A DNA stretch of 64,000 nt from Obelidium mucronatum (lineage: Eukaryota > Chytridiomycota > Chytridiomycetes > Chytridiales > Chytriomycetaceae): contig JAIVFH010000035.1 in NCBI GenBank assembly GCA_025765595.1, positions 1 through 64,000 on the forward strand. Reading direction: 5' to 3'. Below, one piece after another: positions 1-64,000 of the stretch. Position 1 is the first letter of the stretch. Each line of letters starts with the position of its first letter. The translations under genes were made by a program, and so were the position numbers. Below the pieces are notes generated by a model. The model did not search any database and was not told the origin of the DNA. It saw nothing but the letters and a program-made list of their open reading frames with translations.

Positions 1-158
1 TGCATGACTGCTTGTTGGAATTTCTTGAAAGTATGGGTAGGAGTTGTTTGAGTCACGGCGAATCCACGTTTAAGAGCGGATTGACTGAGGAGTAATTTTT
101 TAATAAATCTTTTTCAAAATGACAGGTAACAAATAACAACCCTCCCCTAGACCTTCAT

Positions 159-222
159 GACGCGTCTGTCATCCCTTTGGGTGCTTCTGTCATTCCCTCG
201 GAGTGCTTCTGTCGTCCTTCGG
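159..222. repeat. 64-bp minisatellite, single copy
   Basis: One 64-base unit beginning GACGCGTCTGTC lies upstream of the UBZ gene of unit 1, followed by a partial GACGCGTCTG. The unit is itself three diverged 21-22-base subrepeats, each with a GC(G/T)TCTGTC(A/G)T core. The same position in unit 2 holds ten copies. Confidence 0.9.
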
Positions 223-290
223 GACGCGTCTGATCATCTTTATTTATTCTAGACCCACCTCTTTACAACAAGCGCCTATGCTGTGGAAAT

Positions 291-1199
291 ATGGATCAAT
301 CCGTGATGATCTGTGGTGAGAATTTGAAGTCTGCAATAATTGCCGACTTGGAAGCATTTCTTCAAAAAATGTCGTCGCCGTTCGTTCATGTTTTAAGGCA
401 TGAAAACAAAAAGTATGCTTACTATTGGCATTGGGACTACCTCGGTTTTTAATTTCCTTTTTCTAGTTTTGGGTTTGTCCATTGTGCCTCACTTGTGGAT
501 TCTTCAGCGTTTTATCACAAAACTATCGGCAAGACTTATGAATCCCCATGGGGACTTCTAACATTCAGGGGCGCCAGATATGGTCGTACTGGAAAAGACG
601 TGGCCTACTTGGTATAAATAACTTCCTACTCTTTGTATAGAAGTAATTTGCTCAATCCACAGGTTTCTACCTCCAAGAGAAAGCGAGAAGAAGACGTTGG
701 CAACAGCGGCGTAACTGTCGCAGTGGAGAACCTGGCAGAACCACAGCCTGTTGAACATATTTACGTCTCGGAGACCCAACCAGTGCCAAAAGCCGCCGAT
801 CCCGACCTCCTGAAAAAGCAGAAAGCTGTTCACGTGAAAAGCATTTTGGTACTGCTGTTTTTACTTTGATGGCCTTCTTCTTAACCCCTGAACATCATTA
901 GAGAGTGGAGTGTCCAGTGTGCCAAAAGCAGGTTGGAGTAGCACGTCTTGAAGCCCACGTCGATGGCTGTTTGATAGATGACGCGCCATTGACAGAAGAG
1001 GAAGTGTTTGCTCTTCTTAGAATGCGCTTTGAAAAAGAGGCTCTCGAGGAAAAGAAGTCCACTGTCCGGAACATGTACGCTCTTGCCAGAAAGTTGATTG
1101 GTAATTCAAAGATCCAAAAAGATTCGTTTCCACTTTCCTTCCCACTTACATTCATACACAGATGAAGAAACAGGTGGCGGCAATGACAGATCGGAGTGA
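291..1199 (+). CDS. UBZ4-type zinc-finger protein, copy 1
   Basis: Five exons in consistent phase (291-412, 467-611, 663-833, 902-1100, 1162-1199) give about 224 residues. The fourth exon carries a CPVC-x11-H-x3-C finger, the spacing of Rad18-type UBZ4 ubiquitin-binding zinc fingers, followed by a charged helix. A KRKRE basic stretch (possible nuclear signal) precedes it. The N-terminal 100 residues have a tract rich in aromatic and Gly residues (FGFVHCASL, YESPWG) that I do not recognise. By family knowledge, UBZ4 fingers bind ubiquitin and are common in DNA-repair proteins; a nuclear ubiquitin-linked role is inference. The adjacent convergent gene encodes a RING protein, and both are duplicated together. 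The first intron has an in-frame stop, so splicing is required. Confidence 0.75.
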
Positions 1200-1410
1200 T
1201 TTTTTGTTTATGCAGCTTTGTTATTAGTGAATAAAAAAGATAGAAACAATGACTTCTCTCTGTCCTCCTTTCCATGAATTTCAGTAACCAAACAAGGATT
1301 CAATAAAAGAGGTTTATGTAGAAAAGAGATATGAGACCCATAAAAATAAAAAAACAAAACCCAACCCAAAATTATAACACCAAAAAAATCCAGGTATAAA
1401 TAAGGCAACC

Positions 1411-3460
1411 CTACAACGCTGACGCAGGATCTTCTTCCTCTTCTTGATCACTATGATTTACACCCAATATCGCCTCCAAGGCCTCCAATGCAGCATCCAA
1501 ATCTTCATCCGAATCCTCGTCTTCAAAATCACTGCTTCGATCGCCCTGATCATCTTCGCTTGCATGCAATGCCTCGTCCCTCCCTCGGAAAGCGGCTGAG
1601 CCTCCAGTCAAAGATCCAGAAGACGTGGATTCCTCACTCCCGTGACCATTGACACCACCACCAAACAACTGGCTTTCGGGATCTCGACGCAACCGTGAGA
1701 CATTACTCGCCTGGCTTAATCGACTTAAAATATGTCCCAACGTTGGTGGTGGCGGTCGTTCTGGACCGTAGACAGGCCGCCCACCGATACTTCCAATCCC
1801 ACCACTAGTTCCGGATGTTTCGGTTGCTTCTGTTGAAGTCTCGGTAGCAAGATCGTTTTGCCTTGTTGGCGGTGGCAAGCCCATCAAAATAGATGCGAGA
1901 ATTGGAAGTAGCGCGGCCCGAAGCAAATCAGGATTTGGAGCTCGATTTCTTTGCTGCTCTTGATTCTGCTGTTCCGATTGCTCTCTTCGTAATTGCTGGT
2001 CTTGGTTGGCTGTGCTGGAAGCCTGAGGTATACGTTCTTCGACTGGTTCTTCGGTTGGTTCAACAGCAACACTCGCCTCTCCCGAAGTGGTAGGAGTTTC
2101 AATTGGGAGATCAGTAGGATGACTTGGAGCCGTTGGTGTTTGTGACAAAGGCGACTGTGTGTTGCTGTTCTGAACTTCCGTATTTGGAGGCGGCTGCTGT
2201 GGTGGTCCACGCATAAGCAACTGACGAAGAATTGCTTGAATAAATGCGGGGGGTGGCCCCTGATTTGCGTTTGGCTGGGGCTGAGGGGCTACTGAATAAT
2301 ATAGATTTAATTTAAGAGCATGATTACCAAAACGACCACCTTCTTGTACTGGCTGACGGGTGACTTCGACTCCTGGTTGACGACAAAGAGGACACGAATT
2401 GACATGAGAGGTGAGCCACTATTTATGATGTTAGGATGTCAACCCGACCCAATGACAAAAAATAATTATCAACCTGGTCGATACAATCTGAATGGAATCC
2501 GTGCTGGCACTTCAAAATACGCAAAGTTTCCCCGTCCTCATACGGCATCAGACAAACCGTGCACTTTTTTTTGGTTTCCCCCAAAAGACCCTTAAGCCTC
2601 TCGTCTGGCTCGTCCTCAAGTACCAAATTCTCCATATTGAGAGCATCAACAAATCCTACTTGCAAAGAACTATCAACAACAACTTCTGCAGCAGTTTTGT
2701 AATTGACAAGAGGAAGTTGATCCGCAACATCGTCAATGTGAGCGTGGCGAGGACGAGCAGGGCCAATCATTTCGGCAAGACGGACAAGTGTGTCGTAATC
2801 GGGGCCCCCATTTGCCTCGTCGCTAGTTCCATCCGCTCCGGGTGCTCGTGCCGAAGGACCGCGTGGGAAGCCTGGAGGAAGGCCCAATCCAGGAGGCATA
2901 TTGGCTCCAAGAGGAATCTCAGCGATTCGACCAGATCCATCAGGTGCAGTCATGATAATAACCATTCTGAATCCTGTTCCTGGAGTTGCTCCTAGAGCCG
3001 GGAGTGTTTGTGGTGGTTGAGGTTCTTCGCCTTCATTTCCTCCCGCCGCTTCACCCTGTCCGTCGATTAGCTGAGGATCAACGGCATTAGTGGTTTGTTC
3101 GACGGTATTTTCGGCGTTCGCTTCGTTCAGGCCAGCTGTTTCGCCGTCGGTAGCTTCAGGTCCAGCTGCTTCGGTATTGTCATCAACAGCAGCAGGGGTT
3201 TGGTTGCCGCCGGCAAGCGCTGCGGGGTTTGGACCCAAAATCATGATCATCATCGAAACCCCTTGTTGACGCTGAGCGTTGCCTTGATTCTCTTCTTGTC
3301 CCTCTTCCTCCCCATCGCTGTCCTCGTCCTCGTCCTCTTCATTTTGATCATCTTCATCCGCTACTTGTCCGGGTTCTCCATCGTCACCCGAAGTATCCAC
3401 CATCAAATCAGGAACGTCCGATTCATCCGTAGAAGCTGAGTTCAACGCGTTTTCACGAGC
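1411..3460 (-). pseudogene. 5'-truncated RING-H2 gene copy
   Basis: This is the unit 1 copy of the RING-H2 gene. The last three coding segments (2474-3460, 2328-2418, 1411-2291) are intact and nearly identical to those of the complete gene, including the RING cysteines, splice sites and C-terminal acidic tail. At 3460 similarity to the intact gene drops sharply, and sequence from there to about 3690 is only a rough, out-of-frame match. About 800 N-terminal residues, including the first exon, are missing. An ORF with a chance start could still produce a short RING protein, but I see no promoter for it. I infer a pseudogene. Confidence 0.8.
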
Positions 3461-3690
3461 GATAGATTGACTAAGTATTTGACTCAGATTCACTCAGGCC
3501 TGACTCAAGTTCCCATGCTTCGTCGACTACCATTCTCTGATGGTTGCTCTTCTGATTCAATTTCAGCAATTGATTCAACTTGTGTCTGTCAATGCATTGA
3601 CCGACGTGCTCCCTTCCAACAAAATAGTTGCAACTAGTTCCAGATCTCTGCAGTCATCCGCTACAATCATCTGCATGACTGCTTGTTGGA
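3461..3690 (-). pseudogene. Degenerate RING-gene remnant
   Basis: This stretch aligns with about 7706-7945 of the intact RING gene, for example at the Ser/Asp-rich segment and a TTGATTCAACTTGTGTC block. It carries many substitutions and indels, and is far more diverged than the sequence on either side. It joins the near-identical truncated copy to the unit 2 spacer and therefore records an older duplication junction. Confidence 0.7.
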
Positions 3691-3830
3691 ATTTCTTGAA
3701 AGTATGGGTAGGAGTTGTTTGAGTCACGGCGAATCCACGTTTAAGAGCGGATTGACTGAGGAGTAATTTTTTAATAAATCTTTTTCAAAATGACAGGTAA
3801 CAAATAACAACCCCTCCCCTAGACCTTCAT

Positions 3831-4480
3831 GACGCGTCTGTCATCCCTTTGGGTGCTTCTGTCATTCCCTAGGAGTGCTTCTGTCGTCCTTCATGACGCG
3901 TCTGTCATCCCTTTGGGTGCTTCTGTCATTCCCTAGGAGTGCTTCTGTCGTCCTTCATGACGCGTCTGTCATCCCTTTGGGTGCTTCTGTCATTCCCTAG
4001 GAGTGCTTCTGTCGTCCTTCGTGACGCGTCTGTCATCCCTTTGGGTGCTTCTGTCATTCCCTCGGAATGCTTCTGTCGTCCTTCATGACGCGTCTGTCAT
4101 CCCTTTGGGTGCTTCTGTCATTCCCTCGGAATGCTTCTGTCGTCCTTCATGACGCGTCTGTCATCCCTTTGGGTGCTTCTGTCATTCCCTCGGAATGCTT
4201 CTGTCGTCCTTCATGACGCGTCTGTCATCCCTTTGGGTGCTTCTGTCATTCCCTAGGAGTGCTTCTGTCGTCCTTCGTGACGCGTCTGTCATCCCTTTGG
4301 GTGCTTCTGTCATTCCCTCGGAATGCTTCTGTCGTCCTTCATGACGCGTCTGTCATCCCTTTGGGTGCTTCTGTCATTCCCTCGGAATGCTTCTGTCGTC
4401 CTTCATGACGCGTCTGTCATCCCTTTGGGTGCTTCTGTCATTCCCTCGGAGTGCTTCTGTCGTCCTTCGGGACGCGTCTG
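3831..4480. repeat. 64-bp minisatellite, ten tandem copies
   Basis: Ten head-to-tail 64-base units start at 3831 and end in a partial unit at 4480. They differ mainly at two spots, CTAGGAGTGC versus CTCGGAATGC and CTTCATGAC versus CTTCGTGAC. Each unit is built of three 21-22-base subrepeats. The array sits just upstream of the UBZ gene start at 4539, so its length could affect that promoter. No spacers or repeat-spacer alternation are present, so it is not CRISPR-like. Confidence 0.97.
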
Positions 4481-4538
4481 ATCATCTTTATTTATTCTAG
4501 ACCCACCTCTTTACAACAAGCGCCTATGCTGTGGAAAT

Positions 4539-5447
4539 ATGGATCAATCCGTGATGATCTGTGGTGAGAATTTGAAGTCTGCAATAATTGCCGACTTGGA
4601 AGCATTTCTTCAAAAAATGTCGTCGCCGTTCGTTCATGTTTTAAGGCATGAAAACAAAAAGTATGCTTACTATTGGCATTGGGACTACCTCGGTTTTTAA
4701 TTTCCTTTTTCTAGTTTTGGGTTTGTCCATTGTGCCTCACTTGTGGATTCTTCAGCGTTTTATCACAAAACTATCGGCAAGACTTATGAATCCCCATGGG
4801 GACTTCTAACATTCAGGGGCGCCAGATATGGTCGTACTGGAAAAGACGTGGCCTACTTGGTATAAATAACTTCCTACTCTTTGTATAGAAGTAATTTGCT
4901 CAATCCACAGGTTTCTACCTCCAAGAGAAAGCGAGAAGAAGACGTTGGCAACAGCGGCGTAACTGTCGCAGTGGAGAACCTGGCAGAACCACAGCCTGTT
5001 GAACATATTTACGTCTCGGAGACCCAACCAGTGCCAAAAGCCGCCGATCCCGACCTCCTGAAAAAGCAGAAAGCTGTTCACGTGAAAAGCATTTTGGTAC
5101 TGCTGTTTTTACTTTGATGGCCTTCTTCTTAACCCCTGAACATCATTAGAGAGTGGAGTGTCCAGTGTGCCAAAAGCAGGTTGGAGTAGCACGTCTTGAA
5201 GCCCACGTCGATGGCTGTTTGATAGATGACGCGCCATTGACAGAAGAGGAAGTGTTTGCTCTTCTTAGAATGCGCTTTGAAAAAGAGGCTCTCGAGGAAA
5301 AGAAGTCCACTGTCCGGAACATGTACGCTCTTGCCAGAAAGTTGATTGGTAATTCAAAGATCCAAAAAGATTCGTTTCCACTTTCCTTCCCACTTACATT
5401 CATACACAGATGAAGAAACAGGTGGCGGCAATGACAGATCGGAGTGA
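4539..5447 (+). CDS. UBZ4-type zinc-finger protein, copy 2
   Basis: This is the unit 2 copy of the gene at 291-1199, with the same five-exon structure shifted by 4248 bases and no visible difference in the predicted protein. It shares the CPVC-x11-H-x3-C UBZ4 finger and the basic stretch. The only obvious difference is upstream: ten minisatellite units instead of one precede the start codon. Identical coding sequence with a changed promoter region suggests a recent duplication or gene conversion. Confidence 0.75.
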
Positions 5448-5658
5448 TTTTTTGTTTATGCAGCTTTGTTATTAGTGAATAAAAAAGATAGAAACAATGA
5501 CTTCTCTCTGTCCTCCTTTCCATGAATTTCAGTAACCAAACAAGGATTCAATAAAAGAGGTTTATGTAGAAAAGAGATATGAGACCCATAAAAATAAAAA
5601 AACAAAACCCAACCCAAAATTATAACACCAAAAAAATCCAGGTATAAATAAGGCAACC

Positions 5659-8600
5659 CTACAACGCTGACGCAGGATCTTCTTCCTCTTCTTGATCACT
5701 ATGATTTACACCCAATATCGCCTCCAAGGCCTCCAATGCAGCATCCAAATCTTCATCCGAATCCTCGTCTTCAAAATCACTGCTTCGATCGCCCTGATCA
5801 TCTTCGCTTGCATGCAATGCCTCGTCCCTCCCTCGGAAAGCGGCTGAGCCTCCAGTCAAAGATCCAGAAGACGTGGATTCCTCACTCCCGTGACCATTGA
5901 CACCACCACCAAACAACTGGCTTTCGGGATCTCGACGCAACCGTGAGACATTACTCGCCTGGCTTAATCGACTTAAAATATGTCCCAACGTTGGTGGTGG
6001 CGGTCGTTCTGGACCGTAGACAGGCCGCCCACCGATACTTCCAATCCCACCACTAGTTCCGGATGTTTCGGTTGCTTCTGTTGAAGTCTCGGTAGCAAGA
6101 TCGTTTTGCCTTGTTGGCGGTGGCAAGCCCATCAAAATAGATGCGAGAATTGGAAGTAGCGCGGCCCGAAGCAAATCAGGATTTGGAGCTCGATTTCTTT
6201 GCTGCTCTTGATTCTGCTGTTCCGATTGCTCTCTTCGTAATTGCTGGTCTTGGTTGGCTGTGCTGGAAGCCTGAGGTATACGTTCTTCGACTGGTTCTTC
6301 GGTTGGTTCAACAGCAACACTCGCCTCTCCCGAAGTGGTAGGAGTTTCAATTGGGAGATCAGTAGGATGACTTGGAGCCGTTGGTGTTTGTGACAAAGGC
6401 GACTGTGTGTTGCTGTTCTGAACTTCCGTATTTGGAGGCGGCTGCTGTGGTGGTCCACGCATAAGCAACTGACGAAGAATTGCTTGAATAAATGCGGGGG
6501 GTGGCCCCTGATTTGCGTTTGGCTGGGGCTGAGGGGCTACTGAATAATATAGATTTAATTTAAGAGCATGATTACCAAAACGACCACCTTCTTGTACTGG
6601 CTGACGGGTGACTTCGACTCCTGGTTGACGACAAAGAGGACACGAATTGACATGAGAGGTGAGCCACTATTTGTGATGTTAGGATGTCAACCCGACCCAA
6701 TGACAAAAAATAATTATCAACCTGGTCGATACAATCTGAATGGAATCCGTGCTGGCACTTCAAAATACGCAAAGTTTCCCCGTCCTCATACGGCATCAGA
6801 CAAACCGTGCACTTTTCTTTGGTTTCCCCCAAAAGATCCTTAAGCCTCTCGTCTGGCTCGTCCTCAAGTACCAAATTCTCCATGTTGAGAGCATCAACAA
6901 ATCCTACTTGCAAAGAACTATCAACAACAACTTCTGCAGCAGTTTTGTAATTGACAAGAGGAAGTTGATCCGCAACATCGTCAATGTGAGCGTGGCGAGG
7001 ACGAGCAGGGCCAATCATTTCGGCAAGACGGATAAGTGTGTCGTAATCGGGGCCCCCATTTGCCTCGTCGCTAGTTCCATCCGCTCCTGGTGCTCGTGCC
7101 GAAGGACCGCGTGGGAAGCCTGGAGGAAGGCCCAATCCAGGAGGCATATTGGCTCCAAGAGGAATCTCAGCGATACGACCAGATCCATCAGGTGCAGTCA
7201 TGATAATAACCATTCTGAATCCTGTTCCCGGAGTTGCTCCTGGAGCCGGGAGTGTTTGTGGTGGTTGAGGTTCGCCTTCATTTCCTCCCGCCGCTTCACC
7301 CTGTCCGTCGATTGGCTGAGGATCAACGGCATTAGTGGTTTGTTCGACGGTATTTTCGGCGTTCGCTTCGTTCAGGCCAGCTGTTTCGCCGTCGGTAGCT
7401 TCAGGTCCAGCTGCTTCGGTATTGTCATCAACAGCAGCAGGGGTTTGGTTGCCGCCGGCAAGCGCTGCGGGGTTTGGACCCAAAATCATGATCATCATCG
7501 AAACCCCTTGTTGACGCTGAGCGTTGCCTTGATTCTCTTCTTGTCCCTCTTCCTCCCCATCGTCGTCCTCGTCCTCGTCCTCTTCGTTTTGATCATCTTC
7601 ATCCGCTACTTGTCCGGGTTCTCCATCGTCACCCGAAGTATCCACCATCAAATCAGGAACGTCCGATTCATCCGTAGAAGCTGAGTTCAACGCGTTTTCA
7701 CGAGCAATTGCTCGAATAAGTGCATTTAAACGACTCAGGTCTGCCTCGATACTTGAGGTTCCAATACTTCGTTCACTTCCATTCTCCGATGGTTGGCCTT
7801 CTGATTCAACATCAGCGATTGATTCAACTTGTGTCAATGCATTGACAGAAGTGTCCACCTGACGCCCTTCCAACAAAATAGGCGCATCTATTTCCAGGTT
7901 GTTATCTTCAAGAATACCCCGAGCAGTATGGTCATCTGCATGAGTACTTGCAACCGTTACCGCCGTATTTTGGTGCAACTCTCCACCAGAAGTTGTGGCA
8001 GACTGGTCAGATTCACTTCCAGCCATTTGGGAACCGCCATTTCTCTCCGATTCTACAATAGGTTCAGAGGTGGTGGGGGCATTTTCAACATCAGCCAACT
8101 CTTGCCCAAGATCAGCCCGCCTCAATTCATCTTCCAATGAGAATGGGATCACTTCTTGTTCTTGCTGGGCTTCAAAATCTTCAAACGAGAAGTCAATTTG
8201 AATTGGAATATTGTAATCAGCATCACTGGAGAGAGTTTCTTGTGACAGCAGAGTCAAAGGAAGTTCAGCAGCAACAACAAGTTCTTCCGGCAGGGTTTCA
8301 GGGGCGTCCACTTCAATTGGGATCGAGTCAGCTTGGATGCGTTGATCACTTTCCAGGATTTCCACCCCAGCAACAGCAACGTCCTCTGGGACTATAGTTT
8401 CGTCCAAAACAGTGTTTTCAATGTTATTGGTGCTGCTGTTGTTGAATGAATCATCCAGATTGTCAATCAACACCTCGTCTTTGGCTTGTGTAGATCGAGT
8501 TGAAGCTATGGCATGTTCCGCAATCTTGGGTTCTTCCATCGCTCCCAATTCATCAGAAACTTCTCCCAAAACTTCACCAGAAGCAGCCGCCAATGGGAAA

Positions 8601-9344
8601 CTTTGCGACACGCTTTCGCTTTCACCATCAATTGGCTCGACAGCCTGTGAACTCTCAGACCCATCACGAATTGCGCCAGCCTCCACGATCACTTGAGCAA
8701 CAACAAGATCGTTGATATCGTGCGTTGATTCAGTTTCATTTGGCTTTGGTAGATCTTGGTCAAGCGTCTCACTTGAACTTGAACTCGGTTGAGCAGCACA
8801 CTCTAAATACCAGAAAGGCGCAACCCGCAGCAAATTCAGCGTTCAGCATCAAAAGAGCGAGGTGCAGCATGAGCTTACCGGTGTTATTAAACGGGGTATC
8901 AGGAGCGGGTGGCAACAAGGTGTGATTTTCGGCAGCCTCTGCAACCGTCTCGAGCCCCGACGAGGGCAGGACTTCGCCATTGAGCCAGCTTTGTCTTGGC
9001 AAGTGTTCGCCGCCGGCATACGTCTTTGAGCGCTCCATCGGCACGGGAGAGAAAGCGGGGCCAAGACTGGGACCGAGACTCGCACGATCGGGCGCAGCGC
9101 CGGGCGCGGGCTTCGACGGGCGGCGCGCCACGACGAGCGACATGGAGCGGGTGGCCGCCGTCTTCAGCCGGTGTCTGAGGCTGGGCGCCGCCTTGGCTGG
9201 GGGCGCGGGCGCACTCGCACTCGCATTCGCTGGCGCACTCGCATTCGCATTCGCTGGCGCCGCGGCGCGATCGGGCGGCTCGACAGCCTCCAGGTGGTTC
9301 GGAGGTGGAGGCTGTGGGTGCAAACGCGATGACGAATTTCCCAT
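5659..9344 (-). CDS. RING-H2 E3 ubiquitin ligase-like protein
   Basis: Four exons (9344-8879, 8802-6722, 6666-6576, 6539-5659), all in phase, give about 1172 residues. The protein starts MGNSSSRL, a good N-myristoylation signal, then an Ala/Pro-rich low-complexity part and a long acidic, Ser/Glu-rich disordered region. The RING-H2 finger is at about residues 820-861, with cysteines and histidines spaced C-x2-C, C-x-H-x2-H-x2-C and C-x2-C; the intron between the third and fourth exon pairs follows it closely. The tail is Gln/Pro-rich and ends in an acidic DQEEEEDP segment. By family knowledge such RING proteins are E3 ligases; membrane anchoring through myristate is inference. The first exon is much more GC-rich than the rest. 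A truncated copy lies at 1411-3460. Confidence 0.85.
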
Positions 9345-9457
9345 GTTCTTTGTTCTTTTTGTTTCTTTCGAACCACTTCCCAGGCACGAATTCCTTCTTC
9401 GTTCAAGTACGGTTGCTTGAGTTATCGAATTGCTCCGACTGTTAGGTATGGGGGTCT

Positions 9458-11163
9458 TTATTGAACCATCGTTCGCGCCATCAGCGCTTTAAAAGTTTCA
9501 TTGGCCTTGATAACTTCCACTTTATCTCCATAGAGGAAAGGACGAAGTTTTAAAGGGATATAGATGTCCCCATTGGGCTGCTGATGGGTTTCAAGAATAG
9601 CGATAATGAGCCGGGGGATGGCGGCAGCTGTGCCATTAACAGTGTGGACAAACTCTATTTTGTCCATATTCTGGCTTCCATTTTCTTTGGTAGATGCAGG
9701 GAGATTTCTAATGTTGAGGCGGCGGGATTGGTAATCTGTGCAGTTTGATGCACTGGAAATCTGAAAAATCGCATCAGACAAACGTAAATTCAAAACTTGA
9801 CAAAGGCCCACCTCTCCCCAAGTATTCTTTCCAGGCATCCAAGCTTCCATATCATACTTCTTGAATGCGGGAGCCCCAAGTTCTTCTGTTGGCATATTCA
9901 AGACCCTGACAACAAATACTCAGCTAAACGAACAAAGAAACGAGACGATACTGTACCTGAAACATAGCTCTAATCCCTCGAAGATGCCGCGTTGAATAGA
10001 GCGAAATTCTTCGAGCATCGCAGCAGAAGCAGCAAGGCCATCCGAGCCACCAGCAACAAGAGCAAACATCTCTACTTTTGAAAATTGGTGTACTCGATAT
10101 AAACCACGGTTGATTCCACCTGCTAATCCTTCCGCGCGAAAGGCTCTACCTAGACCAGCGTATTTGATGGGTAAATCCTTTGGAGATAAAACTTCTCCCG
10201 CGTGCATTGCTGCGAGAGGAAATTCGGCTGTAGCTGCCAAACAGAGACGTAATGGGTCAACTGCAGATGAATCTGAGGATTGGTCAAGTTGGGTGCTGAG
10301 GAAATACGTCTGGGAGTCCGTAGAGCGCGGCGCGAATCCGCAAGCTTCCAGAACTTCGTGACGAATTACATCAGGAACACTGACAGGAGTGAATCCATGA
10401 TGTAGGGTCAGGAAATTCAGTGCATAACGTTGGAGGGCATGTTCCAGCATGGCGCCATGGTTCTTGAGAAAATAGAATCCGTTTCCGGCAACTTTCGATG
10501 CGCGAAGAAAGTCTGCAGAGTCGTGTAGCGTGCATAAATCAACGTGATTCGCCGGAGTTGGTTGCTGTGTCCTGTCCAGGATATGGCTGTTCACCGTTTC
10601 CAAAGTTATCGCTTTCGACTCATCGCCAATGGGAACGGACGGACACGTGTCGTTGGGCAGCAGGCGTGCGGCATCGTATCTGGCGCTGTGGTTAGACATT
10701 TCCCCGTCGCCTAGCGCCTTGCGACTCACAGCTCCGCGGCCAGGACGCCAAGCGCCTGCTCCTTCTGCGCAATATCCGCTTTGACTTCGCGCGCCTGCGC
10801 AACCAGCGCGTCGCGGTCGCCCTTCGTTGCGGCGCCTTTAACCTTGGCGGCGAGGGCGTTGCGTTCGCGGCGCCGCGCTTCGAGCGCAAAGTCGGCGGAT
10901 ACTTTTTCGTCGTACAAAGCGGCGACTTTCTGCGCCAGATCGTTGACGTCTAAATTGCGGTTTTTCGCATTGGCGGCCATTGTTCCGGCTGCCACCTTGG
11001 CCTTCAGTCCACGGTAGTCCAGATGCGGACCAAACAAGCGCGGGTTGCTGCGCGAGGATGCCGATGATGAGAGCATCCGTGTTAAACTTGGCCATCTTCT
11101 TGATGGTGCTGACAGCTTGAACATCGCAAAATATCTCAAAATATTAAATAGGACTGACATCAC
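9458..11163 (-). CDS. DIA4: Seryl-tRNA synthetase, mitochondrial type
   Basis: Four exons (11163-10730, 10685-9957, 9905-9812, 9760-9458) give about 519 residues. The N-terminus is rich in Arg, Ser and Leu, which suits mitochondrial import. A coiled-coil arm rich in Ala, Lys and Arg follows, as in SerRS tRNA-binding arms. The catalytic core shows class II motifs: GINRGLYRVHQF (motif 2 region), KYDMEAWMPG, SSASNCTDYQSRRL and the NGTAAAIPR motif 3 region. The enzyme charges tRNA-Ser with serine. The yeast mitochondrial enzyme is called DIA4; the symbol is assigned by analogy. An internal ATG at about 11121 is an alternative start. Confidence 0.9.
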
Positions 11164-11284
11164 CGAACAAATTATCTCAAATTATCATGACACAAGTAGA
11201 TATTACCAGCATAATTGCGTTTTTATTGAATGAACCAATGAACATCAATCACACTGAACCACTGCGGATCAATAGCAAATGCAT

Positions 11285-12126
11285 TTACTCGTAGATCCAA
11301 GAGTCAACAGCACGCTCGTAAGCCTGGACTCCTTCTGGGAACCACAAAGCGATTTCTACAACCCAAAAAAATATTTAGGTGCCAAATCAAAAAGGGAAAA
11401 AAGGAATGTAAACAAATACCGTGCTCGGCGGATTCTGGGGAGTCAGAACCGTGGCAGATGTTACGGCCAATGTCAATGGCGAAGTCACCACGGATGGTTC
11501 CTGGGAGGGAAGCCAATGGGTTGGTCTCACCGAGGAGGACACGTCCAGACTTGGCAGCACCCTTTCCGGCCCAGACCATGGCAACAACTGGACCAGAGGT
11601 CATGTATTGGATGAGCTAAGATAAAATAGAATCAAGACGTTAACAAAAACAACTGAAATCTAAATGAAAGAAGGAAAAAGAACAAAATAGAAAAAAGCAG
11701 CGAATGCAATCGCCGAAGAAAGTGGCAAAAATAAAGACTTACTCCTGGGAAGAACTTCTTCTCCTTGAGGTCAGCGTAGTGCTTCTCGAGGTGGTCCTTT
11801 CCTGGAGCAACGAGCTTAAGAGCAACAAGCTTGAAACCTAACAAGACGAGTCAGTCGGGACGGGAAAACCGAGCGGGAGATCAATGCAATACATACCCTT
11901 GTTTTCGAAACGCTTGATGATCTCTCCAACGAGTCCTCTACGATTGCAAGAACGCAACAGTTGACAGTTAAGAAAAAAGGCAAATTGACCGATCACTTTT
12001 ACAAACACACCTCTGGACACCGTCGGGCTTAACCATGATGAAAGTACCTGTGAATTCAAGCGAAGGGGTGGCGTGAGCATAATAAGGGGCAGATCACAAA
12101 AGAAACGTGCACGAACGTTCAGCCAT
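11285..12126 (-). CDS. NDK1: Nucleoside diphosphate kinase
   Basis: Six exons (12126-12117, 12047-12011, 11937-11897, 11837-11743, 11615-11420, 11355-11285) give 149 residues, the usual NDK length. The first exon is only ten bases; splicing it gives [17 protein letters not shown], which matches the family start. The active-site region reads [10 protein letters not shown] with the phosphorylated histidine, after [11 protein letters not shown] and GTIRGDFA. The protein ends EIALWFPEG...WIYE, as expected. It transfers the terminal phosphate between nucleoside triphosphates and diphosphates. Its start is 48 bases downstream of the stop of the bZIP gene on the same strand. Confidence 0.95.
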
Positions 12127-12174
12127 TTTTGTGAATGTTTTTTGTGAAAAGCGAAATGGAAAATCTTTGTTGTT

Positions 12175-13611
12175 TCAATCATCGTCGACATCAGCGAAAA
12201 GCTCCCGCAACCGCTCCCGATTTCCTTCCCGAAAACTCTCAGTCACTAATGAAAAGCGGGTACGGTCCTCCAAGCTGGAATCACACAAGTGTTCAAGCTT
12301 CTTTCCGATAGTCAACATTTGAATCAGTGTCTCCTCACCGTTTACCCTGGTGTCGTTGGAGTTCTAAACCATAGAAGATATTAATATTGCATGCGTCAGG
12401 AAAGACATGCCCGTGCAGTATGTACCCATGGGAATAGATGACACAGCTGGTTCACCAAAACAGACCCGTCAAGCGACATTCTTATAGATGGAATAGAGAG
12501 CATTGCGTCCCTGAATACAATTCCTTGCGCGGGAAGCACGTCTGTATCTTTCGGCGTATAAGGTGTCGGCGGTGTTGGAGTCGATGATTCTTGAAACATT
12601 GAATTTCGATATTGCTTTACGATGTTAGCATGGCGTTAGAACAAAGTGGCGGTGTGGTACTCACTACATGCTTCTTGTTCCTTTGTAAATGCAGCACAAT
12701 CAATTCCACGGCCTTCTGTCGATCCACAATGCTGTTGCATTCGTCCAAAAGTTTGCCACGAGTTCCCATCAGTCGAACATTGTACCGTTTGATTTCGTTC
12801 TTGTTTGTGCATTGCATAGCTCGCTCATACATGTCCATGAGGGCATCGACGAGTTTACTTGAAGATAGCGAGGGGATCAATTTTAAAGCGATTCGTGTGG
12901 ACTGAGTTTCAAGCGGCCCAAAGAGCTCTATTGCTGACGGAACCGCAGACTCTGGATGCGAAGTTTCCGTGCTAGTACAAGGAACCGAGTTGCTCGAGCT
13001 GGGCGTGGTCGACATTGGAATTTGAGGATTCATCAGCCAATCCATATCATTACTTGTAAACCCAAATGGATCCAGCGATTCGATTGCTCTGTATCCTGTG
13101 TTATTCCCCCCTTCCACCAAAGCTTTCAACTCAACATTTTCATCCTTCAGTGATTGATTGTCGTTCTGTAGTTGAAGGACCAATCCTTCCAGTTCCCGTA
13201 ATTGACCAAAACAAGCCAACATCTTAAGCTTCTCGGCAGCACAAGCCTGACAGGTAACGACTGCATTTGGACCAAATGAAGAATTCAAATCTATGAATAT
13301 TCCTGCCCTTTTTGCGAGTGCCAGCTGTGTTTCAAGCGCGAGAATTCGTTGCTGCAACGCTTCAATCTGGGAGTGTTCGGGCTGGGCCAGGCCCTGGCTG
13401 TGGCCAAGAAGCTGAGCTCTAAGAGCCTCGTTTTCCCTTTCTAGGGTCTGAAGCCTGATTTCCTTACGTTGCCTGAAGGCACTGTTCCAAAGAGTAAGCG
13501 AGTGACTAAGTAAGAGCACATACATATTTCATACCGCTGATTCTCTAAGTTACGACGTTCTTTCTCGCTAACTGGAGTTTCCTTTGGCTTTCTGCCTCTT
13601 TTTGGGGTCAT
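12175..13611 (-). CDS. bZIP transcription factor, YAP/PAP1 type
   Basis: Four exons (13611-13535, 13481-12665, 12614-12426, 12363-12175) give about 423 residues. A basic region split by the first intron reads NLENQRAFRQRK, matching the fungal YAP/PAP1 subfamily pattern N-x4-QRAFR, followed by leucine heptads. A C-terminal helical region (ELFGPLETQSTRIALK...) resembles the conserved tail of other fungal bZIP proteins, in my judgement. YAP-type factors usually control oxidative or metal stress genes; the exact targets cannot be told from sequence. I chose the ATG at 13611 because it starts just before the basic region; one in-frame ATG lies further upstream at 13656. Its promoter must be shared with the divergent MFS gene 51 bases away. 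Confidence 0.85.
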
Positions 13612-13662
13612 TTCTTGGTCATTTCTAATCCAAAGAAAGAATCGAGAAGACTTCAAAAATAG
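13612..13662. promoter_or_regulatory. 51-bp divergent intergenic promoter
   Basis: Only 51 bases separate the start codons of the bZIP gene (-) and MFS transporter 1 (+). Control elements must lie here or inside the flanking coding sequence. No clear TATA box is visible. Confidence 0.5.
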
Positions 13663-14395
13663 ATGTCACTCGTTTCCGCCTCCCAGGAGCTAACACCACT
13701 TCTGTCGCCATCGGTCGAACGTCGCGATGTTGAAAACTCGGATTTGTTGTCAGGATCTTTATCGGAACAGGAGGAAGGATCCGGGGAAACTGCCTCATCA
13801 GCACGTTCCAACTCGAACAATACTACAAAGTACATGCTACTACTGCCTCTATTGCTGGCTCACATGACTGTGTCTACGATGGGCCTGAACCCGCTGAACC
13901 AGTTTGTAATTCTCAAAGTGTGCCAAGAATCGCACAACTCAACGATACCCATCGACTACAAGATCTGTGCAAAAGATCCTGATGTCCAGGTTTGCTTTAT
14001 TGTTTCTGCTTGATTTTCTTTCTGTCTAATTCGTTGAGTTCTTTCGGAACATATCTTCACTCGTCTACAGCGTACCTCGGCGTTCTGGGTTCAAGCTATC
14101 TCTCTGGCCATCGCTATTCCTACTTTTTTTGTATCCCCTCTCATTGGTCTGATGCTTGACAGGGTTGGACGAAAACCTATTCTGTTTCTGCCGTTTATTG
14201 CCGTATTGCTCCCGTCAGCGGCTGTTTTGCTTATAAAATACTTTAATTTGAGTTTGTGGTTGCTGGTTGTGGCCGATTTAGTCAAGGGTATTCTTGGGGG
14301 AAATGCTGTATTTGTCATGTGTGTTTATTCAATGATGGCTGATTTGACTACTGGGGAGACTAGAACTAGAATGTTTTATTTAAAAGAGGTGAGGC

Positions 14396-14464
<69 letters not shown>

Positions 14465-15541
14465 AACGTGATTCTCAGTTTGGTATACCAAAGTAACGAT
14501 AATTATTCTTTTTCAGGCGTTTTCTCTTTTCGGATTTTCATTTGGTCCATTTCTTGGTGGTCTTATCTATGATGTAAGCGATATGATCCCAAATGTACAA
14601 TTGGGCCAACACAATACAAACCGCAGTCATATGGCCTCCTTGCCGTTTTCACTACTATTGTTACGGCAGAGGCACTTATAGTCCTTTACGCCTTGCTCTT
14701 TATTTCTGAAACTCTACCCGAATCGAAACGAAAACCGCTTCGAGGCGATGCCGGAGACGACTCTCTTAATCCTCTCGTGCATCTTGCCAATTCAGTCAGA
14801 TCTCTGCTCTCTCTCTTTGCGACTCGAACTCCAACCGTTTTCGCTCTCATTAATGCGACAGGGGCTTTGACACAATCGGGATACACCTTCATTTTCTTTT
14901 TTGTCCCTTCAAAGCGATTTGGATGGGACAGCTATGAGTCAGGGAGGTTTCTGATGGTCGGTAGTTTCTGTCGATTTGCCTACTTTGCTGGGATAGTTCC
15001 AACAGTCATTTGGTACTTTCACCAAGGCAGAGACGCGATTGGGAAGATCAATGTGGAATTAAATGTCATCCGGTATTTCACTATTGTGTCTTTAATTCTA
15101 GATTCTTGTTCTAAAATGTTGTAGGTGTGGGTTAATCACGTACGTGATCACACTTTGTGCATATGGTCTCGTTTCTGAAGGATGGGAATATTACTGCAGT
15201 TAAGAATAATCTTGTATCTGACCAGATTTAAACTCTAACATCGGCACACAGTCATACCATTCTATTCTTTTGCATCGTCGGCATTACCAACTCTGAGATC
15301 TCTTCTCTCGAAAACAGTTCCACAAGATTCTCAAGGACGTCTTTTTGCATCATTAGAAGTCTTGCAGAGTAGTGCAAGTCTTGCCAGTCATATCTTTATG
15401 CCTGCAATATTTCGTGCGACTGTATCATATGCACCCGAAGCGATATGTTATATCGTTGCAGGAATTTGGGCTATGGCTCTGATGGGAACATGGCTTGTTC
15501 GGGTTGATGAGCTGGTTGTGGGATCACCAACTTCTTTCTGA
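13663..15541 (+). CDS. MFS transporter 1, SLC46-like
   Basis: This multi-exon gene encodes a 12-helix-type major facilitator protein. Conserved features are DRVGRKPI in the first cytoplasmic loop (MFS signature), several long hydrophobic helices (LLLPLLLAHMTVS, FLPFIAVLLPSAAVLL) and an FGWDSYESG segment. The protein is clearly paralogous to the transporter at 27336-29409, sharing PLNQF-ILKVC near the start and VP-DSQG-LFA-LE-LQS near the end. The layout is reminiscent of SLC46/proton-coupled folate and tetracycline-resistance-like transporters, but substrate is unknown. The intron after 14390 begins GTGAGG and then holds a long GT microsatellite. The last exon begins after 15251 and ends at 15541. 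Confidence 0.85.
14399..14462. repeat. (GT)n microsatellite in an intron
   Basis: About 32 uninterrupted GT dinucleotides start nine bases after the 5' splice site of an MFS transporter 1 intron. The run creates many potential cryptic GT donors close to the real GTGAGG donor. Confidence 0.97.
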
Positions 15542-15614
15542 TTAATGTTAATATACCTGAATTGGTAATTTGCAGCTTCTGTAATTCCAACTTTATTGAA
15601 TACCATCAAGGACT

Positions 15615-16827
15615 CTATCCAGTGCTCATTGATCGCATTGGCCTTGGTCCTCTTACTCCTCCCGGATTTCCCATATATTGCGGTTGGCCGTTACCACTCA
15701 TAGGCATCGAGTTTCCAAGGTTTCCAGCAACACCAGGGATTCCTTGAGGTGGTTGCTGCTGCTGAACGACACGCTTTGTTTTCATCAAGTCCAACACTCC
15801 CAATGGGACAGTTCCTTCTGTTCCTACTTGAGAACCTACTCCATTTCGATGCACAGCGCCCTTTTGACTGCTACCAGGACCAGTAGAGCCAAGCTTCAAG
15901 ATCTTAACTTGAACCCAACCACCTGGATCAACCCGTAGAATTCGGACAACATCATCTTGAGACACAGACACATCAGATGAAGAAACCGCAGTAAAGTTGT
16001 GGATAACCATAAGTGTAGTGCCTTTTATCGATTGCATTATTAACTCATGACACTCAAAAACAAAACTCATACCAGCACCACACTTGTCAACCATTCGGGG
16101 AATGTCTCCAAATTGCGGACCTCTTTGAGAGTTTGTGAAATTCGACTTGATGATCGCAACTTCTTCGAATTGATGGAATTTGGCTCGTCCTCCACTACCG
16201 CTATGGGTATTGGATCGACCAAGTGACAGGGAGCCAAATCCTTTCCGTGGCAGGGAATCTTGGTTATTCGTTTCAGTGGCACTTTCAGCAGCAGCAGCCG
16301 CTTCGGCAGCAAGAGCGGCCTAGGATGCAAGTTTGTGAGAAACAAAGATCTGTTGTCCAAGTTGAAACACGCAAAGGGGGCAGGAAATTCCGTTTCGCAC
16401 CTCAGTTTCCTTGGTAACACCAGGAGCCTGCCACCACTTCAAAGTTGTTGTTTGAGCAGCTTTGGATGCATTTAATTTAACTGGATTTGGAGCAACCTGA
16501 GGAGACATTCATTTAGATTGTGTGTCTGTGTGTCAAATTGGCTGCAGCACATACCTCCTTATCTTTCGCCCCCCGGTCTAGAGTCGCACCCCTAAGAGAG
16601 TAGTTGATCGGAGGCAGCGGAACAATAGTCGTGGGAGCCGAGATCGGAACGCCAGAGTCAGACAGCGGATAGGCTACTTCTTCGGTTACCGAGGCCCGGC
16701 GGGTCCGGCCAAGGGTGGGAACCCTGGACAGGAAGGTGCCTGCACCGTCTCTGCCGCCACCGCCAGCATCGGACGAAGCCCCCCGCGTAAGGTCTTTGAG
16801 CGATTTTGATCGGAACAGAGAGGCCAT
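15615..16827 (-). CDS. SH3-domain protein
   Basis: Four in-phase exons (16827-16555, 16496-16401, 16319-16073, 16021-15615) give 340 residues. The N-terminal half is Ser/Ala-rich and probably disordered. The last exon encodes an SH3 domain (MVIHNFTAVSSSDVSVSQDD start, GGWV middle, GTVPLGVLDL end) with a longer-than-usual insertion before the last strand. A Gln/Pro/Gly/Met-rich tail follows. SH3 domains bind proline-rich peptides; partners are unknown. The gene is divergent from the CX9C gene with 39 bases between starts. Confidence 0.75.
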
Positions 16828-16866
16828 TATTCACTTTATTTTGTATAATTATTTACTGTAACAGAA
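16828..16866. promoter_or_regulatory. 39-bp divergent intergenic region
   Basis: The start codons of the SH3 gene (-) and the CX9C gene (+) are only 39 AT-rich bases apart, including TTTTGTATAATTATTTAC. This must hold both 5' leaders, so both genes need very short leaders or share promoter elements with coding sequence. Confidence 0.5.
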
Positions 16867-17383
16867 ATGGCTGGAAAAGACAGTGCTGAAGCTGCCCAGA
16901 TTGCCATGAAGCGGACAGTCGATGCGCTCGGACGGCGCATCCAAGGCCGCGTCTTCGAAGACCAAATAGCAAAGTTCTGCAGCGTCGAGAAGGATGCGCT
17001 GAAGCACTGCCGCCTGGCAAACAACAGAAACCCCAGCGGCGCCTGTGTGCACATCGAACAGCTGCTGGATCAATGCACTATCGACAACGTGCGGCTGGTG
17101 TCGGACTTCCGGTATGGCCCCCTCTGGCTGTATGTAGTAGTACACGAATCGAATCTAACGCAATCCCAATAGAACGGCTTGTCGAAAGCAAGTTGAAAGG
17201 CAAGAAAGCTGCATTGGCGGTATATTCAAACCAGAACTAAATGCAAAAGCTGGTCGCATGGAAACTTGTAACGATGTTGTGAACGAGCTGGCGGATTGTA
17301 TTGGGATGGGATGGACATCGCGTGTTAAGAAAGTGGAGAAACCTTCTCTATTTGACTCCTTTCTCCCCAAGAAGCCGGAATAA
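16867..17383 (+). CDS. Quadruple CX9C protein, NDUFA8-like
   Basis: Two exons (16867-17111, 17173-17383) give 151 residues. Eight cysteines form four CX9C motifs: C38-C48, C60-C70, C85-C95 and C114-C124, i.e. two twin-CX9C units. There is no cleavable signal; such proteins enter the mitochondrial intermembrane space by the Mia40 disulfide relay. Complex I subunit NDUFA8/PGIV is the best-known protein with four CX9C motifs, and length fits, but the sequences between cysteines are too different for a firm call. An assembly factor of cytochrome oxidase is the alternative. Confidence 0.7.
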
Positions 17384-17436
17384 TATCTAATACTATCTAC
17401 AATTTTTTTATACATAAATTCACCTATTCCATTCTT

Positions 17437-20553
<3,117 letters not shown>

Positions 20554-20646
20554 CAATTTTGTTGATGCTTGTTTTTGTTCCAGCCAGGGGTTGAAGTTGC
20601 GTTTTGCCAAGCACGCTGAATTCCCACCAACAAAAAAAACGAGCGA

Positions 20647-23600
20647 ATGCAGTCACCGTCCCGCCGACGCACGCGTTCAACATCGCAGCAGGACAGTTTG
20701 GCGCCGCTTCTCGCGCGGACCGGCGCGTCGTCTTCATCGTCTGCGCCATCTCCTGTAAATGCGGCGCCGTTCTTTGAGACCGCCAAGCAAAGTCCCGCCC
20801 AGCAAACCCAACTGCAGATGCAACAAACACAGCTGCAGCTGAGTCGCGCAGACTCAGAAGACCTTGAGCTGGACTTCTTTTCAAACGTGATTGAATTCGC
20901 CCCGTCAACATTAGCCACGAGCTCTTGGTTTTCCTACGACGATACGCAATTTTCTCCATGCTTCCTCGCGAGGCTGCCACATGAAATAATTGCCAAGATT
21001 TATCTTCTTCTACCGGTACCAACTATTCTGGCGGCTGCGTCGCGTTCGTTCCATGCGGAATTCTACCTCGACCCATTTCTTCTTGCAACTTGGCTCGTGA
21101 TGCATAATCAGTTTTTGCCTTCAGATGCTGGAATTCTCAGGCCTATTTCACCAGTGCATCCTCTACTGGCCGCCATGAAGCATTCAACACGCTTCAGACT
21201 TGTTTCTTCAAAACCTGATGTCGCTGAAATGCTCTTGCGAATTGAGCCTTTTACGTCGCGTTATGAACTACAGAGAATGTGTACGTTGTTTCACCACCAG
21301 GTGCTTTGTTTGCAAAAATGTTGCTTATATTGTTTTTCTATTACACAGATCGCCGAGCACTTTCGCTCTTTAACAAATGCACTGATCTTGTTTCGTCGTG
21401 GGGTATTGAGCTTTATGGGTGTGTGCTTCTTCTCCCTTAGCAGTTGATGTGCATATAATTGACAGTTGATAATAGCGAAGAAATCCGTGCCACTGTTCCA
21501 TTTCAAAAGACTCCCGCCAACCCGGCCCCTCCACCTTTGCCACACATGAACGCGGCACCGTTTTTAGCTGCAAATGAAAATGCATTAGACGTTGTTGATG
21601 TAGAAGAGGACCTTGGCCCGGGCCAGCAGCAACATGTTCCACAAAACGCAATGGATGCGATAATGGAGCATGAAGAGGAAGTAAGGAGTACTTGATGTTC
21701 CTGTTCTCGCTGCTAAATTTGTTTCCGTTTTGGGAAAAAAAAAATTAGAACCCCAATAATGCAGAGATTATGGAGAATAACAATAATCATGTGAATCCTC
21801 ATCAACATGCTACTCCAAGTCCTCGCCCCAATTTTCCTGTCGATGATCGCCGACTCCTTCTTGATGCAGCTGATCTTGGCGATATCGCCACTATAAGTCA
21901 CCTCCTCACCAACAAGGCTCTTCTCCTCGATCCTCGTGTTCTGGCCGACGCGTTCTGCCGGGCTTGGGATAATGGGGACCCTTTTAGTTTGTGTACTCCT
22001 CACACTGGATATCTTTGGCCCCGTTGCAGTGCCTCCCGATACTTTGTTATGGAGAAGATTGTGCAGGAAGAAGAAGAAGTTGTGACGGTTTTCTTGATGC
22101 AAACCCAAGGTGGTGTTCCCGAGAACTTGGAACTGGGTGAAGAGATTGTGGATACGGTTGTACATGGAATGAAAGTTTGTTGGGAATTAATAGAGGATGA
22201 GAGAAGAGAGGATGCCGCCATTTTTGGCGGAGGGTTGTTTTATGGGAGGAAAAGAAGCTTTTTAGAAAGTAGCGGTAGAAGAAATATCAGCGCTGTGAGT
22301 AGAAATTGCGACGTTCTTTTGGCGGCAGGAATTCTTACGGAGGTTGTTGGTGAAGAGGGGGGTGACACTGTGATGCAGGCAGCAACTGACCAAGGGAACG
22401 TCAGCTTGACACCTATTGATGCAGCAGCAGAAACCAGTACGCATCCGGCAGTCGCGACTGCGACTAGTAGTCAAGCTGTTGATGAAATGGAAGGCTTGGA
22501 ATATATGGCGGGTATGCTCAATGAAACAGTTTTCCGCGGAAAAAAGAAGGCCATCGAATTGAACTTGTGGAGTTTATCGAGGCCATTTTTGCAACGCGCA
22601 TTTGATTCTTTTGTGGCTTACGGCAGTGTGAGAATGGTGGCTCTCTTGCTTTTCAGATACAGCGAATGGATTCAAGTTAAGCCATGCCACATGACATCGG
22701 CCTTGGATCGAGCATCTCTACCACTGTGCTTGTATTTGGTTGAATATGCGGGGGCGGATCCTTCTTGGGAGGAAGATGTATCATTGAGTAGTTATGTTCG
22801 AAAACCGAGTGATCCCAGTATTTTTGGTGGGCCGATACCTTCGCCAGCTGCTCTAGATGGTGCGGGAAGGACGTGTTGGAGCTGGGCTCTTCGCAAAGGT
22901 GTTCAAATCACAGAACGACGGTGGGAAGGCATTGTCAAGCTTGGACCCTTGACTGTGGGAGCCGTGATTGACTTTTTTGGACCAGTATCTTTTGACCCAT
23001 GCCGAGATAATATGCTGGGATTCCGTGTTGGTAGCGCACCTGTTGTGAGGGTCCTCTCCAAAACAATTGATGCAAGGTTCACGAATGGAAGCAAGTGTGT
23101 ACTTTACGAGGCGGCAATGGGACAAGATGAAGGTTTAAAAAGCTGCGCTTTGTACTTCGTGAGTCGGTTAGGTGCTATACTGGCTGACGATTTGCGAAAC
23201 GGAGATCGTGAGAGGGTGATGGAGTTGTTGGATGCAGGTGCGATTGTGGGGGACGAAGCCATGCTGGCCGCGGCTGCTATAGCTGATATGCCTCCAGGTA
23301 TAATTAATCTTGTTGGTTGAGAAGGAGTTTGATTTTGTTTTTTGTTAGGTGACTGGGATGAATGGCCCATGGCTGCGAGATGCTATCGGCGAGTATTGGT
23401 TCAGAAACGGCTCGGTCTTCCAATCCCCAGCCGTTCTCTCTTGAAATCCCTTCCTGACAACGTTGTCAACACATCTTTTTTCACAGCGTTGAATGCAACG
23501 CGACCTATTTATTGTAACCCGACTGCAGCGAATGTGTATTCCTTGTATCAGCGTCGCCGTCATGTGAATGCCGCTGGGGTCCGTATTAATTTGGTGCCTG

Positions 23601-23954
23601 TGCTGGAGCGTGATCTTGCAGTGAGAGTCGTTGAATTTGCCATGGAAAACTTGCGAGACCTTTTAAAGATGTGCGATGATCCTGCGTATCCCGGCGAAGC
23701 TTATTGGTGAGATGAGTTGCACCTGATTGAGATTTTTTGTGTGTTTGTAACATGAAACCCAAAAAAAAAATAGTTTCATCAAGGGAATGCTGCAATATGG
23801 ATTACGCGACAAAAACTTGTTGCGAGACGAGGATGAATTCTTTTTGCCTGATGACGAGTGGGACGAAGTGGCGAGTTCTTTGACGACGGCTTCTGCATCT
23901 TCTGCATTTTCAGTGTCGTTGTCATCTTCATCACAAACGTCATCTTCTTTTTAA
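20647..23954 (+). CDS. F-box-like protein with large C-terminal region
   Basis: Six exons with consistent phase (20647-21280, 21349-21420, 21466-21680, 21749-23297, 23349-23706, 23774-23954) give about 1002 residues. A short F-box-like segment (LARLPHEIIAKIYLLLPVPT) lies near residues 105-125. The long fourth exon has alpha-helical pairs such as RRLLLDAADLGDIATISHLL and RERVMELLDAGAIV that resemble degenerate ankyrin repeats. The C-terminus is acidic then Ser-rich. F-box proteins select substrates for SCF ubiquitin ligases; that role is inferred here. No catalytic motif is seen. Confidence 0.65.
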
Positions 23955-24146
23955 CCGAAACATTTCGCATTTATAAGTCCTTAAGTCTTACGAATATTTA
24001 CAACGAAGCAATATTTATTATATAACTTACAATATGTTTGTTTGAGTTTAAAGCGCCGATTGCGCCAAAGCACGGTTTTCGATCGGTCCTTGTTTGAAAT
24101 CAGGTTTGAAAGCAAGAAAGAAGAAAGAAGGGAAAAAAAAAGAAAC

Positions 24147-26294
24147 ATGTCGCAGAAAGCGGAAGACAAGACGGTCGCCGTGATCGGGTCCGGGCTCGCG
24201 GGCATGTCAGCGGCGCACGTGCTCGCGCAGACGGCGGGCGTGCGCGTGGTGCTGTTCGAGCGCAACCCGGGGCTGGGCATGGACGCGGGCTCGATCCCGG
24301 TGCCGTGCGAGTGCGTGCAGTGCGCGGGCCTGGCGAGTCCCAACGAGGACCACTACCAGGGCCGCATCGACGTGCCGATGCGCTCGTTCTTCCCGGGTGA
24401 GTCGGTGCGGGTCGGCTGTTCTAGAACTCAACACGCCGTGCCCAGGATACTACCCCTACCTGACCAGTCTGTACGACTCGCTCGACATCCCCTACAAGCA
24501 GTCGGACAACTCAATGTCCTTCTTCACGCTTGCCTCGCCCACGGACCCTTCCCTGATGTTCAACAGTCCAAAGTCTTTCCCCACAAAGCTGGAAACGGTA
24601 TCAGAACTGAAACAGAAACACGTCAACTCGCCCAAGGATTCCTACTTTTCGTTTTCTTGCTACAAGCTGCCTCCTCCTGTAAACAACTTTTTTGGGATTC
24701 CGGACCTTCCTTCACTGGCGACTCTGATCAAGGCGCCGGCAGACTATTTCGGCAACATTGCTCGTAGTTATCGAATTTCGAGAGACTATATTCGTTTTTT
24801 GCAATATTGTGTGCGATGTTTGGATTCGGGAGTCATTCAGCAGGTTTGGTGTTTGACAGTTTTGTAGTGTAAAATAGCTCAAAAGTATCCTTATTAAATT
24901 CGTATTAACTCAGGCAAAAGAAGGAACGGGTCCGTTATCAAATATGACGTTTGGTCAATGTATGCAAAAGTTGGGAAATGGCTTCAGTGATGCGTTTTGG
25001 AGTGTCTTTTTGCCTCTGTTTAGTGGAGCTTGTACCTGCACTTTTGATGATTTGAAAGCTTTCCCGGCACATGTTATTTTGGGTGAGACATTCTTTTTTT
25101 TTTGTTTCTTTCAACCACCAAAAGCGGGAACATATCTGGTCACATTCTCTTTTCATTTCTTGCTCCCGATCCGCCATTGTTATCGATGTAGTTTCCTTTG
25201 CATTTCTTGTTCATACAAGCGTATACCCTACTTGGTTTTGTTGAGTGTTAATATCTGGTGATCTTGTAGAATACGCCGCCATCTGCTTGCCTGATGGAAA
25301 AATGTCTTTTGTTACTTGTGGAACAAAAGAAGTGTGCGATCGTCTTGCCAGTCCAGTCCAGAAAGTTGTCTACAGCACTACAGTTGTTGGAATCCAACAC
25401 AACAAAGTCACCAATCAATTCACCTTGACAACTGTCCCTTCATCAGAAGCACATCTTCCTTCCTCTGCTCAAACCTCAACCTCTCACACATTTGATTATG
25501 TCATCTTTGCAACCCAAGCGAATCAAGCCAGCCGGATCTTGAAGCAAACATCATCTCGGGCTGGAAGCGCAGATGCAAACAACAGTGTATACACTGACTT
25601 TGTTTCCAAAGCCACAAAGGTCCTCGATCGCTTCCCATACACAAAAAGTCTCGTTGTTTGTCACACGGATTCATCGCTTATGCCAGCCTCCCGCGACGAA
25701 TGGCGATGCCTCAACTTTGGTGTCCTTGAAAAGCACACTAAAAATCACGTGGATGATTTGGGTCTTCAACCGTCTCACGAAGAAGGGTACAATGTCAATG
25801 GATTGGCAATGTGTACTCATTACAGTCAAATGACTCAGACTGAAGTTCCGGATTCTGTTCCACCGCTTTTTCAAACCACAAACCCGATTGTGTTGCCAGA
25901 CTCCAAAACCGTAATCAGTGCCACTTGGTATGAGAGAGCGATTGTACGGTTAGACACTGCGAGTGCCTTGAAAGAATTGGAACAAGTTCAGGGTGGTGGA
26001 GGTGGTGTTTGGTTTGTGGGCAGTTTTGTAACGGATGGTATTCCACTGCTGGAAAGTTGTGTCACCAGTGCCGTTTCGGCTGCAAAAGGAATTGTCAGGG
26101 ATGCAACTGGCAGTGAAAGTGCATTGTTTATGCCAAAAGGAATGGTGAGCAGAGTTCGAGAACATGAGAAGAAAATCCGCGGATCAGCTGGGTTTCAAGA
26201 AGGAAAGAAATTTGGGCATTTCTATCTGGTCTTTGCCGTTTTGTTTTTGTTACTTTCTGTACTTGTGTATGCGCTCTTGACCATTGTACTGTAA
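24147..26294 (+). CDS. FAD/NAD(P)-binding amine-oxidase-like protein, membrane-tailed
   Basis: The protein begins with a dinucleotide-binding motif, VAVIGSGLAGMSAAHVLAQ, and continues with a VVLFERN end-of-strand acidic residue, typical of flavin-dependent oxidoreductases. Further parts match the NAD/FAD-binding 'amine oxidase-like' family (COG2907 type): DYVIFATQANQA and VWFVGSFVTDGIPLLESCV. Four or more exons are joined by short introns. The C-terminus ends in a hydrophobic helix (FYLVFAVLFLLLSVLVYALL), so it is probably tail-anchored. The first exon is extremely GC-rich compared with the others. Substrate is unknown. Confidence 0.75.
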
Positions 26295-26338
26295 TGAAAA
26301 TAAAGCTATATAATAATTACACCAGAAAACTGTCAAAG

Positions 26339-27184
26339 ATGGCCTCAAAGCTGGCTCCTTTCATCAACATCGGTTCGCATCGCCAGATCTCAACAGATTC
26401 AGTATTAAATAGTGCAAAATAGGTCTCGTCTTGGGAATCAACCAATTGGCTACCCGGTTCGACCTTGAGCGTCCTGAATTCATTCCATACATCCGCATGG
26501 CGTACTTCACTGTCCAGCTGTTAGTCTTGACTATCAACTACTACATCCGAAACAAGATTACAGAAAAGAACGGTAAGGGACTTCTTGTTTTTTAAAAAAG
26601 AGCAGTTGACGGGCACCAATTTACTAACGTATATATAGACAAAACTCCTCTGATCTACACGGAAGCAAAGAGCATGTTTGAGCCAAAGTATGTCTTAATA
26701 TGATTTAATGAGCATCAAATGCTTTTGCTTGGATATGTGTCGGCTCAGGCAGGACCAATCATCTTGCATTTAATTTTCCCTTTTGCTCACCACTTCACCA
26801 CCATCACAAGTTCCATAACCATCTAAATTGTTCTTCCATTCCTTTCTCAGAAACGTTGAAACCGTCACCACTACCAACAAGGAATACGATATCACCAAGT
26901 CCAATGAGGCCATGCAGCAAACTGTTCTTGCAGTTGTGATGATGTGTGTGATGCACTTTCAATTCGGCTTCACCCGTCCACTTTTGCTCCAGAGTATTCT
27001 GGGTCTCAAAACTTTGTATGGAACGCAGCTATTCGAGCTTTACATTTTGAACAAGCCAGCTACGGGTGCGTTGGCCAGACCATGGAAGAAGAACATGTTT
27101 GAGCCACCTGCAGTTGCGGCGACGCCAAAGGAAGTCAAGCAGATTGAGAAAAAGGAAGCCAAGAAAAAGCTCAATAAGGAGTAG
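26339..27184 (+). CDS. PHO88: PHO88/SND3-like ER membrane protein
   Basis: Four exons encode about 190 residues with the PHO88 family layout: an N-terminal hydrophobic segment (INIGLVLGINQLA), a second helix (MAYFTVQLLVLTINYYI), the conserved KNDKTPLIYTE segment, TTTNKEYDI, and a third hydrophobic region around MHFQFGFTRPLLLQSI. A Lys-rich tail ends the protein. The yeast protein was named for phosphate transport and later identified as SND3, an ER-targeting factor for membrane proteins. The ATG at 26339 starts an eleven-codon first exon. Confidence 0.88.
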
Positions 27185-27335
27185 ATAATTGTTTTTCAGT
27201 GTGGGATGAAAGGAAAAGGTGGGGGGAAAAAGGGGCTGGAGTATAAGCAAAACGTTATTTGTTCCAATACATATCACTCAGATGTTGCTAAATCTGTTAT
27301 AATAGTAATTATAACTATTTTATACGTTTGTTTTT

Positions 27336-29409
27336 TTATTCGACAAGCTCACGAGCACTCCCTTCCACCACATCCTCAAGAAAATCAGGATCCAACAAGA
27401 TTGCCATTCGACGCTGGAACTCTGCCAACCGCGTGCTATTCCCAGTCTCCATGTCTCCAGTTGCTTCTTCCACATCTACATCGAATGCAGAATTACTGCT
27501 GCAACTTGGTCCAGGGTCCGGAACACCTCCATACCCACTTCTCACACTCAATGCACGTTTTGAACAAACTCGTCGCAACTGCTGAGTAGACTCCCGATGA
27601 GCAGACGCAGAAGATGCAAGAATGGGGGTAGTTTCATCCACGATCGCCGCCACCTCATCTTCGATTCCAATCAATTCACGCGACTTCAAGAGTGCAGTCA
27701 ACGCCAAAGCGCATACCCAAAACGCGGCAAGCACAAAACATATTGTTTGAGGCTTTCCGTAGGCAACTGTCGCTCTGAACACGACAGGCAAGATAAACTG
27801 TGAAATTAAGCTGCTTCCGGATTGGAGAAGTTCAAGAGCTGCGAAGAGAGATCCTTGAGAGTCGGAAGGAATTGTTCGGGATGCCATTCCTCGCACCGTA
27901 GGCATTGCTTTTGTTGTTGCATCAGTCACTTCTTTCAGGCCCAAAAAAAAAAAAATGGAGAGAGAGAGAGTATTTGAGTACTCACCGATAGTCCCAAACG
28001 AATAAACCATGACAATAAAGTAAAACATCCACCCTTCCGTAGCCAACCCAAACAAAGTCAATCCAAATCCAAAAGCCGTGATTCCGCACCGGATCAATGT
28101 CAACTCCACACGTGTCTTGTCAACCGCACTTTTGCCATACGTCAAGACCCGCAGCAGATTGGGTAGAAGCATTGAGAGGTACACGAGTCGGCACATTGAG
28201 TTCACAAGTGAGAATGAACCACTGTCGTATGAATCCCATCCGAACTGAATAATCATAAATAAACATCCGATTAAAACGAAATAGAAATGCAACACACACA
28301 CACACAAAAAAAAAGATACTCAACTCGTTGCGCCGGGTAAAAAAAAAACACAAACTGATACCCTGCAAACGTCATGGCCCCAACCGCCGTCACCATTGCC
28401 AAAATAAACAACGAAGACCCACGCCCCGGAGCAGACAGAATACTCAAACTCCCATTCCAAGACTCCAAAAACAACTTCCACAAGGATCTAAAACCCATCA
28501 GAAAATCTTGATTCGAATCAGCAGTGCCCATGGGTTTGGTTTTGAGTGATTCCGGTAAAATAAAGACGACATAGAAGAGCACAATCGATTCGAGAAATAA
28601 AACCGTAAAGAAAACGGGCAGGAGTCCAAGGTTTCGGTATGCGAGACCGCCAGCAAAAGGTCCGATCGTGAAGGCAACGTATGAGAATGCATCAACAAAC
28701 AAGAAAGTCTGTGTTCTCTTGGAAGGCACAGTCGTGTCGCCAATGAATGCATAAGCACACAGTTGTAATGTTGCATAGCCACCCATAAATCCTTGGATAC
28801 AGTGAACCGCGACAATGAACCACAAGCCAACATTGTATGTGGCGACAACAATGATCGAGGAAGCACCAAGCATTGTAGATATAATTGGAAGAATCATGAG
28901 CTTTTTTCTTCCAAGTCTATCGACCAGTTTTCCCACTGTTTTGGATGAAAAGTAGTGATTAGCGGGTTTTAAGTTCAACATGTGGATGTACATACTCAAC
29001 GGTACAAGCACGAAAGCTGGAATAGATGATGCCAACGTAATAAGCTGAGACCAAAGAGCAGCATTCGTCTAAGACACATCTGATTTTAGTCAAAACAGTC
29101 TAGCAAGTGTGAAACCCCTTCTCTGACTCTTCAAACCTGAACGTCAGCTCGGGCAGCACAGCTCTTGTAATCTGGGAAATTCGAAGGAATAGGATCGATG
29201 ACGGTGCCATTGGTAATAAGAGTGGCAAGATGGGTAGATTCCGTCGAGTTGTCAGCAGCACCGTTGCCACCGAGAGATTCGCACACTTTCAAGATCAGAA
29301 ATTGGTTCAGGGGAGTTCCAGATAGCGAGGCGGAAAGAACGTGAAGGAACAAGGGAAACACAATCAGTAGCGGTGACGGCGTCCAGGGGGAATTGGGCTG
29401 CGGCTGCAT
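27336..29409 (-). CDS. MFS transporter 2, paralogue of transporter 1
   Basis: This gene encodes a major facilitator protein closely similar in layout to that at 13663-15541: GTPLNQFLILKVCES near the start, DRLGRKKLMILP in the MFS signature loop, FGWDSYDSG in the second half and IPSDSQGSLFAALELLQS near the end. About ten hydrophobic helices are visible across at least five exons. The C-terminal tail is Ser-rich and acidic. Introns here carry A-rich and GA-rich tracts. Substrate is unknown. The gene forms the left border of the accessory island. Confidence 0.85.
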
Positions 29410-29547
29410 TTTTTTTTACGGGATTGCGTTCCGTCCGTGCGAATGTTAAAATTTGCAGTTTTATTGGAAACAAACAAACAAAACATGTTTATTTACTACA
29501 GTCTTTTACACAAAAGAAGAAACAAAAAAAATTGTCAAGAAACTAAC

Positions 29548-31088
29548 ATGAAACACCCCCCTCAATCACTGAGAAAGCAATACAGCCTCAAGTACAAAGA
29601 AAAAGCAGTCAATCAGGTCTTGAGCCTGGCTAATGTATTGCAAAAGGAGAATCCGCAAGCAAGTCTACAACGAACTGGGGCACTAAGCAGGGTAGCATCA
29701 AGCCTGAACATTAATCGATCAATGCTCTCCAAATGGGTGAGATCCTTGAGTTTAATCAAGCAAGATTTAAAGAAAAGAGGGACCATGGCTACTCACCTTG
29801 GCTGGGGCAAACAACTGGCTGGAAACAAAACACGGAATCATAAAAGAATCTGTAGACCAATACCATCACTGAATGACGTGGTAGCTCATTTTGATGCTAT
29901 TCCATCGGTTCTTTGTCCATCGCATACACTAGTGAATGCCCTGTTTCCTACCGAAAAAAAACTATTTCAGTTAGTCGTTGATCAAAGAAATAGAGGCCAT
30001 GCAGTCTCATCAAGGGATCTAAAGAGGTGGATGATGGATTATGTTCAACATCCATTGGCAGTTCTTGTTGCGTTAGCCTTGGACCCTGACGATGTCATTA
30101 GAAGAAGTCAATTTTCTGCCTCAACAAGCTGGAAACGGGGGTTCATGCAAAGGTATCATCTTAGTACCAGAACAGTTAGTACCAGCAGAACTTGTACACT
30201 GGTTTCATTGAGATGTGACCCAATTGAAATTCCTTGTAATCACTCGGCAGCAGTTAATCCCAGCTACCCAAAATCAGGCCAACACAAAACAAACAGAATG
30301 GAATCTTCTAGAAGCAACGCAAGAAGATACATTCCACAAATTACAACTTCTGTTGATCCTATCACAGAATCATTTTACAATTATATCAAAAAGCTACAGA
30401 CACAGCATCAGTTTGCAGAAGAAGATATAATCAACTTTGATCAGACAAGAATGTACTTTGACATGCCTCCCAAAACTACCATTCACTTCAAAGGTGCCAG
30501 CAACGTCATTATTGCCGACACTGGGAATGCTTCTAACGGATTCTCTGTTGGATTAACCTGCACTGCTACTGGAAAAAGACTAGCCCCGTTAATTGTCTTT
30601 AAAGGTGCTAGGAACGGAAGACTTTCGAAAACCTTACCCAGAGAACTTGCCATGGCAGGCGTCTCTGTCACTGTAGCATTTCAAAAGAGTGCCTGGTTCA
30701 ATGAGGACGTTTTGTTGAAGGAATACATTCCTACTCTTGCAGAATATTCTGACAAAAGGAGAATGCTTGTCTTGGATTCCTATAGAGCTCATTTGACTGA
30801 TGCAATGAAGGAGAAATCAAGCAAGCCAATATAGATTTGGTTGTTATTCCAGGAGGATACACGTCTAAGTTACAACCCCTCGATGTAGGAATAATTAAGC
30901 CTTTCAAAGACAGACTCGTCAGGCTCTGGGCAGAATAGATAAGAGCTCCTGACGCTGAAAGTGAGCATGAGACAAACAAAAAAAAGAGGCCATCCCACCT
31001 TGTTGTTTGCCAATGGGTTGAAAAGGCATGGAGAGATTTGGATGCTTCTATTTTTGAGAATGCTTTCAAAAAAACTGGGATTATCTAA
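29548..31088 (+). pseudogene. Pogo/Tigger-type DDE transposase, broken
   Basis: The N-terminus has a CENP-B/Psq-like helix-turn-helix (YSLKYKEKAVNQVLSL...SRVASSLNINRSMLSKWV). The DDE catalytic core is visible: the first Asp in INFDQTRMYFDMP, the second in MLVLDSYRAHL, and the third in KLQPLDVGIIKPFKDRL. The second and third parts are in different frames: a one-base frame change lies near 30810, and after the third motif a TAG at about 30937 interrupts the frame, which otherwise stays open to 31088. I infer an inactivated copy. It could still be mobilised by a related active enzyme, but no terminal inverted repeats were found by eye. Confidence 0.8.
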
Positions 31089-31196
31089 TGGACAAATACA
31101 ATGGTGAATGTGTTAATTCCAATTGAAAGAACAAACTGTTATTCTTGAAGGACCAATTGGTATATAAGAAAAAATGATTGGTGCTTCTTTATTTTT

Positions 31197-32527
31197 CTAA
31201 AGGCGACGCAGTCGTTTTGCATCCACTCCGGCCTCTGAATCAATGTCAGAATCCAAACTTCCATTTTCATTGGATGAGGCTACTGATGAATCATTGTCAT
31301 CAGTTTCCCCTTCAGAAGAATCAGATGCATCAGACAATGATGACGATAAACTTTCTCCACAGTCATCCTCCGGAGAGTATGCCTCTGAAGATGTGTCAGC
31401 ATCTTTTACTTGATGTTTCGCTGATTTCGCCCTTTCGGGACGCCATTCCTCATCCTGTTCCGCAGCCCTTTCCTGCCAGTATTCCTCATCCTTTTCCAAA
31501 GATTCTTCTCTATATTCCACCTCCTGTTTCAAAGATTTCCCCCTTTCCTGGCTAGTTTCCACATCTTGCTCCGATATCAATACAACAAAGTCATCACACT
31601 GACCACCCACAACTGATTCTTCTTTGCTATTGTCCCCCCATCTCAAATCATCTCCATCAGAATCACTGAAAGAAGCTCCCACTGCCATGTCCTTTTGGCT
31701 CTTACCTGTCTCTCCCATTCCACCCTTCAACGCCCCCTTCAAAAATCTTTCGGATTTCGACCCCTGCACCAAGTCGCCATTATATGGCACACGCATGACT
31801 CGCTCCGTCAAACAGCGTGGCATACCTCCCCTGTCGGGCAAGGCAATGTACTGTCGAATGAAATCAAGACATCGAAAGGCGCAATCTAATTGTACATTAT
31901 TTTAGATGCACTTTGCGTGGATATAGTTATTTGAAGAAATTAATACCTGATTCTCCGTGTTGGTCGCCATTCACAATATGAATATTATCGAAAAAGGATT
32001 TTCGTAAATGTGAAACTAGCAAATGTGTTTGTGTTGGCCAAATATCAAAGTCTTTAAGGGGCTGATAAAAGACGACACTTTGATGAGCCGTGCCATGGTG
32101 GAATACAAGAACTTGGAAATGAGTTGGCGCGTAGAGGGTATTTTTAACTCTGTACAATTATGTAAGAGGGAGTATGGTTAACCCCATTAAAAGACAAGGG
32201 GCCGTAATACCTTTTGTGTTCAGACGCGACCAAGACAAACAACATTCCTTGTTCCTGAACCAACTTTTGAAGTGTTGCTACTTCTCTCTGAGTTGGTGCA
32301 AATCCATTAGCCCAGACTTGGAAGTCTGGGTCATTGGCATAAGATTTCTTTTGCTTGTTGTCCTTGAATACAAGGGACCTGTTGTAGAAGAAGGCAGCCT
32401 CGGGCTCAAGAAGCAGCGCTTGAAACTGATCAAGTGTTAAGCCTTCATTGGTGTTTACTTTGGAAAGGTCTCGCGTCTTGCCCAGAGCCGCAAGGTTGAA
32501 TGGTTGGAGCATGGGCAAGTTGGCCAT
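31197..32527 (-). CDS. CE-clan-like cysteine protease C (no H3 tail)
   Basis: Three in-phase exons (32527-32211, 32149-31947, 31885-31197) give 402 residues. The protease-like motifs are split by introns: PTHFQVLVF with H116, then NGDQHGES-DC with Q169 and C175, followed by FRCLDFIRQY. This reproduces the H ... Q-x5-C pattern of Ulp/adenain-type proteases and aligns with proteases A and B downstream. The last 200 residues are Ser/Glu/Asp-rich and carry no known domain. The start MANLPMLQP has no histone-like tail. It is head-to-head with protease A, 57 bases apart. Target is unknown. Confidence 0.6.
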
Positions 32528-32584
32528 TTTTCAAATTGATTTTTTACAAAATTAAATATATTTTTTGATTGAAAAACACGCATC

Positions 32585-34175
32585 ATGGCAAGGACGCCAC
32601 AAACAGCAAGCCGGAGCACAGGGGGTCATGCCCCAAAGCGGGACCTTAATCCTAAGAAGCCAAGAGGGAAGCAAGGTGAGATCAATGTCTATGGTGGAAA
32701 TGCTGGGGTTAATGTCTCAACACATTTACAGTTGTGAACGCAGGGTCATCTTCCACCTCAACTCAAGCAGTGACAAAAAGCAGCAACAAAGGAAAGAGAA
32801 AGAGAATTGGAGCGGGGGCAGCCAAGAAGAGGAGGAAGAGCGCAGCAGTGGCGGAAGAAGAAGTGGAGGAGGAAGACGAGCAAGATCACGAGGATGAAGA
32901 TCAAACAACAGCAGGAAAGCGAAACAAGAGGTTTCGGAAGACAAATTTTGATAGCGATGACGAAGAGCAGGAGGTTTCTCAGGAGGAAGACAAAGACCAG
33001 GAAGAAGGCAGTGAAGAAAATGACGAAGAAGTGCAAGGAGTGCAAAGCTCTGTATCCTGCACAGGTAAAGGACCTAGGAAAAAAAAAGGTGGCAAATCTG
33101 CCCCTGGTGATTCTGTAGTTTCTGGTCGTGATGGGAAAGCAATTTTTGATTTGGTCGCGTTAGTGGGTAAGAGTTTTCATGAACATCAACTGTAATTGTA
33201 TCTCTAATTGTGTGGAATAGAATCCAGGGACTTTGACAGGTACCCATACAAGGAAAAAACGATTGACTATGCAGCCAAGTGTATGAATGCATTCATTGAA
33301 TTCGGGTGTTTACTTGGTACTCGTGAAAACGCAAACCCCACGTCAAGCATGCCACGTATTCCTGTGTATTCGTTTGCTGACCTCAAGCGCGTGTCTGGGT
33401 TTCAGGAACCCTTGCCTTTCAAGGGTGGGCTTCCTGTGAATGGATTCGAAGAAAGGCTTGTGTCCCATGCAACACAATACGTGATCAAGAAGACTTTGGG
33501 GTTTGTTTCGCCAGAGCAACAAAAGAGGGTGTTGCAACGAATGAACGAGGAGTCCAAAAAGGAGTGGGGCAATTGTTGCTGTGCCAGTGTTAATTTCTGC
33601 AGAGAGGTAGCAGCTCAAGTCGAAAGACTGGGTGTAGCCATCATTCATGTTGTCTCTGAAACGGCAAAAAAGTAAGTGACTCTTATCATTGAATACTTCT
33701 AACGGCATTCTTATATCAAAGCGGTAAAAAAATCTCCCCAAGTCACTCTGTGGTCGTTGTGGTTGAAAAAGAATCAGTCACACTCTTCCAACCCCATTTT
33801 GAGGGATTCAAATGGCCTCAAGTGACTCTCCCGCTTCTGGCTAACCTGGCTGCCAAGTATACCCGTAATCTGTTTGTTACAAACGGCAGGCAGACCATCA
33901 CACATGACTGCTCCTACCACTGCTTGGACTTTATTCGGTTCTATGCCGCTCTTTCTCCCAACAATGGGTTTCCACGCTGTCAAGCAAGAAAGTACAACAC
34001 TGCTATAGTTGATGGCAATTACCCGATGAAGGCTAGAAATAGGTTTTCCAAATTCCAGGATACTAAAGGGTATAGTAAGGTCTGGAGTGAGTTTGATGAA
34101 GCAATTCAACAATTGCTTCTTGAAAAGGATGCAAGTTATGAGGATTCCAATGACGGTACTTTTCCTGGGGTTTAG
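32585..34175 (+). CDS. Cysteine protease-like protein A with degraded H3-like tail
   Basis: Four in-phase exons (32585-32675, 32732-33166, 33221-33671, 33722-34175) give 476 residues. The first 20 residues, MARTPQTASRSTGGHAPKRD, follow the histone H3 tail position by position (ART-QTA--STGG-AP), but Lys4, Lys9, Lys14 and Lys18 are changed. A Lys/Glu-rich acidic stretch follows. A region shared with protein B (DSVVSG-DG-AI-DLVAL, SMPRIPVY, PFKGGLPVNGFE) leads to the putative catalytic part: PSHSVVVVVE with H334, then NGRQTITHDC with Q383 and C389, then SYHCLDFIRF. The Q-x4-DC spacing is that of C48/C5 (Ulp1/adenain-type) proteases. The usual acidic residue is a Gln in FQPHF, so activity is uncertain. 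Confidence 0.65.
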
Positions 34176-34205
34176 TTGTTACCTTTTTTTTTTTGTGTTT
34201 GTATC

Positions 34206-34450
34206 CACCGCGGCCATAATAAAATCAAATAAAATCACTTTTGGGATTTATAATCATGTAGAAACACGATCCAAGTGTTGTTGGGAGGTTCCCGTTGCGT
34301 TGGGGGTTAAAGTTGGGTTTTATTTTACTTTGACCGCAAGACATCACCGCGGCCATAATAAAATCAAGTAAAATCACTTTTGGGATTTATAAACATGTAG
34401 AAACACGATTCTAGTGTTGTTGGAAGGTTCCCGTTGCGTTGGGGGTTAAA
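34206..34450. repeat. Two 106-bp direct repeats with CACCGCGG start
   Basis: Bases 34206-34311 and 34345-34450 are near-identical, beginning CACCGCGGCCATAATAAAAT and ending in GTTGCGTTGGGGGTTAAA. They lie between the 3' end of protease A and the 3' end of the Cys-rich gene, in the 361-base gap without a gene. A shorter version of the left end recurs twice near 38.2-38.5 kb. Confidence 0.9.
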
Positions 34451-34536
34451 ACTCTTCAGGGTGGAACTATGGAACTAAGAAACCACAAAAGACTTGCTGT
34501 TTATTTTCAACTCATTAACAAAAAAAACACGAATCA

Positions 34537-36033
34537 TTACGTCATGGATTTGAAAAATACGTCTGCACATTGCTGACATTTTGGCTCGTTACAGTCAGTG
34601 TATCGACATGTATCCGAGTGTTTGCGATGGCAGTGGAAACATGAGCGCTCCTTCAAACCATCTTGCTTCTTTCCGTTTGCTTCTACACACAATTTGCGTT
34701 TGCAATTGGAATACTTGCACACATTCCTACAGTTGGAGTTGGTGTGGACTGTAGGAGATCGCACGTGTTGTCCGCAGTGGCTACAGACAATTTTTGCAAT
34801 GCGCCCGTTCTCTCGTGGTATACTGCGTGCAGCAAGCATGCGCATCCGGTACGAGTTCAAGGACAAGATTTGCCCATACATGGCTTGGACAATAGGAGTT
34901 GCTCCCGATACGTCTTGTGGAGGTGCCCTCCAAGCCCTCGGCCGAAGACGCGCGTGAGCGGCAAAGCTGGATTCTGGTTTACGAAAAAAGTTTCACCATT
35001 TTATTATGGATCAAATCTAATACCTACTCACCAGGTGGTGCATTTGAAGCCTCAGCCCACCTTTCCCCTGAAGTATCAAAACCTTCAGGGGTCTCCCACT
35101 TTTTTTTTAAATCTTCAATATCCTTAAAGCATCGATTTTTGAAAGGCTTTGGTTCAATTGGTGGAGGTGCATTTGCTAGGGCAGTCTATTTAAAAAAGTA
35201 ACAATTGGTTAAATCAAATATATAAAAGGACTATACAATTTTGAAAGAAAAGAGAAAATGTATGATTCATCAAGGTCATCTCAAAATCAAACGAGCCCAA
35301 CTTTGCACCAATGAAAATGCTCCATGTGAGCTATCTCCAAAATAAATGTCCCACCATGTGTGATGACATATCGATGCAAAGTCGGGGCAAACAGATGATT
35401 TTCAAACCCATATATATTCTGCTATGCAACAATGAAATTGTTCCATGTGAACTAATTCCAAAAGACGCCCCACCATGTGCGATGGCATCCTTGATGCATA
35501 GCCGAGCATACAGGTTTGCAACCAACAACCATCATTTCTCAACTCAATTAAATCAAATCCAAAGTCATACATAAAAGAGGGGAAGGGATCAACAAGAAAT
35601 AGTTTACCTGAATCCAACCAGTGTAATTCGGCAAAGTGGCTCGAGTGCTGCGTACTGGGTAGCGGCGGGTCTTTAAAGAAGTCAATTAGTTTAGGATTGT
35701 TGAACCAAACTGATGTAAAGATGAATACAAACAGGATTGGTTGCAGGCTCAACTATCTGTTTCCCATCAGAAGCTGCCATTGTTGATCCCTGCATTTTGG
35801 TCAATGCAACACAGTAGATTAAACATAACCAAGACCTACGTCTTTCTCGGGTGGAGGAACCTGAATGCTGCCGTCATTTTGAGACGCAATAGCCTAAGAA
35901 ACAAGGTGAGCAGCACCACCCGCAACCCCAATCTACTAACCTCCAGCTCTTTGACTTCCTGTAGACCGATCCTCTCATAATGATCAATGATTCTGCCCCA
36001 AACTGAGGCCAAGCTTGTATCATTTGCCTCCAT
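34537..36033 (-). CDS. Cys-rich zinc-binding protein, multi-exon
   Basis: The gene starts at a plausible ATG at 36033 ([20 protein letters not shown]) and ends at a stop at 34537; at least five exons are needed and the middle ones are not fully resolved. The C-terminal exon from about 34970 is clear: it reads [14 protein letters not shown], then a run of zinc-ligand pairs [33 protein letters not shown]. This array suggests a DNA- or RNA-binding zinc protein. It does not match a zinc-finger family I know. A conserved exon reads [17 protein letters not shown]. Introns include a 75-base imperfect direct repeat (35308-35385, 35428-35506). Confidence 0.5.
35308..35506. repeat. Imperfect ~75-bp direct repeat
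   Basis: Two copies of a segment reading roughly AATGAAA-TG-TCCATGTGA and then CCCACCATGTG-GATG-CAT are spaced about 120 bases apart. They fall between recognised exons of the Cys-rich gene, so they may be intronic, or may represent a decayed duplicated exon. Confidence 0.6.
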
Positions 36034-36139
36034 TGTGCTCGTTTTTTCTTTTTTTTTTTGAGTTCTTTGAAAAAATAAGGGGACTTTTGAAATTGGTTCC
36101 AAAACACCAAACTTCCAAGACACTCATTTCTTTTGCAAA

Positions 36140-36638
36140 ATGGCACGCAGCAAGCCAGCCCCGAAAGCGCAACAGAGCCAGAAAACACCAAGAAGAACCG
36201 CTACAAAAACCGTTGCAGGAACCGCTACAAAAACCGCTACAAAAACCGTTCAACAACAGGAGTAGTCAAGAACCCCACCGCTACAGACCCGGCACGGTAG
36301 CGCTGCGAGAGATTCGCAAATACCAAAAGAGCACAGATCTGCTTATTCGAAAGCTGCCTTTCCAACGATTGGTACTCTTGCGCATTTGTGACACTTGTGG
36401 CCTCTTAAAACACTAAACATACAATCAACAGATTCGAGAAGTCATATACGAGATTGATCCAAAACTGCAGTATCGAATCCAAGCGTCTGCCCTTGGTTGC
36501 CTGCAAGAGGCCACAGAGGCGTATTTGGTGCGTTTGATGGAGGATGCCAATTTATGCGCAATTCATGCAAAGCGAGTTACCCTCATGCAAAAAGATATTC
36601 AACTTGCACTTCGTTTAAGAGGTGAACGTGACAAATAA
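36140..36638 (+). pseudogene. Divergent histone H3 gene, tail out of frame
   Basis: The core is unmistakably histone H3: [31 protein letters not shown], then across an intron (36372-36431) [41 protein letters not shown]. The upstream ATG at 36140 opens [20 protein letters not shown], a Lys/Thr/Arg tail of 41 residues ending at a TAG at 36263. The core is in the +1 frame relative to the tail, and the short TGVVKNP segment between is in the third frame, so two single-base losses would explain it. A GT-AG intron cannot restore the frame. Core residues differ from normal H3 (for example YEIDPKLQY), so it is a variant, not a copied host H3. It is a pseudogene unless the break is a sequencing error or recoded. 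Confidence 0.75.
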
Positions 36639-36642
36639 TGTT

Positions 36643-36834
36643 TTGGTTTAAACATTAAAAAATAAAGTACTTTGCAATTCTATCCAGTTTGGTTGAATGA
36701 TGATTTAGAAAAACAACGTGATTTATTTCAAATTTCAAATTTGGTTTAAACAAAAAATAAATTAATTTGGAATTCTACCCAGTTTGCGTGAATAACATGA
36801 AATGAAATAAATCACATTGTTTCGTTCTAAATCA
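36643..36834. repeat. Direct and inverted repeat cluster between H3 and SET genes
   Basis: Two direct repeats start TGGTTTAAAC (36643-36698 and 36742-36793). Interleaved with them, 36701-36728 and 36805-36834 form an imperfect inverted repeat: TGATTTAGAAAAACAACGTG and its partner, whose reverse complement reads TGATTTAGAACGAAACAATG. The order is direct-inverted-direct-inverted. It may be a hairpin MITE, a terminal structure or a two-sided 3' end/promoter element. Confidence 0.75.
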
Positions 36835-36935
36835 ACAAATTCTGCCGACATTATTGGTTGTTTGATGAACTTGTGTTTTTTTTTCTTTTTGTTTGACCAA
36901 AAAAAGTCCCCAAAAAAAATTCAGGAAGTGAAAAT

Positions 36936-37884
36936 ATGGACAACAACAAGACATTCACCTATGGCACCAAGCAGCGCATTGAGATTGCCGTCGCCAACAT
37001 CATCCAGGATCAGAGACCGAAAGGGGTCAAATCCAAAGACTGGCCACGCATCAAGGCGGCATGGGCAAAGAAGACTGGAGCCAAGAAGCCAAAAAAACAA
37101 CCAGTCCCTAAACCAATCACCTACTGCACCACCGCTACTCCAACTCCATTGTGGAAAAGTTGCTTACATGTCAGGAAGATGCCGAGAGTGCTACAATCGC
37201 CACTACTACATGGAGCAGTCGGTGAAAGTCATTGCTGCCTTCACTGGCGAGACCAACGTCTCAAAGTTGCTGCGTGCCGAATCATGGATCCATTCTGGGA
37301 ACCCGTTAATGTATAGTTTCCGTGGAAAGTGCTCAACAGATGGATGCAGGGATATGTGCGTGTTGACTCACCCATTGTGCTCAAGTTGCTCATCGGATCA
37401 ACTGGGTTTGGGAGTGGTTGGATCGCTGATCCCTGGCGGTGGTTTTGGGTTGGTTGCCACCAAGGACTTTGAGGCAAAACAACGTCTTGGTGTGACTTAT
37501 GGAAGGCGCCTCCTTTCTAGAAAGGAGAAGGATGACATTGAGGCTTCAGAGGACCCCCTGCAGCAAGCACGCGTCGCCTATTTGATGGAGCTGTCAAAGG
37601 ACACATTTATTGATGGATTTGGGGAAGACTCTGGGGTACTGCGATTCATCAACAATGCTCCCAATGCAAGCCTGGTGAATTGCCGTTTTGTCGTGGACAG
37701 AGTTAAAAAAACAGTGTCAGTGGAAACCATCCGAAAAGTTGCTGCTGGCTGTGAGTTCTTTTTGGTGTACAGGTTTAATTCAAACGGAAATGGAGTGTAC
37801 TGGAATCAAATCCACTCCGACTCTGCAGAAAGACTTGCTCAACGCAAGCAGATTATTGCAGCAATGAAGCATGTTGATTTGTGA
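36936..37884 (+). pseudogene. SET-domain methyltransferase-like gene, frame break
   Basis: The ATG frame encodes a basic N-terminus (KGVKSKDWPRIKAAWAKKTG, KKPKKQPVPKP). About 30 bases after a run of seven As near 37090 the sense sequence passes into the +1 frame, which continues to the stop at 37884. That part has a Cys cluster (HCGKVAYMSGRCRECYN, CSTDGCRDMC, PLCSSCSS) and then SET features: GGGFGLVATKDFEAKQRLGV, FIDGFGEDSGVLRFINNAPN and VAAGCEFFLVYRF, which parallel the G-x-G, RFINH-x-PN and GEEL-Y motifs of lysine methyltransferases. RFINNAPN lacks the usual H. One A fewer in the run would join both frames. Known viral SET proteins methylate H3; a histone target is inference. Confidence 0.6.
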
Positions 37885-38218
37885 TTTATTTGTTTGTTGG
37901 TTTTTTGTGGAATAAAAGATCTTAGTTTGTTGCACCACATTGCCTAGCGCAAAGTTTAGAAGCCACTTTTTAAATGGTGCCAGACAACAATATTCTATCC
38001 CAATGTTTTGACGGAGTGAGTGGACGCGATTCTAAAAGCGTTTGGGTCCCTGGACCTTCACAACTACAAATGATATAAATACTGAAGAGAGAGCCCTGGA
38101 ACTTTGCTAATAGCTCCAAAGAATGTAATAAACAGCATTGGTGGAGGTTTCGTGAATTTTTGTGCTTACCGTTGTTGGGTTGTTGTGTTGAGACTTTGGG
38201 CCAAACTAAACTCACCAT

Positions 38219-38510
38219 CACCGCGGTGGTACAATCACAAATTCCTGAGTGGAAAACACTTCTATAAGCGTTTTAAAGTGTTTCTAAAAGGTGGGCATGG
38301 GTTTCCCTTTGTTGGAATCTGTTTTGGTGAAATCTTGCACCTCTCCGCTACAACGCACAAACACACTGCCACCATGGGCCCAACTCGCAAAACCATGCAA
38401 ACCAATAGAAAGCAACCATGAAAATTCATTGGTAAGCGCTACAAAGATTTTTGTGCTTGCCTGAAATCTTTGGGTGAGTTTTACTCTCAACAGTCTTACC
38501 GCCACCGCGG
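38219..38510. repeat. Recurrent CACCGCGG motif, degenerate copies
   Basis: CACCGCGG occurs at 38219-38226 and 38503-38510 as well as at the two 106-base repeats at 34206 and 34345. In three of four cases it is followed by CC-x(1-3)-TAA-AATCA. About 60-90 bases before each 38-kb copy lies an ATTTTTGTGCTT segment, so a longer diverged repeat is likely. It sits in the gene-free stretch 37885-38660, where I see no other feature. Confidence 0.65.
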
Positions 38511-38660
38511 CCCTAAAATCACAGAAAGACACTTGATCTAGCATTAATAGATACGTAATAACAAAATTATGGTCTCAGATTCCTTAGTCCCTGTGCCACA
38601 AGGCTGGCAATAATCATAAAACAAGTCAAACCCTCTCCAACAACCAATGACTCAACCGAA

Positions 38661-39060
38661 AAATCCCATAATAAATGTCAAAACTATATTAAAAACCAAG
38701 TTAAATATTCCTGAAAGTCTCAGGCTTCCTGGAGTGGCCGTTGGTTTTGTTTTAATTGATTCCTGCACAGTGTACACAAGCCCCTGTCGGCCTGCACGAA
38801 AAATCCCATAATAAATGTCAAAACTATATTAAAAACCAAGTTAAATATTCCTGAAAGTCTCAGGCTTCCTGGAGTGGCCGTTGGTTTTGTTTTAATTGAT
38901 TCCTGCACAGTGTACACAAGCCCCTGTCGGCCTGCACGAAAAATCCCATAATAAATGTCAAAACTATATTAAAAACCAAGTTAAATATTCCTGAAAGTCT
39001 CAGGCTTCCTGGAGTGGCCGTTGGTTTTGTTTTAATTGATTCCTGCACAGTGAAAACAAG
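38661..39060. repeat. 140-bp tandem repeat, 2.8 copies
   Basis: A 140-base unit starts AAATCCCATAATAAATGTCA at 38661, 38801 and 38941. The third copy departs from the consensus after about 110 bases. The array lies downstream of protease B. It does not encode a long ORF. Confidence 0.95.
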
Positions 39061-39277
39061 GGATTGCCCAACAACCCCCCACCTTCGACACCCTTTATTA
39101 AAAAATACGTTAACATTCAGTAAATCTCTTTTTTCATTACTTCTTTTTATTGTTTGAATCTCATTCATCCAACAAGTTATTCTTAGGTACAACGGTAAAC
39201 AATGCCAAAATCACTGAAATGCGGAAGGATTTTATATCCTTTAAGACATCCATTGCTGCCACTTAATTGAAGACCAC

Positions 39278-40488
39278 TCACTCTTCAACTGGCTCTTCGT
39301 CAGATGTGTAATTCAACGACGTATCACTTTCGTAGCTGAGATCATCTGGATCCTCAAGACTAGCATACTTTTCTAACACCATTGGTTGGATAGCGTTGTC
39401 AAATGCTTCCCACACAATTTTATATCCAGCAGCGTCTTGAAATTTGGCAAATTTCTGTCTTGCCTTCGTTGGGTATTCCCCGTTTATGAAGGCCCGGTCA
39501 AATTTCCTCGCTTGGCACCTGGGGAATCCAGCATTGGAGGGTAGCAATGTGTAGGAACGAATGAAGTCCAAGCAGTGATATGAGCAGTCATGAGTGGTAG
39601 TTTGTCTTCCGTTTGCTACAAACAAGTTGCGAGTAAACTTGTCATTCAGTCCAGCAAGAAGAGGGACGGCGGGCCTAGGCCAGTGAAATCCCGAGAAATG
39701 TGGCTGAAAGAAGAGAACAGATTGTTCCTCAACTACAACCACAACGGAATGGCTTGGGGAAATCTTCTTACCGCTATAATACAAAATGAATTACGCCTTT
39801 ATAACCAATTACCAATAACCAAATTCACTTACTTTTTCTTGGTTTGAGATACCAAATGGACAATGGCCATACCCAACTCTTCCACTTTTTCCATGACTTG
39901 TTTGCAGTATTCGGAAGTTGCATAACAGCAGCCAGCCCATTCCCTTTTGGATTCCTCGTTCATGCGTAAGAATTCTCGCTTAGCTTGATCTGCTTTTCCA
40001 TACCCAAGAGCCTTCCCCATAACGTATTTGGAGGCATGTGGTGCAAGTCGTGTCTCAAACCCATTCACAGGCAGCCCTCCCTTGTAAGGCCGGGATTCCG
40101 GAATATTACATGCTTCTTTAAGGTCAAGGAATCTATACACGGGTATGCGTGGCATTGCTGAGGTTGGGTTGATGGGGTTATTGGCTCCAAGCGAGCAGCC
40201 ATGATCAATGAGCAATTTCATGGCATCAATGGCATGCATGACGGTTTCAACGTTATAGGGCCCTCCAGCAAAGTCATTGGATGCTATTGACGTCCTTTAG
40301 ATGTGAATGGTTTGACCCCTTAAATGTGTACCTGCAAGAGCTACCAAATCCGAGATTGCAGCACCATCGGGTCCTGATACAACAGAATCGGCAGGAGGCT
40401 TTCTTCTTCTCCTTTTCCTTGCTACAAGTTGTTTCTTAGGCGCTTTGCCTCCTGTGCTTTTTCCTGCTGTTTGCCTGGTGCGTGCCAT
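39278..40488 (-). CDS. Cysteine protease-like protein B with H3-tail mimic
   Basis: Three in-phase exons (40488-40332, 40283-39833, 39773-39278) give 367 residues. Counting from Ala1, the first 20 residues after Met match the histone H3 tail at 17 positions: ARTRQTAGKS then TGGKAPKKQL; only Lys4, Arg8 and Arg17 are changed and Lys9, Ser10, Lys14 and Lys18 are kept. A basic ARKRRRRK follows. The shared region (DSVVSG-DG, SAMPRIPVYRF, PYKGGLPVNGFE) leads to PSHSVVVVVEE with H211 and NGRQTTTHDC with Q260 and C266, giving the same spacings as protein A. The usual acidic catalytic position is again Gln (FFQPHF). The C-terminus is acidic (SDEEPVEE). Family: CE-clan (Ulp/adenain-like) by motif spacing only. 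Target is unknown. Confidence 0.7.
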
Positions 40489-40659
40489 TTTAACAAATTT
40501 AAATCTATTTTTTTAAAATCCCCATTCACTATAAAAATGGGTTTGCATCGTGTGAACATAATTGTGCACTAGTTGTAGTAATACACTCACCGAAAACACG
40601 TGAGGATGGTATTGCGGCCTTTCGCGATACACCTTGCCTTCTTTTTTTTTTGAAGAATT

Positions 40660-42156
40660 TTATTTGAAAAGCGCCATTTGAGCAATACCAAACTCAAACA
40701 AGTGATCTTCGCTATGTCTAATCATTAAATTCTGCAACACTCCAAAAAAATTTGAAACTACAGAGCCCTTGTCTTGTTCATTCAAAGCGTCCCAGCACAT
40801 TAGGTACCCACCAAACGATCCAACCTCTAGCGCCCTGAAAGATTTGCTTCGGTGATCCCAAACAATGTCCAATCGGCAAAAATCCAGATGGGTCAGAGTA
40901 TAGGCGGAATACTTCTTGAGTTTGTGAATAACTTTTGAACAGAAATCAAGAACATCCTGCATGCGATCAAGATCCTGGTCCTTTGTTGGCTCAGAGTGCA
41001 TGCATCCAGTGAGTGCATCAATATAGAGTTTTGCCAAGTGGGTCGCGTGGTGGGATTCCCCTTTTGCTTTGGTTGCCGCTACTAGCGCCATGTATTGGAA
41101 CTCTTCTTGAATGAAATAGACCTTGAGCTCAGACAACGCCACGGATTCAACGTAATCCTGACATATCCAAACATTAGCCAGCGGATTTTGGAGTGAATTT
41201 GCCTTGATGTATTCCTTCAATTTGGGATTGGATTTAGGTTTGACTAACTGATTCTTGGCTTCGCTGGACCAATTGCGCTTGATGATTTTGCCCTTAAAGT
41301 GGCCAAATCCTTTAGCCAAGACTGCGCTTGTGTTCAGCAGCTCCGTTTCCAGGATCAGACCTTTGAGTATTGAATGGAGAACAACCTTGTCACAGTCTGC
41401 GCGAATGCTGTCTGGTTCGGGAAACAGGATCACGTTGTTTTCTAATCCAAAGAGCTTCAAATGGCGGAGAAATTCGTCCATTTCTTCGGCCCTTGTGATG
41501 TCCTGCACCATTTGCGCCGAGATGTTGGGAACCAGGAAAATATCCAAGGTAAGCGGTATCCTTTCAAGAAGCGACTTGAATGACCAAGTTGGTCCACTCG
41601 TTGTTCGAAGTTCCTTCAATTCTTCCCAGGACACAAAATACAGGTCCACAAGTGCAGGTCTTTGGTTCCTGAGGCGCGCAAGCATATCAAGCTCCTCACG
41701 GATGCACTGCTCCGCATCCACAAAGTCGGGGTTGTTGGCAATCGGTTTGTTGAAGATGGTGGTCGGATTAGATGACAGAAACTTTGCAGACTCTGCAGTT
41801 GGGTGTTTAGTGAAGTAGATGTTGGCATCATCTCCAGCTCCAAATAAGGGATGAGGCAGAAACAGGATCACCAATCGTTTGGGGGTGTATTGCTTGGCCA
41901 GCCAAGCAGGGGCATTTGTAAAGTTGTGGCAGTGGTTTTTAATACGAAGAACGTCAGACGTTTTCCTCCCAGGTACTTCAAGGGCCGAACAGCACTGCCA
42001 CTCAAGCCGGGCTGACTTTCGGCACGAATTACAGCGGCGAGTTTTTAGACTGATGTCACCGTCTTGGCAAGCCGGATTGGAGCAGATCCACTCAAAGTTG
42101 GAGGCAGGTACAGGTGCTAGCGGCTTGTGGTTCATTTCAAAAGAGCGAATGCACAA
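40660..42156 (-). CDS. Zinc-ribbon plus ATP-grasp-like protein
   Basis: A single uninterrupted 498-residue ORF. Near the start a Cys-rich part (ICSNPACQD, RRCNSCRK, WQCC) suggests a zinc ribbon. From about residue 290 there is GHFKGKIIKRNWSSEAK, then VWICQDYVES, SELKVYFIQEEF and, near the end, FCRLDIVWDH with LEVGSFGG. The order resembles ATP-grasp enzymes (lysine-rich nucleotide strand, Q-x-Y-V, R-x-D and E-x-G metal motifs), but the match is loose. It is intronless, unlike its neighbours. It could be an unrecognised family instead. Confidence 0.4.
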   Translation of the reverse strand: MCIRSFEMNHKPLAPVPASNFEWICSNPACQDGDISLKTRRCNSCRKSARLEWQCCSALEVPGRKTSDVLRIKNHCHNFTNAPAWLAKQYTPKRLVILFLPHPLFGAGDDANIYFTKHPTAESAKFLSSNPTTIFNKPIANNPDFVDAEQCIREELDMLARLRNQRPALVDLYFVSWEELKELRTTSGPTWSFKSLLERIPLTLDIFLVPNISAQMVQDITRAEEMDEFLRHLKLFGLENNVILFPEPDSIRADCDKVVLHSILKGLILETELLNTSAVLAKGFGHFKGKIIKRNWSSEAKNQLVKPKSNPKLKEYIKANSLQNPLANVWICQDYVESVALSELKVYFIQEEFQYMALVAATKAKGESHHATHLAKLYIDALTGCMHSEPTKDQDLDRMQDVLDFCSKVIHKLKKYSAYTLTHLDFCRLDIVWDHRSKSFRALEVGSFGGYLMCWDALNEQDKGSVVSNFFGVLQNLMIRHSEDHLFEFGIAQMALFK

Positions 42157-42248
42157 ATGCTGGAGATTTTTATAGTCTCAACATTGAACAATACAAATCA
42201 GTCAGTCAGTCAGTCAGTCGGTATAGTAGTTTTTTGATTGTTGTTGTT

Positions 42249-42275
42249 GGGGGGGGGGGGGGGGGGGGGGGGGGG
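42249..42275. repeat. Poly-G run of about 27 bases
   Basis: A perfect G homopolymer lies 90 bases upstream of the ATP-grasp-like gene start, after CAGT repeats at 42201-42217. It could form a G-quadruplex or be a sequencing-prone slippage site. Confidence 0.9.
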
Positions 42276-42439
42276 TTATCTTGTAACGCGCTTAACTCTG
42301 CCCCTTGGCGCCTTGTGACGCCCTTGGTTATGAGATAGTTTCAATACGTTTCTATTGATGCGTGAAGAGAAGCTGCGTGGGATCTGAGCGGAATGTGGCC
42401 TGTTGGTGCGTGCATACATATTGTTCCACTTTAGCATGA

Positions 42440-42545
42440 TATAACTTTGGCGCCCCTTGGCGCCCCGCCTTGTCCTTTTGACACAGTGCTCTTTAGATGG
42501 TTATACACGTAATGTCTGAAAGGCGCCACGGGGCGCCTTATTTTA
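42440..42545. repeat. GGCGCC palindromes
   Basis: The 20-base palindrome AAGGCGCCACGGGGCGCCTT at 42520-42539 has 8-base arms, and TTGGCGCCCCTTGGCGCC repeats occur at about 42448-42465. A third copy of the theme is near 42303. The region 42157-44147 has no supported gene; otherwise I see nothing in it except a CT microsatellite at about 43819-43856. Confidence 0.6.
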
Positions 42546-43816
42546 CTAAAGATATACACCTAAATGGTCTGTGAGTGCAGACAAAAACAACCCTTGCCTG
42601 GAGCCAAAACTGTCAGCAGCAAAATTGCCATAAATTATTATTAATTTAAAGAGCCTACAACAACATATTGTAGGCTTTAAGCTGGTTAGCCCCTTTGACT
42701 TGAATAATCTCATACTGCAGCAGTATGAGATTTAATACTTCCAAAAAATAATTTTTAACTCGCTGGCCACCACCACCCCACCACCAACACAAGCTATACA
42801 ACCAAGGACACTTGAGCAGTATCAAACGACTCTGTGGCATGTGTGTTCAATCAACAGAATGCCTGGAACCAGTCAAGGCCTGGAGATTGCTGGGGTTGAC
42901 AATCCTGACTTGACAGGAAGGCATGCATTACTGGACTGGCCTGAGCAAGCAAGCCACCATCTGATGTAAGTCCTTATTTTCAAAACATCCTGACCTGCTG
43001 CAGCGCTCCTGTATTAACAAGTGATTGTATTCAATAGCCGCTGATTGGGTCACTCATGTTAAAACCAGCCACCCATCCAGCACCAAAACACGCTATTTTC
43101 TGGCTCAGATGGACCTATTTAAATGTAAGAAATATCATCATTTAATGTGTTTGATGGGGATATGTGTTGGAGTGCTAATTATTCATGATTGTTAAGTCTC
43201 CAACACCTGCTTCGAAAACACGAAAAATACAACAAAGGGAAGCAAAATACCAACCAGGTACTTGAATACTGTGCTGAATTTTGGAGCAGGAGACTAATGT
43301 CCAGTTTGATTTTATCAGGAATCCCTGTGGTGACTCTGAAAGTATAATCTGGCAGGCCTGCAAGCACCCTAACTGCCGCCAACACATCCATTGAGGCTTT
43401 GTATTATTCAAGGTAATATGGGCTAGTTTTACTTTTATTTTCGACAGTGGATCACTGAAAGTTTCTCAATTAGGCTGTTTTACTGTGTTTACCAAAACTG
43501 TTGCTCTGCTATTTATTGTTGGTCCATCCTTGTGGGTATGAGGCAGACAGGATAGCAGAGTTGTGTTGGTCTGTCTGGGGGAGGAGGGGGCTGTAATATT
43601 TGAGCCCACCTGTGCCTTTGTCAAGCCAGGTTCTGAAGCCTTGGCCTCCATGCAATGCAGATGTCCTCACACGCGCTGCATTGACAACCAGTATGTTGAG
43701 AATTCTCACGGCTGGTGGTGGCTTTTGGTATCTGTTTGGTTTGGTGTGAATCCCTGGATTGGCTTCACGTTTGAAACTTTTATGTTTCTGTGATTTGTTC
43801 TCTTGAATGAATCTCT

Positions 43817-43818
<2 letters not shown>

Positions 43819-43859
<41 letters not shown>

Positions 43860-43900
43860 TCTCTCTCTCACTTCTCACTCTCACTCTCTCTCTCTCGCTT
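43819..43900. repeat. (CT)n microsatellite, interrupted
   Basis: A CT/TC-rich run with ACTT interruptions lies in the gene-free stretch upstream of the ubiquitin-fused gene. Confidence 0.9.
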
Positions 43901-44147
43901 GATTGGCTTTTGATTTGGTTCCCACCTCATGTTACCAAGTGTCCCCAAACGGGGGCATGTAGGTTTAACTACCGCCATGTCTCTAATCAGAGTCATAGCG
44001 GGAGCAATGGGCTTTGTGGAGAACAATAAGGAGAAAATTTTCTCCTTCATCAAAAATCCATTGTCTTGAAAATGTGCCAAAAAAGTAGCTAAAAACTGTG
44101 ACGCAAGACTATCACCCACCCCTGAAATTGGAACACTTTCAACAAGC

Positions 44148-47100
44148 ATGCAGCGCCTCCATAGCAAGCCCAAGGCCAACCAAGTGAGTACTGGATCCTT
44201 GATTTTCTCTGTTATAGGCCTTGTGCACTCACTAACATTTGATGCGCACCAACAGATGCCAGCCCCTTTGATGACAACCGCCATCACTCCTTGCTTGCAA
44301 GATGATCAAGGATTGCAAACCATGGCACTTCTTGACTGTCTGTGGCCATTCAAGTGGGGTTGTTGCCAGACACCCTGCCCCTTGTCTCCAAAAACAAAGC
44401 TTACAACAACACATGAACAGTCGATGCCAGCAATGCAACCATTGCTTCAAGAACATGGCACAGTCATGTCTTTTCCCGTGGTATGTGACTTGAAGGTTTT
44501 GGTTTTGATTGGGTGTGTTTGTTAATTTGTTTACACACACTCACACATACTTCAACATTTTCCAAAGTCCTCCTCCACCTCCAAACAGGAGAAGGTCTTG
44601 AGACACGCTGCTTGCATCAAGTCTAAAGTCCATGTCCGGCTTTTCAACGGGACAACTCTGGCCCTGCAGGTGGGCCCTGGTACTACTGTTGGTGATGCAA
44701 GACGGATGATTTATTGCAAGACTGGGGTGCCCACAAAACAAACATATTTATTATATCAATCCAAAGTACTAAGAGACTGTTTGGTGCTGTCAGGTACCTT
44801 TTTTATTTTTTTGTTATCTTTTACATTTTCCACACAAGTGACCCTAACCCATACTACCATTTTACAGATTGTGGAGTCGATTTTCTCTCACAACTCACCT
44901 TATCGTCGCATTTGCCTGGAGGCAGCACCAGGAGGAAAGCTCAAAGACCAGTTGATGGTGGAGGTCCTTCTAATCCACCTCCAGTTGTTCCGCAACCGGT
45001 TGTTGATGCCCCCATTCCTCCACCCTCCTCCTCGTCTACAACCAAGCAACCAATGTCGCGCAAAGGAAAAGAAAGAGCCATTGACATTGTACAGGAGGCC
45101 ACCACCCAACCACCACCACCACTGCCAAAACGCGCGAGGGCTCAACAGAAGGAGGACTCAAACAAAAAATCAAAGGTAAAAAATTGTTCACTTTTTTACC
45201 ATCAATCACATCACGTGCTTATTTTTTTTCTTATCTCTAGGCCAATTCTGACATACCTGCCCTTCCTGCTGGCTCCTTGATTGTAAATGCCAATGGAACT
45301 GTAGCCCCTGCTCCCCCCCATCTTGTCCAACGCTATGCTAGGAAATACGACACCTTTGTTCGATCGGGGGGGTCGCAGCAGAAATGTCAAGACTTTTTAG
45401 CCCATCTTGACACCAGTCCTGAAGTATTCAACAACTTGGAAACTTGCCTTGCAGAGTTTCTCCAAGTTTTCCAGTTTGAACACCCTGCCAAGAACGCGCT
45501 GATTCAAATCAAGGAGGTGATTCACCATCAGCAGCAAGTCAACATCAACACCAACTCTCTGGACATTGATGGTGGTGTGATGGTGCCAACCACCAAGTTT
45601 GAAGTGGTGCCCTGTCTGTACAAGTGCCCCCAAGGCTTTCATGATGGAATTGACCAGTGTTCCTGTTTTACTGGAGATTGGAGCTGGGCAATCAACAACG
45701 CATGTCTTGACATGCTACAAGCCAACAGGGACATCAGCCACTGCACTCTTCAACAGGCTATTGGACACCCACAAGCCAATTACCCAAGAATTGTGTTCAT
45801 GCTCTCGCTCAACCGCTACCTTTATTGTCCAAAGTTACTGGTGGACTATGGTGTTTGTGCACAACCACTCTTGGGGTCTTCTTCCAAAGCTTGTATGGAA
45901 GCCACTCATCAAGCCATGTATGCCATCACGCTCAGATTAATTTCGAAAGCTGGAAACTACCCCAATCAACAGGAACCTGGGTCCAATACTCCTGAAATTT
46001 CGAAACAACTGGTTGCTGGATCGGATGCTAGCCAGTGTGTCACCAACAAGGGAATCATGAAGATTCTTGGGAATATTGTCAAAGTGGGGGAGCACTCCAT
46101 CTTTTCAATCAACCACCCTGCTACAGCTCCCCACAACTTTGAGTCAGGGACATTCCCAACTTGGAATAAACGCGGTGGTGGCGGCACAGCAAACTGGATT
46201 CTGGATCCACCAAAGGCTCCTATGCGGGACAGAGACTTGAAGTTGCTGGACTTTCTGGTCTTGACCCAAATCAAGGCTACTGTTGGTTGTCTGACTGGAG
46301 TGGACCTATCTGATGAAGAATGGTCCACAGCCTATGAGTACCTCAAGAATCAAGATGCCGCTCGTGCTTTTGGACCCTGGTTGGCCAGACGAAACAACTA
46401 CCAGACAGCAAAGTTGCATCAACTGTCTCTGGCTGATGCGGTGGTTCGACTTGGGGCTAAACAGCAATATAATCCAAAGGGGAGCATCAAGTTTACAACA
46501 GCCAAGATTGTGGCTTCTTCTGAGTGGGTGGATGCTGCAAGACTCTTGAATACTCCCATTCACCACTTCAGGACCCAAATAGCCAACAACAATCAGCACA
46601 ACTTGGCCACTGAGACTGATGCTTTGGGTAATGTGGCTCTTGTTGATGCTGAAGAAGATGTGGAGATGGTGGAGGCAATTCTGGAGACTTTGCCTGCGGA
46701 CCCTGTGGCCATGGAAGTGGATCCTCCAGTTGTTGAGGATGATCCTAATGGAAATCCCTGTCAGCTTGTGGTTGATAACCAACCAGTCTCAGCAGCTTCC
46801 TTCAGTCAAGCCTGCTCTTTGTTCAGTGAGCTCTCTCTACTGGCCAAACTCTTTGGGATTGGCTTGTCACTGGTCAACAAGAAGTTAATCAGCCGGTCCT
46901 ACAAGATCCAGCGTGAGGGAATTCATGTTGTGTACCTGCGAGCTATGGATAAACTGACTGAGTTGGACAAGTCTCCAGGAACGTGGCACCCAGGAACAGT
47001 CATGTACAGAATCTATACCAAAGATCCTGACTTGGCCAATCCAACAAAGTCAATCAGTGTTTCAGAGGTTGCTGTTGTTTTCAAGAGAAGAGCTGACAAA

Positions 47101-48350
47101 TCCAATAGCATCTCAAAGGTAGGCGTTATTCTTAACCATCTCATTTGTTGAGTATTGGCCAATTAAATCAATCTATTTTCCCCCAAAAGCTGGTTCCCCT
47201 CTTTCGTGTCTTGGAGTCCTCCACATTCAGTCCAAGTGCTGCCAACCCCACTGTTGCTCAAGTCAAGGTCCAAACCATCCACTCCCTCTTTTACAAAAGT
47301 CACTTGTATTTGAGGGATTTCCAAAGAGCCACAACATGCTGTTTTGACTTGGGCCAAGAATCTTTGTCAAAACTACACACAATCAGCAAGCCGCTGCCAA
47401 CCCGTACTGAAATGCTTGACCCCAAGTCAAAGACATGGGATTCAATGTCCTTGCGAAAGTGGGGGCTGGATAGGGCCATTGCAGCTGTCTCCCCACAGAC
47501 TATGGCAACAGTTGATGTTTCCCTCAATTCATTTCTTGGGAATACCTACAGAGACAACTTCAACTTGCTTTTCAAAAAGTTGCTCAAATCTCATCCCTCA
47601 GTGGCTGGAATTGGCACACCATCTAGCAAGCTACTCATGGGGGCTCTCGACTCGTCATTTGGAAGAGGGCACATCTTCAGGGCTAGAACGTCTGCTGATT
47701 CCATAACCAAGCTGGACCTTGAAGATTTAACTGTTGTCAATCAGAGGTGGCTTGGAATTGTGTATTCCTCCAATATTATCCCAGACTTTCCACCAGGCAA
47801 TCAGTTCACTTTGACTATGGACTTTTCTCTGAGCTCAACTGTCCAGGAAATGCCACCTGACGATACTCCAAATTTCCACTTCAAGTTCCAAAATCACACT
47901 GTTAATGGACTGGAGATTCAGATGCAAGACAATGTATCTGCAGGAAAGCAGCGAAACATTCAACCCCTGGTTCTGTCCTTTTCAAGTCAAGGTCTTTATT
48001 CTTTCAAATTTGCACCTGGTTATCGAGGGAGGCACATGTCTGGTAAGGTCAATCCTTCAATACATGGTCAAGCTGGTGTGATTTCAGCACTCTGGAATCA
48101 GCTAGAAAACAACCCATTTGCAGCTCTTTTTGACCATATTGATGGTTTGGTCCAAGGGCATGGGCGGGTTGCTGAAGATGAAGAAGTGGTCAGTGATGGG
48201 GTCAAAGATGGGGAGGATGTTATTGAGGAGGTTGCTGAGGATGATGTCCAAGATGATGTGGCAAAGAAGGATGTAAAGAAGGCAAACAAAGAGGAGAGGA
48301 TTAGAATGGTAAATCTTAATCACAAGTCTGTTACTGGAAGCAAAACTTAA
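44148..48350 (+). CDS. Large protein with internal ubiquitin-like domain
   Basis: Five in-phase exons (44148-44480, 44589-44793, 44868-45175, 45241-47118, 47190-48350) give up to 1294 residues. Residues 123-198 align to ubiquitin over all 76 positions without a gap: conserved are G132 (Ub Gly10), GVP at 157-159, K170 (Ub Lys48), LSD at 178-180, and the last residues LPGG (195-198) at the place of LRGG. A Pro-rich basic linker follows, then about 1,000 residues that match no family I know, ending in an acidic tail (DGEDVIEEVAEDD). The start is uncertain: the first ATG of the frame at 44148 is used, but later in-frame ATGs exist. A GG end inside a longer chain suggests processing by a ubiquitin-type protease. 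The Fanzor gene begins 71 bases after the stop. Confidence 0.7.
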
Positions 48351-48421
48351 CCAAACCATACTAGACTACCAGACGAATCCTCAAAATCAGCAAAAGCAAA
48401 AGCAAAAGAAAACCAAAAGAG

Positions 48422-51400
48422 ATGGATGGAGCAGCGATGGTGCAAGCAGATAAAGCCCAGCTGGCAAGCTTTAATCACAAGGTAAAAGATCTGCCATCGG
48501 ACTCAAATGGTACATTGGTGGACACAACGTAAGTTCAAAGGCAATTAATGACAAATCAATACTCAACCAACAAATCAACAGACTGATGGAGGCAGCCCTT
48601 GCGGATATGATTGGCTCCCGAGAAAAGATTGCATCAGGTGCTCTTGAACACAAGCAGAAAGTTTTGAATAGCTACTCTGCAAAAGGTGAATAACTAGTCA
48701 CTTAACCAAATTAATTTAAATTCTAAATAACCTCAAAATATTGCACATTTCCCAAAGCCAACGTCATGGAGGGTGATGCAATAACCATGAAGGTTTTAAT
48801 TGAATTGGCCACTGTAATTTTTGACACTGGCCGAGTGCTTGTTCAAGGAGCCAGCAACCTTTTTACCAAGATCCATTCAAAGGCTGTTTCACTGAATCTC
48901 CCTGTTCTTGTGAATGATCAACAATCCCTGTCACTGACTGAAAGTGCTGTAGCAATCACCAAGTTTTTACAGTCTGATGATTTCAAGCGATACTCAAACC
49001 CTCTGGAAGACACCAACATGCTTGAAACTGATCCGGCTCTATTGTTGCAAATTGTCAAGAGTCTGTTCAATGCATCAAAGGGATCATTTATTAGTTCATT
49101 GCTTATGGTTGTTAAAGAGCTGCATTCGTTGACCTTGACCAAGAGGTCAAGCTGGTCCAAGATGATGGTGTTGGCTCTTATTCTTGATGTTGAAGGCTCT
49201 TGCTATGCGGATGATTTGGAGGAATTAAAAGATGCCATGACTGCTGGAGCTGTTGGATGGATCAGGGATAATGATGGGGCAAACATGAACCACTATACGC
49301 CTTACCGCTACTACCCTCTGGATCAAACTCCCCATGGTCTAGCTGTGCTGAGGGAGTCCATCATTGATTCTCTCCTGTTGGAAGGGAATGGATTTATCAT
49401 CCCTGATAAGGCTGCTCTCTCAGCTTTCTGGATTTCTTCCAAAAAAAACTTGCCACAATTCAAAAAGATTTTGGAAGAAAAGTTCAAAGAACCTGACATT
49501 GCTGGAAAAGGGATGGATGGTTCCAGTGATGGAGTTTTATTGTACAGGGTGAGGCCCCGACTTCCAGCAGACCTTGACATCCAGGATGTTCGTGAAACCC
49601 ATCAAAAGAAAACCAGGTTGTCAACCAGTGAAAGCTTGGAGGACCAGGCCGCCCTTGCTAGGAAGGAAAAACTGTTGGCCTTGAAAAGATTGGAGGAGGA
49701 AGCCTTTTCAGTTCTTAAAAGTGAGGCTGCTCAGTTTCTCTCTGACTTTTTATGTCCTCGGTTTGCGGATTCCAATGTACCACTCAGTGAGGCTGAAACC
49801 ACCTTTGACGCAAGTCTTGAATTCATCATTGAAACAGCTCCATTCAATGAAGTTGATGGCTTGAAGTTGGGTACTGAACATCTAGTCACTCTCGACCACC
49901 TCTCTCCTCACGAAAAAGCAATTTACTCGTACCTCTTGAGTGTACCACCTGAAGCAAGTGCAAAATACCGTCATAATGCCATCATGACTGGAGTGCTGCC
50001 AAATACTTCAAGCAATTTTGTTGCCAGGGGTCTGTTTGAGTTTTTGAGCGGTTTGGCAGTGTCATTTGTAGTTTCAGATGCTGGAAACAACGATGTAGCA
50101 GTTGGAGGTGTTGTTCATGATGAAGCCAATGCTGATGCGGAGGAGGGAGAGGGGTTAGACTTGGGGGATACATTGGCCAACAGAGCCAAAGAACAATTGA
50201 GGAGCAATATTCTATACAATACCATGAGCTATCTCAAGCCCGTTCAGTGGTCTTTGGCAAATTACCACGGGGGTGGGAAACTTGCAAGCCGGAGTCGCAC
50301 TGTACCTACTCATCCATATTCAAGCTTGATTGATATGGCAAAAGATGATTTTCTTCATTTGCTTGATGGAATGGATAAGCTGGTGAATGCGGAGTGGATG
50401 TTATTTGGAGATGGAGGGAAAATACAGTCAAAGTTTGGAGAATCTGCCAAAAATATTGCCAGATTCTGTCAGAATTCTGCAAGAAACTGGAAGGCTCGTC
50501 ATTTGTCATGGGCTTCCATTCATGTTAAAGCAGGTATTTACAGTTACCTAGGTCTTTTTATTTCAACATCAATTTATTAAAAGACCATACCTCAAGGCAA
50601 ACCCTTCCTTGAACAGCTTGCATCCAGTAATCGCAAGTATTTGTCTCTTGATGGGAAAATCATTTTTCCAGCGCCTGTTTCCTCAATGCGTCGTGGCTAT
50701 CAACAGGCTTCCTTTGACTTAACCTCCGGTACTCACATAAATGTCGGAGCTTGGTTTATGGACTCCATTGATGCCCCTGATATTCTCAAGAAATCCCCTC
50801 TTGATTTCGACTTTGAACCCGTTCCTCTGTCTGGTTTGAATCTGATGCAATTGGCTCTTCAGCGTGGACCAGACAACCACAGGCGTCTTGTTACACAGCC
50901 ACTTGGGTACAAGATCAGTGTCTCCGAGAAAGCAAAGATTGTGTTGCAATTGCAAAACCAGAGCACTGTCAATTTCCCCAGGGATAATCGATTTTTAAGT
51001 TATTGTCCTGGTGAACTCCAAGTCTCTCTGGATCGTGATACTGGGGATTACACCGCAACATTGCCCCTGACTACTGTGCACATGACAGTGAAGGAATTGG
51101 AGGCAATTAGACCAATCTTTGTCAACCGCATGTATCCTACACACAAACTGAAACCAGCATCCAACGAAGCCCTTTTTCAAGCTATTGTCGAACCTTTGAC
51201 TTCTGCAGTCAAGAACTTGGCCGAAGCAAGGCAGGCCTTTGCCAAAGACAAGTCTGACTCAGCTGCCCTCAAGACTCTTCAAGAAGCTTCACATTTGGTC
51301 CAGTATTTGCGCACCAAGTTCAAGGAAACCAATTCTCCCAAGTATCGACGAAAGTTTGATTCATTGCTGGAGACATTGAGCCGCAAGTTCAAGTACAAGT

Positions 51401-53257
51401 CAACCAGATATGATCCGACTGTTATGGATCCAGATTCTGCGACTTTGTTTACATCCAAGGCTGGCAACTTTCGCAGCCCTCATATATGGGTCCAGAATCC
51501 TCCTGCTGTTGAGAGAGACCATCAAGAAAATGAACATGACCCACCTTCTCTTAAAAGCTCCTTCTCTTTGGCGTTTGGAACCACAAGACTCGTCTTGTCC
51601 AGTGATCCAGGTGGAAGAACTGTGGAAACTCAGCAGGCATCATCAGGTCATCGAATTCAGATTGCTCCAGGGTTTGAACACCAAATTCGATTCATGCAGG
51701 GTCAAATTGACAAACTTCAGTCTATGCGTGATTCGGACCTTGAGAAGGTTGATGATGTCATTGATGCAAGACAGTCTGTTTGTGAAGCTGAACGACAGAT
51801 GGATCAGTGTTTGCTGGGGGTTGGTGGCCTGGACCAAAGAGATTGTGAAAGATCCCTATTTGATGCAAAGAAGGAGCTTGATGATCTGCTGGATAAGATG
51901 CGGAAAGAGGCAGTAGCTGAAGAAGGGGTCCTGTATTCCATACGGATTAAGACACTGCATGAAAAGCTTGCAAGATATGCCAAACAAGTGCAATTTGACG
52001 CAGCAAGGTGGAATTCCAGTGCAGATGTCTATATCACCTCCGATTTCAATTCCAAGTCAACCAACAAAGTGAAAACTTCTGGAAAGCAGGGAATACCAGG
52101 TTTGTATTTTTACTTTTTGATGTCCAAGAATAATACCTAACTCTCTAGGGTCTTTTGTCAGGATTTGTCAAGACTGTGCTTTCATATGCAGCCCATGCCA
52201 CAATTCGTCGAAAAACTACCATGATGGCATTCAAAAAATCTCAAAATGCAGATGCATGGTTTGAGAAGGGGTCTCCTGGAAAGGGGGAAATCAAAAAGTA
52301 CTTGGCTGAACCACAGGATGATGTTACTCTGGGTCGTGTAGGAAGAATCAGGATAGTTTTGCTTGTTACCGAGTGTGGTATTTGTCCCAACCTTTTTCAA
52401 TTTGGTATGCATTGGTTTGTTTAATGAAATCCATGTTCATCAGGCTCTACAGTTCTCTGTTTCTGTGGTCGCATTAGCAGAATTGGGGCCAGCAAAACTT
52501 TCAAGTGTTCAAATCCAAGGTGCGGATTCCAAATGGAAAGGGATCCGAAATCTGCTTTGTTTATTGAAAACCTGGCTTGGACAATCTCCTTGATGCGTGT
52601 CTCACATGACGTTGACGAGCTTTGGAACAGTGGGATGGGTGGCTATGGTGGTGATGGTGGTGATGGTGGTGACGGTGGTGAAGGTGGTGGCTTTGGTGAC
52701 GGTGGTGATGGTGGCGATGGTGGTGATGGTGGCGATGGTGGTGATGGTGGTGAAGGTGGTGATGGTGGTGATGGTGGTGATGGTGGTGATGGTGGTGATG
52801 GTGGTGATGGTGGGAGTGATGTAGGTAGTGGTGTGAACAAAAGTAAACACGGTACAGGTGGGGATTCTAAATCAGACGGAGGTGTCACTAGTAGGGGTAG
52901 AAGCAGGGGGCGTGGCAGAAAGGGTACCTCAACTCTTAAACAGTTGGAAATGACCGTTGACAGTCCCTCAAAGCTGTATTTGAAACCAATGACAGTTGAT
53001 GTCTGCCCTACAAGCCTGGTGATGCGTGCGTTACTTGCATATTTGCTCTTTTTGATGAGCACAATTTATTTGAGTTTCTTGCTCAAAACTATTGGCCCAT
53101 ATGCCTCCTTTGGAGCGGTCAACACGGTGATGCCGAATAATCGTGAGTCTTTATTATTTTTCCTTTTTTTTCTGTGATTTTTGTTAACTTGACAATTCTA
53201 CCTGACAATTTGTTTGGGTCTTTCTTTTCAAAATTAACAGTACCCCCGCAAGTTTAA
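48422..53257 (+). CDS. Fanzor (eukaryotic TnpB-like) nuclease, giant form
   Basis: Seven exons in consistent phase (48422-48528, 48582-48685, 48758-50533, 50597-52099, 52162-52377, 52444-53142, 53241-53257) give about 1473 residues. The RuvC core is complete: LVLSSDPGG with D999, LLVTECGSTVLCFCG with E1234 just before a zinc ribbon (C1241, C1243, C1257, C1262), and CGFQMERDPKSA with D1269, matching the TnpB/Fanzor pattern E-x-(T)S-x2-C-x-C ... C-x4-C-x4-RD. In many Fanzors the RuvC-II Glu sits next to the zinc ribbon, as here. Upstream are about 990 residues of unknown fold, much longer than usual. A (Gly-Gly-Asp)n tract and an Arg/Gly segment (SRGRSRGRGRKG) follow the core. By family knowledge Fanzors are RNA-guided DNA endonucleases. 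The acceptor AAGAG before ATG 48422 would also allow joining to the upstream gene in phase. Confidence 0.85.
52645..52820 (+). repeat. GGTGATGGT minisatellite inside the Fanzor gene
   Basis: About 20 copies of a 9-base GGTGATGGT-type unit encode Gly-Gly-Asp repeats in the last coding part of the Fanzor gene. Slippage here would change length in whole codons because units are multiples of three. Overlapping ORFs on other frames here are shadows. Confidence 0.93.
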
Positions 53258-53509
53258 CGCGCTCAAATACTCCTGATCCAGACGACAACCAACCAAAAAA
53301 TTCTGACAAGCCCAATCAGCAGCTCCCCCACGGGCCCCACCATGAAATCCGTCCAATATTGTGTACTCACACACAGACACAATCATCTCCACAACAGCAC
53401 CATAGAGTCAGGTTTTCTGATACTACTATTGGCCTTGTACAAATTCCCCAACTGACATCACCTCCCTCTTTGCTTGTGAAATAAAGAAAATGAATGTGTA
53501 GTATTTGCT
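53258..53509 (+). other. Fanzor 3' flank, candidate guide-RNA region
   Basis: The 250 bases between the Fanzor stop and the PAQR stop contain no ORF. In TnpB and Fanzor loci the guide RNA is made from the region at the 3' end of the nuclease gene, so this is the place to look for it. I see no clear hairpin by eye. Confidence 0.25.
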
Positions 53510-54952
53510 TTATTTGCAAGCCACATTGGTAGCCCATTCGTCCCATATTAAAGCCATGTCACCACCAAACACGCATTGATACAGTGTTTCGTTGACGCAA
53601 ATGGTGGCACCGTTGGATGAACATGATGTTCCTTTCAGAAGGAGGACAGGAGAAGGGCTTGGTAGGGCAGTAGAGGCAATTGGACCGGGACTGAGAACAA
53701 CTGTGGTGGTGGATTGAGATCCTTCTTTCGCAATGGAATCTATCGACCAGAAATTCCAAGCATCGTACGACTGTGTGACAATACCCATTGATTTGGGTTC
53801 AATCTTGCATTCCCCATTCAAGGTATGCCAAAACTGGAATGACACCAAAATACCAAAGTAGTGAGATACGAGCAATAAAACAACAGAAACATGCATAATT
53901 TGATGGGAATTGCCCTATTTAAATTTTCAAGAGATGTTTGAGAAAGAATAGGAGATTAGGAGAAACCTTACTTACCCAGATGTCAAATGTGTTGGGAAAC
54001 ACACGCTCCGGAAACTTAAAGTGAAAACAAAGGGCGGCAACGGCCGTGAAGATGGTGAGCAAGAAAATGTAATTAAGCCCCATTGCTCGTTGGACAAAGG
54101 CAAATCCAAACTCTGCCGACACATGAATGATCGGAATCACACCAGATATTCCAAACGCTAAAAACATTCCCAATCGAAGACCCATGTACTTATGGTCAAT
54201 AAAGCGATGGGATGTGTTGAGAATGACCTGGTTTCAAGTTGGTTCAAGAACAAATTGGCAAACTTCAAGGAAAGACTTACCGACGCCATTCCAAAGCACA
54301 AGGCGAAAATAATGTATCCTATTTGAGCAGGCTTATTACAATAGAATCCATAATACATTGACGCAACAAAGGCAGCTGAGATGCCAACAAGGATTCCAAC
54401 AAAGTCAGCCATCAAACATGATTGAGAAACGTTTTGAGAGTGACAACAAAAGCAATGGAAAACGGCAGAGTTGAAGAAGCAAAGAATGCTTGCAGTGAAG
54501 TAAAAGATGAAGACAACCGAATCTTGAACTGTGACACCCTCAAGGCCTTCTTGCTGGAACACAACACCAAATGTGTGCGCCGTCAAGCCCATGAAAACTA
54601 CAATCGCCAAAAGATGGGAATATATTGATCCCGTTTCGTTGTGGATATAACACAATGAGTACAGGCAATGGGTTACAGAAGGGAGAATAGGTCTGTAGCC
54701 AGAATTAATGAAAGAGACTCCTTGGAACCATGCCGGCATATCTTGTTTAAGGAGTAGCTTTGGTTTGCGGCGGGTTGAATCTGATCTGGAGCCTTTGTTG
54801 CCGTTGGGATCATCGACACTGACAACAACAGCGCCATCGACATCGACGGCACTATCGGCAACCAGGAAGAGTGTCACGTTAGAATCAGAGTGTTGCAGTC
54901 GCTGTGATTCTCTTGAAGTAACGGTCATCGAGCTTGATTCAGTTTTGATCAA
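53510..54952 (-). CDS. PAQR/adiponectin-receptor-like membrane protein
   Basis: The protein has the PAQR family marks: GYRPILPSVTHCLYSL then HNETGSIYSHL in the first part, SAVFHCFCCHSQNV and DFVGI in the middle, and FDIWGNSHQIMHVSVV in the last helix. The His and Asp residues of these motifs form the zinc site of the family. About seven hydrophobic helices are visible over at least three exons. A Ser/Thr-rich tail of about 120 residues with several Cys follows the last helix, which is unusual. Yeast relatives (IZH genes) act in zinc and lipid homeostasis. The stop is 253 bases from the Fanzor stop, on the opposite strand. Confidence 0.85.
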
Positions 54953-55081
54953 CGCCTATACGCCTATTCACCGCAAATCGAAGGAATTTGAGAAGAATTC
55001 TCCGATGGTGAAAAGTCAAATAATGCACTTCAAATATAGAAGACGAATATACTGAAAATACTGTAATCATAATAAGCATTA

Positions 55082-56001
55082 ATGGAGCTACAGTCTCAAT
55101 ATCCACTTCCACCCAAACATTACACGCGCTTCACAGACGAGGCTATCGCCGCCGGTACGGACCCGTTGCTGCGGCCTCCGCCTCCACTGGGTCCTGGTGT
55201 AGCGGCCTATACTGTCTTTGGTGACAACATCAGGGTGCTGCGATTGTTTATCTGAGTGCCTCTTAACCTGATTTGCGCAACAGCTTACAGATAGAGCGCC
55301 TTTGCTATCTGAGATGGGTATAGTTCAGCTGTTTCCTGATGAGGATGGACCTGGGTTTGGTGTGTTCAATCAACCATGAAAACATCGCTCTAACATTCGT
55401 TGTAAGATCGCGCCTCGGAGCTCAAAAAGCTGAATCATTCGTTACTGTTGAACTTTTTGGAATTGCAGCATATTTTGACTAAGCGGCCTGAGGAGGTGGA
55501 TGATTGCTGTGCTGTTGTCTACACCATGCTAAAGATGCTGAATAGTATATTGCCAAGATTGAAGACATTCGCCTTATATATATTAATATTCACTACTTGT
55601 TGAATGGTTATCGGCCGCATCAAGCGCGTGATACGTTGAAATTGTTTATGGAACTGCAAGTCAAACGACGTCAGAATATGACTACAAGTATTCAAAGGTA
55701 TTTATTATTGATGGAGGTTTATCGACCAATCTGACTTGTTTTTAGTTGTTTAAACGAAATTAAGGATGTGTTTCGTGAATTGGAGAAAAGTATCGATCGT
55801 GTGATTGAACCAAGTCATCAGCGAGAAGACGCGATAAACGGCCACACAAACGGAGAAAACATTGATGATATGGTGGATGGGATTGTAACGAATGGCGGGA
55901 TTGTGGATAGCGTCGACAATATGGATGTTGACGCGAAAGAAGAGAAGAGTAGATATTGGGAAAGGAAGAAAAGGCTCAGAGACTATGCACAATCTATTTG
56001 A
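55082..56001 (+). CDS. MED7: Mediator complex subunit 7
   Basis: The protein starts MELQSQYPLPPKHYTRFTDE and has the family's Pro-rich LLRPPPPLGPG, then LLSEMGIVQLFPDE, RASELKKLNHSLLLNFLELQ and KIEDIRLIYINIHYLLNGYR, then PHQARDTLKLF. These are the conserved MED7 segments in the usual order. At least five short exons are needed; the first junction uses a GTGACA donor in my model and could be different. The C-terminus is acidic then basic. MED7 is part of the Mediator middle module that links activators to RNA polymerase II. Confidence 0.9.
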
Positions 56002-56218
56002 TCACACTCTTCCCTGGCATCTCCCATTGTCATGCTATTGAAATAAACCTACGAAACGTGACTGAGCAAGGCGAAGATATAGATTCTTCAACGCCACCTC
56101 AAAGGGCAATATAAAGTGGAAGGAAGTGGGTAACTTCATGGTATCGCATGCATTTTAAAGGCATGTTGTCGAATGGGTTCGAGGAGTGGTTTGCCTGTGC
56201 TCATCATTTTTGACGAAA

Positions 56219-59200
56219 ATGCCAGAACCAGCACTGGACACATCATCCGTCCTACTCTCCAACCCAGGTATTCTTCACGGCTTGGAGTACATTCGAAATA
56301 CTAAATGAGTTTATCATTAGAGTACAAAGACTTCCTTGATGATGACTTTGACCCTGCAGTGTATGCGAATCGTATCATTCAGGCACCCGAAGGCAAAACC
56401 TACCACCGAACGGATATAAATACGGCTCTATCGAAATTAAATTTCTCAATTGATCACTTGAATAAGGAGTTACATGACCAAGTGAGTTAGACGGATTTGA
56501 TTGCCAGACCCCAGTAAAGGATATCGCCTGTCTATCTTCTTTTGAGTGCTAAGACCGTTTTTAGGTTGCAACTCACTATGAGGATTTGCTGGAGCAAGTA
56601 ACAGGATTGGACACTCTGGAATCAAATCTTGTGACTATACGAGAGGCAATCTCCACGGCCAACACGTCCTTCACAAGGTATACATTTGTTTTGATCCCCT
56701 TGAATGGAGTCGTTCTGCTGTTGACTGCTCCACTAGAGTCAAGACGAAGATCCGAGATATGCATTCACAAATCCAAGACCAAACAGACGAATTAGAATTG
56801 ATTCAAGCAGGCACTGAAGTTTTGCGACAAGTTCAGAAGTTTATGGGGCTTATTCGTCGTCTGGAAGGGCATTTGAAGGAAGAACCTGTTAATTCGGGAT
56901 TGGCAAAAGCTGCGATTTGCGTCAAAGAGATTGGTTCGTGATGGATCACTCCAAAATCATAACTTACATGGCAAACGATTAGAAAATTTGCTGGAGGAAT
57001 GCGATTTAAGTGGAATTGATATTGTCGATCCTGAGCTAGGGAAGGTTAATGATGCTAGAACCACGATTTTGGCTGAAGGCCAGAAACAGCTATTGCAAGG
57101 ATTGAAGGGGCAGGTATGTGTGCCAATTTTTGTGATATGAGATGTAACATAAAAGTTCAGAACCAAGCGGAGATTGCTTCTGGGCTCCAGGTCTTTTATA
57201 ATATTGGTTTGATATCTTCCAAAACGAGGACTTTAGTGGATGATTCCCTAGAAGTTATTTCAAAAGAGACTCAAGTTGCTTTGAATGTTCAAACTCTCAG
57301 CAAGGAAATCAAAGGTGTGGTTTCGAAGATAACCTTTTTTTTCATTTACATTGTTTTCTGCATTCAGAACAGCATAATCAAACTGGGAAAGGGGCCGAAC
57401 CTGTCAATGTGACAAGTCCTCATTATACTGTGAATCTATGGAAGAGATTAGAAGCTCTCATTGACATTGTGTACGAAAACACTGTCAAGGTATATCTGCT
57501 GGAACGCGTTCTCTCTCGAAAAAGGGATCCGATAACGCAAGTGTCGTATATCGATCAAGTAGCTAGCGTATGTGCTGTCTCATGAGGAATTGTATATTCT
57601 GATAACACTCACCATAGGCGATGGAGGGAAGCCTTATCAAGTATTTTTGGAAAGCAGTATCTCTCAATTTCGAGAAGGAAATTCGTGCAGCAGTTAAATG
57701 TACGTTGTAAAACACTTTTCAATCATTTAACATGGCTTGTCATCCACAAAGCTTCGTCGTTCTTTCATCAAATATTTCAAGTTGGATATCCAAAGCTGCT
57801 GCGTTTGTTCCACGACTTATTCAGTCGTTTGAATGTCACAAATGTGGCAGGAACAGGCTCCCCGACAACATCAGGGCCCATGCCCTCCTCCACCGCGACA
57901 CATTCGTCTGATGACACAATAATCGGAACTGGAAAGTTTACATCTGAATCTTCGGTTCTCCTCAAAGCTTTGTCATCGTTCGAAACGGCTTATTTGAGAG
58001 AGAGTCTCGCCAGATTGCTCGAACCTGTGAATCAAGCCTTCCCCGAAAATACCGGAAACAGAAAAGCTGCAACTCGAGATGACGTGGAAAAGCTTTTACG
58101 AGCTATATCAAGGTTTTTATACATTCAAGGCGTAGTTTATGTGTTGAACTTATGGTGTTAGGGAGCTGGAAATATCCAAATTCGATTCTCACCTGCTGAA
58201 GTCTGTTGCTAAAAATGCCACAAAGGCGATTAATATGTATCACATTCGATGTGAACACTCTGTTGCTACCGATTCAAGTGTGTTTACTGTAGCCACATCC
58301 ACAGCAGCAAGCGCAAACCCCTCGCAAGTGTTAAATATTGATATCGTAAACTGTCTGTGGGCCTTGTCTGACGGAGTTTCTAAAATCATCGATGAGTTTT
58401 GTGGCGACGAGAGCTCAGAGAATGAACTTGTTGTGGGCGTTTTGAATGATTCGTTGGAGGTTTGGAATGAGTAGTATTTTGTTGAATCTTTATGAACAAT
58501 GCTATTTTGTTTGCTAGGCAGTCACAAAGTTCATCCAATCTGTTGTGGAGCCACTAATCGCTGGCCTCACTAGAGATGTGGAGCTTTCAATCATCAAGAT
58601 CCACAGGGAAGACTTCAATAGGTTAGCATTTTAACTCCTGGTTGGGCTTTGCTGATCTGATATATATACTTGATTTGCAGAATGTCAACAGGAACGGATC
58701 AGAGTTTGAGTCAATATGTAATTGAAGTTGGTGGAAAACTACGTTGGATCCAACGCGAAATTATGAACAGATTCAATTGTGGTGACGACACTAAAGAATG
58801 GTTTGGCACCATTGTAATTTGAAAGTCCCTTTCTAAACTATGTTTAAATCTTTAATTTCAGGTATAAAGCTGTGGGAACGCGAGTGATTGACTTCTTTAT
58901 TCGTCAAGCGAGTTTAATCCGACCCCTGAACACAGAACATGGAAAGTTAAAACTTACGACTGACATGACACAGCTTGAATTCAATCTAAATCAGTGGATA
59001 TCACCAACTGGATTGAAGCTTGAACCCGCCATGGGTCCAAGCTATAAAGCGCTGCGCTCATTTCGACAGCTCCTGTTTTTGGATTTGAATCAAGTCACTG
59101 CATTGCATCATACTGCCGATATTCCAATTACTCTTGTAGCGCATCATTTGATTGTTCGGGCTCACCCGTTGATTCACTTACCCATCACGGCATTTGGTTG

Positions 59201-59366
59201 GACGGAGTTGGTCTATTCTGACTGGTTGGATGTCCACACCGAAGCAGAAGCTATTATCTTATTAGGGCAGTGTTTGAGTATGTATATGGATGATGTGCGA
59301 AGACAAGGTGGCCGAGAATATCGTGTAGAGTTTGTTGCCGTGCGCAACTTGTTGAAGTTGGGGTAA
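56219..59366 (+). CDS. COG5: Conserved oligomeric Golgi complex subunit 5
   Basis: Many short exons encode a helical tethering protein. The first part reads EYKDFLDDDFDPAVYANRII, then heptad-rich helices (LNFSIDHLNKELHDQVATHY, EDLLEQVTGLDTLESNLVTI) as in COG5. The middle has LIRRLEGHLKEE, DLWKRLEAL-like segments (YTVNLWKRLEALIDIVYEN) and the last exon ends near 59366. The COG complex tethers vesicles for retrograde transport in the Golgi. Start at 56219 begins MPEPALDTSSVLLSNPGI, then a short intron. Thirty bases separate its stop from the next gene's start. Confidence 0.85.
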
Positions 59367-59396
59367 AAAATAAATCAAATAAACCAGAAACACAAC

Positions 59397-61592
59397 ATGT
59401 CTGAACCCCCTTCGCCCCGATCGCTTGGCGTTGACGATGCCTTCTTTCTGGACCGTATCAAGTCACCAGAGGCGGCGCCGCTTCTATCCCAGTTCAAAAC
59501 GTGAGTTGGTCGTGGAAATTGATGGTTGTGGCTTACACTTGGTTTCTCTAGCTTCCTGGCGTCCTTCAAAGAACGCAAATCAATGTCAATGGGAGATATG
59601 CGGAAAGCCATTTCGTCGTTCCTGGTCGTGATTTATGGCGCCAGTCTCGAAGTAATACACGTTTTTTTTTTGGCAGACGCCTATTCTCACCGATTGTGTT
59701 GATCTGGATTATTTAGAATCCAGCATTTGCCGATGTTGTCGATGATGATGAATTGGAGTATATTCGAGAGGGCTGGGAGAAGGTGTGTTTGTATTTGTAG
59801 CAGCATGTTAATTCACCTTGTAATGATTCCAACAACCCTTCATAACAAAGCTCGTGATGATGAAACTTCATGATCTGGTTTTTGGAATCGCAGAAACGAA
59901 AGAGGTTCAAATGCAGAAGCACTTGAATAATAAGATCATGCATTTCAAATGGGTCGTGGAGAGGCACTTTGACATTCCTTATAGCTTTGGTAATGGTCTC
60001 GAAACCGCACAGGCAGAGCTGGAAAAAGTGAATGGATTTAGGTGTCCTAAAGATAAACTTACAATTATGATGAACACGTTGGAACTTGTTGTTGGTTAGT
60101 GGCCCAATCCTCCACTTCTTTGGATATACAGCAAAATAGACGACTGACACTGGATTAAGCTGCAATTAAGAGGAAGCAAGACAGTGCCGGAAACGATCAA
60201 CTTTTACCTGTCTTGATTCTTGTACTGATTCGATCAAGCACAACCGATATCATTAGTAATGTCAAGTGAGCATTCATGTTTTTTTCCCCTATCGGTATAA
60301 CTTAAATCCTGAATTTTTGTTTTGTAGTTATGTTCTACGGTTCCGTGGAAAACAGCACGTTGAATCAGGCCAAGTTCAATACTGCCTGACTACAATGGTA
60401 CGCCCCCCTCATTTTTTTTAAGTCGATTTCTGACTGAACCGCGAGAATTCAGATGAGCGCCATTTCGTTTGTATACAACATGACGCTGGCATCACTCAGT
60501 CTCACAAAAGAAGAAGAAGCAGAGCGAAAAACCAAACTCCCTGAACACTTCATCCACCCCACAACCACAACAACAACCACAACCTCAGCAACAACAGCAG
60601 ATGCCCCCAAACAAACAGTAAAAGCCGCGACAACGCGTCTCCCTGGAAGCCAAACCCACGCAAGCGCTTTCATCCAAAACAACAACCCTACATCTGCAAT
60701 TTCTGGCTTTGCCTCCCAAATGTTTTCAAATACCGTTAAAGTGTTGGGAGATACAGCCTCCGTGTTGAAAGCGACTGCGGAAACAGTCGGCGGCACTGTC
60801 GATGGATTCACACAAGGCTTAATTGCCGGATTCAAGGAGGATCCAACATCGACTGGACAAAATAGTGCGGGGACTATGTCAAGCACGACAACAACGTCAA
60901 CATCTGGAGACTCGAAATCCTCTGTGGCTGACTCTCCTCACGCGGAAAGTTCCCCAATTGATATCAAGGGAGGTGGGACTGGTGGTAACCACCCCACCAA
61001 GAAGGCAATTGACCGAAACACCTCTACAAGTCGTTCAGGAACTCCACAGAATGCTAGTCCCACCGCAAATTCTGGGTTCGCACAATCTCCTGGCGCGAAA
61101 GCCGGAACAGCTTTTGGAAAGAGCTTGATTGCGTCCAGGCAGGCTGCGTTGAAACTGTTTACTCCTGGTTCTTCAGTTTTGACGGCTCAGAGTGTTTTTG
61201 GGGGTCGGCCAAGCGAAACTGAATTGGGAAGCGGTGGTGGTGGCGGCGGTGCGGGTCCTAGTGTTGCTGTTGTGAGACGTAGCATCAGTCGGGGGAGTGT
61301 GAATGAAGAGTTGTCGTCAAGTCCAGGCCATTCCCTTGGAAACTATTTTGAGAATAGGTTGTCTGAGACTGAGAAAAACATGCTCGAGGACTATGAAATG
61401 CAATTGGCTTTGGCTCTTAGTCTATCTGAGTCTAATCAAGCGAACCTAGAGGGAGGTGTTCCAACGGGATTGCTAATTGACGTGGAACCGGAACGACGTA
61501 TCACTACCCCTGTTGGAAACGCCAACGATAATGATTCTGACGATGAAATACCGCTGGAACGAAAGAAGAAAATTGTTACTACTGTTGAATAA
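59397..61592 (+). CDS. VPS9-domain Rab5 GEF-like protein
   Basis: An N-terminal helical bundle (SFLASFKERKSMSMGDMRKA, GWEKLVMMKLHDLVF) is followed by the VPS9 core: DKLTIMMNTLELVV, LLPVLILVLIRSSTTDIISN, VNYVLRFRG and YCLTTMMSAISFVYNM. This domain activates Rab5/Vps21 GTPases on endosomes. After it comes a Ser/Thr/Gly-rich region, and near the C-terminus EDYEMQLALALSLSES, a good ubiquitin-interacting motif. Vps9 and Rabex-5 also couple a VPS9 domain to ubiquitin binding, so the role is consistent. Six or more exons are joined. Confidence 0.85.
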
Positions 61593-61624
61593 AAACCTTT
61601 ATATATATCTACACATGCACAACA

Positions 61625-64000
61625 CTAAACCACATCAGGATCATACTCCTTCCCCAAAATCGCCAACGGAAATTTTCCTTCAGCCCTCGTCTTTTTGACA
61701 GCCCCGAATGCATAATATCCATCCCGAGTTTCCAAATTAAACATTATCACATCACCAGTTTTAACTTCCATCCAAAAATCATCATCTCCAGGAGGCGGAT
61801 CAAAGTCGCAATATGCTACCCCAACCCTGTCACCATTATCAAAATCATCGATTCTTGTCAACCCTGTTTTCAAAACACCACCACTGGATGAAGAGGAAGC
61901 GGGCATGCTGCCAAAAGTATGGAGAGGAACTGAAGGATTTGCAGAGCGAAACACAGTGTTTGAAGACGATCCCTGACTGAATGAAGCCTTTGTATTTTGA
62001 GGACGGCTTTGTTGGGCTATTGGATTCTTTTGAATCACAAGCGGAGCACTGGTGTCCAGATTGTTTATGGGAAAGTACCCATAGTCTCCAGTACGATGAT
62101 TTTTTCCCCAAACAAGCCCTTTTTCTTCATTTTCCCCAATATCCCTATTATTTTATATTTCAATTTCAATTTAAATTTTAAAACGGAACTTAACTCCACA
62201 AAGACAGCGTCCCCAATTTCACATGGCAGCAACAACCCAACCGAAGCAACTTGAAGATCCGCCTCAGAAACTAGAGAACTGCATTGGTAATAATTTTGGA
62301 TTGAAACCAATGGAGTTACAACCGAAGTGGTGGAAAACTCAGGAGCGCCGCCACCACCACCACTGCTACTTCCGCCGCCGCCACCACGACCACCACCAAA
62401 AATACTGCCGTCTTCAAATTCCGAACCATATCCATTCGAACTCAAGAAGCTTGATTTCTCCACACCTGCATCCACCTCAACACGTGCGACTAACGCCACC
62501 ATAAGATCATCCTCTTCCTCCTCTTGCTCATCTCCTACTTCTTCATTATCACCTTCCCGACTTTTCGCACGTGATGAATCAAAAGAAGCCGATGGACCAG
62601 ATACAGCATCATCGATCGACACTGGCACCATCGACGTGGGTGTTGTTGCATTTTGATGATTATGCACTCGCAAAATCCCAAAACTACGCCGTTCACTCAA
62701 ATGACTCGTTTCAGACCGTGGCACTGATCTTATAGACGGATTTAGATTCAATGGTGGCATCTCCTCGTCTCCTGCTGTTCCAGCATAGACTTCCTTCCCC
62801 ACAGATGAGTCCGTTGTCGCCGTCGCTGTCGCTGCCGCAGTTTGTGGAGCGCTTATGGAGGCTTCAGATGATGTAACTGGTATAAGAGAAATGGGTGACG
62901 CAGAAAATGGCGTTGTCGCGGATTGATTCTGCGACTGCTGCTGCTGCTGATGAAAATGCTGATGCTGTTTTGATGACGACGGTGGTGGTGCTGGCGGAAG
63001 CCGATCGTGCTGACCAAAGAAATCACCAGAGAGATCCCCTTTATTGACGCCAATCACAGCAAAGCCCTTTTTCGCTGCCATGGGTCCAAAATTGGATGAC
63101 GATGATGCTGGTGGCAGTGAAACTTGTTCTTGCTGCTGCTGACCAAAGAAATCCCCACCCAAGGCCTTATTGACTCCAATCACACTAAAACCCCTTTTGG
63201 AAGCGACGGGTGCGAGGTTGGGCAATGAGGATCCCTTGGCGGTAGCAGCAGCGGGTATATTCGTTGTTGAAATTCTTGAAGAATTAATGACCACCGTCGC
63301 GGAGGGTGGGTGACTCTTGTTTCCGAAAAACCCTCCAAACCCTTTCTTCGCCACCGGCGAAGCCGCCAACGTCGTGGGCTTTGTAGTAGTTGTGGTAGCA
63401 GCGGTAGAAGGAGCAGCGACTGGAGGATTGGGGGGATTCAAGTCAACTGATGGTGCATTCATGAAATAACTATCGGCCATAGGATTTGCGTCCTCTGCTT
63501 TTTTAGCTCCAAGAACCCCGAATCCTCGCTTTGCTACGCCTGCTGCCACCACTTGAGGAGACGGTGTTTTGACAGCAACTGACGATGATGAAAAGTATGA
63601 GGGACTTGTTGCCAGCCCTCCTCCCCCAGAACGACTCTTGTCGAACGATGTTGCAGGGGTTATTGTTGAATGGTGCAAAGACGAACTCGACGAGTCACCA
63701 TTTGGCATACCCAAAGAATTCACAATGGCGCTGCTTGAAGATCCCGTTAAGCCACCACTACCACCACCGCTTAAACTAGGTGCTGAGAAGTTTGAAGGTG
63801 ATGGAGAAGATGATCTCAGAGACTCGGAAGTGGCCTGCTGGATGCCCTCCTGCGAGTGGCGAGTTGAGAGTCCTCCCATGCCGTAACTATCAGAAACTGG
63901 CAAAGGCGGCGACTCAGTTACTGGTTTGCTAGAAGTGAATAGCGACTTGGAAGAGTTCAACAGCTTCTTGAGCCATGGGTCCGAGGAGGGTGCAGGTACA
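61625..64000 (-). CDS. Two-SH3 protein with repeated GF motifs, 5' end off window
   Basis: The frame is open to the right edge, so the N-terminus is missing. A Ser/Pro-rich disordered region contains four related short motifs: AKRGFGVLGAKK, AKKGFGGFFGNK, SKRGFSVIGVNK and AKKGFAVIGVNK, the last two followed by GGDFFGQ or SGDFFGQ. Two SH3 domains follow. The first is split by an intron near 62190 and ends DYGYFPINNLD. The second reads VAYCDFDPPPGDDDFWMEVK, then GKFPLAILGKEYD. Its stop is 32 bases from the VPS9 gene stop on the other strand. A scaffold role in polarity or endocytosis is inference. Confidence 0.7.

Follow-up and report, generated by a model that had tools for sequence, protein, structure and literature searches.

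The window analysed here is the whole 64,000-nucleotide stretch of contig JAIVFH010000035.1 from the aquatic chytrid Obelidium mucronatum. Between an MFS-transporter gene on one side and an HlyIII-like gene on the other lies an element of 23,749 bp (29494–53242, + strand; ends approximate), which sequence comparison across contigs identifies as a giant DNA transposon present in several copies, this being one of them. The first-pass annotation had drawn an island at 29410–53509, with a Fanzor nuclease, a ubiquitin-fused precursor, three proteases, a divergent histone H3 and a SET gene. The island is real, but the element ends at about 29494 and 53242 instead. Every part named is present, and one was missed, a pogo-type DDE_1 transposase.

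The transposase gene (29548–30834, + strand) is pogo/Tc5-like and matches Pfam DDE_1 with E = 1.7e-5 (24.9 bits against a cut-off of 22). In the window copy, as we read it, the C-terminal part does not continue in the same frame. A transposase match is located just inside the left terminal inverted repeat (TIR) at nine other loci too, and none was found in the copy on contig C54.

Three protease paralogues, two of them H3-tailed, had been proposed, and the comparison bears this out. Protease A (32585–34175, + strand) consists of the H3-like tail MARTPQTASRSTGGHAPKRDL, an acidic/basic linker and a clan CE-type protease, and is deposited as BDR26DRAFT_918956 (P0002, 476 aa). Protease B (39281–40488, − strand) joins the H3-like tail MARTRQTAGKSTGGKAPKKQL to a clan CE-type protease; for its C54 copy, the deposited model is BDR26DRAFT_936627 (P0001, 366 aa). 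Protease C (31197–32530, − strand) has several exons and no H3 tail, and one of its exons distantly matches protease B (E = 1.2e-6, 39% identity). The tail matches PDB histones with E = 1.5e-5. With Met included, the N-terminus holds 17 of 21 H3 residues in P0001 and P0003, 14 of 21 in P0002 and 2 of 21 in P0005, the C149 protease, whose deposited model begins downstream of its H3 tail. A1-R2-T3 is retained in eight of nine tails, and K4 is changed to R, P or A in five of the nine. Rhizoclosmatium globosum has an H3-tail protease as well (BCR33DRAFT_837334), and the tail is conserved across genera. As a side observation, a separate profile search returned three Obelidium proteins, oddly without the Rhizoclosmatium protease.

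Among the folds listed, the protease matches those of clan CE with a weak model (pLDDT 52.6), and a Foldseek search with this model gave no match at E ≤ 0.001. His210, Gln225, Gln259 and Cys265 are invariant in all four proteases compared. Gln225, placed by spacing only, looks like the clan CE acid position, which is usually Asp, Asn or Glu. With the protease as query, Pfam returned nothing over the cut-off and a PDB profile search returned no match.

The divergent histone H3 gene and the SET gene of the first pass were likewise recovered. The H3 gene (36140–36638, + strand) has two exons and matches Pfam Histone with E = 2.5e-12 (36189–36620); as we read it, the N-tail and the core sit in different frames. 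The SET-domain gene (36936–37884, + strand; Pfam SET, E = 2.3e-8) is closest to KMT5A/SETD8. With its C54 copy as query, every PDB hit at E ≤ 1 (14 distinct sequences) is a KMT5A/SETD8 (best E = 7e-4), and relative to that copy the window gene reads with a frame break. SET is found at seven genome loci, including C31, C16 and C41 (twice), contigs that lack a match to the ubiquitin-Fanzor gene described below. A 505-aa open frame (40660–42177, − strand) is ATP-grasp-like by eye only, with no Pfam match over the cut-off (RTC4, E = 0.091) and no NCBIfam match.

The gene that we call Ub-Fanzor (44589–53179, + strand) is modeled with ten exons (44589–44793, 44868–45175, 45241–47118, 47190–48308, 48422–48528, 48582–48685, 48758–50523, 50584–52099, 52162–52377 and 52444–53179). 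The model rests on predicted splicing, and its 5′ start and exact C-terminus are provisional; it encodes 2,650 aa without an internal stop. In the first-pass annotation, the ubiquitin-like domain belonged to a separate precursor. The gapless domain ending in LPGG stands, whereas the model puts it in the same frame as the Fanzor-like part, with no separate precursor. The GT/AG borders are conserved across four copies, apart from one acceptor in C90. Frame breaks occur in three of the four long copies, and the deposited C54 model (P0004) begins downstream of the ubiquitin domain.

The ubiquitin-like domain (44625–44923, + strand), which is split by one intron, has 74 residues and aligns without gaps up to ubiquitin residue 76. 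Single-ubiquitin PDB chains match it with E from 3e-7 to 8e-7, and Pfam ubiquitin matches one exon with E = 1.5e-6. All seven copies that extend to the LPGG carry it, and the tail reads HLPGG, in contrast to RLRGG. The dN/dS is 0.50 in the ubiquitin domain and 0.02 in the zinc-finger part.

The RuvC/zinc-finger part (51604–52544, + strand; DPGGRT ... STVLCFCG ... ERD) forms the Fanzor-like domain. The Fanzor motif given in PMC3627910, D-X(125,275)-[TS]-[TS]-X-X-C4 zinc finger-X(5,50)-RD, fits as D2170-X237-STVLC...ERD, and when the protein was shuffled 2000 times, its loose zinc-finger-RD part never appeared. The strict CxxC...CxxC form is absent, since the zinc finger begins with a CxC pair. 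Pfam TNB lies under its 26.3-bit cut-off (E = 0.0023, 18.5 bits), the TnpB-like L79 in the PDB matches over the zinc finger (E = 0.43), NCBIfam gave no match for the protein, and an AF2 model of the Fanzor exon is unusably low in pLDDT (42.8). Judged by motif, the Fanzor of the first pass is probably present.

The 5′ part of Ub-Fanzor is found at eight loci, and in all seven that can be read leftward the element also includes an H3-tail protease. On C36 this protease gene contains a stop; the eighth locus, C90, ends at the contig end. The idea that the genes belong together thus holds at every readable Ub-Fanzor locus of Obelidium. In Rhizoclosmatium, a word- and length-filtered search found the H3-tail protease but no Ub-Fanzor. 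That search found Ub-Fanzor nowhere outside Obelidium.

Two copies are complete between TIRs, one of 25.1 kb (C54:93541/118625) and one of 19.4 kb (C67:32482/13046). Both have TA at both ends, with no empty site to separate a TA duplication from the TIR. The right boundary of the window element is common to C54, C67 and C90 and carries the right TIR TACTGTTAATTTTGAAAAGAAAGAC (53218–53242, − strand). The left boundary (29494–29496) is common to C21, C23, C99 and C14. The modules are found again on further contigs, with identities of 90–98% in most cases and 86% on C36, and third codon positions take most of the substitutions in the long exons of the four copies compared. Both observations mark the pattern of the island as more than chance. 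The genes are multi-copy in the Obelidium genome, not the single-copy conserved host genes that would have spoken against a mobile element, and with the sharp ends this led us to reject a host-gene cluster. The earlier reading of a mobile element agrees with what we see, a multi-copy, TIR-bounded unit whose genes travel together. We consider it likely that the island is a giant pogo/Tc1-mariner-type cut-and-paste transposon equipped with what is probably an RNA-guided nuclease of its own and with a set of chromatin- and ubiquitin-related genes.

The left end of the window copy (29494–29540, + strand; TACTACAGTC...AATTGTCAAG) is a terminal repeat that has diverged and belongs to a sister subfamily, and the standard TIR has no match there with up to three mismatches allowed. 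Furthermore, the left TIR lies 1.7 kb from the protease C block in the window copy, versus 4.7 kb in C54, 5.3 kb in C75 and 6.2 kb in C136. Both observations would fit a window copy made of two parts, a sister-transposon fragment with the transposase only (29494–~31161) beside a left-truncated giant element (31162–53242). Against this, the same order with the transposase at the left end recurs at the nine other loci, and the subterminal AATTGTCAAG is common to the left and right ends. We keep the two-part arrangement as a possible but not favoured description of this copy.

At the right end, a segment at 53030–53242 (+ strand) shows conservation and some covariation, which makes it a candidate omegaRNA scaffold running into the element end. 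Positions 53071–53220 show zero substitutions and 19 gap columns among four copies, and the segment is partly common to short relatives of about 600 bp. Paired cells reach 97.3%, versus 23.5–48.0% with partners slid by 1–3 columns, and the covariation score was matched by none of 500 shuffles (eight sequences, with a tool caveat on relatedness). These values, and a position at the Fanzor 3′ end that matches Spizellomyces, argue for an RNA. On the other hand, the last 200 bp might be kept as a transposase binding region or through gene conversion, as any transposase needs terminal sequence. Only eight sequences were compared, and further pair types are no better than shuffles (494 of 500 equally high). 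The both-sided changes are few: one is common to a trio of near-identical short elements, and the remaining two are seen in C3 alone, which also breaks three pairs. The folding z-score is a modest −1.8, and −2.1 on the opposite strand. Retention as a binding region or by conversion is therefore a serious, if minority, explanation of the segment. Rfam gave no match at the gathering threshold; a sub-threshold snoRNA match (E = 0.44) was rejected.

For the giant transposon with its candidate guide RNA, we envisage the following course. The transposase would move the element at TA sites. Guided by an RNA whose transcription starts in the right end and runs out into flanking DNA, Fanzor could then cut the vacated site, and repair would restore the element. 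The H3-tail protease may cut off the ubiquitin-like leader at the LPGG-STRRK junction, and it might also strip ubiquitin or SUMO from chromatin proteins, while the H3 tail would bring it to H3-binding enzymes or readers. A K4-replaced tail could dock without K4 methylation. Because HLPGG stands in place of RLRGG, the leader could be a poor substrate for host enzymes, which would make leader and protease a private pair. The lone protease of Rhizoclosmatium and the apparent Gln at the clan CE acid position count against so tight a pairing. We infer self-processing and chromatin docking of element proteins, and the gene content suggests that the element reaches into the host chromatin and ubiquitin systems.

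The same transposon could instead carry the H3-tail proteases, SET and H3 as passive or independently useful cargo, in which case the ubiquitin-like domain would be a leader that aids folding or solubility and is removed by deubiquitinases of the host, without any private pair. The variable gene content between the ends, the SET loci on contigs without Ub-Fanzor and the Rhizoclosmatium protease without a detectable Ub-Fanzor point that way. The H3-tail protease at seven of seven readable Ub-Fanzor loci, a tail retained across genera and the departure of LPGG from RLRGG speak against it, and we regard cargo as rather unlikely. Still more speculative is the full proposal of an orthogonal circuit, in which an RNA-guided transposon nuclease is made as a Ubl fusion and activated by the element's H3-mimicking Ubl protease, its maturation coupled to chromatin and the SET and H3 genes acting on the same tail; we put it forward as a long shot. 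An integrated giant virus or Starship-like element would suit the size, and giant viruses often carry SET and ubiquitin-like genes, yet the TIRs and the DDE_1 transposase oppose it and no capsid or polymerase was found among the Pfam-scanned frames, a part of the element's frames, so that this origin is highly improbable. From 49 pattern stretches, a viral-contig scan with the protease alignment gave a sole locus, L049, whose match is no open frame and whose contig reads like that of a bacteriophage, and which was rejected; the scan with the Fanzor exon found none.

Parasite proteins with a short H3-like tail are known from viruses, where influenza NS1 is an example of a histone mimic. In contrast to NS1, the H3-like stretch here spans at least 21 residues, is N-terminal, and sits on a protease in a transposon. 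Neither a clan CE-type protease with an H3 tail nor a Fanzor-like protein with a ubiquitin-like domain was found in the open-access literature searched. The Tc1/mariner elements with Fanzor1 described by Bao and Jurka (2013, PMC3627910) resemble this element in their TIRs, mariner-type transposase, Fanzor (probable here) and chimeric halves, and their TA target has a possible counterpart in the TA at both ends of our two complete copies; those in the accessible text differ in carrying an endonuclease or methyltransferase; ubiquitin, protease, histone and chytrid have no occurrence in its main text. The Spu-1 Fanzor loci of Spizellomyces punctatus similarly have inverted repeats, their omegaRNA runs into the right end as our candidate would, and ghosts of about 550 nt with diverged repeats are comparable to our short relatives; unlike here, the locus is described, in the portion available, as ~2.1 kb with a single ORF and no transposase found between the repeats (PMC10432273). 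Ubl-protease domains also ride on DNA transposons as Ulp1/OTU proteases in Ginger1, Mutator and Crypton (PMC2836005, PMC3212892) and as VTD deubiquitinases in Helitrons (PMC9741609). There, as far as the available sections of these papers go, they accompany transposase domains or RepHel domains or are separate peptidases, and an H3 tail is not seen. SETMAR likewise joins a SET methyltransferase to a mariner-type element, but in the accessible account it is a transposon-derived host protein, not cargo (PMC9062482).

If true, our reading would mean that a single mobile element brings together an RNA-guided nuclease, ubiquitin processing and histone mimicry. As this family unites ends, transposase, nuclease and candidate guide RNA, the role of Fanzor in eukaryotic transposons would become testable in a chytrid.

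Comparison across the O. mucronatum genome (48.3 Mb, 694 contigs) revealed that the island is present in several copies. Its right end is sharp at window position 53242, is common to the copies on contigs C54, C67 and C90, and terminates in the inverted repeat TACTGTTAATTTCAAAAAGAAAGAC. The genome contains 54 matches to a 20-base form of this repeat at no more than two mismatches, versus 2 to the backwards control. Two copies run in full from one terminal repeat to the other, one of 25,085 bp (C54:93541-118625) and the other of 19,437 bp (C67:13046-32482). The best explanation, which we consider probable, is a giant cut-and-paste transposon of the pogo/Tc1-mariner type, carrying a probable RNA-guided nuclease and a chromatin/ubiquitin toolkit. 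Inside the transposon, a tandem array of ~283-bp units (C149:61521-64489, C118:93955-94942, C67:24336-25323) differs in copy number among copies that are otherwise ~97–99% identical over the left half. Direct repeats of ~140 bp, at window 38657-39076 and 34206-34450 and also in other copies, are possibly recombination units driving modular shuffling.

In our model of the Ub-Fanzor gene (44589-53179, + strand), a ubiquitin-like domain is in frame with a Fanzor-like protein. Ten exons of the window copy yield a 2,650-residue frame with zero internal stops in a spliced model whose 5' start and exact C-terminus are provisional; the remaining three long copies contain frame breaks. The GT/AG borders are preserved across four copies, except for one acceptor in C90, and by reading, a second in-frame placement is possible at junction 50523/50584. 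The first-pass annotation had described a gapless ubiquitin-like domain ending in LPGG, and this domain indeed aligns without gaps to ubiquitin residues 3–76. The deposited C54 model leaves this domain out, and the domain's exon runs on into the first part of that model.

The C-terminus matches the Fanzor pattern given in PMC3627910, via D-X237-ST-xx-C and RD. The profile match is weak (TNB, E=0.0023, under the cut-off), as is the comparison with L79 (E=0.43). Judged by its sequence, the protein is likely Fanzor-like. Nei-Gojobori estimates over 4 to 8 copies gave a dN/dS of 0.02 for the zinc-finger part (3 nonsynonymous and 33 synonymous changes summed over 6 pairs), 0.22 for the RuvC-type part preceding it, 0.27 for the N-terminal block and 0.50 for the ubiquitin domain. 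The Fanzor C-terminus includes a long Gly-Asp repeat (52645-52813) whose length varies across copies.

Among four copies, the right end at 53071-53220 shows zero substitutions and 19 gap columns, and the preceding bin has eight substitutions. When the last 293 bases were compared with the genome, 19 of 34 matches began at query 135–147, near window 53084-53096; in three short elements the two ends lie 595, 609 and 622 bp apart. The arrangement mirrors that of the S. punctatus omegaRNA (Fanzor guide RNA) and ghost elements (PMC10432273), with a candidate RNA here. We compared pairing in eight right ends: four long copies, three short elements and a diverged end on C3, the latter four from a set of 14. 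Pairing holds in 97.3% of cells, versus 23.5–48.0% with partners slid by 1–3 columns, and three pairs carry both-sided changes. The covariation score was matched by 0 of 500 shuffles, and the number of pair types by 494 of 500. One both-sided change is common to the three similar short elements and two occur in C3 only, so the independent events are few; the C3 end additionally breaks three pairs. Single-strand folding yields unremarkable z-scores (-1.8 on this strand, -2.1 on the opposite one). The right end may instead be conserved as a transposase binding region or by gene conversion, a tentative alternative with appreciable weight. That few events underlie the covariation counts for this alternative and slightly against the transposon with a probable RNA-guided nuclease.

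On the left, the window copy starts at 29494 with a diverged repeat; within two bases, this boundary recurs at four more loci (C21, C23, C99, C14). A DDE_1 transposase lies directly inside it, its C-terminal part out of frame by reading. Transposase matches directly inside the left-end repeat were found at nine more loci (C136, C75, C118, C149, C67, C73, C53 and two on C6); in the C54 copy the left repeat is present without a transposase match. Since the left repeat lies 1.7 kb from the block of protease C (the protease without an H3-like tail) in the window versus 4.7–6.2 kb in C54, C75 and C136, the window copy may be a chimera or two pieces side by side. Stretches of ~6.9 kb at C21:266265-273149 and C23:360971-367884 carry the window's left end (98%) and match a 0.3-kb block at 38370-38656 (92–94%); in C21, other genes fill the interior.

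Eight loci hold 5' parts of Ub-Fanzor (C35, C54, C67, C90, C75, C149, C118, C36), and in seven of them the same element contains an H3-tail protease, a clan CE-type protease with a histone H3-like N-terminus. C90, whose contig ends 307 bases upstream of the shared block, was left out of the co-occurrence score. The C36 protease has an internal stop, and protease pieces occur on C53, C14 and C392, contigs with no matched Ub-Fanzor. The SET gene, nearest to KMT5A/SETD8, is present at 7 loci. For the stretch of the H3 gene, in which tail and core do not share a reading frame, the genome search found no close match in another copy, only weak DNA matches (67–69%) on C28 and C528. Profile scans gave no family match for several open frames; a conserved 505-aa frame (40660-42177, − strand) looks by eye like an ATP-grasp enzyme and had no family match above the cut-off. 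Outside the element, window 152-8833 holds a ~4.25-kb tandem duplication, in which 300-nt samples set 4248 and 4245 apart are 98–100% identical. About 10 copies of a 64-bp tandem repeat separate the duplicates, and the minus strand carries a RING-finger frame there.

Ubl proteases on transposons are already known (PMC2836005, PMC3212892, PMC9741609); searches of open-access literature listed none in which a transposon carries either an H3-tail protease or a fusion of ubiquitin to Fanzor. By analogy with known families, the element would insert at TA, and the Fanzor would help restore the element copy. The element's own protease could cut the Ub-like leader at LPGG, its H3 tail may dock, and the SET enzyme may take part. 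H and P occupy the ubiquitin R72 and R74 positions of the Ubl tail, and K4 is lost from five of nine H3-like tails. These departures are the main hints, at the level of sequence, that the element may possess a private leader/protease pair and a methylation-proof tail.
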